Below are positions 1-64,000 of a stretch of 64,000 bases of DNA, in pieces. How positions within the stretch are numbered: the first letter of the stretch is position 1; every line of letters begins with the position of its first letter. The translations under genes were made by a program, and so were the position numbers. Below the pieces are notes generated by a model. It had not been told where the DNA came from. It searched no databases and saw only the letters and a program-made list of their open reading frames with translations. This stretch comes from Polyangium sp. 15x6 (GTDB lineage: Bacteria; Myxococcota_A; Polyangia; Polyangiales; Polyangiaceae): positions 62,001-126,000 of the forward strand of contig NZ_JASBQE010000016.1 of NCBI RefSeq assembly GCF_029960785.1. Direction: 5' to 3'.

Positions 1-102
1 TCGCGCAGTTCTTCCACCCCGAGTCCAGCGCTTGCGCTGGTTCGGGTCGAGGGGCGAACAGCCCCCGCGGGGTCCGGGGCAGCGCCCCGGCGCGGCGCCC
101 CC
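1..102 (+). repeat. Dispersed bipartite palindromic element, second module only (cut by window edge)
   Basis: This is the right-hand part of an intergenic repeat also present at 5641-5946, 10765-11082 and 22551-22855. It starts inside the GCGCAGTTCTTC arm of a palindrome. It then shows the shared nested inverted repeats CCAGCGCTTGCGCTGG, the CGAGGGGCG/CCCCCGCGGGG block and GGGGCAGCGCCCC. It lies just upstream of the P450 gene and shows no coding signal of its own. Confidence 0.85.
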
Positions 103-135
103 ACCGCCGCCGTTTTTCCAGTTACGATACCGCCC

Positions 136-1515
136 ATGTCCGCGCCCGCCCCTCTCCCGCCCCTCGCCCCCGGCGCCCTGCCCCTCGCCGGTCACTTCAT
201 CGCCTACCGCGCCGATCCCCTCGCCTTCCTGATGTCCCTCGCCGCGCGCGGGCCCATCGTCGGCATGCGCCTCGGCCCCATCGACGCCTTCCTCGTCCGC
301 GAACCCGAGGACATCGAGCGCGTCCTCGTCTCCGAGCATCGTCGCTTCTGGAAAGACCGCATGACCCGCGGCCTCGGCCGCATCCTCGGCGATGGCCTCC
401 TCACGAGCGAAGGCGACATATGGCTCCGCCACCGCCGCCTCCTCGCCCCCGCGTTCCACCGCGAGCGCATTGCCACGTATGGGAACGACATGGCCCTCGC
501 CGCCGAGCGCTTCGCCCTCGCGCGCGAGCCCGGCGAGGTCCGCGACCTCCACGCCGACATGATGCGACTCACCCTCGAAATCGTCGCCAAGGCCCTCTTC
601 GCCAGCGACGTCGGCCCGCGCGCCGCCGACGTCGCCCGTGCCCTCGACGTCGTCGTCGATCGATTCGGCGACGGCTTGATCACCCTCTTCCCCTGGATGG
701 AGCACCTCCCGCTGCCCGACAATCGCCGCACCCGCGAGGCCATTGCCACCCTCGACGACGTCCTGCTCGGCGTCGTCCGTGCCCGGCGTGCGCGCGGCGG
801 CGGCGGCTCCGATTTGCTCTCCATGCTCCTCGCCGCCGAGGACGACGCGGGCCGCGGCCTCTCCGATCGCGAGATGCGCGACGAGCTCATGACCCTCTTC
901 CTCGCGGGCCACGAGACCACCGCCCTCGCCCTCTCCTACGCGTTCGTCCTGCTCTCGAAACATCCCGACGTGGAGGCCCGCCTCCGCGCCGAGATCGACG
1001 AGACCCTCGGCGACGCGCTCCCCACCACGGAGAACCTCGCGCGTTTGCCCTTTGCGCGGGCCACGATCCTCGAAACCTTGCGCCTGTATCCGCCCGCGTG
1101 GGCCATCGGCCGCGAGGCCATCGAGGAGACCTCTCTCGGCGGCTATCGCATCCCCAAGGGCACCCAGCTCTGGATCAGCCAGTGGGTCAACCACCGCGAC
1201 GCCCGTTATTTCCCCGAGCCCGAGCGCTTCCTCCCCGAACGCTGGCTCAACGGCCTCGAGCGCGCCTTGCCACGCTTCGCCTATTATCCCTTCGGCGGCG
1301 GGCCTCGCATCTGCATTGGCAACCAGTTCTCCCTGCTCGAAGCCACCATCGTCCTCGCCACGATCCTCCGCCGCGTCCGCGTTCGCCTCCTCGAACGGCG
1401 CCCGCCCGCGCTCAGCCCGATGATCACCCTCCGCCCCACGGGCCCGATCGTCGTCGCCTACGAGCCCGCGCGGAAGACCGCGCTACTTCGCGCGCCCGCT
1501 CCGCTCGTGCCCTGA
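136..1515 (+). CDS. Cytochrome P450 monooxygenase
   Basis: A 459-residue haem-thiolate monooxygenase, full length for the family. The I-helix oxygen-activation motif AGHETT, the K-helix ExxR (ETLRLYPP) and the haem-ligand loop FGGGPRICIG with Cys393 are all present. No N-terminal membrane anchor is evident, so a soluble cytoplasmic enzyme is expected. The PERF/ERW meander is also visible. The sequence resembles bacterial P450s of the CYP4/CYP110-like clan, but the substrate cannot be told. No ferredoxin or reductase gene is adjacent, so electrons must come from elsewhere. The start was chosen at the ATG right after the upstream repeat element. The 3' end overlaps the convergent receiver gene by 33 bases. 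Confidence 0.93.
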   Translation: MSAPAPLPPLAPGALPLAGHFIAYRADPLAFLMSLAARGPIVGMRLGPIDAFLVREPEDIERVLVSEHRRFWKDRMTRGLGRILGDGLLTSEGDIWLRHRRLLAPAFHRERIATYGNDMALAAERFALAREPGEVRDLHADMMRLTLEIVAKALFASDVGPRAADVARALDVVVDRFGDGLITLFPWMEHLPLPDNRRTREAIATLDDVLLGVVRARRARGGGGSDLLSMLLAAEDDAGRGLSDREMRDELMTLFLAGHETTALALSYAFVLLSKHPDVEARLRAEIDETLGDALPTTENLARLPFARATILETLRLYPPAWAIGREAIEETSLGGYRIPKGTQLWISQWVNHRDARYFPEPERFLPERWLNGLERALPRFAYYPFGGGPRICIGNQFSLLEATIVLATILRRVRVRLLERRPPALSPMITLRPTGPIVVAYEPARKTALLRAPAPLVP

Positions 1516-1884
1516 CGCGACCTCGTCCACCGCCGAAAGCAGCGGTTCGAGCCCCACCGGCTTGTGCAAGACGCGCGTCGGCCCGAGCGCCGCGATCGCC
1601 TCGACCGCCCGCGATCCCGCCGCCGTCATCACCACGACCGGCACCTCCGAGAGCGACGGATCGGCCCGCTGCGCCCTGCGGAATTGCTCTCCGTTCATCA
1701 CCGGCATCATCAGGTCGAGCAGGATCACGTCCGGCAGCGGGCCATCGTGCAGCCGCGTGAGCGCGTCCGCGCCGTTGGCCGCCTGGAGAACACGATATCC
1801 CTCTTCCGCGAGGACCATCGTCACGGTTCGGCGAAGATCCTCGTCGTCGTCCACCACCAGCACGCAGCGGCTAGCTCCCGCCAA
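1483..1884 (-). CDS. Single-domain response regulator (receiver protein)
   Basis: A 133-residue CheY-like receiver with no output domain. The acidic pocket (VVDDDED, residues 10-16), the phosphoacceptor Asp57 in LLDLMMP and the conserved Lys in LHKPV are present. Its start overlaps the end of the phytochrome kinase gene by 14 bases, so the two are translationally coupled and it is very probably the kinase's phosphorylation target. With no DNA-binding domain, it would act through protein contacts or as part of a relay. Confidence 0.92.
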   Translation of the reverse strand: MAGASRCVLVVDDDEDLRRTVTMVLAEEGYRVLQAANGADALTRLHDGPLPDVILLDLMMPVMNGEQFRRAQRADPSLSEVPVVVMTAAGSRAVEAIAALGPTRVLHKPVGLEPLLSAVDEVASGHERSGRAK

Positions 1885-4210
1885 CGTCCTTTCCCTTCCC
1901 CGCGGGCGCCGCGCCGCGGACGAGCGGCAGGCACACCGTGAACGTCGCGCCTTGCCCCTCGGTCGAGGCCACGCTCACGTGGCCCCCCATCTGCTCCACG
2001 AACTGCCGCACGATCCACAGCCCGAGCCCGAAGCCGCCGTAATGGCTCGCCGGCACCGCTCGCTCGAATCGCTCGAAGATCCGCGCCTGCGCCTCCGCCG
2101 GGATGCCGATGCCCCGATCCTTCACCACGAGCTCGGCCTCGCGCCGGCGCGTCGCGACCTCCACCGTCACCGGCCGCCCCGCGCCGTACTTGATCGCGTT
2201 CGTCAGCAGGTTCGTCACCACCTGATCGAGCCGCCCCTCGTCCCATTGCCCCACGACCCCTGCCTGCGCACGCACCTCGATCGTGCTCCCGGCCGCCGCC
2301 GCCTGGATCGAGAGCCGCTCCGCCACCCGACGCACGAGCTCCCCGAGATCCGTCTCCGCGAACGAGAGCGAGAGCTTGCCCGACGAGAGCTGCGAGACGT
2401 CGAGGAGCTGATCCACGAGCGCGACACACCGCTCCACCTGCCGCATCGCCATCTCGATCCGCGGCGTCGCGTCCGTCCGGCTGAGCCCGCCCTCCCCGCT
2501 CCGCGTCGTGGCCCGCTGCAGCGCCTCCAGCGTCAGCCGCAGCGTCGCGATCGGCGTGCGCAGCTCGTGCGACGCGACCGAGAGGAAATCGTCCCGCGCG
2601 CGCAGGGCCGCCCGCAGCTCCGCGGCGAGCCGCGCGAGGTCCGCCGCCTGCCCGAGCACGATGCCCACCACCGCCGCGCGCAGCGCGCTCGCGGCCTCGA
2701 TCTCCCACGGCTTCCAGGGATCCGCGCACCCTCGCACCGTCTGCCGCCAGACCTCGAACGATCGACGCGGCTCGATCCGCATCGTGCTCGGATCCCGCGA
2801 CACCGGCTTCCGCGGGTCGCCGCCCCACGCGAGCGTCCGCTCGATCTCCGGTCGGAACCATAACGACATCGTCCGCCCCTCCGAGCTGAACGAGGTCACG
2901 AGCAGCCCGCTCGCCACCGCGGCGAGCCCGCGCGCGAGCGGCAGCTCCGCCCCGAGCGAGTCCGTCGCGAAGATCGGCTCCTTCATCACTTCCCGCAGCC
3001 ACGCCGCGATCCTCCGCACGTCCTCCGCCGTGGGCGTCACGCCGGCCGTCGCCACCTGCGACTCGTCCACCACGGCCACGCCCGTCGCCTCGACGAACCC
3101 GAGCAGCGCTCCTACCTGCCCGAGCAGGCCCTTCTCGGCCTCGCCCTTGCCCGGCGCGATCCGGCTCGACGTCCCGAGCCGCGCCGTCACCTGCTCGACG
3201 TAGTGGTGCGCGAGCGTGCTCGCGCGGAGCTTCTGCTCTGCCGCGTCTTTCTGATCGAGCACCTCGAGCTGGAACGAAACCACGCGTCCGAGCACCTCGC
3301 ACATGCCGCGCTGGGCCGGCACGAGCAGCCGGGGCGCGCGGTGATGACACGCGACGAGGCCGAACAGATCTCCTCCGCGGAGGAGCGAGATCGACATGGA
3401 CGCGCTGACGCCCATGTTGCGGAGGTACTGCACATGCACGGGCGAGACGCTGCGCAGCCATGCGTCGCTCAAGTCGAGCGGGCGGCCCGTCCGCGGGTTC
3501 TCCGGCGGCACGATGGGCGAAGGGACCGCCTCCACGTCCCGGATGCATCGCACCAGGTTTTTCGCGTACAGACGCCGCGCCTGGGCGGGGATGTCCGAGG
3601 CCGGGTAATGCAAGCCGAAGTAAGGCTCGAGCTCCGGCTCGCGCACCTCGGCGATCACCTCGCCGTGCAGGTCGTCGTGGAACCGGTAGATCATCACCCG
3701 GTCGTAGCCCGTGAGCGCCTTGACCTCGCTGGCCATGCTGCGGAGCAGGTCGAGGACGGTCCGCGCCCCGGACAGACGCGCGAGGACGAACTGCAGCGTG
3801 CCGGCGACCCGGCTCTCCTCGGGCGGCCCCGCCCCCTCGAGCTCGAGCACGAGCAGCCCCTCGGAGCGGTGGAGCATCACCGTGAACGCGAGCCCCGCGA
3901 AGCGCAAAAAGAGCGGGCTTTCCTTGCGGAGCGAGGGCTGCCTCAAGGCGCGCTCGAAGAGATCCCACGACCCCGGATCGAGGAACGCCCGGAGGGGCTG
4001 ACCGAGGAGCGCGCGTGCGTCCACGCCGACGAGGGCGCGGGTGTTCTCGCTCGCCTGCACCACCCGGAGATCGTCCTCACGCACAGCGAGGAGCGCGCCG
4101 TGCGGCTGCACGGCACCCGGGATGTGGATGGGTTCCCGCGCGCACTCCTCGAGCGCTTCGGCGCTGAAGTCGAGCGCCTCGGCCCCGATGTCGACCTCGC
4201 CCGTCGTCAC
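1871..4210 (-). CDS. Bacteriophytochrome sensor histidine kinase
   Basis: A 779-residue red/far-red photoreceptor kinase. Domain order is PAS (about 15-120), GAF (about 130-300), PHY (about 310-500), HisKA and HATPase_c. The biliverdin-attachment Cys is at residue 23 (ECAREPIHIPG, followed by QPHG). The GAF domain has the chromophore-pocket motif PASDIP. The phosphoacceptor is His548 (SHELRTP), followed by N (TNAIKYG), G1 (DRGIGIP) and G2 (GFGLGLW) boxes. All catalytic features look intact. It is followed at once by the receiver gene. No haem oxygenase for making biliverdin is in the window. It is divergent from the DNA polymerase IV gene across 180 bases in which nothing clear was seen. Confidence 0.95.
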   Translation of the reverse strand: MTTGEVDIGAEALDFSAEALEECAREPIHIPGAVQPHGALLAVREDDLRVVQASENTRALVGVDARALLGQPLRAFLDPGSWDLFERALRQPSLRKESPLFLRFAGLAFTVMLHRSEGLLVLELEGAGPPEESRVAGTLQFVLARLSGARTVLDLLRSMASEVKALTGYDRVMIYRFHDDLHGEVIAEVREPELEPYFGLHYPASDIPAQARRLYAKNLVRCIRDVEAVPSPIVPPENPRTGRPLDLSDAWLRSVSPVHVQYLRNMGVSASMSISLLRGGDLFGLVACHHRAPRLLVPAQRGMCEVLGRVVSFQLEVLDQKDAAEQKLRASTLAHHYVEQVTARLGTSSRIAPGKGEAEKGLLGQVGALLGFVEATGVAVVDESQVATAGVTPTAEDVRRIAAWLREVMKEPIFATDSLGAELPLARGLAAVASGLLVTSFSSEGRTMSLWFRPEIERTLAWGGDPRKPVSRDPSTMRIEPRRSFEVWRQTVRGCADPWKPWEIEAASALRAAVVGIVLGQAADLARLAAELRAALRARDDFLSVASHELRTPIATLRLTLEALQRATTRSGEGGLSRTDATPRIEMAMRQVERCVALVDQLLDVSQLSSGKLSLSFAETDLGELVRRVAERLSIQAAAAGSTIEVRAQAGVVGQWDEGRLDQVVTNLLTNAIKYGAGRPVTVEVATRRREAELVVKDRGIGIPAEAQARIFERFERAVPASHYGGFGLGLWIVRQFVEQMGGHVSVASTEGQGATFTVCLPLVRGAAPAGKGKDVGGS

Positions 4211-4390
4211 GATCCAAGCCCTCCGTCAGTGTTGGGGGCTCCGCTCGGACAAGCCGAGCTGCGCCCACAAGCCCCCTGGATCTGCGAAGAAGCAACACAG
4301 GGGCCCGCCGCCGCGCGCGGGCGTGCCCGGCCGTGTTTTTCGGACACGAACATTCTCGCGGCGGCTCCGGCCGTGTCATATCGTGGGCCC

Positions 4391-5635
4391 ATGAGCCGGG
4401 TCGTCCTGCACGTCGACATGGATGCGTTCTACGCCTCCGTCGAGCAGCGGGACGACCCGCGCCTGCGCGGCCGCCCCGTCATCGTCGGCGGACATCCGCG
4501 CCGCGGCGTCGTCTGCGCCGCCTCCTACGAGGTCCGTCGCTTCGGCGTGCGCAGCGCCATGCCCATGGCCCGCGCGCTCGTCCTCGCGCCCTCGGCGATC
4601 GTCGTCGCACCGCGTTTCTCCGCGTACGTCGAGGCGAGCGAGCAGATCCACGCCATCTTCGAATCCGTCACGCCCCTCGTCGAGCCTCTCTCGCTCGACG
4701 AGGCCTTCCTCGACGTCACGGCCTCCCGCGGGCTCTTCGGCACCGGCGAGGCCATCGCCACGCACATTCGCGCGCGCATCGCGGCCGAGCTTTCCCTTCC
4801 GGCCTCGGCCGGCGTCGCCTCCTCGAAGCTCGTCGCCAAGATCGCCTCCGACCTCGCCAAGCCGAACGGCCAGCGGATCGTCGCGCCCGAGGAGACCACG
4901 CAGTTCCTCGCGCCTCTGCCCGTCTCGCGCCTCTGGGGCGTCGGGCCGAAGACCGAGGAGATCCTGCGCGCGCAGGGCTTGCACACCATCGGCGATGTCG
5001 CTGCGCGGGATCCCGTCTCGCTCGGGGTGCTGCTCGGCAAGCTCGGCCCGCACATTCATGCCCTCGCGACCGGCCACGGCGACGATCGTCCCGTCGTCCC
5101 AGATCGCGAACAAAAATCCCTCGGGGCCGAGGACACGTTCGAGGAGGACCTCCAGGGCATCGCGGCCCTCACCCCGCACGTGCATGCTCAGGCCTTGCGT
5201 GTCGGCCGCCGCTTGCGCCGCGCGGGGCTCGTCACGCGGGTGGTGGTCCTCAAGGTCAAGCTCTCGGACCACACCCTCGTCACGCGCCGAACCACGCTCG
5301 ACGAGCCCACCGACGACGGCCAGGTCCTCCACCGCGCGGCCCTCGCACTCCTCGACGGCCTGCCCATGTCGCGCCGCGTCCGCCTCACGGGCGTCTCCGC
5401 CCACGAGCTCAGCCGCGGCGGGGGCCAGCTCCCGCTCTTCGACCAGGGCGCGCAGCGCTCGAAACGCCTGAACCAGGTCCTCGACCGCATCGCCGACCGC
5501 TTCGGCCCAGCCGCCGTCGTCCCAGCCGACGTCGCAGGCCTCGGGCACGGCAGCGCAGACGACGAGGCCCGCCGGAAGGTCGGCGCAGCGCAGTTCGACG
5601 CGCCCTCGCGCCTCCCCCGGAGGGAGCGGGGCTGA
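4391..5635 (+). CDS. dinB: DNA polymerase IV (Y-family translesion polymerase)
   Basis: A 414-residue Y-family polymerase that copies past damaged bases. The catalytic acidic residues are visible: D9 in HVDMDAFYASVE, and D103/E104 in SLDEAFLDV. The palm/fingers, a helix-hairpin-helix thumb (LWGVGPKTEEIL) and the little-finger domain follow in order. Length matches E. coli-type DinB extended by about 60 residues. The C-terminal tail after about residue 350 is low-complexity and lacks a clear clamp-binding motif. The start is the ATG at MSRVVLH. A longer open frame upstream belongs to the antisense of the phytochrome gene. No LexA-type box was recognised upstream. Confidence 0.93.
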   Translation: MSRVVLHVDMDAFYASVEQRDDPRLRGRPVIVGGHPRRGVVCAASYEVRRFGVRSAMPMARALVLAPSAIVVAPRFSAYVEASEQIHAIFESVTPLVEPLSLDEAFLDVTASRGLFGTGEAIATHIRARIAAELSLPASAGVASSKLVAKIASDLAKPNGQRIVAPEETTQFLAPLPVSRLWGVGPKTEEILRAQGLHTIGDVAARDPVSLGVLLGKLGPHIHALATGHGDDRPVVPDREQKSLGAEDTFEEDLQGIAALTPHVHAQALRVGRRLRRAGLVTRVVVLKVKLSDHTLVTRRTTLDEPTDDGQVLHRAALALLDGLPMSRRVRLTGVSAHELSRGGGQLPLFDQGAQRSKRLNQVLDRIADRFGPAAVVPADVAGLGHGSADDEARRKVGAAQFDAPSRLPRRERG

Positions 5636-5640
5636 GCCGC

Positions 5641-5946
5641 CGCGCCGGGGCTCTGCCCCGGGCCCCGCGGGGGCTATCCGCCCCTCGACCCGGACCAGGC
5701 ACGGCCTGGACCGAGGGTGGAAGAACTGCGCTCCGCGCAGTTCTTCCAACGGGCCGGTGAGACAGCCTTGCCTGTCGAAACGTCAGCGCGGCTGCCTTGC
5801 TTGGCAGGGTCGTGGCTGGTCTTGACCTGGCCTGTTCGATGAACTGCGCATCGCGCAGTTCATCGACCCCGGGTCCAGCCCCTGGCTGGTCCGGGTCCAG
5901 GGGCGGATAGCCCCTGGTGGGGCCTGGGGCAACGCCCCAGCGAAGC
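5641..5946 (-). repeat. Dispersed bipartite palindromic element, complete, inverted orientation
   Basis: A complete copy in reverse orientation relative to those at 10765 and 22551. It carries the module with GAAGAACTGCGC/GCGCAGTTCTTC, then a spacer containing GCGCGGCTGCC, then the module with GATGAACTGCGC/GCGCAGTTCATC. Outer ends carry the GGGGC(T/A)NTGCCCC hairpins. It fills nearly the whole 368-base gap between dinB and the next gene. Multiple stable hairpins could also end dinB transcription, but no T-run follows them. Confidence 0.88.
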
Positions 5947-6003
5947 GCCTCCCGGATGAGACCTCCTCTTGTCATTCCTGCCCAAAGCTACTAAGGCGAC
6001 CGC

Positions 6004-6657
6004 ATGTCGGCCGAGACCATCGATGCTTCTCGCGGCGCGCGCAGGACGTTCGTCGCCTCGCGCCTCGGATCGCTCCTCGCCGTGGCTCCGCTCGGCGTCT
6101 GGACCGTGAACCACGTATGGGACAACCTCGCGGCCTTCCAGGGCGCCGAGGCGTGGCAAGCGTCCGTCACGGACCACGCGCACCCCGTCGCGCATGGGGT
6201 CACGCTCCTCGTCGTCCTCCTGCCCCTCGTGATCCACACGGTGTGGGGCCTCGGCCGGCTCAAGAGCATGCGCCCGAACAACGAGCGGTATGGCTACTTC
6301 GCCAACCTCCGCTACATCCTCCAGCGCGCGAGCGCTGTCGGCGTGCTCTTCTTCCTCGGCGCGCACATCTGGCTCGCGTTGCTCCGCCCGCGCCTTCTCC
6401 TTGGCCATGCCGAGGCCTTCTCGGACATCTCGCACGAGATGCACCACCACATGCCGACGCTCGTGGTCTACCTCCTCGGCACCCTCGGCGTCGCGTATCA
6501 CCTCGCGAATGGCATCGGCACCTTCTCGATGGGCTGGGGCCTCGCCGCGAGCCGCAAGTCGATCCGCACGATCGAGCGCCTCTCCTACCTCGTCTTCGTC
6601 GTCCTGCTCGCCATGTCCTGGGGCGCCATCTACGCGCTCTGGCGCGCCGGCACCTGA
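6004..6657 (+). CDS. Succinate dehydrogenase/fumarate reductase-type cytochrome b subunit
   Basis: A 217-residue integral membrane protein with five predicted helices, matching the single-polypeptide diheme cytochrome b of Bacillus/epsilon-type succinate dehydrogenases. Likely haem-ligand histidines sit in the helices (NHVWDN, HPVAHG, IHTVWG, GAHIWL, AYHLANG). Such a subunit anchors the flavoprotein and iron-sulfur subunits and exchanges electrons with quinone. Here neither catalytic subunit is adjacent, so it is either an orphan partner of an sdhAB encoded elsewhere or a spare copy. The start ATG lies 57 bases after the repeat element. Confidence 0.82.
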   Translation: MSAETIDASRGARRTFVASRLGSLLAVAPLGVWTVNHVWDNLAAFQGAEAWQASVTDHAHPVAHGVTLLVVLLPLVIHTVWGLGRLKSMRPNNERYGYFANLRYILQRASAVGVLFFLGAHIWLALLRPRLLLGHAEAFSDISHEMHHHMPTLVVYLLGTLGVAYHLANGIGTFSMGWGLAASRKSIRTIERLSYLVFVVLLAMSWGAIYALWRAGT

Positions 6658-6700
6658 ATCGTTGTCATGAGCCTGGCCGCTCCGTTAAGGTGGCCTGGCC

Positions 6701-8647
6701 ATGCCCTTGAAATATCTGGGCGCTCGTGCGCCGCGCCCCCTCCTCGCCTACGCCTTCGCCCACGCTTTCCTCCTCGCCGGCTGCGGCAGTGACGACGCGC
6801 CTGTCTTCACCGCGCCTGATCGCGTCGAGGGCGCCCGCGCGCCCCTGACGGCTCCCTGCGGCGATCCGGACGACCTCCGGTGCCTCCTCCCCTGGCCCTC
6901 CAGCGCCTTCCTCACCGCGGACCCGGCCACCGCCACCGGCGTCCGCCTCCACCTCGAGGCCACGAGCCTCCCCGTCGACGACGATCCTCGCTCCCTCGCC
7001 CTTGCCGACGGGTTTTCCCGCGTCTCGCCTCTCGCCATTGGCTTCGCTGGCCCCGTCGCCCTGCCCGCCGCGGGCTCCTTCACCGAGGGCCCGGTGCGCC
7101 TCCTCCTCGCGCAGCACGACCACGCGCGCCGCGGCGAATCCGTCCCGTTGCGCCTCTCCGCCACGCCGGGCGAGGATCCGGCCGCCGAGACCCTCGTCCT
7201 CGGGTATCCCCTGCACCCCCTCGAGCCCGGCGCCGATTACGTCGCCGTCGTGCTCGACGACCTCAAAATGGAGGGCGGCGCCGCGATCGAGCCGACGCAC
7301 CAGACCCGCGTCGCGCTCGGCCTCGCCACCCCGGCCTCGCAGGCCGAGGCCGATCTGCGCGGCTACCACGCCCCGACCCGAAAGCTCCTCGCGGAGGCGG
7401 GCATCGATCCGGCCCGCGTCCTGCGCGTCTTCGACTTCACGACCCGCTCCGCCGACGACCCCACGAAGCGGCTCACGGCCATGCGCAAGGCTGCGATCGA
7501 CGCCGTCACCCAGGGCAGCGTCACCGTCGAAATCGACTCCGTCGCCTGGGACCCGAACCCGGCCGTCGCGGCCGTCGTGATGGGCCGGCTCGTCGGGCTC
7601 CCGTCGTTCCTCGAGGACGACCTCGACCTCTCGGTCGACGCGGCCGGCGCCGTCGTCCCGAAGGGCACGCACGAGGCGCCCTTCCGCGTCATGGTCCCGG
7701 CCGGCAGCGGCAATTACCGATTCGTCATGTATGGCCATGGCATGGGCGGCAATGTCGATGACGGCTCCTTCGACCAGGAGCTCGGCCAGAATGGCATCGG
7801 CAAGGTCGGCATGCGTTTCGACGGCTGGACGGGCGACGACGTCATCGGGACGTTCGTCGGCATGACGCGCATGGCCGAGGCCACGCACCGCTCCACCGCG
7901 CGGCTCATGCAGGCCCTCGCCGACGGCGCGGGCGTGCAGGCGGCGATGAACACGACGCTCGGCGAATTGCTCTCGGGCCCCACCTTCGACGGCGGGGCGA
8001 ATCCGCTCATGGGCCGCGAGCCCGACGGCAGCGTCCCGGTCTGGGCGGGCGGCTCCCTCGGCGGCACGCTCGGCCTCGTGTATGCCTCCGCGGACCCCGA
8101 CATGCATTACGGCGTCCTCAACGTCCCCGGTGCCGGCTGGACCCATTTCATTCCCGGCTCGAACGTCTACGGCACGATCCAGGGCCTGCTCCGCGCGACG
8201 TACGGCGGCAACCTCGACGTCAGGCATGCGCTCACGCTGAGCCAATCGAACTGGGACGACGTCGACGGCGCGATCTGGGCGGATCGAATGCCCGACGAGC
8301 CGACGGCTTATCTGATCCAGGAGAGCATGGGCGACCCCATCTTGCCGAACGAGGGCACGGCGTTGCTCTCGGTCGCGGTCGGGGCGGGCCAGGTGGGCGC
8401 GGTCTTGAGCCCGATCCTGGGCGTCGAGACGTCGGCCGAGGTGGTCGGCAAGAGTGGGCTCACGCAGTTCCGCACGCCGGACATGGATCCGTATGGCATC
8501 CACGGATTCGCCGCGGAGGGCGGGCCCGCCGGGGACGCGGCGCGCCAGCAGATCACGACGTATCTGAAATCGGTCTGGGCGGGTCAGCCCAAGATCACGG
8601 TGCCGGAGGGCTGCACCGGCGGGAGCTGCGACTTCACGAAGAAGTAA
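6701..8647 (+). CDS. Secreted lipoprotein with alpha/beta-hydrolase-like fold
   Basis: A 648-residue lipoprotein with signal peptide and lipobox LLAGC (Cys28). The N-terminal third looks like a beta-rich domain of unknown role. The second half has features of an alpha/beta hydrolase: an oxyanion-type MYGHGMGG stretch near residue 345 and a nucleophile elbow GGSLGG near residue 450, followed by a strand/helix pattern. An esterase or lipase is therefore possible, but the catalytic acid and His were not pinned down. An AAGGTGG ribosome site precedes the ATG. Its stop is directly adjacent to the convergent stop of the next gene, with no intervening base. Confidence 0.65.
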   Translation: MPLKYLGARAPRPLLAYAFAHAFLLAGCGSDDAPVFTAPDRVEGARAPLTAPCGDPDDLRCLLPWPSSAFLTADPATATGVRLHLEATSLPVDDDPRSLALADGFSRVSPLAIGFAGPVALPAAGSFTEGPVRLLLAQHDHARRGESVPLRLSATPGEDPAAETLVLGYPLHPLEPGADYVAVVLDDLKMEGGAAIEPTHQTRVALGLATPASQAEADLRGYHAPTRKLLAEAGIDPARVLRVFDFTTRSADDPTKRLTAMRKAAIDAVTQGSVTVEIDSVAWDPNPAVAAVVMGRLVGLPSFLEDDLDLSVDAAGAVVPKGTHEAPFRVMVPAGSGNYRFVMYGHGMGGNVDDGSFDQELGQNGIGKVGMRFDGWTGDDVIGTFVGMTRMAEATHRSTARLMQALADGAGVQAAMNTTLGELLSGPTFDGGANPLMGREPDGSVPVWAGGSLGGTLGLVYASADPDMHYGVLNVPGAGWTHFIPGSNVYGTIQGLLRATYGGNLDVRHALTLSQSNWDDVDGAIWADRMPDEPTAYLIQESMGDPILPNEGTALLSVAVGAGQVGAVLSPILGVETSAEVVGKSGLTQFRTPDMDPYGIHGFAAEGGPAGDAARQQITTYLKSVWAGQPKITVPEGCTGGSCDFTKK

Positions 8648-9481
8648 TCACTTCAAGACGAGCTTCCCCGCCTTCGTGAGACAGCTGAACGTCTCGTCGT
8701 TCGGCGGGGTCCCGTCGTCTCGGCAGGGCGGGGGCACGTCGAACGCATCGCCGACCGGCGCTTTCGGATACCAGCAAACGCCGTCGAGGTGACGGACGAG
8801 ATACTTCTCCTCGCCCTCCGTGGCGTTCTCGATCTCCCAGTCGGTCGAGTCGTACACGATGATCGAGCCGGCCTCGCAGATCTCCTCGGCCCCCTTCACG
8901 TGCTCCTTTTTCCAGATGGGCGCGGGCTTGTTGCCCTTCGCGGGCACCCGGTCGCAGGGGACGATCTGGCGGGCGCCGTCCAATCTCTGCGCGGACATGC
9001 TGCCGATGTTCCGGAGGGGCATGACGGTCGTGGTCCACTCCGTCCCGGGGCGCTGCTCGCCGGCCCTCACGTAAAGCGAGGCATACCCACACCCCTCTTC
9101 GGTCGAGCCCTTCTTGCGGATGGCGTCCCGCATCTGCCCGCATTTCCGCTCGGCGTCCTCGACCTTCATGGGGCCCTCGACGGTCTCGACGGTCCACCCG
9201 TCCTCGAAGGTCCCGTGGGTGGCATCGGAGCAGGCCTGCGCCTGGACGACGGCATTGAAGTAGGCCTCCATCGAGGCGAAGTCCGTCTTCGATGCCTCGA
9301 CGGTGGCATTGTACATCTTCGCGAAGTCCGCGAGCCACGCCTTGCCTTCCTCCGTCGCCGCGCCTCCGTCGGACGTCGCAGCGGCGATCAGCGCTCCGCA
9401 GCCGAGCGGACCCGCGCACGCGAGCAAGAGGAACAGCGGTCCCAGGAGCCCGCTCTTCCGCGTCGGGATGGTATGTTTCAT
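8648..9481 (-). CDS. Secreted Cys-containing lipoprotein, unknown function
   Basis: A 277-residue protein starting MKHTIP with a signal peptide and lipobox PLGC (about residue 28). The mature part has about nine Cys, mostly in the second half, which suggests disulfide bonding in the periplasm or outside the cell. No family was recognised. The frame stays open far upstream through the 42-bp palindrome array, but that part has no protein-like character, and the signal peptide fixes the start at 9481. The gene lies 166 bases from the array, which could regulate it. Confidence 0.7.
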   Translation of the reverse strand: MKHTIPTRKSGLLGPLFLLLACAGPLGCGALIAAATSDGGAATEEGKAWLADFAKMYNATVEASKTDFASMEAYFNAVVQAQACSDATHGTFEDGWTVETVEGPMKVEDAERKCGQMRDAIRKKGSTEEGCGYASLYVRAGEQRPGTEWTTTVMPLRNIGSMSAQRLDGARQIVPCDRVPAKGNKPAPIWKKEHVKGAEEICEAGSIIVYDSTDWEIENATEGEEKYLVRHLDGVCWYPKAPVGDAFDVPPPCRDDGTPPNDETFSCLTKAGKLVLK

Positions 9482-9647
9482 CGTATCACCCAAATTGCTC
9501 TTGGATTGTAAGAGACACCCGTCAATTCGTTGACGCTGTGGGCGTCTATCACGCGTCGGCGAGCAGATCAATCGTTGCCCCGTGTCACGAAGGGCACTGC
9601 CGGTGGCTGCGCGGCAGCCGATCTTCATGCGTCGACCACCCCGTTCC

Positions 9648-9954
9648 CCTGTCGACAGGCCACGAACAGCAACCCCTTCCCCCCGAAGGCCTGTCGACAG
9701 GGCGCAACGATGAACGCGACCCTCCCGCCGCCCTGTCGCCAGCGCGCCGACATGAAGGCGATGCCCCCGACGCCCTGTCGACAGGGCCTTGCCCATCAAG
9801 CCGATCACCCCGACGCCCTGTCGACAGGCCATCGGGGTAGTCGTCTTGCCCCCGACGCCCTGTCGACAGGCCATCGGGGTAGTCGTCTTGCCCCCGGCGC
9901 CCTGTCGACAGGCCGCGGACATGAAGCCGACCCCGCCGATGCCCTGCCGACAGG
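9648..9954. repeat. Array of eight 12-bp palindromes with 42-bp period
   Basis: The perfect palindrome CCTGTCGACAGG occurs at 9648, 9690, 9774, 9817, 9859 and 9901. Degenerate copies are at 9732 (CCTGTCGCCAGC) and 9943 (CCTGCCGACAGG). The start-to-start spacing is 42, 42, 42, 43, 42, 42 and 42 bases. Spacers of about 30 bases are partly related; the one after 9817 is repeated almost exactly after 9859. 42 bp equals four turns of B-DNA, so all palindromes face the same side of the helix. This occupies most of the 488-base gap between two minus-strand genes. A binding array for a dimeric protein is the likeliest reading. Confidence 0.9.
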
Positions 9955-9969
9955 ACCCAGGGGTGATCG

Positions 9970-10707
9970 TCAGGGCGTTTCGGGGCTCGCAGGCTCGCCA
10001 GCCGAGGCCTTCTTCCCCGCCAGCGCGTCCGCCCGCATCTGGTCGAGCTGATCGAACAACCCGAAGACCTGCGCGTCCAGGTCCCTCGGCAGGGCCGCAT
10101 TCACAGCCAGCTCGTCCCCCAGCGCCCCCCGGAACCGGCCCAGCACCGCCAGTGTCGCCGTCCGGATCCGGCCCGCGTCGCGCCGCGCGCCCGTGTCCAC
10201 GTCGGCCCGCTGGCTGAGCAGCGCGCCGATCTGCTCGGCCGCGCCCACGTACCCCTCGGCCCAATCGAGCAGCGTGAGCCCATCCGCGATGGGGATGAGC
10301 TGCAAGTCAGCCTTCAGCTCCTCGATCTGCTTCCGGTGCTCGAAGGCCGCATGCGCCTCCTCGACGTAACTCGCCCGCAAGTCGTCGAGCTGCGGAATGA
10401 ACGCCGCCCGCACCCGCTCGACCGCCGCCCGCACATGCGCCGGCACCTTGGGGCACCGCATATACGCCTCCGTCACGTGCCAGATCGCCGCGCCGAACCC
10501 ATCATGCTCGTCGTCGGCCTCCGCAATCGACTCGGCGAGCGGCTTGCCCCCCGTGAGCGCCCCCGGGAGCGCGTCGATCTGCTGCTTCTTCGCGAGGAGA
10601 ATGGACTCGTACGTCTTGCCCGCGCCAGACACGACCAGCGCCGCGTGACGCGGGCCGAACAAGTCGGCAAACGCAACCTTGAGAGCCGCCAAGGACAGAT
10701 GTCTCAT
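9970..10707 (-). CDS. Hypothetical helical protein
   Basis: A 245-residue protein that I cannot assign to a family. It has no signal peptide, appears mostly alpha-helical with several charged amphipathic stretches (for example HRKQIEELKADLQ), and ends in a short Ala/Pro/Glu-rich tail. The start is placed at MRHLSLAAL. Upstream sequence in the same frame runs into the dispersed repeat element and is not coding. It lies directly upstream (in transcription order) of the 42-bp palindrome array, so the array could be its 3' neighbour or a control region for the following lipoprotein. Confidence 0.6.
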   Translation of the reverse strand: MRHLSLAALKVAFADLFGPRHAALVVSGAGKTYESILLAKKQQIDALPGALTGGKPLAESIAEADDEHDGFGAAIWHVTEAYMRCPKVPAHVRAAVERVRAAFIPQLDDLRASYVEEAHAAFEHRKQIEELKADLQLIPIADGLTLLDWAEGYVGAAEQIGALLSQRADVDTGARRDAGRIRTATLAVLGRFRGALGDELAVNAALPRDLDAQVFGLFDQLDQMRADALAGKKASAGEPASPETP

Positions 10708-10764
10708 GCAAACGGACGTTACACGCAGTGAGCGGGAAAACGCAAGAAGGAGCGCAAACGGGGG

Positions 10765-11082
10765 CGCTGCGCTGGGGCTTCGCCCCAGGCCCCACCAGGG
10801 GTTGTCCACCCCTGGACCCGGACCAGCGCAAGCGCTGGACCCGGGGTCGATGAACTGCGCGATGCGCAGTTCATCGAACAGGCCCGAGGCAAGACCAAGG
10901 GCGACCCCGCCAGCCAAGACAGCCGCGCTGCCCTTTCGACGGGCAAGGCTCTCTCACGGGCCCGGTGGAAGAACTGCGCGGAGCGCAGTTCTTCCACCCC
11001 GAGTCCAGGGCTTGCCCTGGTCCGGGTCGAGGGGCGGACAGCCCCCGCGGGGTCCGGGGCAGAGCCCCGGCGCGGCGCCCCC
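10765..11082 (+). repeat. Dispersed bipartite palindromic element, complete
   Basis: A complete copy: an outer GGGGCTTCGCCCC hairpin, CCACCAGGGGTTGTCCACCCCTGG, CCAGCGCAAGCGCTGG, then GATGAACTGCGC-GAT-GCGCAGTTCATC. A spacer follows with GCCGCGCTGCCCTTTCGAC, then GAAGAACTGCGC-GGA-GCGCAGTTCTTC and the second set of GC-rich hairpins. It fills most of the 422-base gap between two divergent genes, so promoters for both must lie at its edges. It is about 85-90% like the copy at 22551 by eye. Confidence 0.9.
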
Positions 11083-11129
11083 AAGAAGAGCCGCCATGCT
11101 CACGACACGTCCGTGTAGAATGCCGCACC

Positions 11130-12254
11130 ATGACGAGCCAAGGCAGAGTCCCCAACGCGATGGCGCGTGCGTGCCTCGACGGGGCTGCGCGTGAGATTGC
11201 GGCGAATCGGCCGCGTGAGGCTTATGCGCTTGCTGGCCAGGCGATCGAGGCGGATGGGGACTGCGCGGCGACGCTCGGCGAGGCTGGGCGTTGGATGCTC
11301 GAGGCGGCTTTGTTTTTCGACGAGACGTGGGTTGCGCGTATGGTTGCGCGGGCCGAGCTCGTCGTGCTCGAGGCGCTTGCGCTCGACTGGAGCTTGCCTG
11401 TGGCGCGTGAGACCATCGGGAAGATTGCTGCGGTCCTTTGCAGGGTCGACCGCCCGCATCGACCCGAGGTGCTCGAGCTCTTGAACCTTGGCAATGAGCG
11501 CTTCATGGCGGGCCGGTTTGCCGAGGCCGAGCCTCATTTCGTGCGCGCGACCAAGCTCGATCCCACGGATGCCACTGCGCACAAGTACCTCGGCAACACC
11601 TACTACAACCAGAAGCGCCTCCCCGAGGCCGTGTTTTGCTTCCGGCGCGCGACCGAGCTCGATCCGCTCGATCCCCAGGCTTTCAAGTTCCTCGCGGATG
11701 CTCATCTCATGCTCGAGGAGCATACGCCCATGTGGCGCGCGGTGTATGGCGCGATTGCGGCGAACCCGCGGTACTGGTCCGCGTGGCTCATGCTCGATCG
11801 GCTGCTCGCTGCTGGCGGCGTAAAGATGCGCCGGTTTCGCCCGAGCCCGACGGCGTTACCGGACCTTCAGAAGAATACGATCTTGTTCGACGAGTCGGCC
11901 CCGCCTGCCACGACTGCGGTGTGGAAGCAGCACGCCACCGCTTGGATCGAGGGGGCCAGGTCGAATGCGTCACGCCATGCCTGCGAGCTTGCGGCGATCA
12001 CGCGGATGAACGAGGCCATCACCTGGCTTCGCGACAACAATGACGCTGCGTTTCGTGAGCTCGACCCCGAGCTCAGGCTCTTGCCCGAGCTCACGAAGCT
12101 CGGCAACCTCCGACCGTTCGTCCTCGTGATTCGTTATGAAGAGTCGTTCCGGCCCGAGCTCGAGGCGTACAAGCAGGAATGGGCGAAAGCCACCGGGGAT
12201 CCGATCGAGGCGGTGCAGAATTTTCTCGTGCGCACGCGCGCTCGACCGTTGTGA
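11130..12254 (+). CDS. Tetratricopeptide-repeat protein
   Basis: A 374-residue soluble protein. Around residues 110-195 there are at least two clear TPR units (NLGNERFMAGRFAEAEPHF; YLGNTYYNQKRLPEAVFCF) with the usual A/G/P positions (LDPTDATAH, LDPLDPQAF). The flanks are helical and probably hold degenerate TPRs. No signal peptide or enzyme domain is visible, so it is likely a protein-protein adaptor. The start ATG (MTSQGR) was chosen because the frame upstream lies in the repeat element. Confidence 0.75.
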   Translation: MTSQGRVPNAMARACLDGAAREIAANRPREAYALAGQAIEADGDCAATLGEAGRWMLEAALFFDETWVARMVARAELVVLEALALDWSLPVARETIGKIAAVLCRVDRPHRPEVLELLNLGNERFMAGRFAEAEPHFVRATKLDPTDATAHKYLGNTYYNQKRLPEAVFCFRRATELDPLDPQAFKFLADAHLMLEEHTPMWRAVYGAIAANPRYWSAWLMLDRLLAAGGVKMRRFRPSPTALPDLQKNTILFDESAPPATTAVWKQHATAWIEGARSNASRHACELAAITRMNEAITWLRDNNDAAFRELDPELRLLPELTKLGNLRPFVLVIRYEESFRPELEAYKQEWAKATGDPIEAVQNFLVRTRARPL

Positions 12255-12256
12255 GC

Positions 12257-12273
12257 GTTAACAATCGCTAACG
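12257..12273 (-). promoter_or_regulatory. GTTAA direct-repeat site upstream of lipoprotein operon
   Basis: Read on the minus strand, this is GTTAG-CGATT-GTTAA, two half-sites with a 10-base period. The same CGATTGTTAA ten-mer occurs at 16565-16574. Paired GTTAA sites also occur at 24821/24832 and 26955/26966. It lies 44 bases before the start of the lipoprotein gene at 12317. This layout is typical for OmpR-family regulators; the link to the regulator at 26201-26914 is inferred. Confidence 0.45.
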
Positions 12274-12316
12274 AGAACACAACAACAGGTTCACCGGATT
12301 GGCGCACTGTCGTCAC

Positions 12317-13381
12317 ATGACGACGCTTGCGCTTGGCTTGCCACGAAAAACGCGAAAAAAACCTCGAACGCGGCACGCCGCCGCGGCTTTGGCCGGGCTT
12401 TTTTGTTTGCCTCTCCTCGCCTGCTCCAGCTCCGACGGCGGGAGCGCGCCCGGGGCCGGCGGCAATGGCGGTGAAGGCGGCGGCCCGCCCGACGTCGAGC
12501 CCGGCGACTCTTCCATTCTCGTTGGCTCGTTCCAGGTGCGCCTCGTCGCGCCGGTCCCTGCGTCCGGGAATACGCCGGCGACGCCGGGGAGCACCGCGGT
12601 GCTCGGCAAGGTATACGACGGCCCCACGCCCTCGCAGATCATCTGGGAGGAAGCCGCAAAGGAAGGCGCGTGCAAGCTCTCCACGCCGCGCGTCCCTTTT
12701 TGCAGCACGCCTTGCGGCGGCAGCGCGGCCTGCGTCGAGGACGATCAATGCCAGGACTACCCGCTCGCGCACGGCGCCGGCAAGGTCACGGTCAAGGGCC
12801 TGCATACGGAATCGGGCGACGAGGGGTTCAGCATGGATCCCGTGGTGAACGCCTATCAACCGCCCGCCGGCGTGAAGCTCCCCTACCCTGCGTTCGCCGA
12901 GGGGGACGTGATCTCCTTCCAGGCGGCTGGTGATTACTTCAGCGCCTTCACGCTCGAAGCCGCCGGCATCGCTCCCCTCGACCTCACGAGCGAGACGCTC
13001 ACGCTCGAATCGGGCAAACCCGTCTCCCTCGCGTGGACACCACCGACGAAGGCCGGGAGCTCTCGCATTTACGTGAAACTCGACATCAGCCATCACGGCG
13101 GCACGAAGGGCATGATCGAGTGCGACACGGACGACACCGGCTCCCTGGAGATTTCCGCCGCGCTCCTGACGAAACTCATCGACCTCGGGATCGCGGGGTA
13201 TCCTTCCATCGTGGTCGCTCGGAAATCGACGGGCTCCACGACCATCAAAGAGGGCCGCGTCGACCTCGTCGTCACCTCGTCGATCGAGGAAGCCGTGCAG
13301 ATCCCCGGGCTCACGTCGTGTACCGTCGACGAAGATTGCCCGAGCGGTCAGATCTGCCAGGCCGATCTCACCTGCAAATGA
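12317..13381 (+). CDS. Secreted lipoprotein, first gene of the envelope locus
   Basis: A 354-residue lipoprotein with signal peptide and lipobox LPLLAC (about residue 34), then a short Gly/Asn-rich linker. The mature part is mostly beta-like and contains several Cys pairs (CSTPCGG, CVEDDQCQ). A C-terminal Cys-rich segment (TVDEDCPSGQICQADLTC) resembles the short disulfide modules common in myxobacterial surface proteins. No enzymatic motif was seen. The first ATG in a good context gives MTTLALG at 12317; an upstream in-frame ATG at 12299 would spoil the signal peptide. Likely the first gene of an operon running to 16531. Confidence 0.7.
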   Translation: MTTLALGLPRKTRKKPRTRHAAAALAGLFCLPLLACSSSDGGSAPGAGGNGGEGGGPPDVEPGDSSILVGSFQVRLVAPVPASGNTPATPGSTAVLGKVYDGPTPSQIIWEEAAKEGACKLSTPRVPFCSTPCGGSAACVEDDQCQDYPLAHGAGKVTVKGLHTESGDEGFSMDPVVNAYQPPAGVKLPYPAFAEGDVISFQAAGDYFSAFTLEAAGIAPLDLTSETLTLESGKPVSLAWTPPTKAGSSRIYVKLDISHHGGTKGMIECDTDDTGSLEISAALLTKLIDLGIAGYPSIVVARKSTGSTTIKEGRVDLVVTSSIEEAVQIPGLTSCTVDEDCPSGQICQADLTCK

Positions 13382-13389
13382 ATTTCCTC

Positions 13390-13430
13390 CGGATGCCGAG
13401 CATCCGAAGAATGAGCTGGAACGAATCCAG
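13390..13430 (+). other. Two intercistronic stem-loops
   Basis: Right after the stop codon at 13381 lies CGGATGC-CGA-GCATCCG (13390-13406), a perfect 7-bp stem. CTGGA-ACGAA-TCCAG (13416-13430) follows. There is no T-run, so these look more like mRNA processing or partial attenuation signals than a terminator. The next gene starts at 13454 with a good AAAGGAG ribosome site. Confidence 0.45.
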
Positions 13431-13453
13431 CGAGCTCTAGAAAGGAGCTTGTC

Positions 13454-14443
13454 ATGAACGCACACCGATGGGCGCTGCCCCTCTTGGGCAGCGCGGTGCT
13501 CTCGTTTGTCGTGGGTTGCGGTAGCAGCAGTGACAATGATCTCGGCCTCGGGAACGGCGGCTCCGGGAGCAGCGCGTCCTCCGCGTCGAGCGGCAATGGC
13601 GGCGCGGGCGGCGCCGGTGGCACGGGCGGCGAAGGCACCGGCGGAAGTGGTGGAGGCAATGGCGGCAGCGGCGGCGACGCGGGCGCCGGCGGCGGCGGCA
13701 CGACCGAAAAGTTCAGCTTCTTCGTGACGAGCTTGCGCGCCTTGCAGGAGCTCTCGGGCAATTCCGAGGGGTTCGGCGGCGATCTCCGCTTCGGCGAGAC
13801 GGGCGCCGGCGCCGGGCTCCGCGGCGCCGACAAGATCTGCGCGACGATCGCCGAAAAGAGCATGCCGGGCGCGGGGCAGAAGCCGTGGCGCGCGTTCCTG
13901 AGCGCCACCGCGGGCGAGGACGGGCAGCAGGTCGACGCCAAGGATCGCATTGGCGAGGGCCCCTGGTACGACCGGCTCGGGCGATTGCTCGCGGCGAACA
14001 AGACCGATCTCCTGACCGAGCGCCCCACGGGGGCCGACGCGGCCATCATCAATGATTTCCCGAACGAGGACGGCGTCCCGAACCACCAGCCCGATCCGAA
14101 TCAGGGGCAGGTCGACAACCACGACATGCTCACCGGTACGAACGCGCAAGGTACGCTCTTCAGCGCGACCGCGACATGCAAGGACTGGACGAGCAACCTC
14201 GGTGATCTCGCGAGCGAAGGCCGGCCGCGCGTGGGGCATTCGTGGCCGCGGTTCGGCGGCGGCGGCGGCCCGGGGCCGGGCGGCGGGGATGGCAGCATGG
14301 CGAACTGGATGTCCTCGCTCAACGAGTCCGGCTGCGCGCCGGGCGTGAACCTCATCGAAATGGGCGGGCCCCAGCCGGGCGCGGTCACGGTGGGCTCCGG
14401 CGGCGGATACGGCGGCTTCTATTGCTTCTCGCTCGTCCCCTGA
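13454..14443 (+). CDS. Gly-rich surface lipoprotein with lectin-like domain
   Basis: A 329-residue lipoprotein with lipobox VVGC (Cys22) and a long Ser/Gly linker to about residue 82. A globular domain of about 245 residues follows. Its pattern (GLRGADKICATIAE, PWRAFLSATAGEDGQQ, TNAQGTLFSATATCKDWTS, then a terminal GGFYCF) resembles the endostatin/C-type-lectin-like secreted domains of Deltaproteobacteria. The fold assignment is by eye. It is the second gene of the putative operon, 39 bases before the PEP-synthase-like gene. Ligand unknown. Confidence 0.65.
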   Translation: MNAHRWALPLLGSAVLSFVVGCGSSSDNDLGLGNGGSGSSASSASSGNGGAGGAGGTGGEGTGGSGGGNGGSGGDAGAGGGGTTEKFSFFVTSLRALQELSGNSEGFGGDLRFGETGAGAGLRGADKICATIAEKSMPGAGQKPWRAFLSATAGEDGQQVDAKDRIGEGPWYDRLGRLLAANKTDLLTERPTGADAAIINDFPNEDGVPNHQPDPNQGQVDNHDMLTGTNAQGTLFSATATCKDWTSNLGDLASEGRPRVGHSWPRFGGGGGPGPGGGDGSMANWMSSLNESGCAPGVNLIEMGGPQPGAVTVGSGGGYGGFYCFSLVP

Positions 14444-14482
14444 CGCTCGCGACTCGACTTCGGCTTTCTTCGGGAGGAAATC

Positions 14483-16531
14483 ATGTCCTTACACAAACGC
14501 GCCGCCACGGCGCTGGGTCTCGTTTTGTTCGTCGCCGCGCTGCCACTCGCGTGCAGCGACACCGCCGCGCCCGCGGGCCCCGTGTTCGAATGCCAGCTCG
14601 CGAGCGGCAGCGAATCCCCGGAGTTCTTGCAGGTGATCGGCTGCAACGGGGACTTCCAGGCGCTCGCCTCGGAGCCCCTCCGCGCCGATCTGCCGGGCGC
14701 GCGCTCGGTCAAGGTCGTCCTGGATCAGGCCGACGACAATGCGCTCTACTTCCAGAACAGCGTCCTCTACAAGATCCACTACGAGTTCGCCTCGAAGCAC
14801 CTCTCGGGCAATGACCTTCCGCTCGTGCCCGAGCTGTCGAGCTTCAACGCGACCGAGTATTACACGCCGGATCGCCGCTTCTTGCTCGGCGCGGTGACGT
14901 ACTACGAGGGCCCGAAGGTCTGGGCGCTCGAGATCGCCCCGTACGACACCGCCTCGGCGGCCATGATCACGACGCTGTACGAGACGGTCGCGAAATCGGC
15001 CTACTTCGGCGGAAATCTCTTCTTCCACCCCACGTCGGACGCGGTGGCCGTCGAGGCGGACAAACTCGGCACGGACGTCCCCGTGAAGACCACGGACGAG
15101 CTTTATGCGGCGATCGATTACCAGCCGCTCTCGCTCGGCTCCTCCATGGGCCGGCTCCGCTTCCTGAAGGCCGCGGATCTCGATACCGAGTACGTCTCGC
15201 ACGAGGACATCGTGGTGCTCGACGAGGCGCCGAACGACATCTCCGTCATCCAGGGCCTCGTCACCGAAGAATTCCAGACGCCGCTCTCGCACGTAAATGT
15301 GCTCTCCCAGAACCGAGGGACGCCGAACATGGGGCTCCGCCATGCCATGACGAATCCCACGCTGCGGGGGCTCGAAGGCAAATTGGTCGAGCTCACGGTG
15401 GGCGCCTCGACGTGGGGCGTCCGCGAGGTCACGCTCGAAGAGGCCCAGGCCTTCTGGGACGCGCACAAGCCCGAGCCCGTCGTGCTCCCGACGCTGGATC
15501 TATCGGTCACGGGCCTGTGGAACCTCGAGGACGTGACGCCCGAGCCCGCGGCCGGCGCGTCGCTCCGGGACGCGATCAAGAAATCGGTGCTCGCCTTCGG
15601 CGGAAAGGCCGCGCATTACTCGATCCTCGTGCGGACCGAGGACGTCCCGATCCAGAAGGCCTTCGCGATCCCGGTCCATTACTACGACCAGTTCATGAAG
15701 CAGAACGGGTTCTACGACCAGATCGACGCGCTGCTCGCGGATCCCACGTTCCAGGCGGACGCGGCCGTCCGTGATCAGAAGCTCGCGGACTTGCGCAAGG
15801 CCATGGAGGCGGCTCCCGTCGACGCCGCGTTCCAGGAGCTGCTGAAGGAGAAGATCGCGGCCGAATACGGGACGCACAAGATGCGCTTCCGCACCAGCAC
15901 GAACAGCGAGGATCTCGAGGGTTTCCCCTGCGCCGGCTGCTACGAGTCGCATACGGGAGACCCGACCGACTGGCCGGACGTGCTCGACGCCATCCGCGAG
16001 ACCTACGCGAGCGCCTGGCTCTTCCGCACGTTCGAGGAGCGCAGCTATTACGGCATCGATCACAAATCGATCGGCATGGCCCTGCTCGTGCACCACAACT
16101 TCCCGGACGAGGAGGCGAACGGCGTGGCCGTCACGGCGAATCCGTTCGACGAGGCGGGGGTCGATCCCGCATTTTACGTGAACGTGCAGTACGGCGGCGA
16201 CGTGGAGGTCGTGGCCCCGCCGCCCGGCGTGACCAGCGATCAGTTCCTCTACTACTTCACGCAGCCGAACCAGCCGATCACGTACCTCACGCATTCGAGC
16301 TTGCTGGCCGAGGGCGAGCGTGTCCTCACGACGGCGCAGATTCATCAGCTCGGCGTGGCCCTCGACGCCATCCACGCGCGCTTCTCCCCCGCGTATGGGC
16401 CGGCCGCGGGGAACAAGGGCTGGTACGCGATGGACATCGAATTCAAGTTCGACGACGAGGCCGCCCCGGGCGAGACGCCCACGCTCTACATCAAGCAAGC
16501 ACGCCCCTACCCCGGCCGCGGGGACGAGTGA
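14483..16531 (+). CDS. Exported PEP-synthase/glucan-water-dikinase-like lipoprotein
   Basis: A 682-residue lipoprotein with signal peptide and lipobox PLAC (Cys24). A swivelling phosphohistidine domain lies at about residues 235-310, with candidate catalytic His270 in PLSHVNVLSQNRGTPNM. An ATP-grasp-like pyruvate-phosphate-dikinase N-type domain spans about 340-680, with RFRTSTNSEDLEGF near 468 and a terminal TLYIKQARPYPGR. The order His-domain then ATP-domain matches plant glucan water dikinases and is the reverse of PEP synthase. There is no PEP/pyruvate-binding barrel. Because it is exported, ATP supply is unclear; it may use another donor or be a binding protein. A GGGAGGA ribosome site precedes the ATG. 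Confidence 0.82.
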   Translation: MSLHKRAATALGLVLFVAALPLACSDTAAPAGPVFECQLASGSESPEFLQVIGCNGDFQALASEPLRADLPGARSVKVVLDQADDNALYFQNSVLYKIHYEFASKHLSGNDLPLVPELSSFNATEYYTPDRRFLLGAVTYYEGPKVWALEIAPYDTASAAMITTLYETVAKSAYFGGNLFFHPTSDAVAVEADKLGTDVPVKTTDELYAAIDYQPLSLGSSMGRLRFLKAADLDTEYVSHEDIVVLDEAPNDISVIQGLVTEEFQTPLSHVNVLSQNRGTPNMGLRHAMTNPTLRGLEGKLVELTVGASTWGVREVTLEEAQAFWDAHKPEPVVLPTLDLSVTGLWNLEDVTPEPAAGASLRDAIKKSVLAFGGKAAHYSILVRTEDVPIQKAFAIPVHYYDQFMKQNGFYDQIDALLADPTFQADAAVRDQKLADLRKAMEAAPVDAAFQELLKEKIAAEYGTHKMRFRTSTNSEDLEGFPCAGCYESHTGDPTDWPDVLDAIRETYASAWLFRTFEERSYYGIDHKSIGMALLVHHNFPDEEANGVAVTANPFDEAGVDPAFYVNVQYGGDVEVVAPPPGVTSDQFLYYFTQPNQPITYLTHSSLLAEGERVLTTAQIHQLGVALDAIHARFSPAYGPAAGNKGWYAMDIEFKFDDEAAPGETPTLYIKQARPYPGRGDE

Positions 16532-16564
16532 GCGCGACGTTCCCGACGCCGCGAGATTCGCACG

Positions 16565-16591
16565 CTTAACAATCGCACACGAACCTGTAAC
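16565..16591 (-). promoter_or_regulatory. GTTAA-type repeat site upstream of CotH operon
   Basis: The minus strand reads GTTAC-N6-GTGTG-CGATT-GTTAA, three half-sites phased at 11 and 10 bases. CGATTGTTAA is identical to the site at 12257. It lies 59 bases upstream of the CotH gene start, inside a 118-base gap. Confidence 0.4.
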
Positions 16592-16649
16592 ATCAGCTCC
16601 GCAGTCCCGACATACAGTCGACTCGAACCTTGGACTTGGGGAGTGACTG

Positions 16650-18299
16650 ATGAAAATGCGGTTCCTGCATGGTGTGCTACCGTTCGCTTCGCTTTTGACC
16701 CTGGCGATCCAGGGCTGCGGCTCGACCGATCCCAGCGCCGAGACGGGCGCGGGCGCGGCGGGAGGCGGCGGATCGGGCGGCAGCGCCGGTGAAGGCGGCG
16801 GCGGAAACGGCGGCGAGGGCGGCAGCGGTTCGGAGGATCCCGATTACGCGGCCGCCTTCCCGCAGGATCGGGTTCCTCGTATCGACATCACCATTTCGCC
16901 CGAGAACTGGCAGGCGATGGTCGCCGACATGACCGACATGCTCGGCACGTTCGGCGAAAGCATGGGCGGACCGGGCGGGCCGGGTGGACCGGGTGGGCCC
17001 GGCGGCGGGCCGCCGCCGGAGCTCACCGAGGCTTGTAATGGCCTCGCGGAAGGTGACGCTTGCACGTACACGCTCAATGGCGTCGAAACGCAAGGGACGT
17101 GCACGGCCGCGATCGGCACCCTGCTCTGCTTCCCGGAGGGAGGCCCCGGCGGCCCCGGCGGCCCGGGTGGACCGGGCGGCGAAGGCGGCGTCGATCTGCT
17201 CCCCCGCACGCCCATCTACGTCGAGTGTGACGTCAAGACCGAGGATCGGAGCTGGCAGCACGTCGGCATTCGCTTCAAGGGCAATTCGAGCCTGGCCATG
17301 ACCTGGAGCCAGGGCGTCTGGAAGCTGCCGCTGCGCTTCAACTGGGACAAGTACGAGGACACGTACCCGGAGACGAAGAACCAGCGGTTCTACGGGTTCG
17401 ACGCGCTCAGCTTCTCGAACTCCGCCAACGATTCCTCGCTCCTGCGCGACAAGATCGGCACCGAGGTCTTCGTGAACGCGGGGATCCCGGCGCCCGCGAC
17501 GGCGTTTTATCGCGTGTTCATCGATCACGGCGAGGGCCTGAAGTATTTCGGGCTGTATACGGGGATCGAGCTGCCCTCGGACGAATCGTTCATGGACACG
17601 CATTTCGGCGGCCACAAGGGTAACCTCTACAAGCCCGACGGCGCAGGCGCGCGGTGGCAGACCTGGGACCCCGACACGCTCGGCAAGGAAAACAACGAGG
17701 ACGAGGCCGATTTTTCGGACGCGCAGGCGCTCTTCGACGCGCTGCACGCCGACAAGACCGACGCCGCGGCCTGGCGCGCCGGCCTCGAAGCCCGCCTCGA
17801 CGTCGATCGTTTCTTGCATTGGCTCGCGCTGAACGCGGTGATCGAGGACTGGGATCAGTACGGCCGCATGCCGCACAATTATTACATGTACGCGGATCCG
17901 AAGAAGGACGCGCAATTCACGTGGATCCCCTGGGACCACAGCTTCGCGTTCCCTGCCGCGTCGGGCGGAGGGTTCGGCGGGCAGTCCATGTCGCTCGCGA
18001 TGACCGAGATCACCGAGCAATGGCCGCTCATCCGGTACCTGCTCGACGACCCGGTGTACCTCGAGAAATATCGCGGCTACGTCGCGCTCGCGGTCGAGAA
18101 GGACTACGAGGCCGCGAGCATGGAGACGCGATTCAAGGCCGCCCACGACCTCATCGCGCCGTACGTCGTCGGCGCGGAGGGCGAGCAGCCGGGGTACACG
18201 TTCCTCGCGTCGCCCGCCGCGTTCGACGAGGGCCTCGCCGGCGTGATCGCTCATGCGAAGGAGCGGCCGGCGGACGTGGCCACGTATCTCGGACCGTGA
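16650..18299 (+). CDS. CotH-family kinase lipoprotein with collagen-like repeats
   Basis: A 549-residue lipoprotein with signal peptide and lipobox IQGC (Cys23). CotH proteins are atypical kinases outside the cytoplasm that phosphorylate coat or surface proteins. The N-terminal CotH strand motif (RIDITISPENW), the GIRFKGNSS motif near residue 210, and the catalytic HNYYMY ... WIPWDHSF block near residues 410-432 are present. Two GGPGGPGG runs (about residues 109-121 and 168-183) frame a small Cys-containing insertion. This is unusual for CotH and resembles collagen-type linkers. It is followed 45 bases later by the DUF4956 gene, and a second CotH is on the opposite strand at 23667. Confidence 0.88.
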   Translation: MKMRFLHGVLPFASLLTLAIQGCGSTDPSAETGAGAAGGGGSGGSAGEGGGGNGGEGGSGSEDPDYAAAFPQDRVPRIDITISPENWQAMVADMTDMLGTFGESMGGPGGPGGPGGPGGGPPPELTEACNGLAEGDACTYTLNGVETQGTCTAAIGTLLCFPEGGPGGPGGPGGPGGEGGVDLLPRTPIYVECDVKTEDRSWQHVGIRFKGNSSLAMTWSQGVWKLPLRFNWDKYEDTYPETKNQRFYGFDALSFSNSANDSSLLRDKIGTEVFVNAGIPAPATAFYRVFIDHGEGLKYFGLYTGIELPSDESFMDTHFGGHKGNLYKPDGAGARWQTWDPDTLGKENNEDEADFSDAQALFDALHADKTDAAAWRAGLEARLDVDRFLHWLALNAVIEDWDQYGRMPHNYYMYADPKKDAQFTWIPWDHSFAFPAASGGGFGGQSMSLAMTEITEQWPLIRYLLDDPVYLEKYRGYVALAVEKDYEAASMETRFKAAHDLIAPYVVGAEGEQPGYTFLASPAAFDEGLAGVIAHAKERPADVATYLGP

Positions 18300-18344
18300 C
18301 CTCCTGAACCCTCTCGCCCACGATTGCCACGAGGAACACGCCGC

Positions 18345-19028
18345 ATGATGGAATGGCTCGAACCGCTCACCCAGGGGGATGCATTCGAATGGCGCAAGGC
18401 GCTCGTCTCCCTCCTGCTCGCCTTCGGGCTGGGCCAGGCCATCGCGGTCGTGTACATGGCGACCTTCCGCGGTCTCTCGTATTCGCGCTCCACGGTGCAC
18501 GGAATGGCCATGGGCAGCGTGATCACGTGCATGCTGATGCTCGCCGTGGGCAGCAGCATCGCCGCGGGGATCGGCATGGCGGGGGGGCTCTCGGCGGTCC
18601 GGTTCCGCACGTCGCTGCGTGATCCGCGCGATATCATCTTCATCTTCGCGGCTCTCGGCGTGGGGATGGCGACCGGCGCCCAGGCGCACGGCGCGGCGAT
18701 CCTGGGCACGATCATCTTCGCGATCGGATTCGTGCTGCTTCATTTCACCGGCTATGGCGCGCGCCATCAGCCCGATGGTCTCCTCCGCTTCGCGGCGCCC
18801 GCCGGGCCGGAGGCGGAGGAGGCCATCATGAAGATCCTGAGGAGCCATTGCAGGTCCTTCGCGCTCGTCACCCTGCGCGAGGCGGCGCAAGGGACGATCA
18901 TGGAGCATGCGTACCAGATCAGCGTCCGTACGCCGGATCTGCGCTCGCCGCTCGTCTCGAATCTGAAGGCCATTCCGGGGGTGCAGGACGTCGCCTTGCT
19001 GCTGCAGGAGCCGACGCTGGATCTGTAG
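18345..19028 (+). CDS. DUF4956 inner-membrane protein
   Basis: A 227-residue protein with about four or five membrane helices in residues 18-140. The hallmark GLSAVRFRTSLRDPRDIIFIF places it in DUF4956. The C-terminal 70 residues look like a small cytosolic ferredoxin-like domain, as in MgtC-type proteins. The family is commonly encoded beside CotH kinases and VTC-fold proteins, and both are here. The start is the ATG-ATG pair at 18345 after GAGGA. It ends two bases before the HlyD-like gene, indicating tight co-translation. Function is unknown. Confidence 0.88.
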   Translation: MMEWLEPLTQGDAFEWRKALVSLLLAFGLGQAIAVVYMATFRGLSYSRSTVHGMAMGSVITCMLMLAVGSSIAAGIGMAGGLSAVRFRTSLRDPRDIIFIFAALGVGMATGAQAHGAAILGTIIFAIGFVLLHFTGYGARHQPDGLLRFAAPAGPEAEEAIMKILRSHCRSFALVTLREAAQGTIMEHAYQISVRTPDLRSPLVSNLKAIPGVQDVALLLQEPTLDL

Positions 19029-19030
19029 CC

Positions 19031-21097
19031 ATGAAATCGACGAAGACCGTATATCGATTGCAGGCGGCCCTTCAGCGCGTCGCGCCCGGGCTCTGCCTCG
19101 TCTCCACCCTCGGCGCTGCGGCGTGGCTGCACTTCGGCGAGGGCGGCGGGCGCGGGCACATCGTGGGGTTCGCCGAGACGACGCCCGAGGCGATCGCGCC
19201 GATCGAAGTCGCCAAGATCGTCGCGGTCCACGTGCATGTCGGCGACGCGGTCACGCCGGGGCAGATCGTCGTGGAGCTCGACACGGCCGCGATCGACGCC
19301 GAGATCGCCGTCGCCGAGGCGGAGAAGGCGCAACTCGAGGCGGACGTGCGCGCGTCCGAAGCGGAGATCTTGCAAAAGCTCGACATGGACCTCGCGTCGC
19401 TCGAGCGCGAGGCGGCGAAGCAACGCGAGGAGCACCTGCAGGTGACCGCCACGGCGAAGGCGCTCGACAGCGAGCTTGCGCGGGTGAAGCAGCTCGTGGA
19501 GGACCGGCAGGTGGTCTTCGAGGAGCTCGCCAAGGTCGACCTCGAGCGCACCGCAGCCGCGGCGCTCGCCGCGGAGAAGCCGAGGACGTTGAACCTGCTC
19601 ACGAAGCAGATCAAGGCGGCCGAGGCGCGGCGGAAGGCGGTCAAGCAGGAGGGCTCCGCGACGGCAGACAAGCTCGCCGCGGACTTGCGTTTCGCCGAGC
19701 GGAACATCGAGCTCCTGAAGAAGAGGCGCGAGGCGTACATGCTCCGCGCGTCGCGGCCCGGGCGCGTCGCGGCGATCTTCAAACGGCCTGGCGAGGTCGC
19801 CGTGGCCGGCGATCCGGTGCTCAACATCGTGAGCGGAGGCGCGCGTGTCGTCGCCTGCGTGCCCGAGCGCGTGGCGCTCGGCCTGCGCGAGGGAGATGAT
19901 GCGAAGCTGTGGATCCGTGGGCAAGCGAGTGCCCCGCTCCTCGGAAAAACCGTCACGCTCGGCCCCGTCGTCGCGGAATTGCCCATTCGTTGCTGGACGG
20001 CGCCGAACCGTCCGACGTGGGGCCGTGAAGTCACGGTCGAGCTCGAAGGCGCGGTGAACGTGCTCGCGGGGCAAGCCTTCGATGTCGTGTTCCAGCCGTC
20101 CACCATGCCGCTCGCATCCCCACCCGTCGCCCCCACGAAGGCCGCGACGAATGCGGCGAACGTGAACGCGGCCCATGCGGCGAACCTTCCGGCGAGCGTG
20201 CTCCCGATGATGCTTCCGGACGCGCTGGCGAAACGGACGCGATTCGAGCCGTCCGGGATTCTCGCGCGGGAGGCCGAAGGTCGTTATCTCGTCGTCAGCG
20301 ACGATACGGGCCAGAAGGACAAGGACACGGAGGGCGCGCCCTGGGTTTTTGGAATGTCCAAGGACGGCGCCATCGAGCCGGAGCCTTTGCAGGTGGACGG
20401 CATCGACGAAGTCTCGGACGTCGAGGCGATTGTCGCAGGCGATGCAGGCGAGATCTACCTCTTGTCGTCGCAGAGCTACAGCAAGCGAGGGAAGCGCAAG
20501 CCCGCGCGGACGGCGCTCTTGCGCCTCCGGAAGGAGGGACGAGGTTTTCGTGTCGACGGGGAGGCCCATATCGCGGAGCTGCTCGACGCGGACCCCGCGC
20601 AGGCCGCGGCGCTCGGGCTCCCGAATGGAACACGAGCGCTCGACATCGAGGGACTCGCCTACCGAGGAGGCTCCCTTTACTTCGGCCTCAAGGCTCCGCT
20701 CGACGCGCAAGGCAATGCCATGATCTGGCAGGTCACCGCGCCGAGCGCGCTCTTCGCATCGAAGCCCCTGGCGAGCGCCGGCGCCTCGCTCTGGGCGCGC
20801 GTCCGTGTCGACGTGGAGGTCGCGGGCAAACCCACGCCGGGCGGCATTTCGGATCTGTTGTTCCTGCCCGACGGAGGCCTCGCCATTTCGTCGACGCCCT
20901 CGACGGCGGACGGTGACGCGGGGGCGCTCTGGCGCGTCGATGCGCCGGCGTCCGGCGCGCTCACGCCGGTGCTCGTGCGGAAATGGGCGCTCAAGCCCGA
21001 AGGAATCGCGCCGTCGCTCTCCGCGGGCAAACTCATGGTCGTCTTCGATACGGGCAGCACCGCCCCGTTGTTCGAGGAGGTGCCATGGGCACGGTGA
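19031..21097 (+). CDS. HlyD-like periplasmic adaptor fused to DUF3616-like domain
   Basis: A 688-residue protein. The N-terminus has one membrane helix (about residues 15-36). A biotinyl-lipoyl half follows (VHVGDAVTPGQIVVELD), then a long coiled coil (about 85-240), the second lipoyl half and a beta-barrel, typical of HlyD/RND adaptors that bridge to TolC. After a Ala/Asn-rich linker at about residue 370-395, the C-terminal ~290 residues read like a DUF3616-type beta-propeller (SDVEAIVAGDAGEIYLLS; LDIEGLAYRGGSLYFGLK). I do not know another adaptor with this tail. It overlaps the TolC-like gene by 13 bases. Confidence 0.82.
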   Translation: MKSTKTVYRLQAALQRVAPGLCLVSTLGAAAWLHFGEGGGRGHIVGFAETTPEAIAPIEVAKIVAVHVHVGDAVTPGQIVVELDTAAIDAEIAVAEAEKAQLEADVRASEAEILQKLDMDLASLEREAAKQREEHLQVTATAKALDSELARVKQLVEDRQVVFEELAKVDLERTAAAALAAEKPRTLNLLTKQIKAAEARRKAVKQEGSATADKLAADLRFAERNIELLKKRREAYMLRASRPGRVAAIFKRPGEVAVAGDPVLNIVSGGARVVACVPERVALGLREGDDAKLWIRGQASAPLLGKTVTLGPVVAELPIRCWTAPNRPTWGREVTVELEGAVNVLAGQAFDVVFQPSTMPLASPPVAPTKAATNAANVNAAHAANLPASVLPMMLPDALAKRTRFEPSGILAREAEGRYLVVSDDTGQKDKDTEGAPWVFGMSKDGAIEPEPLQVDGIDEVSDVEAIVAGDAGEIYLLSSQSYSKRGKRKPARTALLRLRKEGRGFRVDGEAHIAELLDADPAQAAALGLPNGTRALDIEGLAYRGGSLYFGLKAPLDAQGNAMIWQVTAPSALFASKPLASAGASLWARVRVDVEVAGKPTPGGISDLLFLPDGGLAISSTPSTADGDAGALWRVDAPASGALTPVLVRKWALKPEGIAPSLSAGKLMVVFDTGSTAPLFEEVPWAR

Positions 21098-22521
21098 AAA
21101 GATTCGCAGCCCTGCTCCCCGCAGCGCTGCTCCCGGCTCTCGCAGGCTGCACCGCTCCGCTGCAAATGTCGGGCTCCGAGCGCGCGATCGCCATGTATCG
21201 CGAGAGCCTCGGGCCCCGGGGAGCGCTCAACGTCCGCCACGACGAATCCACGCGCCGCGAGGCGGAGCGGAGCCAGACGGGTGCCTCCGACGCGGCGCCA
21301 CGCGTGCTCACCGTCGAGGACGCGGTCGTGCTGGCCAAGAAAAACAGCGCGCATCTCTCGGCGCTCGAAGCGGGCGCGGCCACGGCCGAGGCGGGCGTCG
21401 CCGCGGCGAACAAGCACACGAATCCGGAGCTCCGGATCTCGCAGATCCGCCTCAATCAATTCGTCGAGGGCGAGCCGCAGATCCGCACGGCGGTTCGTTT
21501 TTCGCCGGATCGGCCGGGGGACGTGGACGCAGAGGTCGCGGAGGCGCGCGCCGAGCAGGCCGAGGCGCAGGCCGAGGCGCGCGCCGAGGAGATTACCATC
21601 GAGGCCGATGTTCGCTGGCTCTTCGACGACGTAGCGCTGATCGACGCGGAGATCGAGGCGGCACGCGCGGTCGCCGAGGCGCGAAGGGCCCTCGCGGCGC
21701 AGATGAAGAACCGCCTCGCCGCGGCGGAGGCGACCTCGATCGACGAGGCCATGGCCGAGCTCGCGGCGGTCGAGGCCGAATCGGATCTGGCCGAGCAACA
21801 GGCGCACCGGCGCGAGGTGCTCGGCGAATTGCTCGATCGGATCGGCCTCGAACCCGGGGCGTCCGTGGAGGTCGTCGGCGAGCCGCCGCTCGCGTGGCCT
21901 CCTCCGGATCTCCCTTCGGAGCAGGCTCTCATCGAAGAGGCGCTGCGGCGCAGGCCCGAGGTCGCCATTGCAGCCGCGCGGATCGACGCGGCCGACGCCC
22001 GCGCGTACGCCGAGCGCGCGCGGCGTTTTCCGTGGTTTTCGTTCGTGGAGGTCGGGTATCAATTCACGCCGGGCACGCTGGCCACGCCGGGCACGCTGAC
22101 GGGCCTCGCCTGGACGTTCCAGGCGGGCGTGGAGCTGCCAATTTTCGACACGAATCGCGCGGGCGCCGCCGCTGCCGGCGCGGCGAAGACCTCGTCCGAG
22201 CGCGCCCTCGCCGGCGAGGTCGAGCGGGTCGCCCGCGAGGTGCGCGCGCGCCTGCGCGAGGCCGAGGCCTCGCGCACGCTCGTCACCGAATTCCGCGCCC
22301 GCGCCCTCTCCGCGGCCGCACAGGCCGGTACCGCGTCGAAACGAGCGCTCGAAGGCCGAAACGTCGACGTCATCGAGGCGCTCTCCGTCGACGCGCAACG
22401 CGTCAAGGTCGAGCTCCGCCTCCTCGCGCTCGTGCGCCGTTATCGCACCGCCGTCTCCGAGCTCCGGCGCGCCGTCGGCGGCCGCTTCCCGGCCGCCGCC
22501 CCCCGCGGCGCCAGGTACTGA
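21085..22521 (+). CDS. TolC-family outer-membrane efflux lipoprotein
   Basis: A 478-residue protein with lipobox LAGC (Cys22). It has the TolC pattern: two repeats of long amphipathic helices (LTVEDAVVLAKKNSAHL; PSEQALIEEALRRRPEV) separated by short beta strands (ELRISQIRLNQF; SFVEVGYQFTPG). It would form the outer-membrane channel for the adaptor encoded just upstream, whose 3' end carries its GAGGAGG ribosome site. No ABC, RND or MFS pump gene accompanies the pair. The only multi-helix membrane protein in the operon is DUF4956. Confidence 0.88.
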   Translation: MGTVKRFAALLPAALLPALAGCTAPLQMSGSERAIAMYRESLGPRGALNVRHDESTRREAERSQTGASDAAPRVLTVEDAVVLAKKNSAHLSALEAGAATAEAGVAAANKHTNPELRISQIRLNQFVEGEPQIRTAVRFSPDRPGDVDAEVAEARAEQAEAQAEARAEEITIEADVRWLFDDVALIDAEIEAARAVAEARRALAAQMKNRLAAAEATSIDEAMAELAAVEAESDLAEQQAHRREVLGELLDRIGLEPGASVEVVGEPPLAWPPPDLPSEQALIEEALRRRPEVAIAAARIDAADARAYAERARRFPWFSFVEVGYQFTPGTLATPGTLTGLAWTFQAGVELPIFDTNRAGAAAAGAAKTSSERALAGEVERVAREVRARLREAEASRTLVTEFRARALSAAAQAGTASKRALEGRNVDVIEALSVDAQRVKVELRLLALVRRYRTAVSELRRAVGGRFPAAAPRGARY

Positions 22522-22550
22522 GCATGGGTCTCATGTCGAAGCGGGGTCGC

Positions 22551-22855
22551 TGGGGCGTTGCCCCAGGCCCCACCAGGGGCTATCCGCCCCTGGACCCGGA
22601 CCAGCGCAAGCGCTGGACCCGGGGTCGATGAACTGCGCTTCGCGCAGTTCATCGAACAGGCCGAGGAACGACCCCCCTGCCAACCAAGACCGCCGCGCTG
22701 CCCTTTCGACCGGCAACGTTGTCCCTGGTCTTGCCACACGGGCCCGTTGGAAGAACTGCGCGGAGCGCAGTTCTTCCATCCCGAGTCCAGCGCTTGCGCT
22801 GGTTCGGGTCGAGGGGCGAACAGCCCCCGCGGGGTCCGGGGCAGCGCCCCGGCGC
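22551..22855 (+). repeat. Dispersed bipartite palindromic element, complete
   Basis: A complete copy in the same orientation as 10765-11082. It has GATGAACTGCGC-TTC-GCGCAGTTCATC, a spacer with CCGCGCTGCCCTTTCGACCG, then GAAGAACTGCGC-GGA-GCGCAGTTCTTC. The three-base loops differ between copies while the arms stay identical, suggesting selection on pairing. It fills the gap between the convergent TolC-like and VTC genes and may end both transcripts. Confidence 0.9.
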
Positions 22856-22896
22856 AACGGTTGCCCGATGGGACCCCTGCTCGTCGCCAGGTGACG

Positions 22897-23652
22897 TCAG
22901 CCGGGAATGCGCGCATCCGGGAGCGTCAGCTCCGCGGTCACTCCATAACAATACTTCGAGAAGGAATAGCGGATCAGGTCGAGCCGCTGGACGAGCGAGA
23001 CCATCCACCGCGGCGGGCGCCGCTCGAATTTCAGTTCGAGGACACAAACCGGCTCCTCGGTCCGCGTCTGCGCCCGGTGATCGATCGGCCGCCACCGCCC
23101 CGGGATCGCTTCGAGATCGAGTGATTCTTGCGGCTGCACCGCGATCTTCCGATCGAACGTGAGCCGCGCGTAGGTATCGATCTCGCTGATGTAGGCCTCG
23201 CGCTCGTACTCGACGAGCAGCACCGGGCGAATGTGGTGCCGGTGATACGGCGCGAGGAACCGCATGGCCCCCGACCGCGCGCCGGGCGGGAGCGCGGCGA
23301 GCGCGGATTCCTTGCCGGCGAGCACGTCCCGCCACGCGGCCGCGGGCATGGCGGCGCGCGTCTTGACGATGACGTCGAGCACGCGCCGTTTGACCTCGAG
23401 GAAGACCGGGCTCTCCTTGCTCGCGGGATAACAGCGCGCCCGCAGCTTGAATCGATCGGCCTGCTCCCGCTCGTTGGCCCAGAAGAGGTCGTAGCGATCC
23501 GTGTCGAAGTACAGCGATCGAATTCGATATGTCCCGTCGGGCCCGGCGTATTTGTCGACCTTCGACGTCGCGCGCGCCGTGGCGCGGACGGCGGGGACGA
23601 GCCCTTCCGGGACCAAGTATTTGTACTCGTAACGCTCGATGATGTTGTCCAC
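22897..23652 (-). CDS. VTC-domain (polyphosphate-polymerase-fold) protein
   Basis: A 251-residue triphosphate-tunnel protein. The basic and acidic strands that line the tunnel are all visible: RYEYKYLV, YRIRSLYFDT, RFKLRARCY, FLEVKRRV, LLVEYEREAY, RLTFDRKI and VLELKFERRPP. Related yeast Vtc4 makes polyphosphate from ATP. Bacterial stand-alone VTC proteins near CotH and DUF4956 have no settled function. It lacks a signal peptide, so the active site is probably cytoplasmic. The start is taken as GTG at 23652 with GAGGCG upstream, 14 bases after the CotH stop. Sequence upstream in this frame lies inside the CotH gene. Confidence 0.88.
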   Translation of the reverse strand: MDNIIERYEYKYLVPEGLVPAVRATARATSKVDKYAGPDGTYRIRSLYFDTDRYDLFWANEREQADRFKLRARCYPASKESPVFLEVKRRVLDVIVKTRAAMPAAAWRDVLAGKESALAALPPGARSGAMRFLAPYHRHHIRPVLLVEYEREAYISEIDTYARLTFDRKIAVQPQESLDLEAIPGRWRPIDHRAQTRTEEPVCVLELKFERRPPRWMVSLVQRLDLIRYSFSKYCYGVTAELTLPDARIPG

Positions 23653-23666
23653 GGCGCGCCTCGTTT

Positions 23667-24797
23667 TCAGGGCGTGGGGGCGATCTTGTCGCTGCGCACG
23701 GTCACGATGTTGCGGAGCTCGGTGATGCTCGCGTCGAAATCGGCGAGGTCCTTGCTCGTCTGCTCCCCCGAGCCCGCCGTGTGCAGCACCGCGTCCGCCT
23801 GGTTGATGACCGCCTGCATGGAGTTCTCGTCCCACGCGGTCCGGGCAAGCTCGGTGAGCTGCGTGTGGAACTCCATGTCGAGCGCCTCGATCGCGCGGAG
23901 CCGGAGCGGCAGCTTGGTCACCGGCGTGGTCTCGGGGTCGAACGCCGGATCATCGAGGATGCGATCCATCCCGTGGGGCATGAACACGAGGAGCCCGGTG
24001 GCGGGGTTGTTGTAAATGTAATGGTTGTTCGCCCGGAACGCGAAGCCGTCCCAGTGGCCGAGCAGCGCTTCGAGGGCGTAGCTCTTCATGAACCGGCCGA
24101 GATCGAGCCGCTTTTCGAGCGCGTCGGCGAACTCCGCGTCGGGCGTGTCCTGGATGATCTGGGCGAGCGCGAGGAGATCGTCGCGGGTCCGGCCGTCCTT
24201 TTTTTCGTCCTCGAGCTCCATGTGTTCGATGTCGTCGACGAAATCGCCGCAGCAGGGGCCCTCGTACAGGTTGCCCTCGGCGAATTCTTCGCCGAAGTGG
24301 CTGCGGAGGAAATCCTTGTCGATGGCCTCGACGACCACGTAGATCCCCTTGTCGACGCCGTTCAGCGTCACCTGCGCGTGCGCCACCCGTGCGGCGGGGA
24401 TGCCGGCGCGCAGGTGCACGTCGGAGCCGAGCCGGCTGCGCAAAAAGCTGGGATCCTGCTTCGAGCTGTTGAGGATGAGCTTGTTCAGCCCGTAGAGCTT
24501 GGCCTGATCGTCGAACTCGTCGAACTTGACGGAAAAGCTCGGCTTGTCGTCGAGATCCACGAGCGTGTTGCCCTTCTGTCGGATGCCGGATCCCGCGACG
24601 AGCTCGCCGTCGTAGACGATGTCGCAAGGGACGCGCTCGTCGAGATTGCTCCCGAGCGTGCCGAGGTACGTCGAAGCGACGGTGATCTCCACCTGGTGGA
24701 GCTTGGCCGGGTCGAAGACCGACGCCACGGGATCCTCGGCGATGCAACCCGTGAAAGCCGATGTGAGGAGGAGGATCGAAGCGAGACGGTATCGCAT
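23667..24797 (-). CDS. CotH-family kinase lipoprotein (second copy)
   Basis: A 376-residue lipoprotein with lipobox FTGC (Cys18). The CotH features are HQVEITVAS at the start, GSGIRQKGNT near residue 70, KLILNSSKQDPSFLRSRL, and the catalytic-like block NNHYIYNN ... FMPHGMDRIL near residues 255-280. It belongs to a different CotH branch from the one at 16650, which has IPWDHS instead. It is co-directional with the VTC gene (14-base gap) and with the two-component genes upstream. A GTTAA direct repeat lies 22-41 bases before its start. Confidence 0.85.
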   Translation of the reverse strand: MRYRLASILLLTSAFTGCIAEDPVASVFDPAKLHQVEITVASTYLGTLGSNLDERVPCDIVYDGELVAGSGIRQKGNTLVDLDDKPSFSVKFDEFDDQAKLYGLNKLILNSSKQDPSFLRSRLGSDVHLRAGIPAARVAHAQVTLNGVDKGIYVVVEAIDKDFLRSHFGEEFAEGNLYEGPCCGDFVDDIEHMELEDEKKDGRTRDDLLALAQIIQDTPDAEFADALEKRLDLGRFMKSYALEALLGHWDGFAFRANNHYIYNNPATGLLVFMPHGMDRILDDPAFDPETTPVTKLPLRLRAIEALDMEFHTQLTELARTAWDENSMQAVINQADAVLHTAGSGEQTSKDLADFDASITELRNIVTVRSDKIAPTP

Positions 24798-24818
24798 GCC
24801 CGCGAGGGTACGAGATTC

Positions 24819-24838
24819 GTGTTAACGGCGTGTTAAGC
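24819..24838 (+). promoter_or_regulatory. GTTAA direct repeat before CotH-VTC genes
   Basis: The sequence GTGTTAACGGC-GTGTTAAGC holds two GTTAA half-sites at 24821 and 24832 with an 11-base period. It lies in the 35-base gap between the histidine-kinase stop (which it overlaps by a few bases) and the CotH start. Phased half-sites of this kind are typical for OmpR/CpxR-type regulators. Confidence 0.5.
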
Positions 24839-26197
24839 GGACGGAAGATGTGCAATCGGGAGCCGCACGCGCGCGCGGGTGCCCTCGTTCGGCGCGCTGA
24901 CGAGCTCGATCTTGCCGCCGTGGGCGTCGACGATCCGCTTCGCGAGCGGGAGCCCGAGGCCGAGCCCCCCGGTCGCGCGGGTGCGGCTCTTGTCGGCCCG
25001 GAAGAACGGCCGGAACACGCGCGAGAGGTCCTCTGCCGCGATCCCGATGCCTTTGTCGATCACCTCGACCGTGATGTCCTCGCCGGCGCGCGCGACGAGC
25101 TCGACCGCCTCCGAGGCCTTGTCCGTGTACTTGTGGGCATTCTCGAGCAGGTTGTCGAAGACACGCCGCAAAAGTACGGGATCCGCGTCCACCGAGGGCA
25201 AATTCGCGGGCACGTCGACCCTGAGCGTCCGCTCGGGGTGCGCCGCGCGGAAACGCGACGCGGCATGCGTGAGCAATTCATGGACGTCGACGCGCTCGCG
25301 GCGCAGCGGGGGAATGCCAGCGTGTGATTCCACATCCTCGAGATCGAGCCGCGCGGCCGTGAGGACGTCGGAGATGAGCCGCTCGAGCTCGTCGAGATCC
25401 CCGGCAATTTCGCCGAGCATCTCCCGCGCGACGGCGACGTCGCCCTCCGCCTCGGAGACGAGCGCGAGGGCCATTCGAATGCGCGAGAGCGGCGTGCGCA
25501 GCTCGTGCGAGACGTTCGCGAGCAGCTCCCGTTCGGCCCGCAAAAGCTCGGTCACGCGCTCGGCCATCTCGTCGAACGCGCGCGACACGTCGCCGAGCTC
25601 GTCGCGGTTCGGCAGAGCGGCGCGGGCCTTCAGATCGCCGCCGCCGAACGCGCGCGCCGCGGAAGACAGGCGACGCAGCGGCCGCGTGAGCGTGCGCGCG
25701 AGCAGCCAGGACGAGATTCCCACGACCACGAGGACCATCGTGATCAAGCGAGGCCCGGTGATGGGCGGGCCCGGCGGTCGATGCGGGGCAAATTGCTCGA
25801 TGCGCCCCTCGCGACCATCGGGAAAACGCACGGGTTTTACGTGACAAGGTGGTGGCGGTGGTCGATCCTCGAGGAGTTTCCACGGCCTGAGCGGCATACA
25901 GCGGGGCGCGCCGGGCGCGTTCGTCGCGAAGACGGCGCCGTCCGGATCGACCACGGTGACCGAGGCGTGCAGCTCCCGCTGCATGAGATCGAGCACACCC
26001 TGGAGCTCGCGCGGTCTGTCGATCTCCCGCGTGATCATCTCGTGAAAGAAGCGAACCTGGTGTTCGTGCGGAAACCCCTTGGGCCGGTTGATCTCGAGGA
26101 GCGCGATGAAGCCCGCCGCGACCACCGCGAACTGCGCGAGGCCCACGAGGTAGATGCGGAGGGCCAGGCGCGTGCGCAGGACGTCACGGAGGGCCAT
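24833..26197 (-). CDS. CpxA-like sensor histidine kinase
   Basis: A 454-residue membrane sensor. A helix at about residues 15-34, a Pro-rich periplasmic domain (to about 145), a second helix (about 150-170), then HAMP (RTLTRPLRRLSSAARAF). The HisKA box has phosphoacceptor His231 (SHELRTPLSR). The HATPase_c has N (DNLLENAHKY), G1 (DKGIGI), F (FRPFFR) and G2 (GLGLGL) boxes. It starts three bases after the regulator's stop. The periplasmic domain is rich in His and Pro (PPPPPCHVKP), so a metal or envelope-stress signal is possible. It lies directly upstream of the CotH-VTC genes. Confidence 0.93.
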   Translation of the reverse strand: MALRDVLRTRLALRIYLVGLAQFAVVAAGFIALLEINRPKGFPHEHQVRFFHEMITREIDRPRELQGVLDLMQRELHASVTVVDPDGAVFATNAPGAPRCMPLRPWKLLEDRPPPPPCHVKPVRFPDGREGRIEQFAPHRPPGPPITGPRLITMVLVVVGISSWLLARTLTRPLRRLSSAARAFGGGDLKARAALPNRDELGDVSRAFDEMAERVTELLRAERELLANVSHELRTPLSRIRMALALVSEAEGDVAVAREMLGEIAGDLDELERLISDVLTAARLDLEDVESHAGIPPLRRERVDVHELLTHAASRFRAAHPERTLRVDVPANLPSVDADPVLLRRVFDNLLENAHKYTDKASEAVELVARAGEDITVEVIDKGIGIAAEDLSRVFRPFFRADKSRTRATGGLGLGLPLAKRIVDAHGGKIELVSAPNEGTRARVRLPIAHLPSA

Positions 26198-26200
26198 GGC

Positions 26201-26914
26201 TCACATCCGGTCGATCGCGAACACGTATCCGATGCCGCGCACGGTCTTGATGATCCGGGGGTTTTTCGGGTCGTCGCCGAGCTTCTTCCGGAGGTGCGAG
26301 ACGTGCACGTCGATCGAACGATCGAAGGCCTCGTCCGCGCTGCCGCGCACGAGATCCACGAGCTGCTCGCGCGTGAGCACGCGCCCGGCCCGCTCGGCGA
26401 GGGCGTGCAGGAGGTCGAACTCGTAGGTCGTGAGCGCGAGCTCCGTCTCGCCGAAGATGGCCCGGCGGGCGCAAGGGTCGATGGTGAGGGAGCCGGCGAC
26501 GATCTGGCGCTCGGCCGGGGGGCCCGCGAGGCCGCGGGCGCGGCGCGCGTGCGCCCGGATGCGCGCCAGAAGCTCGCGCGCGGAGAAGGGCTTGGGCAGG
26601 TAGTCGTCCGCGCCGCCTTCGAGGCCCATGACGCGATCGGCCTCTTCGCCGCGCGCGGTTACCATGATGATCGGGGTGTGGACGCGGGCGCGGAGGCGCT
26701 GGCAAACCTCGAAGCCGTCGATCTCGGGGAGCATGAGGTCGAGGAGGACGACGTCGGGGTGCTCGCGCAGGACGGCGGCGATGCCGTCGCGGGGATCGGT
26801 CGCCAACGTGACGCGGACGTTGTGGGATTCCAGGTATCTCGCCGTGAGTCGAGCGAGCTTCTCGTCGTCCTCGATGAACACGATCGAGGTCGAGGTTCTC
26901 TCCACGGGCATCAT
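26201..26914 (-). CDS. OmpR-family response regulator
   Basis: A 237-residue transcription regulator. The receiver has the acidic pair FIEDDEK, phosphoacceptor Asp59 (LLDLMLPEIDG), the Thr/Ala position (VTARGEE) and the Lys in PKPF. The C-terminal winged helix (about 135-235) is of the OmpR/PhoB type (DRSIDVHVSHLRKKLGDD; TVRGIGYVF) and is close in character to CpxR. It is the first gene of an operon with the sensor kinase. It probably autoregulates through the paired site at 26955-26970, 41-56 bases upstream. Confidence 0.93.
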   Translation of the reverse strand: MMPVERTSTSIVFIEDDEKLARLTARYLESHNVRVTLATDPRDGIAAVLREHPDVVLLDLMLPEIDGFEVCQRLRARVHTPIIMVTARGEEADRVMGLEGGADDYLPKPFSARELLARIRAHARRARGLAGPPAERQIVAGSLTIDPCARRAIFGETELALTTYEFDLLHALAERAGRVLTREQLVDLVRGSADEAFDRSIDVHVSHLRKKLGDDPKNPRIIKTVRGIGYVFAIDRM

Positions 26915-26954
26915 CGGCGCAGACTACCACCCGCGCCGCGGGCGGAGTGCGTCG

Positions 26955-26970
26955 CTAACAGTTGCTTAAC
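26955..26970 (-). promoter_or_regulatory. GTTAA direct repeat upstream of the two-component operon
   Basis: The minus strand reads GTTAA-GCAACT-GTTAG, two half-sites with an 11-base period, as at 24821. It lies in a 300-base divergent gap between the regulator (starting at 26914) and the large surface-protein gene at 27215. Nothing else structured was recognised in this gap. Confidence 0.5.
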
Positions 26971-27214
26971 ATGAGGCGGACGAACGGGCCGGAGCGGGCC
27001 TTGGGGAGCGAAGCTCTCCCTCCGGAGCACGCCCGCGCAATCCCTGCTCATCGCGGAAGCACGATGGTGCTGGTCCAGACCGGCGTGTAGCATCGTGGAA
27101 AACTGGGCGTGATGCAGCTTCGCCGCGTCATGCCCATTTCCTTGCAAGCCCGATCGTAGGGCCTTCGAACATGTCCGATCGACCGCACGCTCGACGAGAA
27201 AGGAAAAACTCTCG

Positions 27215-30200
27215 ATGAACGATCGCTCTGGGATGCATCGGCCGATGAGGCCTCCACGCACCGCACGGCTCGCTTCCCGCGGGTTGTTTCTCTTCTCCGC
27301 CGCCGCCTTCGCCGTCGTGGCGACGCCGCCGCGCGCGCCCTCGCCCGCCGCCGCGGGGTCGCCGGCCCCGCTCCTCCCCGCCTTCCGCGGCAGCGAGGGC
27401 ATATGGACCGCCGGAGGGGACCGTTATGCCGTGCGCGCCTCCACGGAGGCATTCGAGCTCGCACCCCTCGCCGACGGTAGGGCAAACACCCCCGCCGCGC
27501 GCCCGTCGCCGCTCCGCGTCGAAACGACGGACGTCACGCGCGGCAGCCGCTCGCTCGGCCATGCCGCGTCCGCCGCGAAGTCGGCCGTCGACGCGGGAGG
27601 CGAGCTGGTCATCGACCGGGGAGAGGTCGCGCAACACCTGAGGCCCATGCCGGAAGGCGTGGAGCTGAGTTACACGTTCCCCGCGCGCCCCGAGGGCGAG
27701 GGTGACGTCACCGTTCGCCTCCGGGTCTCCGGCCAGGCGTATGCAGGCGAAGGCACGGCGGGGCATCGATTCGCGGATCGCGCGACCGGGCTCGGCGCCC
27801 GGGTCGGGCATGCGACGTGGATCGACGCCCGCGGCGTCCGCGCCGACGTGCCCGTGCGCGCCGTGCCCGGGGGCCTCGAAATGCGCGTCGCCGCGAACCT
27901 CGTGGAGACGTCCGCCTACCCGGCCGTGCTCGATCCGCTCATTTCACCCGAGACGGGCACGGATACTCCCCTCTTCGGCCCGGCCGGCTTCGCCGAGAAT
28001 TCGACCTCGGTGGCCTTCGACGGCACGCAGCACCTCGCCGTCTGGTACGACGGCCGCGGCGCGCCGGCGACGATTTACGGCGCGCGTGTCATGCCGGACG
28101 GGACCGTCCTCGATCCGTACGGGCTCGGCCTCGCGACGGGCAACGAGCCGCGCGTCGCGGTGGGTGGAGGCGTGTTCCTCGTCGCGTTCCGGAGCGGCGC
28201 CGAGCTCCAGGCCGTGCGCGTGGATCCGAGCGGCGCCGTGCTCGACCCGACCCCGATCACGATTGGCAGCGTCGGCTCCGCAGGCCAGGGATTCGGCGTC
28301 ACCTACGCGGCGGGGCAGTTCGTCGCGGCCTGGTCGAGCACCGATGCCCCGGCGGGCCTCCGCCACGCGCGAATCACACCGGCAGGCGCCGTCCTCGATC
28401 CGGGCGGCATCGTCTCCGTCACGGGTCCGACCTGGAGTTTCAGCGGGCTCGGGCTCGCGGCCGCGGGCGCGGACACGCTGATGGTGTGGCATTCGAACGG
28501 CAATCTCCGTGGCGCGCGTATCGACGCCCAGGGGGTCGTGCTCGACCCGAGCGGCGTCGACCTCGCGCCCTCGGTTGCCGGCGTTCCGACGGGTGACGAG
28601 TTCATCAGCGCGCCGGCCGTGGTCTTCGATGGGACGAACCATCTCGTCGCGTGGGAGACGGCCTGGACCGAGAGGACATTTCATACGCTCCGCGTGTCGG
28701 CCGCGGCCGCGCCGCTCGGGGCGCCGAACACGCTCGCAATCACGGATCCCGTGAACGATGAGCTGATGGGCGTCGCGCTCGTCGAGACCAGCTCCGGGTT
28801 CCTCATGACGTCGAGCAGCCGATGGGAGGTGGAGCTCGTCGAAGCTGGCGGAACGCTGAGGCTCCTTCGGCTGGACGCGCAGGGAAGTTTTCTGGATCCG
28901 GCGCCGAGCATCCTCACGACGACGGGCAGGGACCTGGCCATCACCTCCGATGGGACGAACGCGTTTTTCGCCTGGTCCGCGTTCGCGTCGACCGATTATG
29001 GCGCGCCCGACTTCGCCGACATCGTGGGGGCGCGCTTTGCGATGGATGGAACGCAGATCGATGCGACGCCGGTCCTGATCTCGGCGAGCGCGAACAGCCA
29101 GACGGACGTATCGCTCGCCTGGAATGGGCAGAATTACGTCGTCGCCTGGGAAGACGATCGCGACTACGCGGCGCCGGGATCCATGGACATCGTGGCGACG
29201 CGTATCTCTCCCGCTGGGCAGGCGCTCGACACGTCGGGGCTGCCCATGGCCACAGGCCCGCTCCACCAGCGTGATCCACGCGTGATCTCCGACGGGCAGT
29301 CGACCCTCCTCGTCTGGTCTGCGTTCGACCGCCAGGCGGGGGCTGTGGAGGAGCAGAACTCGCTCCGAGCGGCGCGCGTGGACAGCCAGGGGATGCTGCT
29401 CGACAACCCGCCCATCGAGCTCGGGGAGTACCAGGTCGTCGCGGCGACGAAGGTCGCGGGCGATACGCTGCTCGTGCTTCAATATGCATTCGGCGGACTC
29501 TACAGCGCCCGGATCCCCTTCCGCATCGACGCGCAAGGGAGCGTCACCGAGCTCTCGGCGCTGCCCTGGGGCTTCAGCGGCGCGCTCGCCTCCGACGGCG
29601 CGAGCTCCTTGTACGTCTGGGGTGCGGACCCGAATGGCACCGGATCCGGCAATCCGACGATCCTGCGCGCCTCGCGCCTCGACGCGAACGCGACGATGCT
29701 CGATCCGAGCGGCCTCACGGTCGCGATTCCGAACGAGATGCTTTGTGGTTTCAACGTCGCGTTCGGCGGGGGCGTCTACCTGATCGCCTGGAGGGCCTTC
29801 GATCTCGGGACGAAGGTCACCCGCGAGCGCGCGGCGCGCGTCACGCCGGATGGAATGATCCTCGATTCCCAGGGGCTCTTGCTCGACGAGCACCCGGACC
29901 CGCTCGGCTACAACGGATGTCGCTTCAGTCATTGGGAGCAGCGTCCTTCGGTGGCGTTCGACGGGAGCGTGTTCGTCGTCGCGCGGTTCGCGCCCGGGGC
30001 TTCCGCGCGGCACGACATCCTCCGGGGCGTGACCGTCGCTCCGGACGGGACGGTCAGCGCGCCGTTCGACATCTCGACCGAGCCTGGCATCGTCAAGCCC
30101 GTCGAGCTCGCCTCGCGCGGCGACGGCGAGACACTCGCGGCATTCTCGCGGTTCGTGGAGGGCGCCCCCTACGATTCGGTTCGCGTGCGGCTTTCGCGTA

Positions 30201-30730
30201 TCACGACCTGCGGCGATTGCCCGAGCGGCTTTTGCTCGGACGGCGTTTGCTGCGACACGGCATGCGGCGGCGGCGACACGACCGACTGCATGGCGTGCAG
30301 CGTGGCGGCCGGCGCGCCGGCCGATGGGGTCTGCGCCCCGCTCGACGGCACGACGTGCGGCGATGGGACGAACGTGTGCTCCGCGGGGACATGCATGGAG
30401 GCGGTCGAGCCGCAGGACGCTGGGACGGACGGCGGCGAGGAGCCCGACGCGGGAATGGACGGCGGCGAGGAGCCCGACGCCGGAACGGATGCCGGCGAGG
30501 TGCTCGACGCGGGCGCGGATAGTGGCAGCGAGGTGATCGACGGGGGAACCGGCTCCGACGCGGGTCCGGGCGGCGGGACCATCCCCCCTGGCGGCGGCGG
30601 CTGTAGCTACAGCGTAGAGGACGCAGAACGAGCGCCCTCTTCGTCGCTGCTTCTCCTGGGCGCGCTCGGGATTCTCTTGTCGGTCAAGCGGCGCGCAGGC
30701 GGCGCGCGGCGGTCTCACCCGACGGGCTGA
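27215..30730 (+). CDS. Large repeat surface protein with MYXO-CTERM-like tail
   Basis: A 1171-residue secreted protein. A long N-region with a hydrophobic signal-like stretch (about 28-45) is followed by a beta-rich domain to about 245. About thirteen repeats of roughly 65 residues come next, each ending in a form of ARxxxDGxVLDPxG; these look like beta-propeller or similar beta-sheet units. Residues about 995-1060 form a Cys-rich module (CGDCPSGFCSDGVCCDTAC). An Asp/Glu/Gly repeat (GGEEPDAG) and a tail with Cys, hydrophobic helix and Arg cluster follow, as in MYXO-CTERM sorting signals. It is a paralogue of the protein at 37555. Confidence 0.82.
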   Translation: MNDRSGMHRPMRPPRTARLASRGLFLFSAAAFAVVATPPRAPSPAAAGSPAPLLPAFRGSEGIWTAGGDRYAVRASTEAFELAPLADGRANTPAARPSPLRVETTDVTRGSRSLGHAASAAKSAVDAGGELVIDRGEVAQHLRPMPEGVELSYTFPARPEGEGDVTVRLRVSGQAYAGEGTAGHRFADRATGLGARVGHATWIDARGVRADVPVRAVPGGLEMRVAANLVETSAYPAVLDPLISPETGTDTPLFGPAGFAENSTSVAFDGTQHLAVWYDGRGAPATIYGARVMPDGTVLDPYGLGLATGNEPRVAVGGGVFLVAFRSGAELQAVRVDPSGAVLDPTPITIGSVGSAGQGFGVTYAAGQFVAAWSSTDAPAGLRHARITPAGAVLDPGGIVSVTGPTWSFSGLGLAAAGADTLMVWHSNGNLRGARIDAQGVVLDPSGVDLAPSVAGVPTGDEFISAPAVVFDGTNHLVAWETAWTERTFHTLRVSAAAAPLGAPNTLAITDPVNDELMGVALVETSSGFLMTSSSRWEVELVEAGGTLRLLRLDAQGSFLDPAPSILTTTGRDLAITSDGTNAFFAWSAFASTDYGAPDFADIVGARFAMDGTQIDATPVLISASANSQTDVSLAWNGQNYVVAWEDDRDYAAPGSMDIVATRISPAGQALDTSGLPMATGPLHQRDPRVISDGQSTLLVWSAFDRQAGAVEEQNSLRAARVDSQGMLLDNPPIELGEYQVVAATKVAGDTLLVLQYAFGGLYSARIPFRIDAQGSVTELSALPWGFSGALASDGASSLYVWGADPNGTGSGNPTILRASRLDANATMLDPSGLTVAIPNEMLCGFNVAFGGGVYLIAWRAFDLGTKVTRERAARVTPDGMILDSQGLLLDEHPDPLGYNGCRFSHWEQRPSVAFDGSVFVVARFAPGASARHDILRGVTVAPDGTVSAPFDISTEPGIVKPVELASRGDGETLAAFSRFVEGAPYDSVRVRLSRITTCGDCPSGFCSDGVCCDTACGGGDTTDCMACSVAAGAPADGVCAPLDGTTCGDGTNVCSAGTCMEAVEPQDAGTDGGEEPDAGMDGGEEPDAGTDAGEVLDAGADSGSEVIDGGTGSDAGPGGGTIPPGGGGCSYSVEDAERAPSSSLLLLGALGILLSVKRRAGGARRSHPTG

Positions 30731-30743
30731 GCCTACACGACGA

Positions 30744-30772
30744 GGCCCCGGGGAGGCGCGCGCCCCGGGGCC
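30744..30772. terminator. Strong hairpin between convergent genes
   Basis: GGCCCCGGGG-(9-base loop)-CCCCGGGGCC is a perfect 10-bp GC stem. It lies between the stop of the surface-protein gene (30730) and the stop of the opposing lipoprotein gene (30806). There is no T-run on either side, so termination by this hairpin alone is inferred. Confidence 0.55.
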
Positions 30773-30805
30773 AGATCCAACCCACAAGCGAAAGCTGCGG
30801 CTCCG

Positions 30806-31291
30806 TCAGAGAACGAAGCCGCAGGCCTTCAATGCATCACAGTCGCCGGCGCAAACCGCGCTCACGAGGCATTGCACGTCGGCTTCCTTGTAGCATTTGA
30901 TGGTGGTGCCCATCTCGCAGTTGATGTTGCACTGGCCTTCATCGGTCGAGGCCATACAGCTCACGGCGAGCTCGCAGGCGGTCCCGTCGGACGGGAACCC
31001 GCAGAGCGCGGCCGCGCCCGTATACGTGAGGCACCCCATGTCGTTGTATTCGACGCCCGCCGGGATGGCGCAGGCGCTGCCGCCGCCGCTCCCGCCGGCG
31101 GCCGACCCGCCGCCGGTCGACGACCCGCCGCCCTGACCACCGGTGCCGCCGCCGCCATCGCTGCCGCCGCCGGAACCGCCACTACCACCAGAACCGCCGG
31201 GGCCGGCGCCGCCGTCGCCGCCGGTCTTGTCATCGCCGCACGCGGCCAACGAGACCGCAGTCACCATGAAGAGCAAGAGGAAGGTACGCAT
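30806..31291 (-). CDS. Small Cys-rich lipoprotein with Gly/Ser linker
   Basis: A 161-residue lipoprotein with lipobox LAAC (Cys18). A Gly/Ser/Thr linker runs to about residue 72, and a compact domain with ten Cys follows (including CNINCEMG, CLVSAVCAGDCDALKAC). The even Cys number suggests five disulfides. It has no recognised family. The spacing pattern resembles other small secreted lipoproteins of this window (32592, 36835) without clear sequence homology. About 236 bases between it and the LysR gene hold nothing obvious. Confidence 0.72.
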   Translation of the reverse strand: MRTFLLLFMVTAVSLAACGDDKTGGDGGAGPGGSGGSGGSGGGSDGGGGTGGQGGGSSTGGGSAAGGSGGGSACAIPAGVEYNDMGCLTYTGAAALCGFPSDGTACELAVSCMASTDEGQCNINCEMGTTIKCYKEADVQCLVSAVCAGDCDALKACGFVL

Positions 31292-31527
31292 TCCGTCCCC
31301 CTCGCACGAAATGCAGGCACGGACAAGACCCAAAACGACCGCATGAGCTGGAAACCACTGCGGAAACGTGCTCGTTGCGCGTCTCGGGATCGGAACGAGC
31401 GTGGTCAATTCCGTTACCACGCCCCGCACGACGAGCGCGTCGGCGGCGACGGGCGGGATGGCTGCCTTCGCGGCCGGACCGACGCGCCCGCATCCGGATC
31501 TTTCGGAGCAGACGGGCATTATCGGCG

Positions 31528-32445
31528 TCACCGGAGCGGCCGCGCGACGAGGTCCTCGGCCAGCTTTCGTAGCGCCGCCTCTCGCGGGTGCCCCTCCCGC
31601 CAGACGAGCCGGAACCAGTCGATCGGCAGCTTCATCCTCGGCAAGATCGACACGAGCCGGCCCCGTCGAAGATCCGCCGCCACGAAGTATTGCGGCAGCA
31701 CGGCGACCCCCGCTCCTGCGAGGGCGCGGAGCCGCACGGCGCCTATCGTGCCGAGGTACTCCACGCGCCGAAATGCCCAGTCCTCGCCTCCCGGGCGGGT
31801 GTCCAGGAAGTAGCGGAAGAGCGGCAGGTCGCGGTGCACATCGAGCAGCGTGTGCGCGGCGCAATCCTCTCGACACGCGAGGGGGCGATGCGCGAGCAGC
31901 TGCCGTTGCCCCACGAAGACGTATCGCTCCTCGTGCAGGCGCGCGTACGAAAACCCAGCGTCCGAGAGCCGCGCGCTCGAGACGAAGGCGTCGATCACGT
32001 CGCGCTGCGCCTGTCGGACGAGGTCCGGCGTGTCTCCGAAATAAAGGTGGAGCCTGCGCTCGGGGCGCGCCGCGTCGAGCGCGTCGAGCGCGGGGACGAG
32101 CCAGCTCATGCCGAGCTCGAAGCGCGTGCCGATCGTGAGCTCGTAAGGCATCGGCGCGCCGTCTTCGCGGAGCACGACCTCGCCGCACCGCCGCGCCTGA
32201 TCGAGGCAACGTTGCGCCTCGGGCACGAGGCGTTCGCCCGCTGCGGTGAGCGCGACGCGGCGGGTCGTGCGGTCGAACAGGGACGCCCCGAGCGTGTCCT
32301 CGAGGCGCTGGATGCGATCGCTGAACGCCGCGGGCGATAGCGCGACCGCGCGCGCCGCCACGCGGAAGCTCAGGTGGCGCGCCGCGGCCAGGAAGCAGCG
32401 GAGCGATTCGAGGTCGGGGAGGTTGGAGCCGGAGGTGTCGATCAT
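31528..32445 (-). CDS. LysR-family transcription regulator
   Basis: A 305-residue regulator. The N-terminal winged helix-turn-helix (LESLRCFLAAARHLSFRVAARAVALSPAAFSDRIQRLE, residues about 12-49) is typical of LysR. Two periplasmic-binding-protein-like effector subdomains follow. The effector is unknown. The start is placed at MIDTSG; the open frame continues upstream through the divergent promoter. Directly upstream are two inverted repeats (32446-32464 and 32463-32475). The divergent lipoprotein/ferritin-like gene pair is the likely target, as LysR genes usually control their divergent neighbour. Confidence 0.9.
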   Translation of the reverse strand: MIDTSGSNLPDLESLRCFLAAARHLSFRVAARAVALSPAAFSDRIQRLEDTLGASLFDRTTRRVALTAAGERLVPEAQRCLDQARRCGEVVLREDGAPMPYELTIGTRFELGMSWLVPALDALDAARPERRLHLYFGDTPDLVRQAQRDVIDAFVSSARLSDAGFSYARLHEERYVFVGQRQLLAHRPLACREDCAAHTLLDVHRDLPLFRYFLDTRPGGEDWAFRRVEYLGTIGAVRLRALAGAGVAVLPQYFVAADLRRGRLVSILPRMKLPIDWFRLVWREGHPREAALRKLAEDLVARPLR

Positions 32446-32475
32446 CGTTCGGTCGTCCCGAACGATACAGTATCG
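32446..32475. promoter_or_regulatory. Paired inverted repeats in LysR divergent promoter
   Basis: CGTTCGG-TCGTC-CCGAACG (32446-32464) and CGATAC-A-GTATCG (32463-32475) are both perfect and share two bases. They abut the LysR start codon and lie 117-146 bases before the divergent lipoprotein gene at 32592. A regulator covering this site would block its own gene and could activate the neighbour. Confidence 0.55.
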
Positions 32476-32591
32476 AACATTCCGATTCACAGGACGTTCG
32501 AGGGGGCGCATCCTAGGAAGAACCAGCGGGGGATCCGTGCGGCGCACGGTCTTCCGCCCGGAAATCCAGTCTGCTTGACGTGAGGGATGCA

Positions 32592-33029
32592 ATGAACATC
32601 GAAAAACTTTTCAATGTCCTGGTCCTGGGGGGCGCGGCGCTCGGTCTCCCTGCGTGCAGCCACGCGAGCGACGGTGGAAGCGGCAACGAAGGTGGCGCGG
32701 CGGGCACGAGCAGCCCGAACGGCGGGAATGGAGCGGGCGGAAGCGGCGGCGAAGGCGCGACGTCGGGGAGCGGCGGCGCAGGCGGCGAAGGCGCGACGTC
32801 GGGGAGCGGCGGCGCGGGCGGCGCAGGCGGCGCAGGGGGCGAGAGCGCGACGTCGGGGAGCGGTGGCGCGGGCGGCGCGAGCAGCCTCGAATGCTCGCTG
32901 CCCACCGCCGACCCCGGCGATCCTTGCGGTTGCCCGTGCTGCTGGGCCGACAATTGCCTCAATTCGGAGCCTTGCTGCGCCGGATTCTGCGCGGCGGGCA
33001 ATGCCGGGGCAGGCTGCTGCGGTGGCTGA
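32592..33029 (+). CDS. Small Cys-rich lipoprotein with Gly/Ser repeats
   Basis: A 145-residue lipoprotein with lipobox LPAC (Cys22). The linker has three near-identical units containing GATSGSGGAG or SATSGSGGAG, encoded by a tandem DNA repeat, so its length may vary between strains. The last 45 residues hold about twelve Cys (CGCPCCWADNCLNSEPCCAGFC), which suggests metal binding or dense disulfides. It overlaps the ferritin-like gene and is probably controlled by the LysR regulator. A metal role would fit the ferritin-like neighbour but is inference. Confidence 0.7.
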   Translation: MNIEKLFNVLVLGGAALGLPACSHASDGGSGNEGGAAGTSSPNGGNGAGGSGGEGATSGSGGAGGEGATSGSGGAGGAGGAGGESATSGSGGAGGASSLECSLPTADPGDPCGCPCCWADNCLNSEPCCAGFCAAGNAGAGCCGG

Positions 33030-33741
33030 CGTCGGCACCGCGACCGCGCGCGAAGCCGCGGCGCAGATCTGGCGGCACCGCGCGCGCGCCGAGCTCGAAG
33101 CGTCCGCGCGGTTCACGCGCCTCGCGGGCGAGCTCGCGGCGTGCGGCGCCGTGGCGCCCGTGATCACGATGGCCCGCGAGGCAGCCGAGGACGAGCGGCG
33201 CCACGCGGAACGATGCGCGGGGCTCGTGCGCGAGCTCGGGGGTGGCCCCTTCGAGCTCGGGCCGGTGCCCGCCGCGCGCGTGGTCACGCCCGGCGGGCTC
33301 GGGCCGCGTGAGCGGCTGCGCTACGAGGTCGTCGCGATGTCGTGCGTCACGGAGACGCTGAGCGCGGCGCTGCTCGGCGAGCTCGTCGCGCGCGCGACCG
33401 ATCCGCTGGTGCGCGATACCATGCAGCACATCCTTCGCGACGAGGTCGACCACGCGCGGCTCGGGTGGGCGCACCTCGCGGCCGAGCACGAGCGCGGCGC
33501 CGTGGATATCGTGGGCCCCTCTCTCCCGGCGATGCTCGCCGGCACGGTATCCGAGGAGCTCTTCTCGTCCTGGGCCGAGCACCCGGCACAGGAGGCGCTC
33601 TCCGGCCTCGGCGCGCTGGATCGCGCCGAGCGGAAGCGGATCTTTCGCGACACCATGTCCCTCGTGGTTTTCCCGGGGCTGCGGCGCTTCGGCGTCGACA
33701 CGGGGCGGGGGGAAACGTGGCTCTCGGAGAGGCTGCCGTAA
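33001..33741 (+). CDS. Ferritin-like diiron domain protein
   Basis: A 246-residue four-helix-bundle protein. Diiron-type motifs are spaced as in ferritin-like proteins: RAELEASARF (helix 1), EDERRH (helix 2), TETLSAA (helix 3) and DEVDHARLGW (helix 4). These give the usual Glu/ExxH ligand sets. The start is uncertain: ATG at 33001 overlaps the lipoprotein by 29 bases, and GTG at 33022 by 8. It has no signal peptide and is probably cytoplasmic. Role unknown; oxidative chemistry or iron handling is possible. Confidence 0.72.
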   Translation: MPGQAAAVADVGTATAREAAAQIWRHRARAELEASARFTRLAGELAACGAVAPVITMAREAAEDERRHAERCAGLVRELGGGPFELGPVPAARVVTPGGLGPRERLRYEVVAMSCVTETLSAALLGELVARATDPLVRDTMQHILRDEVDHARLGWAHLAAEHERGAVDIVGPSLPAMLAGTVSEELFSSWAEHPAQEALSGLGALDRAERKRIFRDTMSLVVFPGLRRFGVDTGRGETWLSERLP

Positions 33742-33819
33742 CTCCCGCTCCGCACCAGCGCGTCGCGACCTGCGCCGATGAGCGCGCTCGTTCGTGCGCG
33801 CTCGACCTCGAGCAGCGAA

Positions 33820-34260
33820 CTACTCGTTTACATCGTCCACTGCTTCGCCGAGGGGCCAGCAGCTGATTGCATCGTACCTGATTCCGTTGCACCAAAAGTG
33901 TACGCCATAGAGGCATGCGTTCGCGTAATGATACGTGCCATTACAGCATCCCATGCATCCCGCGGCAGAGCAGTAGGTGTATCCGTCGATGCATGCGGCA
34001 GTTGCGGGGTCAGACGCGGTGGATGATGCAACATGGGCCGCGTTGCCGTTGCACCCGGGTGAAGAAGCGGCCTCATTCATCGGGACATTCTCTGCGGCGA
34101 CATCGAGGACGCTACAAAGAGGATCGTCGCCACAAAGAAGATCCTTCGTTGCAGATGTCGCCGTCGGGGCGAAGGAATCCTCGTTCGATACGGTTTCGGA
34201 TGAGCCGAGGCATCCCATGAAGAAAATGCTGATGAGAGTGACAGTGGCAAGGTATCTCAT
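33820..34260 (-). CDS. Small secreted lipoprotein with CxxxPLCS motif
   Basis: A 146-residue lipoprotein with lipobox FMGC (Cys17). Residues about 43-52 read CGDDPLCSVLD, and the second half is Cys-rich (CIDGYTYCSAAGCMGCCNG). The motif CxxxPLCS(V/I)L(D/E) recurs at the C-terminus of the protein encoded just upstream at 34288. The DNA here is clearly less GC-rich than its surroundings, a sign of recent acquisition or relaxed selection. No family was recognised. Confidence 0.65.
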   Translation of the reverse strand: MRYLATVTLISIFFMGCLGSSETVSNEDSFAPTATSATKDLLCGDDPLCSVLDVAAENVPMNEAASSPGCNGNAAHVASSTASDPATAACIDGYTYCSAAGCMGCCNGTYHYANACLYGVHFWCNGIRYDAISCWPLGEAVDDVNE

Positions 34261-34287
34261 GGTTTGTTTCTTCCTGACTACCGTGGG

Positions 34288-34581
34288 TTACTCGAGGATG
34301 CTGCACAGAGGATTTTTCTTGCAGGCTTCACGTTCCTGCTCGTTGGGATGCTCTTCCGAGGGCTCGGGTTCATGCTCGGTCTCGGGAGCGCTTCCCGCTG
34401 TCGATGGAGGGGGCGAGGGTTGCGCAAGAGGTCGAGCAGGTTCTTTCGTCGTGGCCGTGATTTCTTTGATCGCAGGTGCCACCGTAGTCGCCGCGCCCGT
34501 ACGCGATTCAGAATCACCACACGCCACGAAGGCGATTGTCGAAATGGCAGCAAGCGTGACGGCTTTTGCCGAGAAGCGCAT
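34288..34581 (-). CDS. Small lipoprotein ending in CxxxPLCS motif
   Basis: A 97-residue lipoprotein (start taken at MRFSAK) with lipobox FVAC. A Pro/Glu/Thr-rich linker runs through most of the mature part, and the protein ends in CKKNPLCSILE. The same motif appears in the neighbour at 33820. The gap between the genes is 27 bases, so they are co-transcribed. The whole mature protein is disordered except for this terminal Cys pair, as if it presents a short disulfide-closed peptide. A start 10 codons earlier is possible. Confidence 0.6.
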   Translation of the reverse strand: MRFSAKAVTLAAISTIAFVACGDSESRTGAATTVAPAIKEITATTKEPARPLAQPSPPPSTAGSAPETEHEPEPSEEHPNEQEREACKKNPLCSILE

Positions 34582-35050
34582 TGGATACACCTCGTGGATG
34601 CTCCCCTTCATCGAAGACCCCCTTCGCGTTCTTGCTTGTCGATGAGATTGGAGTTCGTTTTTGCTCGACCAGCTCGTGAAGTACTGCTCCTAGCCGCTCC
34701 CGCTTCAGCCCGCGCCCCCTGCGTCCGCGTTTCCGGGCGGCGCGGGCCTCGAGGTTGACTGTGATCTTCTTCACGATGTCACGCTTCGCGGCACGCGGAA
34801 TCTGGTCCAGCTTGGATATGGATCCCCGTCTTCCTCTCGGTTGTCGTGAGGTGACGTTACCCGCAGGCTCCGCAAGGATCAATACAATATCGTTAGATGT
34901 GGACGGTCGGAAACGTGCCGGCGGGTCCTCTGCTGGGGAGGAGAACGGGAGGAACGTGACGACGAGCGCGCCCCTGGTGGGGCCCGGGGGCAACGCCCCA
35001 GCGTGGCGGCGAAACCCATGGGGCTCGTGAGCTCGTGGTAGGGTTCGGGC
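34582..35050. other. Intergenic stretch with fragment of dispersed repeat
   Basis: No convincing gene was found in these 469 bases. Bases 34971-35009 are a fragment of the dispersed element (CCCCTGGTGGGGCC and GGGGGCAACGCCCC). The minus strand at about 34640-34900 keeps an open frame with a basic stretch that could be a decayed gene, but no start or family could be supported. Confidence 0.5.
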
Positions 35051-35527
35051 ATGAAGGACCGCTCGAGCGATGATCCCGGCGCGCAGATCCTCGTATCGGC
35101 CTGTCTTGCGGGCCGCGCGTGCGCGTATGACGGCAATCACCGCGCGCGCGACCGCGTCCTCGAGTTGCTTCGCGAGGGGCGGGCCGTGCTCGTGTGTCCG
35201 GAGGCTGAAGGGGGCCTTGGAATTCCTCGGCCTCCTGCCGAGACCGTGGGAGGCGATGGGAACGATGTCTTGAGCGGGAGAGCCCGCGTCCTCACGGACG
35301 CGGGGGACGATGTCACCCCTCAGTACCTGGCGGGGGCTCGTATTGCGGTGGAGCGCGCGCGCGCCGCAGGGTGCCGCCTCGCCATTCTGAAGGCTCGATC
35401 GCCGTCGTGTGGATGCGGCGCCGTCTTCGATGGAACGTTCTCGCGTACCCTTCGCGAAGGGGACGGGGTCACCGCAGCTGCATTGCTGCGTGAGGGGATC
35501 GAGGTCATCACCGACGAGGATCTTTGA
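35051..35527 (+). CDS. DUF523 / TudS-like desulfidase
   Basis: A 158-residue protein of DUF523. The family motifs are SACLAG with a following CAYDG, LVCPEAEGGLGIPRPPAE, and ILKARSPSCG. Three of these Cys match the positions that hold a [4Fe-4S] cluster in TudS, a thiouracil desulfidase related to this family. A thio-compound desulfuration role is thus likely, though the substrate is not certain. Length is standard. It stands alone between repeat-bearing gaps. Confidence 0.85.
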   Translation: MKDRSSDDPGAQILVSACLAGRACAYDGNHRARDRVLELLREGRAVLVCPEAEGGLGIPRPPAETVGGDGNDVLSGRARVLTDAGDDVTPQYLAGARIAVERARAAGCRLAILKARSPSCGCGAVFDGTFSRTLREGDGVTAAALLREGIEVITDEDL

Positions 35528-35660
35528 GCGCCGCCGCTCCCGCTCCCGGTACTGGGGCAGCCGCTCGTGAGCGGCCCATGCATCCGCCGCTTCGAGCGGC
35601 TCACTCCTCGGTCGCGGAAGGGCCTTTCCGGCGGGTGAGGCGATGTCCCGCGAGGGCGGG

Positions 35661-35912
35661 ATCGTTTTCGGGAAGGCCGGGGCGATGTTCCACGAGGGCG
35701 GGGTGGCGTTCCACGAGGGCGGGATGGCGTTCCACGAGGGCGGGATGGCGTTCCGCAAGGGCGGGATGGCGTTCCGCAAGGGCGGGCTGGTGTTCCGCAA
35801 GGGCGGGCTGGTGTTCCCTAACGGCGGGGCGATGTTCCACGAGGGCGGGCTGGTGTTCCCTAACGGCGGGGTGGCGTTCCACGAGGGCGGGCTGGTGTTC
35901 CCTAACGGCGGG
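35661..35912 (+). repeat. Tandem 21-bp minisatellite, twelve units
   Basis: Twelve consecutive 21-base units around GTTCC-(AC/GC/CT)-(GAG/AAG/AAC)-GGCGGG(A/C)TGG(C/T). Three unit types mix in an irregular order. Both strands stay open in one frame because 21 is a multiple of three, giving FHEGGMA-type or RHPALVE-type heptads. Neither reading has a credible start or end, and one runs into the dispersed repeat. A strain-variable non-coding minisatellite is preferred. The 21-bp period equals two DNA turns. Confidence 0.85.
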
Positions 35913-35920
35913 ACGGCGTT

Positions 35921-36083
35921 GCCGATCGAAAGGTCAGCGCGGCGGTCTTGCTTGGCAGGGTCTACGTGTTCGATGAACTGCGCATCGCGCAGTTCATCGA
36001 CCCTGGGTCCAGCGCTTGCGCTGGTCCGGGTCCAGGGGCGGATAGCCCCTGGTGGGGCCTGGGGCAACGCCCCAGCGCGGCGA
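35921..36083 (-). repeat. Dispersed palindromic element, single module plus spacer
   Basis: This is the spacer and the GATGAACTGCGC/GCGCAGTTCATC module of the dispersed family, in the same orientation as the second half of 5641-5946. The GAAGAACTGCGC module is absent and the 21-bp minisatellite stands in its place. This shows that the two modules can occur separately. Confidence 0.88.
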
Positions 36084-36109
36084 CGCCAGGGAGGGGGGGA
36101 GCGTCGTGG

Positions 36110-36739
36110 TTAGAGCGCGGCTTCGATCGCTTGCACGACTTCGGGCGACTCGGGCGTTACTCGCGGGGAGAAGCGCGCGCGGACGGCGCCGTCGCGACCG
36201 ACGAGGAACTTCTCGAAGTTCCAGGAGATGTCTGCGCCTCCGCCCGCTTTGCTGCCGATGAGCCACTGGTAGAGTGGGCTGCGCTCTGCGCCGTTCACGT
36301 CTTGCTTGGCGAGGAGGGGAAAGTCGACGCCGTAGGTCGTGGAGCAGAACTGAGCGATCTCCGTGGCCGACCCGGGCTCCTGCCCGAGGAACTGGTTGCA
36401 AGGTGCGCCTACCACGAGGAAGCCGCGATCGTGGTAACGCTCCTGCAGCTTCACCAGGCCCTCGTACTGCGGGGTGAGGCCGCAGCGGCTGGCGACGTTG
36501 ACGAAGAGCACGACCTTGCCCGACAGCTCTTCGAGGGGGAGCGGCGCTCCGTCGAGCCTTTGGAGCGAGAGCTCCTGCAGGGAGGTCGGCCCGCCTTCGG
36601 GGGCCTTGCCGTATACGGCGCGGTTCACGACGCCTACCAGTTTGTTGAGCATGGGGATCGCCATACCCGAGGACGGGCCGCGACGCCAGCCCGGATTGCC
36701 CTTGCGTGGGGGCTCCACGCTGTACGGCGTCTGCGCCAT
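36110..36739 (-). CDS. Glutathione peroxidase family protein
   Basis: A thioredoxin-fold peroxidase that reduces hydroperoxides. The catalytic tetrad is visible: Cys in NVASRCGLTPQY, Gln in CNQFLGQEPG, Trp in ISWNFEKFLV and the associated Asn. The active residue is Cys, not selenocysteine, so the real reductant is probably thioredoxin. The 209-residue reading is about 40 residues longer than most relatives. ATGs at 36664 or 36652 give a normal length and may be the true start. It stands alone next to the repeat at 35921. Confidence 0.88.
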   Translation of the reverse strand: MAQTPYSVEPPRKGNPGWRRGPSSGMAIPMLNKLVGVVNRAVYGKAPEGGPTSLQELSLQRLDGAPLPLEELSGKVVLFVNVASRCGLTPQYEGLVKLQERYHDRGFLVVGAPCNQFLGQEPGSATEIAQFCSTTYGVDFPLLAKQDVNGAERSPLYQWLIGSKAGGGADISWNFEKFLVGRDGAVRARFSPRVTPESPEVVQAIEAAL

Positions 36740-36834
36740 TGCCGACGCCGACCGAGAAGCGGCCGCTCGAAATGAGCTAGGGCCAGGGAAGAGCGGCGGC
36801 TCCTCGGACGATCGTGGTCATGTGAATGCCGCCG

Positions 36835-37326
36835 CTACAGGCAGCAAATGTTGATCGTGTAAAGGCACCCGGTCATCCCTTCGTAGGTTTCGGCGGTCCC
36901 CCCGCTCTCCCAACAAACATTGGGCTCCGAAGAGTCCTCGAGCTCGGTGAACGGAGGACAGTCCACGGTGGATGGGTCCTCGTCTGGCACCCAGGTCGAG
37001 CCAGGCTTCAGGGAGTCCTGGGCAAGTTGAGGGCCGAGGTAAGTCTTTCCCAAACAATTGATGGTGCCCCCGCCGGCTCCGCCGTCGCCGCCGATGCCGC
37101 CCCCGCCAGCACCGCCGAAGCCGCCGACGCCGCACCCGCCGCCGCCGCCGACGCCGCCGACGCCGCACCCGCCAACACCGGCTCCACCCGCGCCGCCGAC
37201 GCCACCGGCTCCGCCCATGCCGCGGCGGGCGTCGGCTTCGGATGAGCCATCTGTGCCACCCTCTCCCCCGAGGACCCCGGAGGCGCAGCCAAGAACGAAT
37301 ACGAGCGAAACAAGTGCAAGTCGCAT
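36835..37326 (-). CDS. Small Gly-rich lipoprotein with Cys-rich end
   Basis: A 163-residue lipoprotein with lipobox VLGC (Cys14). A long GG-rich run at about residues 35-85 contains two Cys (GGCGVGG, GGCGVGG), which is unusual for such linkers. A domain with six Cys follows (TINCLGKTY, VDCPPF, NVCWESGG, GCLYTINICCL). No family was recognised. A 228-base gap separates its start from the divergent surface-protein gene; nothing else was seen there. Confidence 0.65.
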   Translation of the reverse strand: MRLALVSLVFVLGCASGVLGGEGGTDGSSEADARRGMGGAGGVGGAGGAGVGGCGVGGVGGGGGCGVGGFGGAGGGGIGGDGGAGGGTINCLGKTYLGPQLAQDSLKPGSTWVPDEDPSTVDCPPFTELEDSSEPNVCWESGGTAETYEGMTGCLYTINICCL

Positions 37327-37554
37327 GTAGTTCCCTCTGAACCCCAGCCCTGCACCAGCCCACGCTGGCACAACCTGGACGTCCGATTCCATGGTGGTGC
37401 AGGATGTGGGCCACCGCTCACCCGCCTGCGCTGGCATTGCCACGCCCGCGAGCCCGAGAGCGAAGAGCCCTGATGGCGCGTTTGGCAGGAAGTCGCCTCG
37501 CGAGCCCGTGGATCCCGAAACGAATCCCGGGGTACCCTGGTCCAGAGTGCCACC

Positions 37555-40161
37555 ATGCGCCATCACCTGACCCGCCTCCTCGCGCCGTCCCTCTTCTCCC
37601 TGCTCCTCGTCGGCTGCGGTGAATACGAGCCCGCGCCCCCCGCGCTCGGATCTGCTCGCGCGGCCCTCGAAACCGTCATCGGCCCCGAGATGGGCCTCGG
37701 TGAGCCCCTCCCCGGCTTCGCGGCCGAAGTGCAAGTGCGCCCCGCGGTGGCCTTCGGCGACGGCGTGTACTTCGCGGTCTGGCAGGACCACCGCAATGGC
37801 CGCGAGCGCATCTTCGGCTCGCGCGTGATGCCCGACGGCACCCTCGTCGATCCCTACGGCCTCCACCTCGCCGACGGCCGCTCACCCTCGCTCGCCCATG
37901 ACGGAACGAACTTCCTCCTCGCCTACGAGGGCAGCACCGTGGAGATTGACGGCACCTCCCCTTCGAGCGTGCGCCTGATGCGCGTCGACGCGGCCGGCAC
38001 GGCCCTCGATCCCGGCGGGATCCTCGTGGCGGAGGATGAACATGTCCGGGCGAAGATCGCCTCCAATGGCAATGGCTCCCTCGTCGTCTGGGACAAGACC
38101 TGCCCGTTCTCGAACTGCGAGGTCCGCGCCGCGCGTGTCGCCGCCGATGGCACCGTGCTCGATCCCGGCGGTTTTCTCGTGGCGCCCGCCGAGGACGCAC
38201 CCGACTATGCGCGACCCGCCGTGGCCACGGACGGCACGGATTGGCTCGTGGTCTGGAAGGACGGCGAGATTCGCGGGCGCCGTTATTCCGCGTCCGGCGC
38301 CCCGCTCGATCCCTCGCACCTCGTCCTCGTCGCCGACCCGCAGGCCAGCAATGCCGTGCTCGTCCACGACGGCGCCGCGTACGTGCTCGGCTGGGCCCAT
38401 TCCAGCGGCGTGTACGCCGCGCGGATCTCGTCCTCGGGCGTGATGCTCGATCCGAGCCCGATCCAGGTATCGAGCTTCGAGACGTATCCCTCGGGCCTCG
38501 TCGGCGCCCACGACGGCGTGAATACGATCTTCGCGTGGGCCGATTACAGCCCGGGCGACTCCACCACGCTGCACGCTGTGCGCCTCTCCCCGGCCGGGAT
38601 CCCGCTTGCTTCTCCGCCGGGCGCGTCGCTCGCCCCGGACGTCGAGGGGTTCGCCGTGGCCAGCACGGGCGTGGGATCCCTCGTCCTCTGGACGCAGCAG
38701 AGCCACAGCATCAACGACGTCAACAGCGGCGACATCATCGGTACGCGCCTCGACCCCTCGGGCGCCGCGCTCGACGAGCCGCGCATCGTGGTCTCGCAGA
38801 GCGCCAATCAGCAATTTCAGCCCTCGGTGGCGTTCGATGGCACGAACCACGTGGTCGTGTGGACCGACGATCGCTCCTTCGAGCAGGGCATGAAGTGGTA
38901 CGACATCCACGCCGCGCGATTGTCTCCGGACGGGACCCTGCTCGATCCGCAGAGCATCCCCGTGTTCGCCGGCGACAACGTCCAGATGCAGCCCCGCGCG
39001 TTCTTCGACGGGAAGAACACCCTCGTCGTGTGGGGCTCCGACTTGGCGTATCCTCCGTACGGCTATCCGCTCGCGGCGCGCGCGGCGCGCTTGAGCGCGG
39101 CAGGCGTGGTGCTCGATTCCACGCCGATCGAGCTCCCGGAATACAACGACGCGGCCTCGGACGGCGCGGGCCTGATGTTCGTGGGCGCGAGCGCGGGCAA
39201 TCTCCACGCGTTCCGCGTGGGCCAGGACGGCGTCGTCTCCCCGATGATCGACCTGTCCGCGGCCCCGGCCGAATGGGCCGGCGGCACCCCTGCCCTCTCG
39301 TTCGATGGGACGAACTTCCTCGTGACCTGGTCCTCCAGCACGGGCATTCGCGCCGGCCGCCTGACCCCCGCGGGAGAGCCGCTCGATCCGGGCGGTTTTC
39401 CGGTGGCGCCCACCGACCCCGCCCTGCCGACGATTGGGCCCGACGTGGTGTTCACGGGAACGCACCACGTCGTCGTTTGGCAGGAGCTGGTTGCAGAGCG
39501 GCGGGTGAATCTGCGCGCCGCGCGCGTGACCTCCGACGGAATGGTCCTCGACCCCGAGGGGCTCTCGATCGGCGAGGATCTCCCGCGCGGCAGTTGCGAC
39601 GACGCCGTGCTGTACCACGGCTACGTTCAGGGCACGTGCCCCGCCCTCGTCGCGGTGGGTCCGCGCGCGCTCGTCGCGTTCCGCGTCCTGACGGCGCCCA
39701 CGGACCCGGCCGCGGTCGACCTCGTGGCGAGGACGATCGAGGCCGACGGGACGGTGACGCCGATCGTCCCGCTCTCGGCCGAGCCCACCTGGGTCGAGGG
39801 GGCGCCCGTGATGGCGGCGGAAAACGCGGACAAGGCCCTCGTGGCGTATGCGCGGTTCGTCCCGGGAGAGCCGTTCGGCGCGCAGCGCGTGTTCGGGCGA
39901 TTCGTGGAGATGGACGGCGGAGGCGGAGGCGGAGGCGCAGGCGCGGGCGGAAGCGCAGGCGCGGGCGCGGGCGGAGGCGGAGGCGCAGGCGCGGGCGGAA
40001 GCGCAGGCGGAAGCGGCGGCGACAGCGGCAGTGAAAGCGGATGCGCCTGCCACCTCGCCGCCTCGTCCTCGTCCCCCGAAGCCCTCGTCCTGCTCGTCCT
40101 CGGCTCTCTCCTCGCATCGTGCCGTCGCCGTCACCCTCGGTCTGCCCTCGACAGACCCTGA
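37555..40161 (+). CDS. Large repeat lipoprotein with MYXO-CTERM-like tail
   Basis: An 868-residue secreted protein with signal peptide and lipobox LLVGC (Cys21). About thirteen repeats of about 60 residues carry endings such as [14 protein letters not shown]. They match the repeats of the protein at 27215 in form and number. A Gly/Ala/Ser linker (about 785-825), encoded by short GC-rich tandem repeats, leads to a tail with CAC, a hydrophobic helix and CRRRHPR, a MYXO-CTERM-like sorting signal. Having both a lipobox and a C-terminal sorting tail is odd. It is likely a surface adhesive or structural protein. Confidence 0.8.
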
Positions 40162-40219
40162 GGTTTTTCACGACACGCGTCCGGTTGCCTGCTCGTGCCA
40201 TCCGTGCTTACTCACGCAC

Positions 40220-40864
40220 ATGCACCAGCGGCTCCTGCCTTTTGCGGTGGCCTTCGTGCTCGCCGGCTGCGGAAATCCGACGGCGGACGGGCCGAAAGGC
40301 CCCACGGCCCTTCGCAAGGTCGCGCCGAACGAGCTCCGCGCGCCTTCCGACTTCGCGAGCATCGAGGACACCCGCGAGCGATCCCGCGCCCTCTTTCTCG
40401 AAGCGAGCCGCGTGTTCACGCACCCCCGCTGCGTGAACTGCCATCCGAACGGCGACATCCCCCACCAGGGGATGAACATGCAGCTCCATGACCCGCCGTC
40501 CGTCCGTGGGCCCGACAACCACGGCGTCGTCGGGATGGAATGCACGAGCTGCCACCAGGACAAAAACCAGGAGCTCAGCCGCGTCCCCGGCGCGCCCCAC
40601 TGGGCGCTCGCGCCGATCGAGATGGCGTGGGTCGGCAAGTCGCCGCGCCAGATCTGCGAGCAGATCAAGGATCCCAAGCGGAACGGCGGCAAGGCCCTCG
40701 CCGCGATCGTCGAGCACAATGCCCACGACGCGCTCGTCGGCTGGGGATGGCATCCGGGGGCCGATCGCGAGCCGGTCCCGGGGACGCAGGAGCAGTTTGG
40801 CGCGATCGTCGCGGCCTGGGCGGAGTCCGGGGCCGAGTGCCCCGCGGAGGGGGCGAGACCATGA
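40220..40864 (+). CDS. Diheme c-type cytochrome lipoprotein
   Basis: A 214-residue exported protein with lipobox VLAGC (Cys15) and two haem c motifs (CVNCH and CTSCH). It overlaps the iron-sulfur subunit gene by four bases (ATGA). In related three-gene clusters such a cytochrome takes electrons from the molybdenum hydroxylase in the periplasm, so this one probably passes them to the respiratory chain. The sequence around the second haem ([12 protein letters not shown]) is typical of these accessory cytochromes. Confidence 0.85.
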
Positions 40865-41328
40865 GCGTGCGTATCCGCGTGAACGGCGTTGAAAAGACGC
40901 TCGATGTCGACCCCGAAATGCCCCTGCTCTGGGCGCTCCGCGACGTGCTCGGTTTGACCGGCACGAAGTACGGCTGCGGTCAGGCGCTCTGCGGCGCGTG
41001 CACCGTGCACCTCGACGGGCAGGTCGTGCGCGCGTGCGTGACCCCGGTGCGCCGCGCCGACGGCCACGCCGTGACGACGATCGAAGGCCTCGCGCCGGAG
41101 GGAAGTCATCCGCTCCAGCGCGCGTGGGTCGAGCTCGGCGTCCCGCAATGTGGGTTTTGCCAGGCCGGGCAGATCATGACGGCGGCCGCGTTGCTCAAGG
41201 CCAAGCCAAAACCCTCGGACGACGAGATCGATCAGTCGATGGCCGGGAACCTGTGCCGATGCGGCGCCTATCCGCGGATCCGCGCGGCGATCCGCAAGGC
41301 CGCCGGGATGCCGGAGGGCGAACGATGA
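40861..41328 (+). CDS. Molybdenum hydroxylase, 2Fe-2S subunit
   Basis: A 155-residue iron-sulfur subunit. A plant-type ferredoxin cluster ([13 protein letters not shown], with a further Cys in VRACVTP) and a second helical-domain cluster (CGFCQAGQ ... CRCGAY) are intact. It is the small subunit of aldehyde/isoquinoline-type oxidoreductases and overlaps both flanking genes by four bases. It has no signal peptide of its own and is presumably exported by riding with the twin-arginine subunit. Confidence 0.94.
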
Positions 41329-43604
41329 GCCAGGGCGTCGTGCGCGTGACCCGGCGATCGTTCCTCGTCGGATTGAACCTCTCCCTGGCGGGGCTCGCGA
41401 TTGGCCTCCCTGCCCTCGCCGACGAGCCGAGCGGCCGCGCCGGGCCGAGCCCCAGGGCGGCGGCGCCCGAGGACGGCCCGGGGCTGCATCCGAACCCGTT
41501 CGTCCACGTCGCGCCGGACGGGACGGTGACGATCGTCTGTCACCGCTCCGAAATGGGCCAGGGCGTGCGCAGCTCGATTCCGGTGCTCATCGCCGACGAG
41601 CTCGGCGCGGACATGGCGCGCGTCGTGATTCGCCAGGCCGACGGCGACAAGAAGTACGGGGATCAGAACACCGACGGATCGAGCAGCATCCGGAAGTTTT
41701 ACGATGACCTCCGGTACGTCGGCGCCACCGCGCGCACGATGCTCGTCGCGGCCGCGGCGGCGAAATGGAAGGTGAAGCCCGAGACGTGCGAGGCGCGGGG
41801 GAACATGGTCCACCACGCGCCGACGAAACGCTCGCTCGGCTTCGGCGAGCTCGCGGAAGCGGCGGGCAAATTGCCCGTGCCCAAGCGCGAGGACGTAAAA
41901 CTCCGGCCGAAGAGTGAGCTCACGCGGGTGAACAGCCCGGTCTTGCCGCTCCTCGACGGGCCGGCCGTCGTGACGGGTCAGGCGGTGTTCGGGGCCGATC
42001 TGAAGCTGCCGGACATGCTGATCGCGGTGATCGCGCGGCCCCCGGTGGTCGGCGGGAAGGTCGCCCGGTACGACGCGTCGCGCGCCATGAAGATCCCGGG
42101 CGTCAAGCGGGTGGTCGAGATGCCCGCGGCGACGCGGCCTTATGGATTCCAGCCGTGGGGCGGCATCGCCGTGCTCGCGGAGAACTCCTGGGCCGCGATG
42201 CGCGGGCGCGCGGCGCTCGACATTACGTGGGATCCCGGTGAAAACGCGGTGTACGATTCCGCGACGTACCGGGAAAAACTCCTCGCTTCGGTGCGCGAGG
42301 CGGGGACGCCGTACCGCAACGTCGGGGACGTCGATGCCGCGCTCGCCAAGGCGGCGCGGGTCGTCGAGGCGGAGTACGTGGTCCCGCACCTCGCGCACAT
42401 GCCGATGGAGCCGCCGGTGGCCCTCGCGCGGGTCGCGGGCGGGCGCTGCGAGGTCTGGGCGCCGACGCAGCACCCGCAAGCGGCGCGGACGCAGGTGGCG
42501 AAGATACTCGGCCTCGGCGAGGACGCGGTCGCGGTGCACGTGACGCTGCTCGGCGGCGGGTTCGGGCGAAAATCGAAGGCGGATTTCGCCGCGGAAGCGG
42601 CGTTCCTCGCGCGCGAGGCGGGCGTGCCGGTGCGCGTGCAATGGACACGCGAGGACGACATCCACCACGACTATTACAACGCGGTGAACGCGCAGCGGCT
42701 CCGCGCGGGCCTCGATGCGAACGGCAAGGTGATCGCCTGGCACCATCGGACCGCGTTCCCGCCGATCGCCTCCACGTTCGGCGACGTCGACAAACCGGCC
42801 ATCACGGATCTCCAGCAAGGCGTGCTCGATGTCGCGCTCGACGTGCCGAACGTCCGCGCCGAGGGCTGCAAGGCGCAGGCGCACGTGCGGATCGGCTGGT
42901 ATCGGTCCGTGTACAACATCTTCCACGCGTTCGGGATCGGCTCGATGATCGACGAAATCGCGCACGCGCGCGGGGCCGATCCGCGGGACGTGTGGCTCGA
43001 GATCATCGGCCCGCCGCGGACCATGAGCCTTCAGGACCTCGGCGTCGAGAAGCTCGTGAATTACGGGGAAAAACTCGAAAAACACCCGGTCGACGCGGGC
43101 CGGCTGCGGCGCGTGATCGAGCGGGTCACGGCGTCCTCGAACTGGAGCGGGCGAAAGAAAGACGGCCGCGGCTACGGGCTCGCCGCGCATCGGAGCTTCG
43201 TCACGTACACGGCCGTCGTGCTGGCCGTCGTGCCCGACGAGCGGAACAAGGTCCGCGTCGACGAGGCCTGGATCTGCATGGATGCCGGCTCGGTGGTCAA
43301 CCAGGACCGCGCCCGCGCGCAGATGGAGGGCTCGGTGGTCATGGGGATCAGCAATGCGTTCTTCGGCGGGATCACCATGAAGGGCGGCAGGGCGGAGCAA
43401 TCGAACTTCCGGGACGCGCGGATCGCGCGGATCGGTGAGGTCCCGCGAAAGATCCACGTGGACCTCGTGCCGAGCGACGGGCCTCCGTGCGGCGTGGGCG
43501 AGCCGGGCGTGCCGCCGGTGGGCCCGGCGCTGGCGAATGCGGTGTTCGCCTTGACGGGCAAACGCATCCGCGAGGTGCCGATCGTGCGGGGGCTCTTCGC
43601 GTAG
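41325..43604 (+). CDS. Molybdenum hydroxylase, molybdopterin-binding subunit (exported)
   Basis: A 759-residue large subunit of the isoquinoline 1-oxidoreductase beta/aldehyde dehydrogenase type. A twin-arginine signal (TRRSFLVG) is at the N-terminus. Mo-cofactor binding motifs are seen (GGGFGRKS near 408) together with the active-site Glu in GVGEPGVPP near the end. Substrates of relatives are aldehydes and N-heterocycles; the true substrate is unknown. No dedicated FAD subunit is present, consistent with the cytochrome acting as acceptor. The maturation proteins are not in the window. Confidence 0.92.
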
Positions 43605-43609
43605 GCGCG

Positions 43610-44191
43610 TTACTCGACGGCGCCGAGGAGGTTGCCCGAAGGGTCGACCTCCTCGATGAGCTTTCGCACGTCGCGCTCCGAGGGCGCGATGGCGAGGGGA
43701 TACCCTCCCCCAGGCATGCTCAGGGACACCATGTTGAAATGGGAGGTCGAGACCGAGACGACCTGCTTGTTTCGAATGCGGGACTCGGCCTCCGCCCAGG
43801 AGATCTCTTCGATGTCGTCCCGGTAGAGGAACCTGAGCTCCTCGCGGGGGAACTGCGCCATGAGCTTGGCCAGGTCGCCGAGCCTGGGCGCGGTGGTGTA
43901 GTGTTTCTGGCCCTCCCTCTTGACCACGTACACGCGGCGGGTCCGGGTCCCGAGCACGCGGTCGACCGCCTGACTCTGGATGAGCGTGACCACCTCGGAC
44001 CAGGGAATCTCGGTGTAATTGGGCGGGAGCCACGGAGGCGGTGAACGAAGGGGCGCCGCGGCCGCCCCGATGCCCGCGGAAGCGCGTTTCGGCTCCTCCG
44101 GCCCCAGGTCCTTGCACCCGAGCAGCAAGAGGAGCCCGCTCGCCGCGACGAGCATGCGCCGAGGCGAGGGCGCGAGGTCCAGGAACGCCAT
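43610..44191 (-). CDS. Hypothetical lipoprotein
   Basis: A 193-residue lipoprotein with lipobox LLLGC (about residue 26), then a Pro-rich linker. Two similar segments follow (TEIPWSEVVTLIQSQAVDRV and EEISWAEAESRIRNKQVVSV). They look like an internal duplication of a strand-helix-strand unit of about 60 residues and recall the inserted dipeptide-repeat segment of FtsH-type N-domains. No enzymatic motif was seen. An internal ATG at 44155 is an alternative start with an equally good signal peptide. Confidence 0.65.
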   Translation of the reverse strand: MAFLDLAPSPRRMLVAASGLLLLLGCKDLGPEEPKRASAGIGAAAAPLRSPPPWLPPNYTEIPWSEVVTLIQSQAVDRVLGTRTRRVYVVKREGQKHYTTAPRLGDLAKLMAQFPREELRFLYRDDIEEISWAEAESRIRNKQVVSVSTSHFNMVSLSMPGGGYPLAIAPSERDVRKLIEEVDPSGNLLGAVE

Positions 44192-44270
44192 GCCTCAGCT
44201 TGCCAGGCCTGTCGCCCCGGTGGCAAGCGCCCGGGATGCCGAGGGGCGCGATCCGGGCTAGGAAATCCGC

Positions 44271-45683
44271 ATGGCGCACGTCCTCGTGATCGATGTCGGC
44301 AGCTCGTCGGTGCGCGCCGCCATTTGTGACGGGAGCGCGCGTATCCACCGCGAAACGGCCGAGCCATATGCCTTCACGGTAGCCGCGGACGGCACCGCGG
44401 AGGTGGATGCGCGGAAGCTGCGCGCGTCCGTCGAAGGGTGCGTCGACCGGATCGTGACGGACGCGCCGCCGATCGAGGCGGTCGCGATGGCGACGTTCGT
44501 GGGGAATTTGCTCGGCGTGGATGCCCAAAACCAGCCCGTGACGCCCGTGTTCACGTATGCCGACACCCGCCCGGCCGCGGATGTCGAGGCATTGCGGACC
44601 GAGGTCGACGCGGCACATCTGGTTCAGGCGACGGGCTGCCCGCTGCATACGGCATATCACCCCGCGCGCCTGCGCTGGTATGCTCGGAGCGGGCGGATCA
44701 TGCCTGCGACGTGGCTCGATTTCGGCACGTATCTCCATCGCGCCTGGTTCGGCCGGGAGGTCCCGTGCAGCTCTTCGGTCGCCTCGTGGAGTGGCCTGCT
44801 CGACCGCACATCCGGGAGCTTTTCGACCGAATGGCTGCGCATTCTCGGGCTCGCGCCGGAAAAGCTCCCACCCGTGGCCGGCTCTCGGCATGTCGAGATG
44901 GGCCTCGCGCCCGCTCATGCGCAGCGCTGGCCCGCGCTCCGCGACGCGCCGTTTCTCCCGGCCATCGGGGACGGCGCGGCGGCGCACGTCGGCAGCGGCG
45001 CGATTTCGCCTCGAAGCACGTCGCTGACCGTCGGGACGACGGCGGCCTTGCGGCAGATGCGCGTCGCGGAGAGGCCGCCGTGCCCCGTGCCGAAGGGGCT
45101 CTGGGCCTATCGCATCGACGAGACACGCGAGCTCATCGGAGGCGCCACGAGCGAAGGGGGCAATGCCCACGCCTGGGCGCGCGCGCATCTGAAGCTCGAC
45201 GACGAGCCGCTCGTGTTCGGCGCGCCCTTCGCGCACGGGCTCACCGTTTTGCCCATGTTCGCGGGAGAACGCAGCCCCGGCTATCGGCCGGATGCCACGG
45301 CCACCTTGCATGGCTTGCGGCTCTCCACGACCCCACGTGACATCGTGCAGGCCTTGTACGAATCGATCGCTTTGCGGCTCGCGCAGATCCACGACGCGCT
45401 TGGCGGCAGCGACGCACTGTACGCTGGAGGCGGCGCGCTCTCCGCCTCCCCCGCCTGGGCCCAGATGTTCGCGGACGCGATGCAGACGCCCGTGCATTTC
45501 ATGGGCGACGAGGCCACGATGCGCGGCGCGGCCATGCTGGCGCTGGAAGCGCGGGGCCTGGGATCCCTCGCATCACTCGCCCCATCCGCGTCCCGGATCT
45601 TCGAGCCGCGGCGGGAGGTCGCCGAGATCTATCGGGCCGCGAAGGAGCGGCAGATCGAGCTTTATCGAAGGCTTTATTCGTGA
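44271..45683 (+). CDS. FGGY-family carbohydrate kinase, gluconokinase-like
   Basis: A 470-residue sugar kinase. The N-terminal phosphate motif (VIDVGSSSVRAAI), the substrate segment FVGNLLGVDAQNQPVTPVFTYADTRPA, and the C-terminal FGGY hinge region (GGATSEGGNAHAW; GGGALSASPAW) are clear. The FVGNLLGVDA ... TGCPLHTAYHPARLRW pattern is characteristic of gluconokinase-like FGGY proteins. It sits at one end of a locus with inositol oxygenase, sugar transporter, uronate isomerase and a LarA-type epimerase. Phosphorylating D-gluconate would complete a route to the pentose phosphate or Entner-Doudoroff pathway. Specificity is inferred. Confidence 0.85.
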   Translation: MAHVLVIDVGSSSVRAAICDGSARIHRETAEPYAFTVAADGTAEVDARKLRASVEGCVDRIVTDAPPIEAVAMATFVGNLLGVDAQNQPVTPVFTYADTRPAADVEALRTEVDAAHLVQATGCPLHTAYHPARLRWYARSGRIMPATWLDFGTYLHRAWFGREVPCSSSVASWSGLLDRTSGSFSTEWLRILGLAPEKLPPVAGSRHVEMGLAPAHAQRWPALRDAPFLPAIGDGAAAHVGSGAISPRSTSLTVGTTAALRQMRVAERPPCPVPKGLWAYRIDETRELIGGATSEGGNAHAWARAHLKLDDEPLVFGAPFAHGLTVLPMFAGERSPGYRPDATATLHGLRLSTTPRDIVQALYESIALRLAQIHDALGGSDALYAGGGALSASPAWAQMFADAMQTPVHFMGDEATMRGAAMLALEARGLGSLASLAPSASRIFEPRREVAEIYRAAKERQIELYRRLYS

Positions 45684-45737
45684 GCCGGGCGCACGGGGCC
45701 ACCGCTTCGGGGCAGCCCCCTGCCCTCTTTCAGCGAA

Positions 45738-46577
45738 TCACCAGCGGAGCTCGGCGGGGAGATACTTCGCGATGAGGTCCTGGTAATAGGGCCTGAGCTT
45801 CGCCACGTCCGGCGGCGCGTCGGCCTTCGAGTAGAGATCGTACGGGTTGAACCGCCGCACCCACTCCATCATCTGCCGATCCTGCTCGTTCATCAGGTGC
45901 CCATAGGCGCCCTCGCGGTGGGCCGCGTAAAACGAGTGATACCGGATCATGTACTGGGCCTCGATCGGCAGGTAATCCTTCACCACGTGGTAAAGGTATT
46001 CGTCGTGCCCCCACGACATGTGGACCTTCGAGAGCCCCGCGCCCTCCTCGTAAACCCCGCACGGCGTCTGGTAGAGCGGGTCTTGCCGATCCGGGTTCTT
46101 CGCGAAGAGCTCGGGGAAGACGATCCGGTCCGAGAACGCGCAGCCCACGGGGAACGTGTCGCCCACGACGGCCCATTGCGGCTCGCCCCAAAGGCAAAGC
46201 GCCTTGCCGGCGTCGTGAATGAGCGCCGTCAGGATGAACCACGGAGGCTGATCGTCGCGCCGCGCCGCCTCCGCGGACTGGAGCGCGTGCGCGATCTGCG
46301 ACTGCTCCGTGTCCGGATCGCTGTCGTCGACCAGCCGATCGAGCAGCTCGAGCACCTCCCACATGTCTGCCCGGCGCCGATCCAGGCTCAGGTATTGCCG
46401 CTTCTTGTCCTCGACGAACGAGAGCGTCTGGTTCTCGTGGTTCAGCCGGTAAAGCTCCTTGACGCTGGGCCTCGCCTCGGCGCGGTAATCGCGAAACTCC
46501 GAGGTTTCCTTCTTCCCTGTCGTGGCGGCTGCTCGTTTCCCGTCATGGATCTGCCCAAGGTGCTCGGTCACGCTCAT
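45738..46577 (-). CDS. myo-Inositol oxygenase
   Basis: A 279-residue HD-fold diiron oxygenase that converts myo-inositol to D-glucuronate. The full length matches animal MIOX (about 285). The diiron ligands appear conserved: His in IAHALQSAE, the His-Asp pair in IHDAGK, His in SWGHDEYLY, His in RYHSFYAAH and Asp in NPYDLYSK. The signature GEPQWAVVGDTFPVGC is also present. The start is ATG at 46577. It is divergent from the ABC transporter genes across 87 bases, which likely hold a shared promoter. MIOX is uncommon in bacteria. Confidence 0.95.
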   Translation of the reverse strand: MSVTEHLGQIHDGKRAAATTGKKETSEFRDYRAEARPSVKELYRLNHENQTLSFVEDKKRQYLSLDRRRADMWEVLELLDRLVDDSDPDTEQSQIAHALQSAEAARRDDQPPWFILTALIHDAGKALCLWGEPQWAVVGDTFPVGCAFSDRIVFPELFAKNPDRQDPLYQTPCGVYEEGAGLSKVHMSWGHDEYLYHVVKDYLPIEAQYMIRYHSFYAAHREGAYGHLMNEQDRQMMEWVRRFNPYDLYSKADAPPDVAKLRPYYQDLIAKYLPAELRW

Positions 46578-46664
46578 TGTCCAGGGCAATAGCGCGGCGG
46601 TCCGGGCGGCGCTAGGATTCTCGAAAGGTCGCGGCGCAGGGGGCTCCGCGAGGAAATGGGGAAC

Positions 46665-47660
46665 ATGAAAAGAGAGCTCTCCGCCCGCCGCCCTGCGTTG
46701 TGGATGCTCCTCGGCTGCCTCGTCGCCCTCGTCGCCGTCGCGTGCGGCAGGGGCGAGCACGCGAGCGCGACCACGCGCGATTCGAGCGTCGAGGCGCGTG
46801 TCGCGGTCGTCACCCACGGCCAGGCCTCCGATCCATTCTGGTCCGTGGTGAAGAACGGAATCGACCAGGCGGCGAAGGACATGGGCGTCAAGGTCACGTA
46901 CCAGGCGCCCCAGACCTTCGACATGGTCGCGATGAGCCGCCTCATCGACGCCGAGGTCGCCCGCAAGCCGAGCGGCCTCATCGTCTCCGTGCCGGATCCC
47001 AGCGCCCTCGCGCGTTCACTCCTGGCCGCCCGAGACGCCGGAATCCCCGTCATCAGCATCAACGCCGGCGGCGCAGAGGCGCGCAAGATGGGCGCGCTCT
47101 TGCATATCGGCCAGAGCGAATACGACGCCGGGAAAGCAGGCGGCGAGCGCATGGCGAAGGAGGGCGTACGCCACGCGATCTGCGTGAATCACGAGGTCGG
47201 CAACATCTCCCAGGACGAGCGTTGCCGCGGCTTCCTCGACGCGCTCGAAAAGGCGGGGGGCAAGGGCCGCGTGCTCGCGGTGAACGCCACGAGCCCCACC
47301 GACACGCAGCAAAAAATCATGGCCGCGTTGACGCCCGACGTGGATGGCATTTTCACGCTGGGCCCGCCGGGCGTGCACCCGGCCCTCGCCGGCCTCCGGC
47401 AAGCGAACCGGCTCGGCGCGGTCAAGGTCGCGACCTTCGATCTTTCGCCCGATGTCCTCGCGGCGGTCCGCGACGGGCAGATCTCGTTCGCCATCGATCA
47501 GCAGCAATATTTGCAAGGCTATCTCTCCGTCGTCCTGCTCGCGCAATACACGCGGCACGGCCTGCTCCCCGCGGCGGAGGCCATCCCCACGGGGCCCTCG
47601 TTCGTCACGAAGGAGAACGCGGCGTCCGTGATCGACGCGAGCAAGAAAGGCATTCGTTAG
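46665..47660 (+). CDS. Sugar ABC transporter substrate-binding lipoprotein
   Basis: A 331-residue periplasmic-binding protein with lipobox VAVAC. The ribose/inositol-binding fold is seen in [40 protein letters not shown] and the D-type hinge TFDLSPDVL. Given the adjoining inositol oxygenase, myo-inositol is the likeliest ligand. GTG and ATG alternatives exist; ATG at 46665 has GGGGA at a normal distance, and an ATG nine bases earlier is also possible. First gene of a three-gene import operon. Confidence 0.9.
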
Positions 47661-47662
47661 TC

Positions 47663-48652
47663 GTGTCCGCGCGCAATTGGCTCGTCCGCCCCGAGCTCGG
47701 CGTCGTTGCCGCGGTGGTGGCCGCATGGCTCTTTTTTGCCGTCACCGCGGGTGACTCCGGGTTTTTGACCCTCTCCGGCACGGCGAGTTACCTCGCGATC
47801 GCCGCCGAGCTCGGCATCCTGGCCGCGCCCGTCGCGCTGCTCATGATCGCGGGCGAGTTCGATCTCTCCATTGGCTCGACCATGGCCGCGAGCGGAATGA
47901 CCATCGCGCTTTGCACGACCGAGCTCGGCTGGCCGTTATGGGCCGGGATCGCGGCGGCCGCTGCGCTCGCGGTCTGCGTGGGCCTCGTCAATGGCCTCAT
48001 CGTGACTCGCACGCGCCTGCCTTCGTTCATCGTCACCCTCGGCACGCTCTTCATCCTGGCCGGCGGCACGATTGGCACGACCCGCCTCATCACCGGACGA
48101 ACCCAGGTGGGCGGACTCGAGGACGCGGGCGGATTCGGCACGGCGCAGAAGCTCTTCGCCGGGCAGATCGGGCCTTTTTCGATCACCCTGCTCTGGTGGT
48201 TGGGCCTCACCGCGCTCGCCACGTGGGTCCTCGTGCGCACGCGCCCGGGAAACTGGATCTTTGCGGTTGGCGGAGCCCCGGACGCCGCGCGCCGGCTGGG
48301 GATTCCGGTCGACCGCGTCAAGATCCTTCTTTTCATGACCACCGCGCTCGCCGCGTGCCTGGTCGCCACGTTTCAGACCGTGCAATTCCGCGGCACCGAC
48401 GTTTTGCGTGGCACGGGCAAGGAGCTCGAAGCCATTCTCGCCGCGGTCCTCGGCGGCACGCTGCTCACGGGCGGCCGCGGCTCCGTCGTGGGCGCGGCCT
48501 GCGGCGCATTGCTCTTCGGCATGGTGCAGCAGGGCATCGTGTTTTCGGGCGTGGACTCGGACTGGTACAAGGTCTTTCTCGGCGCGGTCCTGATCCTGGC
48601 GGTGCTCCTGAACAGCTCCGTCCAGATGCGCGCGGCGGAGGCGCGGCGATGA
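47663..48652 (+). CDS. Sugar ABC transporter permease
   Basis: A 329-residue permease of the ribose/inositol (RbsC-like) type with about 8-10 membrane helices. The cytoplasmic coupling region shows [21 protein letters not shown], followed by [15 protein letters not shown]. The start is GTG at 47663, two bases after the binding-protein stop; no ATG is better. The stop overlaps the ATPase start by four bases (ATGA). Confidence 0.93.
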
Positions 48653-49443
48653 GCCACGAGACGAATGGCAAGGCACCGATCCTCGAAGCGGATCACATCA
48701 CCAAGCGGTTCGGCCGCATCACCGCGCTCGAGGATGTCTCGATGCGCGTGTATGCGAGCGAGATCCTGTGCGTCCTCGGGGACAATGGCGCCGGCAAATC
48801 GACGCTCATCAAGACGCTTTCGGGCGTCCATCCGCCGGACGAGGGGCGCCTGCTCGTGGACGGCGAGCCCGTGCGATTCTCCTCGCCGCGGGACGCCCTC
48901 GCCCGCGGCATTGCCACCGTCTACCAGGACCTCGCGATGGTCCCGATGCTCTCGGTCGTGCGCAATTTCTTCCTCGGCGCCGAGCCCACGCGGGGCGTGG
49001 GGCCGCTCAGGCGGCTCGATTTGCGCGAGGGCGAGGAGGTGGTGCGCGCCGAGCTGAAACGAATGGGGGTCGAGCTGCGCGACATGTCGGTGCCCGTCTC
49101 GGCGCTCTCGGGCGGACAACGCCAGGCGCTCGCGATTGCGCGGGCGATCCATTTCGGCGCGCGGGTGCTCGTGCTCGACGAGCCGACGTCCGCGCTCGGC
49201 GTGAAGCAGGCGGGCATCGTCCTCCGGTACGTGATGGAGGCGCGAACGCGGGGGTGCGGCGTCATTCTCATCACGCACAACCCGCACCACGCGCACATGG
49301 TCGGGGATCGATTCACCATTCTGAGCCGGGGCCGCTGCGAGGGGACGTTCACCAAGGCGGAGATCTCGCGGGACGAGCTGGTGCGGCGCATGGCGGGCGG
49401 CGAAGAGCTCGAGCAGCTCCAGCACGAGCTCCGCGCCTCATGA
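48649..49443 (+). CDS. Sugar ABC transporter ATP-binding protein
   Basis: A 264-residue ATPase with Walker A (GDNGAGKST), Q-loop (YQDLAM), signature (LSGGQRQ), Walker B ([12 protein letters not shown]) and H-loop (ITHN). It is a single ABC domain, whereas most ribose-type importers use a two-domain protein. It is therefore of the FrcA type and works as a homodimer. Its stop overlaps the convergent LarA-like stop by six bases. Confidence 0.94.
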
Positions 49444-50679
49444 CCGATAAAGCACCTCGCCCGCGTTCCGCACGAGCAGGATCCCCTCGTCTTCCCGCCC
49501 CTCCCACGCCGCCGGCTCGATCCCTCGGGGATCGGCGAAGCCCAGGTTGATCCGACGGCAGCGCTCTTCCGGGATGCCCGTTGCGAGCGTCACCTGGATG
49601 CGCGGCCGTTCTCCCTGCTCTGCGTCGTAGCTGCCCGCGCCTTTCACGTGGGTGCTGTGCGCGAGGATGGAGAGGGGGACCGTGCGGAAATGGTCCCATT
49701 GCGCGAGGAAATAATCCCGCACGTGGTAGCCCACCCGATCGATGAGCGCGCCGTGGGTGAACGAGACCTCGGCCAGGTGCGGCGCGTAAATGATCACCTC
49801 GCCGCCGTCCTCGATCACGGGCTCCGTCTTGTACATCGCCTTGGCCGCGGTCCAGAGGTCCTCGTATTTCGTCGAGGGGAGCGAGAGTACGCGCTCGTAG
49901 CGCCGCTTCGTGTGGACGATGTTGAGAGCATTCGAGAGATCGGCCGCCGCGCTCCACGCCTCCGCGTGCGGGCCGACGTAAAGCCCGTGGAGATCCGCTC
50001 CGCGGAGCACGAGGGCCGCGCAGTGCACGGGCACCGGCACGAATTCGGCCGCGCGGTGGATCACCCGCCGGACCATCGTATCCTTGACGCCGATCGTCGA
50101 CATGCTCGTCGAGAGCGCCCCGAGCCAGTGGGTCGTGTCGATGATCTCGCGCCCCGCGATGCCCGGGAACAGATACTTGGCGCCCCCGGAAAAACCCACC
50201 ACCTCGTGCGGGAACACCGGGCCGCAGATCAGGATCCGATCGTAGTCGAAGATCCTGCGATTGATCCTCACCTCGGTCGCGACGGCGAGCAGCCCGCCGG
50301 TCAGGCGCGCCATCTCGTCCTCGCCGATCACGCCGATGGTCGCCAGCGCTCCCGGATCGCTCCACGCGTGATTGAAGATCGAGGTCCGCCCATCGCCGCG
50401 CCCCGGCGCGTCTTTCCCGACGAGCTTTTCGATGGCGGATTCATCCATCGGCGGATGTGTGCCGAGCGCTATCAAATAATCGAGGCGCGAGACACGTCCG
50501 GCGAGGAGCGTATGGAGGAGCCGAAACACGAGCGGGATCGGCGCCGTGCGGGTCGCGTCGGGGATGATGACGAGGAGCCGTTTGCCCGTGAGCGGGAGCG
50601 TGGCGAGCGCCTCGTCGAGGATCCGGTGGACGGCCTCGTCCGGGAGGGTTTGCCCGGGAGAACCCTGGCCGATCAGCAT
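49438..50679 (-). CDS. LarA-type nickel-dependent hydroxyacid epimerase
   Basis: A 413-residue member of the lactate racemase family (424 in Lactiplantibacillus). Catalytic landmarks of LarA are conserved: [10 protein letters not shown] (Asp/Arg), ALGTHPPM (His), [13 protein letters not shown] (His and the cofactor-linked Lys) and the following His in IIDTTHW. From memory, LarA relatives include a D-gluconate 2-epimerase. Since neighbours make mannonate and probably phosphorylate gluconate, a mannonate/gluconate C2-epimerase fits best. The genes for the nickel-pincer cofactor are not in the window. GTG at 50691 is an alternative start. Confidence 0.85.
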
Positions 50680-50680
50680 T

Positions 50681-51505
50681 TCATACCCCACTCTGGGCGG
50701 AGAACCCGCCGTCCACCGGCAAGACCACCCCCGTCACGAAGGTCGACGCCGGGCTCACCAGGAAAAGCAGCGCGCCGGCGAGATCCTCCGGCGCGCCCAT
50801 CCGCGCCATGGGCGTGTGCGAGACGATCACCCTGCCCCGCTCGGTGAGCGTGCTCGTCGCGGGATCGGTGAGCAAAAATCGATTTTGTTCGGTGAGGAAA
50901 AACCCTGGCGCGAGCGCGTTGACGCGGATGTGGGGGCCGTAGGTCTGGGCCATGTGCACCGCGAGCCAGCGGGTCAGGTTGACGACGGCGGCCTTCGCCG
51001 CGCCATACGCGGCCACGCGCGTGAGCGGGCGATCGGCGCTCATGGACGTGATGTTCACGATGCTTCCCCGGCCCCGCGCGGCCATGCCGCGTCCGAAGAC
51101 CTGGCAGGGCCGGAGCGTTCCTTGCACGTTCAGATCGAAGACCGCGCCGAACCCCGCCGGATCCAGCTCGAACAGGCTCCGATCCGGCCCGATCGTGGCC
51201 TTCGGGTGATTGCCACCGGCCCCGTTCACGAGAATGGTCACCGGGCCGAGCGTGGCCTCGATGTGCCGCGCCGCCGCTTCGAGCGCCTCGTGATCGAGCA
51301 CGTCGCACGGCGCGGCGAGCGCCTCGCCCCCTTCCGCGCGGATCGAATTCACCAGGGCCTCGCACGGCTCGCGCCGCCGCCCCATCACGGCCACGAACGC
51401 GCCCGCCGCGGCGAGCGTGCGGCAAAACGTGGATCCGAGCACGCCGCTGCCTCCCGTGACGACCGCCACTTCACCGCGAATGTCGAACAACGTCGCTGGA
51501 TTCAT
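50681..51505 (-). CDS. SDR oxidoreductase, fructuronate reductase (mannonate oxidoreductase) type
   Basis: A 274-residue short-chain dehydrogenase with NAD-binding GGSGVLG, NGAGGNHP, catalytic Ser (ITSMS) and YxxxK (YGAAK). The NGAGGNHPKAT stretch is characteristic of the SDR-type D-mannonate oxidoreductases such as B. subtilis YjmF (UxuB function), which reduce D-fructuronate to D-mannonate. It overlaps the uronate isomerase gene by four bases and ends one base before the LarA-type start, so the three are co-transcribed. Exact specificity is inferred. Confidence 0.85.
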   Translation of the reverse strand: MNPATLFDIRGEVAVVTGGSGVLGSTFCRTLAAAGAFVAVMGRRREPCEALVNSIRAEGGEALAAPCDVLDHEALEAAARHIEATLGPVTILVNGAGGNHPKATIGPDRSLFELDPAGFGAVFDLNVQGTLRPCQVFGRGMAARGRGSIVNITSMSADRPLTRVAAYGAAKAAVVNLTRWLAVHMAQTYGPHIRVNALAPGFFLTEQNRFLLTDPATSTLTERGRVIVSHTPMARMGAPEDLAGALLFLVSPASTFVTGVVLPVDGGFSAQSGV

Positions 51506-52938
51506 GTGGACCGCTCCCCCGCGCCGAGCCGATAAGCGCGCTCGGCCAGGCCCACCGCGCATTCCGAGGCGAGCTCCGCCGCCTCCTCCGCGTCGAGCCT
51601 GCCCGTCACCACGAGCCCCGCGAGCCAGTTGCAGCTCACCCGGCGCCAGACGTCGTGCCGCGCCGGGATCGAGCAAAACGCCCGTGTATCGTCGGTGAAA
51701 CCCGCGGTGTTGTAGAGTCCGGCCGTCTCCGTGACCTGGTCGAGAAATCGGACCATCCCATTCGGGCTATCGAAGAACCACCAGGGCGGCCCCAGCAAGA
51801 CGGCCGGATAATACCCGGCGAGCGGAGCGAGCTCGCGCCCGTAGGTGCTCTCGTCGAGCGTGAAGAGCAGGAGCTGGAAGCGTGGATCGTCGCCGTAGGC
51901 TTCGAGCAGCGGCCGCAGGTTTCTCGTCCATTCGGTGGCGACGGGGATGTCGGCGCCGCGATCGGGCCCGAAGCGCGCGAGCAGCGCCCCGTGGTGGTTG
52001 CGCAGGCTGCCGGCGTGGAGCTGCATCACGAGGCCATCCTCGACGCTCATGCGCGCCATTTCCATGAGCATGTGGGCGGAGAACCGCGCGGCGTCGTTCG
52101 CGCTCGCCTCGCCGCGGAGCGCGCTCGAAAAGATTCGCTCGGCTTCCGCGGCGCCGAGCCGCTCGGCGTGCGGGGTGACGGCGCCGTGGTCGGTGGCCGT
52201 GGCGCCGAGCGCCTTGAACGTGGCGCGGCGTTCTTCGAGGGCTCGGATGTAATCGGCGTAGGTCGTGATATCGAGGCCGGCGGCCGCGCCGAGCCGCTCG
52301 ATGTGGCCACGGAAGCCGGGCGTGCCCGGGTGCACGACCGCGTCGGGCCGGAAGGTCGGGCGAACGTCGAGCCGGCCCTCGGAGCGGAGGCGGCGGTGAT
52401 GTTCGAGCGAATCCGCGGCGCCGTCCGTGGTGCACAGAATGCGGATCTCGAACCTCTCGTAAAGCGCGCGCGGGGAAAACTCCGGCCGTTCGAGGCGATC
52501 GGCGAGGTGATCGTACATGCGTTGGGCGTTTTTCCCGTCGAGCCGCTCGGTCACGCCGAATACGGAAATGAGGACGTCGGACAGCCAGAGGCCGCTCGGC
52601 GTGGTCCTGAAAATGTGAAAATGGTCGGCGAAGCGTTGCCAGACGCGGCGGTGATCACGCTCGTGAGGGCTCCCGTCGCGCGTGGGGATGCCGAGGTCTT
52701 CCATGGGCACGCCGCGGCTGTGGAGCAGGCGGCAGACGTAATGGTCGGGAAGGACGAACAGGTCGGCGGGCGAGCCGAAGCGGGCCGCGGGATCCGCGAG
52801 CAGCGCAGGATCCACGTGGCCGTGCGGGCTCACGATGGGCAGATCTCGCACCAGGGCGTAAAGCTCCCGGGCGGCCGCTCGCTGCGAGGGTTCCGCGGAA
52901 AAGAGGCGGTCGGGGTCGAGCGTCCATCGGGGCGGCAT
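51502..52938 (-). CDS. uxaC: Uronate isomerase
   Basis: A 478-residue amidohydrolase-fold isomerase that converts D-glucuronate to D-fructuronate. The metal site HGHVDP (residues about 39-44), the FGVTERLDGKNA segment, LHAGSLRNHHG and the C-terminal FTDDTRAFCSIPARHDVWRR are conserved. Length matches E. coli UxaC (470). It is the first gene of the uxaC-SDR-LarA operon; the start is MPPRWTL at 52938. Since MIOX makes glucuronate, this is the natural next step. Confidence 0.95.
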   Translation of the reverse strand: MPPRWTLDPDRLFSAEPSQRAAARELYALVRDLPIVSPHGHVDPALLADPAARFGSPADLFVLPDHYVCRLLHSRGVPMEDLGIPTRDGSPHERDHRRVWQRFADHFHIFRTTPSGLWLSDVLISVFGVTERLDGKNAQRMYDHLADRLERPEFSPRALYERFEIRILCTTDGAADSLEHHRRLRSEGRLDVRPTFRPDAVVHPGTPGFRGHIERLGAAAGLDITTYADYIRALEERRATFKALGATATDHGAVTPHAERLGAAEAERIFSSALRGEASANDAARFSAHMLMEMARMSVEDGLVMQLHAGSLRNHHGALLARFGPDRGADIPVATEWTRNLRPLLEAYGDDPRFQLLLFTLDESTYGRELAPLAGYYPAVLLGPPWWFFDSPNGMVRFLDQVTETAGLYNTAGFTDDTRAFCSIPARHDVWRRVSCNWLAGLVVTGRLDAEEAAELASECAVGLAERAYRLGAGERST

Positions 52939-52958
52939 CCCTTGCAGTATAGGGAATG

Positions 52959-53798
52959 CTAGGGCGACGCCCAGCGACGGTCCCCCTCGATCACCCAGGC
53001 GAACGCGGCCTTTACCTCCCGCTCCATGACGCCGCCATAGCTGTGTCCGGCGCCCTCGGCGTGGATGACGCGCACGTCGATCCCGCCGCGGCGCATGCGC
53101 CCGGCCGATTCGCGCGCCTGCGCGGCGCAGCGGTCGCGACCGCAGGCGAGGAGCGCGCGCACGCCGCCGTGCGCCCGCCATCGCTCCGCGGTCGGGATGT
53201 CCCATTCGCGAAACAATCCATAACCGCCCTCGACCAGCGCCGCCCGCGCGAAGCGGGCCGGGTGGTTCGGCAGGAGCAACGCGCCCATGATGGCGCCTTG
53301 TGAAAATCCGGCATACGCGGGGGCCTCGAGATCGACGTGCTCGGGAAAACGCTCCCCGAGCGCCGCGAGCGCGAGTGTGATCTCCCGCCCGAGGGCGTGG
53401 TGCGTGGTGAAGAAATATCCCGTCTGCTCGGGCGGTACGTATGGATTCGTCGGAAAACCGCGGGGGCAGAGGATGAACGCCCGGTCGCCGACGATGCCGC
53501 GCCAGAGCTCGCATTGCCATTCGGGCCGATCGCCCGCGCCGTGGGCCACGACGAGGACGGGCCGCTTCGAGGTCGCGCCGCGCGGGACCGAGACGACCGC
53601 GGGGCGATGGCGGGAGACCGGCAGGGCCACGAAGGGCGCATCCGATTCGAGGAGCGGGAGCGCGCCGCCCATGGCAGCGTCCGCCTGCTCCGCGTGCCCC
53701 GGCTTCACGGACGCGGGCGCGACCAGGCAACCCACGGTCGCGAGCGCGGCCCAGAGGGGGAAGGTGCACCGCATGAATCTCGCGAGAGCAACCGACAT
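52959..53798 (-). CDS. Secreted alpha/beta-hydrolase lipoprotein
   Basis: A 279-residue lipoprotein with lipobox TVGC (about residue 24). The alpha/beta hydrolase features are VVAHGAGD (oxyanion), GFSQGAIMG (nucleophile Ser) and AGHSYGG (catalytic His). Length and pattern fit a polyhydroxybutyrate-depolymerase or feruloyl-esterase-like enzyme. The uxaC gene starts only 21 bases after its stop, so it may share transcription with the sugar-acid operon, and an ester-linked uronate could be its substrate; that is speculative. Confidence 0.78.
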   Translation of the reverse strand: MSVALARFMRCTFPLWAALATVGCLVAPASVKPGHAEQADAAMGGALPLLESDAPFVALPVSRHRPAVVSVPRGATSKRPVLVVAHGAGDRPEWQCELWRGIVGDRAFILCPRGFPTNPYVPPEQTGYFFTTHHALGREITLALAALGERFPEHVDLEAPAYAGFSQGAIMGALLLPNHPARFARAALVEGGYGLFREWDIPTAERWRAHGGVRALLACGRDRCAAQARESAGRMRRGGIDVRVIHAEGAGHSYGGVMEREVKAAFAWVIEGDRRWASP

Positions 53799-54038
53799 GC
53801 CATCTTTCCCGTCGTCTTCGGGACCGGTAGCATCGCATATCGGAGCTTGTCGAGGTCCTGTTTTGCAACGGGCTGCGAAATGTCGCGAGCTGGTACGGCG
53901 ACAAGCCGCCGATGACGTGTCCGCAGCGTCTGCCGCGCTGCCCGCGCCTTGCGACGGCGCCCGCGCACACCAAAGTTTCGAGCAAGTGGGCTCACGCGCC
54001 GATGCCCACCGGGCCTCCGGGCACACGGCTCTGAAATC

Positions 54039-55400
54039 ATGAAAATGCGCACCGAGTTCCGGCTCCTCCTCGCCGCGGTCATCATCATGATGTTTGGCGT
54101 CATCGCGTCGCTCGCCGTCTTCAAGCGAGCGTCGAGATCGCTCGCCGAGGCTCACGAGGTCATCGCCGGCAATGCGGCTCCCACGGTCGTGGCGCTCGAT
54201 GTTGCGCAGGCGCGGCTCCGAAAGCTCCACGAGCTCGTCCTCTCTCGCCTCCTGGATGCGCCGGGTGATACGGCGCTGCGGGACGCATCCATCGCGGCGG
54301 CCGAGCGTGAGCTCGACCGCGCCATCGACGACTACCAGGCATTGCCCCGCGACCCCGGCGAGGCGCCGCTCCAGCGAGCGGTCACCGAATCGCTGGAGCA
54401 GGTGAACCGAGTCGTCAGCCGTTCGCTCGCGCTCGAACCAGCGGCGTTCGAGGCGTCCGGCCTGCGACGTGAGCTCGACGCGGCCATGACGCAGTTGAGC
54501 CGCGATCTCGTGCGAGCGAGCGAATTCAGCGCGTCGATTGCGAGCGCCGCGGCGGACGAGGTGGCCCGCACCTCGACGCGGCTCTTGCCCATCGAATTCT
54601 TCATCGAGGGAATCACCTTCGTGGCAGCCGTACTGACGCTGACGCTCACCTATCGCGCGGTCCAGCGCGCGCGCGCCGTGGCGGCGGAGAGCGTCGCCGC
54701 GCTCGAACGCCGCGCGGATGAGCTCGAGAGTTTCTCCGGCAGGGTCGCGCATGATCTCTTGAGCCCACTCGCGACGGTCTCCCTGGCGCTGGACATGGCC
54801 AGCCGGCGCCTGACCGAGCCCGCCGACGCGTCGACACGCAAAGCCGTCACGCGTGCCTCGCAGACGCTGCAGCGTGTTCGCAGCTTCGTATCCGACCTCC
54901 TCGAGTTCGCGCGAGCGGGAGCGACGCCCCTCCCCGGCGTGCGCGCGCGCATCGATGACGTCGTCTCCGAGATCGCGGAAGAGTTCGGACCGGTGGCGCA
55001 AGATGCGGGCGTCGAGCTGCGTGTCGAAGCGATAACGACGGACCGCAGGGTCGCCTGCAGCCCAGGCGTGCTCATGAGCGTCCTGTCGAACCTCGTGCAG
55101 AATGCAATCAAATACATGGGGGATGGCGAGGAGAGGCGCATCACGATCCGATCCGTGGATCGTGACGACGAGGTGCGTGTCGAGGTCCAGGACACCGGCC
55201 CGGGCATTGCGCCGTCCGATCGTGATGGGCTTTTCGAGCTCTACGCGCGTGGGCACGACGCGAAGACGCCTGGGCTCGGCCTCGGGCTCGCCACGGTGAA
55301 GCGCCTCGTCGAGTCGCACGGGGGGCACGTCGGCGTGGAGACGGCGCCAGGGCGCGGCTCGGTGTTCTGGTTCTCGATGCCAGCCGCGGCTCCCTCATAA
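54039..55400 (+). CDS. Sensor histidine kinase
   Basis: A 453-residue kinase with two membrane helices (about 8-28 and 186-208) enclosing a helical sensor domain of the CHASE3/four-helix type. A short coiled coil precedes HisKA with an unusual H-box (VAHDLLSPLATV). The HATPase_c has N (NLVQNAIKY), G1 (DTGPGI) and G2 (GLGLGLATV) boxes. No partner regulator is adjacent, so the target is unknown. Divergent from the hydrolase gene across 240 bases, in which nothing specific was recognised. It overlaps the next convergent gene by six bases. Confidence 0.88.
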   Translation: MKMRTEFRLLLAAVIIMMFGVIASLAVFKRASRSLAEAHEVIAGNAAPTVVALDVAQARLRKLHELVLSRLLDAPGDTALRDASIAAAERELDRAIDDYQALPRDPGEAPLQRAVTESLEQVNRVVSRSLALEPAAFEASGLRRELDAAMTQLSRDLVRASEFSASIASAAADEVARTSTRLLPIEFFIEGITFVAAVLTLTLTYRAVQRARAVAAESVAALERRADELESFSGRVAHDLLSPLATVSLALDMASRRLTEPADASTRKAVTRASQTLQRVRSFVSDLLEFARAGATPLPGVRARIDDVVSEIAEEFGPVAQDAGVELRVEAITTDRRVACSPGVLMSVLSNLVQNAIKYMGDGEERRITIRSVDRDDEVRVEVQDTGPGIAPSDRDGLFELYARGHDAKTPGLGLGLATVKRLVESHGGHVGVETAPGRGSVFWFSMPAAAPS

Positions 55401-56963
55401 CGGGCTCACCTTCGGCCAGGCGAGCTCGACGCCATTTCGGAGCAGCAACGCCTGAAGCTCCTCGCGCAGCGATTTCCGGGCGCGCACCTCTCGCGGGAGC
55501 ACGCGGCGCTCGAGGCAAAACGTCGCGAGGAGCCCCGCGGCCTCGCCCACGCTCCACTCGACCGGGTGGACCCGGAAGGCGCCGTTGGTGATATGGGTCG
55601 TCCCGAGGTTCTTGCCTCCCGGCAAGACGTTTTCCATACGCACCGGAATGAGCGCGCCCAGCGGAATCTGAAACGGCCAGCAGCCAAGGTCGAGGTAACC
55701 CGCGCCTCCGACGCGCGGGTGCAAATCGATGCGGTAGCAACCAATCCCGACGCTGTCGTCGAAGATCGCGGGGCCGTCGGGGCGAAGCGGATACGCGATG
55801 TGCTGCTCGAGCACCGTGAACTCCGCGCGGATGCGGCGGGATTCGCGAATGTACGGCGCCGGCGCGAGGCCGTCCGCAGTGCCGCCGACCACGTCCGCGC
55901 GGAGGCGCAATCCGCGGTATCCGACGCCGCCGTCGGGTCGGGGGGCCTCGGTCTGTAACCAGTAGAGGAGGCTCAGGCTGAGCTGCCGCGCGGCGTCCTC
56001 GTTCCGCGCGGCTTCCGCCGCGTCGACGCCGCAGACGGGCCCGAGCCAGTAATCGTTCTGAGGCCAGTTCACGATGGTGACGTCGCTCCGCGCGAAGCCC
56101 GGCTCGAAGACGTCCTTGTCGAGGATACGCCGGAAGGTCCACCACGGGTGGCCGTCGTCCGCGGCGAACAGGCCCCGCCTCAGCGGCTCGAGGGTCTCGG
56201 GGCGAACGGTCGTCCAATCGAGCAGACGGCCCGGCCAGCCCTGGGGCTCGTACGCGCGCCAGAAATCGTATTGACGGGGTTTGTCGATGGTATGGTCTTC
56301 CCCGGGGAGGTGCTCCATCGCGAAGCACACCGTGATTGCTTGCTGGGCCCTCGGGTCCGCCGCCTCGGCGGCGTGCGGCTCCCCCGTCTCCGCGCGGGAC
56401 TCTTGCCCGAGGACGTGCTCCACGCCCGCGAGGGCCAGGAGCTCGCCGTGGGGCGTGGCGTCGATGAAGTAATCGGCCTCGATGAGGACGTCGCGCCCCG
56501 ATTCCCGTCCTCGGACCACGACGCCGGTCACCCGGTCGCCATGCGTCCACGCCGAGATCGGCCGGTGGAGGCGGAGCTCGAAGAGGCTGCCGTTGAGGCG
56601 GTACGGCGCGATCATCTCGTGCAGCACGGCGACCGCGATGCGCGGATCGTGGCAGAGGCGGCTGACCCATCCATTCCCCGGGTTCAGGGTGGGAAGGGCC
56701 TTGGCCGACGCGGAGAGTGGCACGTTTCTGCGATAATACTGCCGGATCCCATCGCGCAGCGCGCGGTAGCTCCGGTTTGCCCCGTATTCCTCGATCCACG
56801 GGTGTTCGTCGGGAGGAACGGCCTGGTTCGTCAATTGACCGCCGAGCCAGCGCGTCTCCTCGGTCAGCACGACACGGAGGCCCATCCGAGCCGCCGCGAG
56901 CGCCGCGGCGCAGGCGCCGAGTCCACCGCCGATGATGGCCACGTCGGTCCGGATCACGTCCAT
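55395..56963 (-). CDS. FAD-dependent oxidoreductase (FAD_oxidored type)
   Basis: A 522-residue flavoprotein. The dinucleotide fold is AIIGGGLGACAAALAAARMG followed by the acidic end of strand 2 (VVLTEE). The downstream GGQLTNQ, ADYFIDATPHGELL and late ENVLPGGKNLGTTHITNGAFRVHP segments are typical of the FAD_oxidored family found with polysaccharide-related genes. It starts one base after the stop of the pyruvyl-transferase gene. The natural substrate is unknown; a sugar or uronate oxidation is possible. Confidence 0.85.
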   Translation of the reverse strand: MDVIRTDVAIIGGGLGACAAALAAARMGLRVVLTEETRWLGGQLTNQAVPPDEHPWIEEYGANRSYRALRDGIRQYYRRNVPLSASAKALPTLNPGNGWVSRLCHDPRIAVAVLHEMIAPYRLNGSLFELRLHRPISAWTHGDRVTGVVVRGRESGRDVLIEADYFIDATPHGELLALAGVEHVLGQESRAETGEPHAAEAADPRAQQAITVCFAMEHLPGEDHTIDKPRQYDFWRAYEPQGWPGRLLDWTTVRPETLEPLRRGLFAADDGHPWWTFRRILDKDVFEPGFARSDVTIVNWPQNDYWLGPVCGVDAAEAARNEDAARQLSLSLLYWLQTEAPRPDGGVGYRGLRLRADVVGGTADGLAPAPYIRESRRIRAEFTVLEQHIAYPLRPDGPAIFDDSVGIGCYRIDLHPRVGGAGYLDLGCWPFQIPLGALIPVRMENVLPGGKNLGTTHITNGAFRVHPVEWSVGEAAGLLATFCLERRVLPREVRARKSLREELQALLLRNGVELAWPKVSPL

Positions 56964-56964
56964 G

Positions 56965-58098
56965 TCACGCGGCCTCGCGTTCGCGTTGCGCCTTCAGGAT
57001 GTCGACGACCATCCGGTTCGTCTCCCTCGCGCGATCCTTGAGGGCCGGGAGCAAGCGGCGGATCTTGGCGCGCGTCTCGTTACGCGTGTCCCACGAACGG
57101 TCGAGCCTTGCGATGAGCTGGCCGGCGCTGATGGTGCCGAGCGGCGGGGTCTCCATTTCGAGGTCCTCGATGAACCCCTTCACCTTGGAGGCATAAGGCA
57201 GCGCGACGAAAGGGATCTCGCGGAGCGCCGAGAAGATCAGGAAGTGGAGGCGCATCCCCACCGTGAACTCGAGGTGGCCGACGAAATTCAGGATCTGCTG
57301 CGGCGTGTACGGACGCCGCAGGACCTCGGCGCGCTCGGCGTTTTTCATGTGGGCGACGACGGCGTGGCTGTGCTGCACGTCCGTCCTTTCCATCGACACG
57401 AACACGACGTCCGCGTCGAGCCGCTCGATGACGAAGTCGGCCGCGTTCGCGAGCAGCGAATAATATTCGTCGGGATCGATGTCGGGCGCCGCGGGCCCCG
57501 GCTCCCGGACGGAGAAACCGACCAGGTGCCGTTCGAACTCGACGCCCTCCGCCTTGATGGCCTCGATGGGCAAGGGCTCCTCGCGCAGGAGCAGCGCCGG
57601 ATCGGCGGTGAGGTGAATCTCGCGATCCACCCCGACGTCCTCGAGCAGGCGGCGCGCTTGCTTGTCACGGACGGTGACGACGGTCGCCGCGTTCAGGGCC
57701 GTCCGCACGGTTTGTCGCGCGCTCGGATTCTCGAGCGGTCCGGCGCTCACGGCATAGACGACGACGGGGACGCCGAGCTCCTTCGCGATGAGCACCTCTC
57801 GCAGGTACGTCGCGGCGTCACGATCGTAGAGGATGCCGCCGCCGCCGAGGATGAAGACGTCGAGCCGCCCGACCTCGGCGGCGGATTCCTTGCGCGTGAG
57901 GCTGCGGACGGGTATGGCGCGGTCGACGTCGTGCCTCCGTTCCGTGTCCTGGGGATTGAGGGAGAATACGGTGATCTCCGCGGGAACCGACGCTCGTAAT
58001 TGCGTGATGATACCATCGAGGATGGCTTCGTCGCCGAGGTTCATGCCTCCGTAAGAGCCGGAGATCCCGATGCGGTAGGGGTGGTTCGTCCGCTCCAT
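56965..58098 (-). CDS. Polysaccharide pyruvyl transferase
   Basis: A 377-residue enzyme of the CsaB/ExoV family, which adds ketal-linked pyruvate from PEP to cell-wall or exported polysaccharides. Motifs include GISGSYGGMNLGDEAI near the N-terminus, FILGGGGILYD, and the C-terminal VGMRLHFLIFSAL ... LPYASKVKGF with the usual His and Arg. Length is normal. It forms a two-gene unit with the FAD oxidoreductase and may modify an exported polysaccharide. It is the only clear polysaccharide-decoration gene in the window. Confidence 0.9.
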   Translation of the reverse strand: MERTNHPYRIGISGSYGGMNLGDEAILDGIITQLRASVPAEITVFSLNPQDTERRHDVDRAIPVRSLTRKESAAEVGRLDVFILGGGGILYDRDAATYLREVLIAKELGVPVVVYAVSAGPLENPSARQTVRTALNAATVVTVRDKQARRLLEDVGVDREIHLTADPALLLREEPLPIEAIKAEGVEFERHLVGFSVREPGPAAPDIDPDEYYSLLANAADFVIERLDADVVFVSMERTDVQHSHAVVAHMKNAERAEVLRRPYTPQQILNFVGHLEFTVGMRLHFLIFSALREIPFVALPYASKVKGFIEDLEMETPPLGTISAGQLIARLDRSWDTRNETRAKIRRLLPALKDRARETNRMVVDILKAQREREAA

Positions 58099-58170
58099 TC
58101 ATTCCTCCATTCGCGTGAGTGCCCGAGATGGGCGTGGGGCTGCGATGGCGAATGTCCAGCAGACGATAGG

Positions 58171-61100
58171 TCAGGCGGCAGGCAAGAGCGGCAGCTCGAT
58201 CCGGAACGTCGAGCCCTGGCCGACCTCGCTCGACACGGAAATCCGCCCGCCGTGCGCCTCGACGATGGTGCGGGTGATGTAGAGGCCGAGCCCCAGCCCC
58301 CCGTAGTGGCGCGAAGATACACCGCGGTGAAATCGCTCGAAGAGGTGCGCCTGCACCTCGGCCGGGATCCCGATCCCGTGGTCCGTCACCGAGACGCGCG
58401 CGCGCTGCCCATCGACGTCGATCGTGATTTCGATGGGTTTTTCTTTCCCGAACTTGATGGCATTCGTGAGGAGGTTCGTCACGACCTGCTCGAGCCGGTA
58501 CGGGTCCCATTGGCCGACGACAGGCTGATCCGCGCGCACGGTGAGCGTGCTGCCGGATTGCGCGATCTGATCGCCGAGGTGGGCAGAGACCTCCTGGACG
58601 AGCGCGCGCAGCTCGACGTGCGTCGGGTTCAGCTCGAGCTTCCCCGCCTGGATCCGGGTGACGTCGAGCAGCGTGTCGACGAGGCTGGCGAGGCGCTTGA
58701 TCTGGCGCCCGGAGAGGGCGACCGCGGACCTCACGCGCTCGACGTCCATGCCCCGCGAGAGCCGTTGCTCCAGCGATTGAATGGCGAGCTGGAGGCTGGT
58801 GAGCGGGGTGCGGAGCTCGTGGGAGGCGATGGAGAGGAATTCGTCCCGCACGCGGACCGCCTCCTCCGCCGCGGCGCGCGCGCCCCGCTCGTCGAGCAGG
58901 AGGCGATCACGCTGCATTTCGGCGCGCACGCGCGCGGTGACGTCGCGGAAGCTCCAGACACGCCCGACCACGCGCTCGCCGAGGCGCTGCGGCTGCGAAT
59001 AACGCTCGAAGACCCGACCGTCCGCGAAGGGGAGCATGTCGACGCTGCTCTCCTCGGGCGAGGAATAGAGGGTGCGGACCTTTTGCTCGAACGACTCGGG
59101 CTCGAGGAGCTCATGGCGGACGGACGAACGGAACACGTCGTCCGAACCGCTTTCGAGGACGTCGTCGGAAACGCGCCACATCTCCACGAACCTGCGGTTG
59201 TGGCGCACGACGTGCCGCCCGCAGTCGACGACGAGGATGCCGTCCGCCGTCGATTCGAGCGTGGCCTCGAGGAGCGAGTAGGAATGGCGCAGCCCCTCCT
59301 CGGCGCGCTTGCGGGAGGTGACGTCGGTCGCGATGCCGCAAATGCCGTACGTTTTCCCGGCGAGATCGCGGAGCGGGAACTTGACGCACATATAGGTGCG
59401 TATCTCGCCTTGGGACAGCGACGACTCGTCGAACTCGATGGCCCGGTTCTCCCGCGCGACGAGGAGATCATGGGCGCGATACTGATCGGCGAACTCGCGC
59501 GGGAAGAGCTCGTGGTTGGTCTTGCCGATGATGTCCTCGGGGCGCAATTGGAGGAGCTCCTCGAGGCAGCGGTTGACGAAGATGAAGCGGCCCTCCAGGT
59601 CCTTGGCGAAGATGAGGGCGCTCGTATTGTCCACGATGGACTGGAGGAGCTCCTGGCTCTCTCGAACGGATTCCTCCGCGCGCCGTCGCACCGCGTTCTC
59701 CTGCTGCAGATCCGCATAGAGGCGCGCATTCTCGATGGAAATGGCCGCCTGGGCCGAGAGCAGCCGGATCACCTCGACGCGCGCGGGGGTGAACGCCGAG
59801 CGGGTGAGGTCGTTTTCGAGGTAGAGCACGCCAGCGAGGCGGCCCTTGTAGACGATGGGCGCGGCGAGCAAGGAGCGAGGTCGTCCGCTCGTGAGCCAGG
59901 GATCCCGCGCGAACGGCCCGTCGCTCGGGCGGTCGTCGAGGACGATGGTCTCGCCCGTGCGCGCCACGTACGTCACGACGCCGGCCGGCAGGTCCGCGCG
60001 GCCCTCGATGGGCGTCGCGCCGAGCGCGTGGACGGGCGCCTCCCCGATGCGGTGCTCGGCCTCGACGACGAGCCGTCCGTCGCGCAGGAGCAAAAGGACG
60101 CAGCGCCGCGCGCCGGTGTTCTCGATCAAGATGCGCATGAGCGCGTCGAGCAGGCGGTCGAGGACGATCTCGCCCGAGATGGCCTGGGAAGCCTTGAGCA
60201 CCGAGGCGATGTCGAGCACGGCGCCGGCAGGCACGGCGGCCCCCGGGCCTCTCGCGCCGCGAAGAATCTCGCCTGGGACGAGGTCCGGATACGAACGCTC
60301 GAGGCGCCGCAGCACCTCGGTCGCGCCCCATTGGCCATAGACCTTGTGCGCCTCGGTGAGGTAGGCGCGGGCGATGGTGGTTTTGCCGAGCGCACGGAAC
60401 GAGAGGCCCGCGAGTTCGTTGGCGAGCGCCTCGTCCTGGAGGTAACCGCCGCGCTGCGCGAGGGCGATCGCCTCGTCGTACCGATCGCCGGCGCCGCGCA
60501 TGTCGCCGCGGGCGCGCGTGAGCTCGGCGACGAGGAGGGCGCACCGGTGCGCGAGGTTCTCGGGGCAGAGGGCGGCCCAGCGGGAGAGCTCGAGCGCGTA
60601 GGCCTCGGCGGTCGCGAGGAAGTGCGCGCGCTCGTCGGGGGAGACGACGTCCGATGCCCGCGCGAGCGCGAGGCCACCATAAAAATGCAAGGCCGGGTTG
60701 CCTTGCCAGCTCTCGACGCCCGAGAGCGCGGGGTTCGTCCGAAGCGCGACGCGCGCAGCCTCCTCGAACGCGCCCTGGAAGACGCAGAGGGCCACGGTGT
60801 AGAAATGGGCGATGTAGAGCGAGGCCTGGTTGCCGATGCGGCGCGCCTCCGCGATGACCTCGTCGATGTCCACGAAGGGGCCCACGAGCGTGGTGGGTCG
60901 TTCGGTCTCGACCGAGAGGTTGTGCGCGAGCTGCCCCACCGCTCCGCCGATCCACGTGACGGCGTTGAACTGGTCGAGCTTGCGCACCCGGTGGAAGCTC
61001 TCCACCTCGGCGAGGAGATCGGGGAGCGGGAGGCCTCGGAGGAAGCTATTCGTGAGAAGGTCGACCGTGTTGTAGAACGACCAGATGTAATGGCCGGTCT

Positions 61101-64000
61101 CGAGCCCCGCATGGATCCCCGCGAGGAGCGTCTCCCGGCAGGCCACGTAGCCCTCGCGCCAGTGCTGGACGCACGCGCCCCACATGTTGCAGAACATGGC
61201 CTCGCTCTGTTTGTCGCGGGAGCGCCGGACGAGGTCGCGGGCGACGCGGCCGAAGCGGTAGCCGAGCTCGATGTCGCCGCGGCCGCAGAGGAACGCCCCG
61301 AAGTTGATGCAGCCGTAGATCGCATGCGATGACAGGCCGTGGCGGAAGGTGGTCTCGAGGCTCTTGGCGACGGTGATGCCGAGCTGGTTGAGGCTCAAGA
61401 ACCAGCAGGGCGCGAAGAGCTCCTGGAGCACGTCCTGCAGCGCGCGGATCTCGGGATCCACGAGCGGCGGGAGGTCGGGCAGCGCTTCGAGCGAGCGCTC
61501 CCGGACGAGGGCCATGGTCGTGCGGAGCTGCGCGTCGAGCGTCGCGTCGTCGGGGAACGGGGGCAGGTCGATCCCGAACCCGCGGAGCGCCGCGAGCCCC
61601 TCCGCGAGCACGGCCGGCAGGTCGTTTTTCAGCACCTGCACGTTCATCTTGAGCCTGAGCACCTCGGTGCGATCGTGCCTCCCCTCGGTGTGCTCGACGC
61701 AACGCTCCAGCTCGGCGAGGCCCTCGTCGTGCCGGCTGCAAAGCGCGAGCATGAGGCCCCTCTTCTTACCGTACGCGAGGCGCAGAGAATGGTTTGACGT
61801 CCAAGCGTCGGGCGGCAGGCGCGGGAGGCCCTGCTCGAGGTAATGCAGGGCCGAGCAGAACGCGGCCGACTCCTCGGCGCGGATCGCGGCGTCGAGGTTC
61901 ATGCGCGCGAGGCGCAGGCGTTCGGCGCCGTCCACGAGGAGGTCGCCCGCGGCGTTCAAGTGGCCGACGACGTCGAAGAGGTTCTGGCTGTCCGAGAGAT
62001 CGATGTGCCCCGCGAGGTGCCGGCCGATGCGGAGGCGATAGGCCGCCCGAGCCTCCTCGGGGATCATCGCGTACGCGCCCTCCTGGATCTTGTCGTGGGC
62101 GAAGCGGTAGCCGCTCCGGTCGGCGAGGAGCAACCCTTCCTCGACCGCGGACTCCACGCGGCCATACGCCTCCTCCGTCGAGCAAGCGAGCAAGGAGGCG
62201 AGCACGTCGAGGTCGAAGCGACTGCCGATCGCCGCGGCGATCCGCAGCGCTTCCTGGGTCCGCGCCGGCAGCCGCTCGATGGTGCGCACCATGAGATCGA
62301 CGACGTTCTCCGAGTACGCGAGCGCTTCGATCTTCGCGAGATCCCATCGCCACCCCGCGTCGAACGTGTACGTGAGCACGCCGTGGTCGTGGAGGGATTG
62401 AACCAAACGTTTGACGAAAAACGGGTTGCCTCCAGTCTTTTTGAGCACCACATCGGCGAGCGGGCCGGTGTCCTCGCGCCCGAGACAATCGCCCAGCATG
62501 GCGAGCAGGTGGCGCCGTCCGAGCGGGGCGAGGACGATGCTCCGCACCGCGAGCCCTCCACGCTCGAGCTCCCCGAGCGCCATCATGAACGGGTGCGCGG
62601 GTGATATCTCGTTGTCGCGGTAGGCGCCGCAGAAGAAGAGCGCCTCGAGCGAGTCGTCGGCGAGGAGCGTGCGGAGCAGGCCGAGGCTCGCGCCATCGAT
62701 CCACTGCAGGTCGTCGAGGAAAAGAACGAGCGGGTGTTCGTGCCGCGCGAACACCGAGACGAACAGCGAGAAGCACCGGTTCAGGCGGTTTTGCGCTTCG
62801 AGGGGGCCGAGCGCAGGGACCGGCGGCTGCGGGCCGATCACATGGGACAAGGACGGGATGACGTCGCAGATGACCTGCCCGTTTTGCCCGAGCGCATCGA
62901 GGAGCGCGGTCCGCCAGGTCCGGATGCGCGCCTCGCTCTCGACGAGGATTTGCCGTACGAGGGCGTCGAATGCCTGGATGAACGCGCTATAAGGCGCCGC
63001 GCGGTGGTACGGCTCGTGTTTGCCGCTCGTGAAGTAGCCCTTCTGCCGCGCGAGCGGTTTCAGGATCTCCTGCACGAGCGAGGACTTGCCGATACCGGAG
63101 TAGCCGGACACGAGCACGATTTCCCGGTTCCCCGCGAGAGCGCCTTCGAATGCGGAGGTGAGCGCCTCGATGTCGTGTTCGCGGCCGTAGAGCTTCTGGT
63201 GGATCCGCAAGAGGTCGGCGCGATCGTGTTGCCTTCGCAGGAAAGGCGCGAGCTTTCCGCCGCTCTGCAGAGCCTCGCGGCAGTGATGGAGGTCGAAGAG
63301 CAAGCCTTCGGCGCTCTGGTAGCGGTCCTCGGCGTTTTTCTCGAGCAGCTCGAGCACGACACCGGAGACCGCCTCGGGGATGGCCGGATCGAGGCTCGAG
63401 GGCGGCGCGGGTGCGACGGCGAGGTGGGCGTGGATGATCTCCATCGGATCGACGCCCTCGAAGGGCGGTCGGCCGGTGAGCGCCTGATAGAGAATGGTCC
63501 CGAGCGCATAGAGGTCGGTCCGGTAATCGACGCCGCGGTTCATCCGACCCGTCTGCTCGGGGGAGACGTAGGGCAGCACCTCGACGAGCACCGCGGGTGC
63601 GTAGAGGAGCTCGTGCGCGCGGGTGATTTCGGCGTCGGCGCCGAAGCCTGCGAGCTTGACCGCAGCGCCCTCGCCGAGGAGCACGTTCCGTGGGCGGAGA
63701 TCGCGGTGGACGAGCCCCGCGGCGTGCATCGCGGCGAGGCCTTCGGCGAGCGCGATCGCGAGATCGAGCGCCTCGCTCACGGGCATTTTTCGCGAGGGGC
63801 GCGCGGCGAGGGTCTGGGCGAGGTCGCGGCCCGGGAAGTCTTCGAGCGCGACGATCAGCGCGCCGGCGCGCTCCTCGACGCCTCGGACCGCGACGAGGCG
63901 CGGCGAGGTGATGCGCGCGAGGCGCTCGTACTGCTGCTTGAAACGGGCGATTTCGACAGCGCGCGCGCCCTCGGGGCGCAGGACCTTGAGCAGGACGGCC
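58171..64000 (-). CDS. Giant kinase-like/AAA/GAF/PAS/histidine kinase hybrid (5' end outside window)
   Basis: At least 1942 residues; the frame is open to the right edge, so the N-terminus is missing. Order: Ser/Thr-kinase domain (Lys in VLLKVL; HRDLRPRN; SPEQTGRMN), AAA ATPase with Walker A (GYSGIGKSS), a long helical TPR-like segment, GAF, two PAS domains, HisKA (ASHELRTPL) and HATPase_c (TNAIKFG, DHGIGIP, GLGLGLY). Hybrids of this kind are common in myxobacteria. The kinase DFG motif reads GFG (LAGFGAD) and the catalytic-loop Lys is Arg, so phosphotransfer by that domain is doubtful. Its HATPase end resembles that of the phytochrome kinase at 1871. Confidence 0.92.
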   Translation of the reverse strand, partial: AVLLKVLRPEGARAVEIARFKQQYERLARITSPRLVAVRGVEERAGALIVALEDFPGRDLAQTLAARPSRKMPVSEALDLAIALAEGLAAMHAAGLVHRDLRPRNVLLGEGAAVKLAGFGADAEITRAHELLYAPAVLVEVLPYVSPEQTGRMNRGVDYRTDLYALGTILYQALTGRPPFEGVDPMEIIHAHLAVAPAPPSSLDPAIPEAVSGVVLELLEKNAEDRYQSAEGLLFDLHHCREALQSGGKLAPFLRRQHDRADLLRIHQKLYGREHDIEALTSAFEGALAGNREIVLVSGYSGIGKSSLVQEILKPLARQKGYFTSGKHEPYHRAAPYSAFIQAFDALVRQILVESEARIRTWRTALLDALGQNGQVICDVIPSLSHVIGPQPPVPALGPLEAQNRLNRCFSLFVSVFARHEHPLVLFLDDLQWIDGASLGLLRTLLADDSLEALFFCGAYRDNEISPAHPFMMALGELERGGLAVRSIVLAPLGRRHLLAMLGDCLGREDTGPLADVVLKKTGGNPFFVKRLVQSLHDHGVLTYTFDAGWRWDLAKIEALAYSENVVDLMVRTIERLPARTQEALRIAAAIGSRFDLDVLASLLACSTEEAYGRVESAVEEGLLLADRSGYRFAHDKIQEGAYAMIPEEARAAYRLRIGRHLAGHIDLSDSQNLFDVVGHLNAAGDLLVDGAERLRLARMNLDAAIRAEESAAFCSALHYLEQGLPRLPPDAWTSNHSLRLAYGKKRGLMLALCSRHDEGLAELERCVEHTEGRHDRTEVLRLKMNVQVLKNDLPAVLAEGLAALRGFGIDLPPFPDDATLDAQLRTTMALVRERSLEALPDLPPLVDPEIRALQDVLQELFAPCWFLSLNQLGITVAKSLETTFRHGLSSHAIYGCINFGAFLCGRGDIELGYRFGRVARDLVRRSRDKQSEAMFCNMWGACVQHWREGYVACRETLLAGIHAGLETGHYIWSFYNTVDLLTNSFLRGLPLPDLLAEVESFHRVRKLDQFNAVTWIGGAVGQLAHNLSVETERPTTLVGPFVDIDEVIAEARRIGNQASLYIAHFYTVALCVFQGAFEEAARVALRTNPALSGVESWQGNPALHFYGGLALARASDVVSPDERAHFLATAEAYALELSRWAALCPENLAHRCALLVAELTRARGDMRGAGDRYDEAIALAQRGGYLQDEALANELAGLSFRALGKTTIARAYLTEAHKVYGQWGATEVLRRLERSYPDLVPGEILRGARGPGAAVPAGAVLDIASVLKASQAISGEIVLDRLLDALMRILIENTGARRCVLLLLRDGRLVVEAEHRIGEAPVHALGATPIEGRADLPAGVVTYVARTGETIVLDDRPSDGPFARDPWLTSGRPRSLLAAPIVYKGRLAGVLYLENDLTRSAFTPARVEVIRLLSAQAAISIENARLYADLQQENAVRRRAEESVRESQELLQSIVDNTSALIFAKDLEGRFIFVNRCLEELLQLRPEDIIGKTNHELFPREFADQYRAHDLLVARENRAIEFDESSLSQGEIRTYMCVKFPLRDLAGKTYGICGIATDVTSRKRAEEGLRHSYSLLEATLESTADGILVVDCGRHVVRHNRRFVEMWRVSDDVLESGSDDVFRSSVRHELLEPESFEQKVRTLYSSPEESSVDMLPFADGRVFERYSQPQRLGERVVGRVWSFRDVTARVRAEMQRDRLLLDERGARAAAEEAVRVRDEFLSIASHELRTPLTSLQLAIQSLEQRLSRGMDVERVRSAVALSGRQIKRLASLVDTLLDVTRIQAGKLELNPTHVELRALVQEVSAHLGDQIAQSGSTLTVRADQPVVGQWDPYRLEQVVTNLLTNAIKFGKEKPIEITIDVDGQRARVSVTDHGIGIPAEVQAHLFERFHRGVSSRHYGGLGLGLYITRTIVEAHGGRISVSSEVGQGSTFRIELPLLPAA

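Follow-up and report, generated by a model that had tools for sequence, protein, structure and literature searches.

Conduits that pair a HlyD-type adaptor with a TolC-type channel, as in tripartite efflux pumps and type 1 secretion, take their inner-membrane engines from three families, ABC, RND and MFS, as named in a review (PMC8277102). The eukaryotic VTC complex (Vtc1/3/4) is a vacuolar polyphosphate polymerase-translocase, and its yeast form is impaired by a joint change of R264, R266 and E426 in Vtc4, according to a passage of one study (PMC9911596). Gram-positive Pel polysaccharide clusters are described, in the section that treats their accessory genes, as carrying CotH, a polyphosphate polymerase, DUF4956 and DUF4832 (PMC7112168); that polymerase is probably of the VTC type. 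The locus examined here lies in a 64,000-nt stretch of Polyangium sp. 15x6 DNA (the window) and resembles each of these systems in part. As in the tripartite systems, adaptor and channel are encoded in one operon, but no ABC, RND or MFS neighbour recurs and DUF4956 with VTC stands in the inner-membrane slot. As in the Pel accessory module, CotH, polymerase and DUF4956 occur together, but the locus further encodes an exported dikinase and a route through the outer membrane; no Pel families were found in the ten cluster proteins scanned. Across Myxococcota, a conserved and apparently undescribed operon joins VTC and DUF4956 to TolC and to a special kind of HlyD adaptor that often bears a propeller-type domain.

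The gene set at 12,299-26,914 matches the first-pass annotation except for the family of the adaptor tail and two extra lipoproteins. Two CotH proteins, DUF4956, VTC, the HlyD adaptor, TolC and a PPDK_N lipoprotein all score above their Pfam cut-offs, and the spacing is as tight as had been claimed, with gaps of 2 bp from DUF4956 to HlyD, 14 bp from VTC to CotH2 and 3 bp from histidine kinase to response regulator, and a 13-bp overlap between the HlyD and TolC genes. The Pfam scan took in ten cluster proteins and left out the two-component pair, which is represented by orthologues from sister genome G002: 86% identical for the sensor histidine kinase (24,833-26,197, minus strand; L061:2856-4217) and 97% identical for the OmpR-type response regulator (26,201-26,914, minus strand; L061:2139-2849). 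HisKA, HAMP, HATPase_c, Response_reg and Trans_reg_C have two to three members each in the neighbour set holding these orthologues, and the pair may well have a role in the system. The genes form two convergent blocks, at 12.3-22.5 kb on the plus strand and 26.9-22.9 kb on the minus strand. Because the order CotH-DUF4956-HlyD-TolC-CotH-VTC is collinear on a single strand in a relative (G036, L058), the 22.9-24.8 kb block looks inverted in the window's genus. In the genus mate G001, whole-genome sweeps turned up no counterpart of VTC, DUF4956, the adaptor, LipoA or the dikinase, in keeping with joint inheritance.

The adaptor (19,031-21,097, plus strand; 688 aa) matches HlyD_3 in its front half (26.1 bits, cut-off 22.2) and ends in a phytase-like, propeller-type domain. 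This tail had been noted as unusual and assigned to DUF3616; PF13449 ('phytase-like'; 27.3 bits, cut-off 27.6) fits slightly better than DUF3616 (16.8 bits, cut-off 20.6), and since both scores fall under cut-off we read the tail as phytase-like/DUF3616-type, sub-threshold. In G033 and G069, two neighbouring genes encode the adaptor halves separately. The channel is a TolC-type outer-membrane lipoprotein (21,085-22,521, plus strand; PF02321 (OEP), 88.1 bits).

Whole genomes were swept in a set of 116 relatives and, for the dikinase/VTC and adaptor searches, in 319 Myxococcota genomes across the phylum; many other linkage counts come from loci gathered for holding DUF4956, VTC or dikinase, and all sweep and linkage counts are raw, with genomes counted regardless of relatedness. 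In the 319-genome sweep, VTC lay within 4.5 kb of 67 of the 69 entered adaptor matches that reached the C-terminal motif, versus 1 of 30 other adaptors in which the motif was not reached, and within the same distance of all 43 matches at E<=1e-30; the adaptor adjoins VTC in 66 of the genomes. Among the best 30 adaptor loci, DUF4956 was directly upstream of HlyD in 30 and the order VTC-DUF4956-HlyD was kept in 29. TolC was found no more than 6 kb from VTC in 22/26 adaptor-bearing VTC loci, some of them clipped by contig ends. The phylogeny agrees: 51 of 54 adaptor-linked DUF4956 proteins fall within one 52-row clade (support 100/97), adaptor linkage takes four label changes on the DUF4956 tree compared with 19.4 in shuffles, and the two genes appear to be inherited jointly, in nearly one clade.

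These counts bear on whether adaptor and channel belong to an ordinary efflux pump with its transporter encoded elsewhere, their placement being due to chance or co-regulation. TolC and adaptors can serve unlinked pumps, and some matches would fit such an arrangement: those of G265 and G272 reach the motif in genomes with no VTC match anywhere, and a partial adaptor at L106 adjoins a dikinase gene with DUF4956 absent, one of four weaker or partial matches lacking DUF4956 nearby (with L121, L130 and L145). The VTC linkage (67/69 against 1/30), the strict adjacency of DUF4956 and the shared phylogeny largely refute this explanation, which we consider very improbable. We also surveyed the families of 107 proteins around adaptor modules, considering those with at least two members; ABC, RND and MFS proteins were absent from these families, as from the ten scanned cluster proteins. 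Lamin-tail-domain proteins made up 10 of the 107. The proposed grouping of DUF4956 with adaptor and TolC, and with no adjacent classical pump, is thus borne out, and the gene-neighbourhood comparison called for to check it found adaptor-TolC genes neither mostly apart from DUF4956 nor always beside a classical pump.

The VTC-domain protein (22,897-23,652, minus strand; PF09359, 142.8 bits, cut-off 23) is a predicted cytosolic polyphosphate polymerase. A sequence comparison with the PDB matched it to Vtc4 structures exclusively (best 3g3q, E 1.8e-4). Arg71, Glu86, Lys88, Arg151, Arg163, Glu206, Lys208 and Lys233 are present in 71/71 sequences, and Arg73 in 64, with Lys in the remaining seven. 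When aligned with Vtc4, Arg71, Arg73 and Glu206 are the counterparts of R264, R266 and E426; the comparison also drew on K458 of Vtc4. The Pfam scan of this 251-aa protein matched the VTC domain alone, with no SPX domain at E<=0.1. It therefore has Vtc4-type catalytic residues in common with the eukaryotic complex, and presumably a membrane partner able to take the polymer, but differs in being without SPX, in having DUF4956 as that partner and in the addition of adaptor and TolC. Two points weigh against polyphosphate as the VTC product: the same genome also encodes a PPK1-family kinase, and a limited literature search found no bench evidence of polyphosphate synthesis by a bacterial VTC protein. 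The earlier suggestion, in which a phosphate polymer could be a product of VTC, is supported, indirectly, by the Vtc4 matches, the conserved catalytic residues and the phosphate theme of alternative loci.

In some of these other VTC loci a Na/Pi cotransporter (63.9 and 86.8 bits) replaces DUF4956, and in some a phosphate-porin-like Porin_O/P gene (21.1 bits, cut-off 20.9) replaces adaptor-TolC. The 74 gathered VTC loci include 26 with the adaptor and 23 with the porin-like gene, never jointly, and ten with the Na/Pi transporter, once together with DUF4956. DUF4956 itself (18,345-19,028, plus strand; PF16316, 40.5 bits, cut-off 30.6) is the single match to its family in the genome. Its structure model (pLDDT 77) has five long predicted helices and a C-terminal ferredoxin/ACT-like domain; this soluble domain weakly resembles the MgtC C-terminal domain (Foldseek E 7.5e-3), and the membrane part had no match among the structures tested. 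Given this modelled likeness to ACT/MgtC-type sensory folds, regulator or scaffold is another conceivable role for DUF4956, a point against a conduit. One alternative follows such lines: VTC would store or sense cytosolic phosphate, DUF4956 would act as a regulator or as an orthophosphate/pyrophosphate channel of MgtC-like layout, and adaptor-TolC would vent small phosphate, with no polymer crossing the envelope. The alternative partners, the ACT/ferredoxin-like domain with its MgtC match and the two-component system adjoining the set are consistent with it, but VTC keeps its polymerase residues, and small phosphate would need only a porin or transporter rather than adaptor-TolC and a polymerase; we regard this explanation as unlikely, though worth keeping in view.

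The adaptor is absent from 32 of the 58 gathered DUF4956-VTC loci. VTC-DUF4956 is therefore the wider system and the conduit just one of the forms it takes, which corrects a first-pass interpretation that is otherwise supported in part. Because the adaptor is missing from these loci, and because Gram-positives, which have no outer membrane, carry polymerase, DUF4956 and CotH, TolC cannot be essential to what the core does.

The dikinase-like lipoprotein (14,483-16,531, plus strand; PPDK_N, 85.8 bits, above cut-off) is exported and has an N-terminal domain (~40-210), a swivelling phosphohistidine-type domain (~212-330, with His270) and a C-terminal ATP-grasp domain (341-682). Its model (pLDDT 89) matches the ATP-grasp domain of rifampin phosphotransferase (Z 28.4, rmsd 2.4, 294 aligned) and swivelling domains (Z ~10-11), and His270, Lys375, Glu476, Asp477, Glu653, Gln672 and Arg674 are invariant in 47 sequences. 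It thus shares ATP-grasp and phosphohistidine-type swivelling domains with PEP synthase, PPDK and rifampin phosphotransferase, but unlike PEP synthase and PPDK it is exported and lipid-anchored, the His domain precedes ATP-grasp, an N-terminal domain is added and the C-terminal PEP/pyruvate barrel is missing, the protein stopping after ATP-grasp (682/682) with only PPDK_N matched. The modelled succession of His domain and C-terminal nucleotide-binding domain resembles glucan, water dikinase (GWD), which has this order and the LSHV motif. Dikinase and VTC co-occur strongly: VTC was present in 65/71 dikinase-bearing genomes versus 92/248 without dikinase in the 319-genome sweep, and in 24/25 versus 9/91 of the 116 relatives; in 50 further genomes with no VTC in the dikinase flank, it was found elsewhere in 46. 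The genomes with dikinase and no VTC (G189, G208, G281, G303, G356 and G392, 6/71, and 4/50) include several incomplete MAGs.

LipoA and the DUF1554-like lipoprotein recur in this neighbourhood elsewhere and are members of the gene set. LipoA (12,299-13,381, plus strand; ATG at 12,317 is the likelier start than 12,299) is an exported lipoprotein with no Pfam family matched in the scan and the usual neighbour of the dikinase-like lipoprotein, being present in 63/80 loci fetched via dikinase and matched at E<=1e-6 in 25/116 relatives. The DUF1554-like lipoprotein (13,454-14,443, plus strand; PF07588, 22.0 bits, below cut-off 27.5) occurs in 41/80 dikinase loci, and 66-80% identical stretches adjoin LipoA and dikinase genes in the f6 genomes and G033. 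Two CotH-type kinase lipoproteins complete the set, CotH1 (16,650-18,299, plus strand; PF08757, 187.3 bits) and CotH2 (23,667-24,797, minus strand; PF08757, 125.6 bits). The best PDB match of CotH1 is spore coat protein H (5jd9, E 7.2e-9); CotH2 matches 5jd9 at E 2.4e-7, with the domain covered in part. In B. subtilis CotH the catalytic aspartates are D228 and D251, mutants of which are inactive, as stated in the relevant passage of PMC7821199. Two aspartates of CotH1 align with those of 5jd9 and are tentatively equated to D228/D251 by spacing, while the CotH2 alignment ends short; unlike their Bacillus relative, both proteins are myxobacterial lipoproteins adjoining a predicted polyphosphate polymerase.

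These surface proteins raise the possibility that VTC and DUF4956 supply a phosphate donor for decorating a surface protein or an exopolysaccharide, the GWD-ordered dikinase acting on glucan and CotH on protein, with adaptor-TolC exporting the substrate protein or glycan. The Pel accessory genes (PMC7112168, in the section cited), the lamin-tail-domain neighbours (10/107) and the dikinase's domain order, with His before ATP-grasp as in GWD, would fit. No glycosyltransferase occurs among families with at least two members in the 107 adaptor-module neighbours, and the VTC-DUF4956-adaptor order is kept where CotH and dikinase are absent within reach (e.g. L210, L218 and L219), both of which speak against this explanation; we think it rather improbable.

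We favour, at a probability of about 0.5, a conduit of VTC, DUF4956, HlyD and TolC that makes and exports polyphosphate, with surface lipoproteins acting outside. Its footing is computational: gene content, conserved order, catalytic residues and co-occurrence are well supported, and membrane topology, polyphosphate as the product, its export and every extracellular step are deduced from them. The core, with its HlyD-propeller adaptor, would be a dedicated trans-envelope export machine. On the cytosolic side of the inner membrane, soluble, Vtc4-type VTC would convert ATP to polyphosphate and pass the polymer to DUF4956, which would turn its ACT-like domain and a conserved loop bearing arginine towards VTC; by analogy with what has been proposed for the yeast VTC complex, passage through the membrane may be powered by polymer growth. 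The adaptor propeller, near DUF4956, could bind or gate the polymer, and adaptor and TolC would carry polyphosphate, or phosphate from it, across periplasm and outer membrane. Outside, the dikinase-like enzyme with LipoA, the DUF1554-like protein and the two CotH kinases would act on surface protein or glycan, possibly using exported phosphate. That polyphosphate fuels extracellular CotH and dikinase is offered as a hypothesis. The fullest version, a trans-envelope synthase-exporter whose polymerase replaces the pump and delivers high-energy polymer to an ATP-poor surface, where CotH and dikinase phosphorylate surface proteins or glycans, is speculative and on balance doubtful.

The operon places a polymerase and DUF4956 in the slot otherwise held by ABC, RND or MFS transporters, and the orphan pair VTC-DUF4956 gains a testable job. 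The source of ATP for CotH has been called an unanswered question, in the passage on this kinase in PMC7821199; here, a phosphate-polymer synthase and possible exporter adjoin CotH genes, which bears on the phosphate supply of extracellular kinases. If the cargo proposed here is wrong, the operon, carried by many Myxococcota (adaptor beside VTC in 66/319 swept genomes), would still be an apparently undescribed envelope system.

Two convergent gene blocks span 12,299-26,914 of the window, in a 13.4-Mb genome; of the named relatives fetched, Polyangium strains are the nearest (Polyangium sp. y55x31 shows 97% identity over the dikinase protein described below). The forward block (+) encodes, in order, LipoA (12,299-13,381), a lipoprotein that matched no family in the Pfam scan; a DUF1554-like lipoprotein (sub-threshold, 22.0 bits against a cut-off of 27.5); a PPDK_N lipoprotein, here called the dikinase (14,483-16,531); CotH1; DUF4956 (18,345-19,028); a 688-aa HlyD-type adaptor with a propeller-type tail (19,031-21,097); and TolC. 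The reverse block (-) comprises, as listed, RR, HK, CotH2 and VTC (22,897-23,652). Pfam confirmed the gene families named in the first-pass annotation except for the adaptor tail, whose assignment to DUF3616 fell below cut-off (16.8 vs 20.6 bits), as did its match to a phytase-like family (27.3 bits, cut-off 27.6). Because the same genes are collinear in one relative (CotH-DUF4956-HlyD-TolC-CotH-VTC in G036), the two blocks probably belong to a single system that underwent a local inversion in the window's genus. Adaptor and tail are encoded by separate adjacent genes in two relatives, G033 and G069, suggesting that the two domains act together. An HK-RR pair also lies between VTC and DUF4956 in L052, a locus from genome family f6, with similarity of 30-41%, which is at family level only.

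Our searches showed that the adaptor is tightly linked to DUF4956 and VTC. At E<=1e-3, 28 of 116 relatives have a match to DUF4956 and 26 have one to the window adaptor, the weaker adaptor matches (E 1e-8 and higher) being generic adaptors as judged by coverage; at E<=1e-38 the adaptor was matched in 11 relatives and adjoins DUF4956 in ten, the eleventh (G020) matching through the tail domain alone. For a phylum-wide sweep, 319 Myxococcota genomes were searched with an alignment of eight diverse adaptors, which has a recognisable C-terminal motif, and the same genomes were searched for VTC, giving 99 adaptor matches (E<=7.6e-18) and 116 VTC places (E<=2.6e-26), with weaker rows left out. With cuts chosen after the lists were inspected (4.5 kb to VTC; motif end at position 336), VTC lay within reach of 67 of the 69 adaptor matches that extend to the motif vs 1 of the 30 that stop short of it, and of all 43 matches at E<=1e-30; the two motif-reaching exceptions (genomes G265 and G272) have no VTC match anywhere in the genome. 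The first-pass annotation had proposed looking for DUF4956 beside HlyD and TolC genes across genomes, and this neighbourhood proved to be a recurrent one: in the 1.5-kb flanks of the 30 best adaptors, the next gene upstream, on the adaptor's own strand, is DUF4956 in 30/30, VTC is present in 29/30 (the exception being the window itself), a propeller-type tail in 22 and TolC in 21. Moreover, in a tree of 76 DUF4956 proteins, with some long branches and near-copies that favour clustering, 51 of the 54 adaptor-linked proteins fell in one 52-row clade (support 100/97), and the adaptor label changed four times vs a shuffled mean of 19.4. The sweep linkage, the DUF4956 adjacency and the tree together largely rule out that these genes are neighbours by chance or that the adaptor serves a conventional efflux pump. 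Among 107 of the 131 listed proteins neighbouring adaptor modules (alignment A4), no ABC, RND or MFS family was found among those matched by at least two members; the commonest family was the lamin tail domain (10/107), and these proteins are possible surface substrates. At the same time, the linkage is one-sided: the adaptor nearly always has DUF4956, while the converse does not nearly always hold. The gene set, its operon, its conserved residues and its co-occurrence are direct observations, and we give a probability of roughly three in four to the reading that VTC, DUF4956, adaptor and TolC form a dedicated envelope-spanning unit.

By sequence, all six PDB matches of the VTC protein were to Vtc4 (best 3g3q, E 1.8e-4). 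Arg71, Arg73, Glu206 and Lys233 are, as read from the 3g3q alignment, the counterparts of Vtc4 R264, R266, E426 and K458. Across 71 VTC sequences, Arg71, Glu206 and Lys233 are kept in all 71 and Arg73 in 64 (Lys in the other 7), and Glu86, Lys88, Arg151, Arg163 and Lys208 are likewise present in 71/71. No SPX domain was matched in the VTC protein by Pfam, and by a rough hydropathy count almost all listed VTC proteins are without a membrane segment, with one exception (locus L217). PMC9911596 describes the R264A/R266A/E426N triple mutant as a catalytically impaired yeast complex and proposes that synthesis is coupled to passage through the membrane part. The window's genome also encodes a PPK1-family enzyme and could therefore reach polyphosphate by a route other than VTC. 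The AlphaFold model of DUF4956 (17-row alignment; pLDDT 77, pTM 0.55) combines five long helices with a beta-alpha-beta-beta-alpha-beta domain. The listed structural matches cover this C-terminal domain and barely the membrane part; they point to ferredoxin/ACT-like folds (best NikR, Z 11.3, rmsd 2.1 over 79 residues, with many tied) and, weakly, to the MgtC C-terminal domain (Foldseek E 7.5e-3). Numbered from 18,345, Gly77, Arg88, Asp96, Gly111 and Leu165 are invariant across two divergent DUF4956 subfamilies, and Arg95 is kept in at least 90%; by the positive-inside rule, the arginine loop and the ACT-like domain would be cytosolic.

VTC loci come in three kinds, as seen in 74 distinct loci; this sample is biased, its members having been reached by way of DUF4956, the dikinase or VTC, and was classified with distances that differ by gene (3 to 12 kb). 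DUF4956 lies within 6 kb of VTC in 58/74. The adaptor was found in 26 loci, always with DUF4956 and in 22 cases with TolC; these counts are partly circular, the adaptor model having been built from those loci's own adaptors, and the phylum sweep serves as a check on this with an eight-row query also drawn from such loci. A Porin_O/P-like gene is present within 8 kb in 23/74, a Na/Pi cotransporter within 3 kb in 10/74, the dikinase within 12 kb in 29/74, and CotH within 8 kb in 29/74, the last a plain count and no test of association; seven loci have neither DUF4956 nor the Na/Pi transporter. The adaptor and the porin-like gene share no locus (Fisher p=4e-6), and the Na/Pi transporter occurs with DUF4956 in only 1/10 (p=9e-7), both values being indicative as the loci are related. 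In Pfam, the alternative inner-membrane partner is PF02690 Na_Pi_cotrans (two examples scored 63.9 and 86.8 bits), and the alternative loci also encode an exported Porin_O_P protein (21.1 bits, cut-off 20.9; another copy, at 19.5, is below) and a thymidylate-kinase-like protein (83.8 bits). These patterns suggest that the inner-membrane parts (DUF4956 or Na/Pi transporter), and likewise the outer-membrane parts (adaptor-TolC or porin), may be interchangeable around the same polymerase, a reading that puts phosphate at the centre of VTC loci. In five loci (L226, L222, L231, L227, L234) there is a second VTC operon of Porin_O/P-like, thymidylate-kinase-like (565 aa in L226), lipoprotein, VTC and Na/Pi cotransporter genes, which lacks DUF4956 and appears to be a version for taking up or storing phosphate. 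In four others (L054, L055, L056, L073) a 936-999-aa protein adjoins VTC-DUF4956 (the one in L055 contains a CotH domain and weakly matches a beta-helix), and in three of the four a 173-223-aa protein with a hydrophobic start lies between the large protein and VTC.

The dikinase was modelled with a pLDDT of 89. Residues 341-682 form an ATP-grasp domain like those of rifampin phosphotransferase (5hv1; Z 28.4, rmsd 2.4, 294 aligned) and PEP synthase (2ols; Z 27.1, rmsd 2.3, 290 aligned), while residues 212-330 resemble the swivelling domains of pyruvate kinase (3t05; Z 11.0, rmsd 3.0, 100 aligned) and enzyme I (1zym; Z 10.4, rmsd 4.1, 110 aligned). The His domain thus precedes the ATP-grasp domain, which is also the order in glucan, water dikinase; no structure of that enzyme was among the matches listed, where its absence is uninformative. 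Invariant in 47 dikinase sequences are His270, Lys375, Glu476, Asp477, Glu653, Gln672 and Arg674, with Arg468 conserved in at least 90%, and His270 would, from its motif, be the phosphorylated residue. A misplaced cytosolic PEP synthase would be another way to read such a protein, but the PEP/pyruvate-binding barrel of PEP synthase-type enzymes is absent and the start of the window protein resembles a lipoprotein signal (LPLAC), and this reading was rejected on both counts. Across the family, a strict lipobox pattern is found in 33/69 and a relaxed one in 68/91; we do not claim export for every member, since the relaxed pattern is unspecific (it also flags 27/70 DUF4956 and 2/72 VTC proteins) and some of the gene starts are truncated or wrongly called. 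Of 80 fetched dikinase loci, 63 contain LipoA and 41 the DUF1554-like lipoprotein, and both dikinase and LipoA genes occur on a contig labelled Klebsiella pneumoniae MAG (L176) that is probably a mislabelled or mixed bin, these genes being elsewhere mostly myxobacterial.

Genomes with the dikinase nearly always have VTC: 24/25 vs 9/91 of those without among the relatives, where VTC in the one exception, G033, is cut by a contig end, and 65/71 vs 92/248 in the phylum set (odds ratio 18, p=3e-17, kinship ignored), counting dikinase clade A against the rest at a 48% identity cut chosen after the list was inspected. In 18/25 relatives dikinase and VTC share a contig and are no more than about 12 kb apart (two lists compared; G033 by locus). 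VTC is inside the flank of 21/80 dikinase loci, and it is still present in 46/50 of the genomes searched for the 59 loci without it; the nine left out are four from the same genome as another fetched locus (L116, L135, L152, L165), one from the strain of G003, where VTC was found (L120), and L142/L147 (one genome), L157 and L175. Some VTC genes are just outside the 10-kb flank (about 15-17 kb in two Nannocystis genomes). Not every dikinase-like lipoprotein tracks VTC, as distant paralogues (28-44% identity) do so less, with 5/29 in the relatives (lists compared by hand) and 9/17 in the phylum set. These counts come from mutually related genomes, several with doubtful MAG labels and some with truncated loci, with genes called by a simple caller in fetched loci and families matched by HMM searches of genes or six frames. 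In a genome of the same genus, G001, none of VTC, DUF4956, adaptor, dikinase and LipoA was matched, as expected if these genes form one unit, and G001 offers a ready natural comparison for the window's genome.

The window also carries repeats. An intergenic element of ~280 bp, with about 100-nt inverted arms carrying GAACTGCGCNNNGCGCAGTTC, is found at 10,775-11,068 and 22,562-22,841, one copy lying between TolC and VTC, and the core palindrome also at 5,723, 5,841 and 35,975. It is a genus-specific repeat family, because the palindrome has 480 copies in this genome, 37-431 in five genus mates and 0 in 14 other relatives searched. A tandem array at 9,639-9,969 has 42-bp spacing around the palindrome CCTGTCGACAGG, with copies about 60-75% alike.

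As to product, direction and use of the VTC-DUF4956-HlyD-TolC system, we infer that VTC would make polyphosphate in the cytosol and push it into DUF4956, that TolC and the propeller-bearing adaptor would complete the export path, and that the lipoproteins may act on surface molecules outside the cell. For the envelope-spanning unit, polyphosphate as the cargo is an even bet, and that such a cargo would also feed extracellular kinases seems unlikely. PMC7112168 already describes CotH, a polyphosphate polymerase and DUF4956 together as genes accessory to the Pel clusters of Gram-positive bacteria. In a gene table for Clostridium perfringens (PMC2879425), genes for VTC-domain proteins neighbour those for 222-226-aa membrane proteins and CotH; at CP4_0460-0465, two VTC genes are each followed by such a protein named 'tubulin/FtsZ', probably a misnamed DUF4956 protein, and then comes CotH. 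In literature searches to which subscription journals were mostly outside, the DUF4956 titles and abstract openings named no adaptor-TolC system, no item paired 'VTC domain' with 'TolC', and 'polyphosphate polymerase domain' gave, at the level of partial text, a survey of a C. perfringens genome and a paper on fission yeast. As far as this search reaches, neither the VTC-DUF4956-HlyD-TolC operon nor its tie to an exported dikinase seems to have been described. We read the operon as a conduit of the adaptor-TolC type in which the inner-membrane unit is new, and polymer export through it, if demonstrated, would make this a new kind of system.
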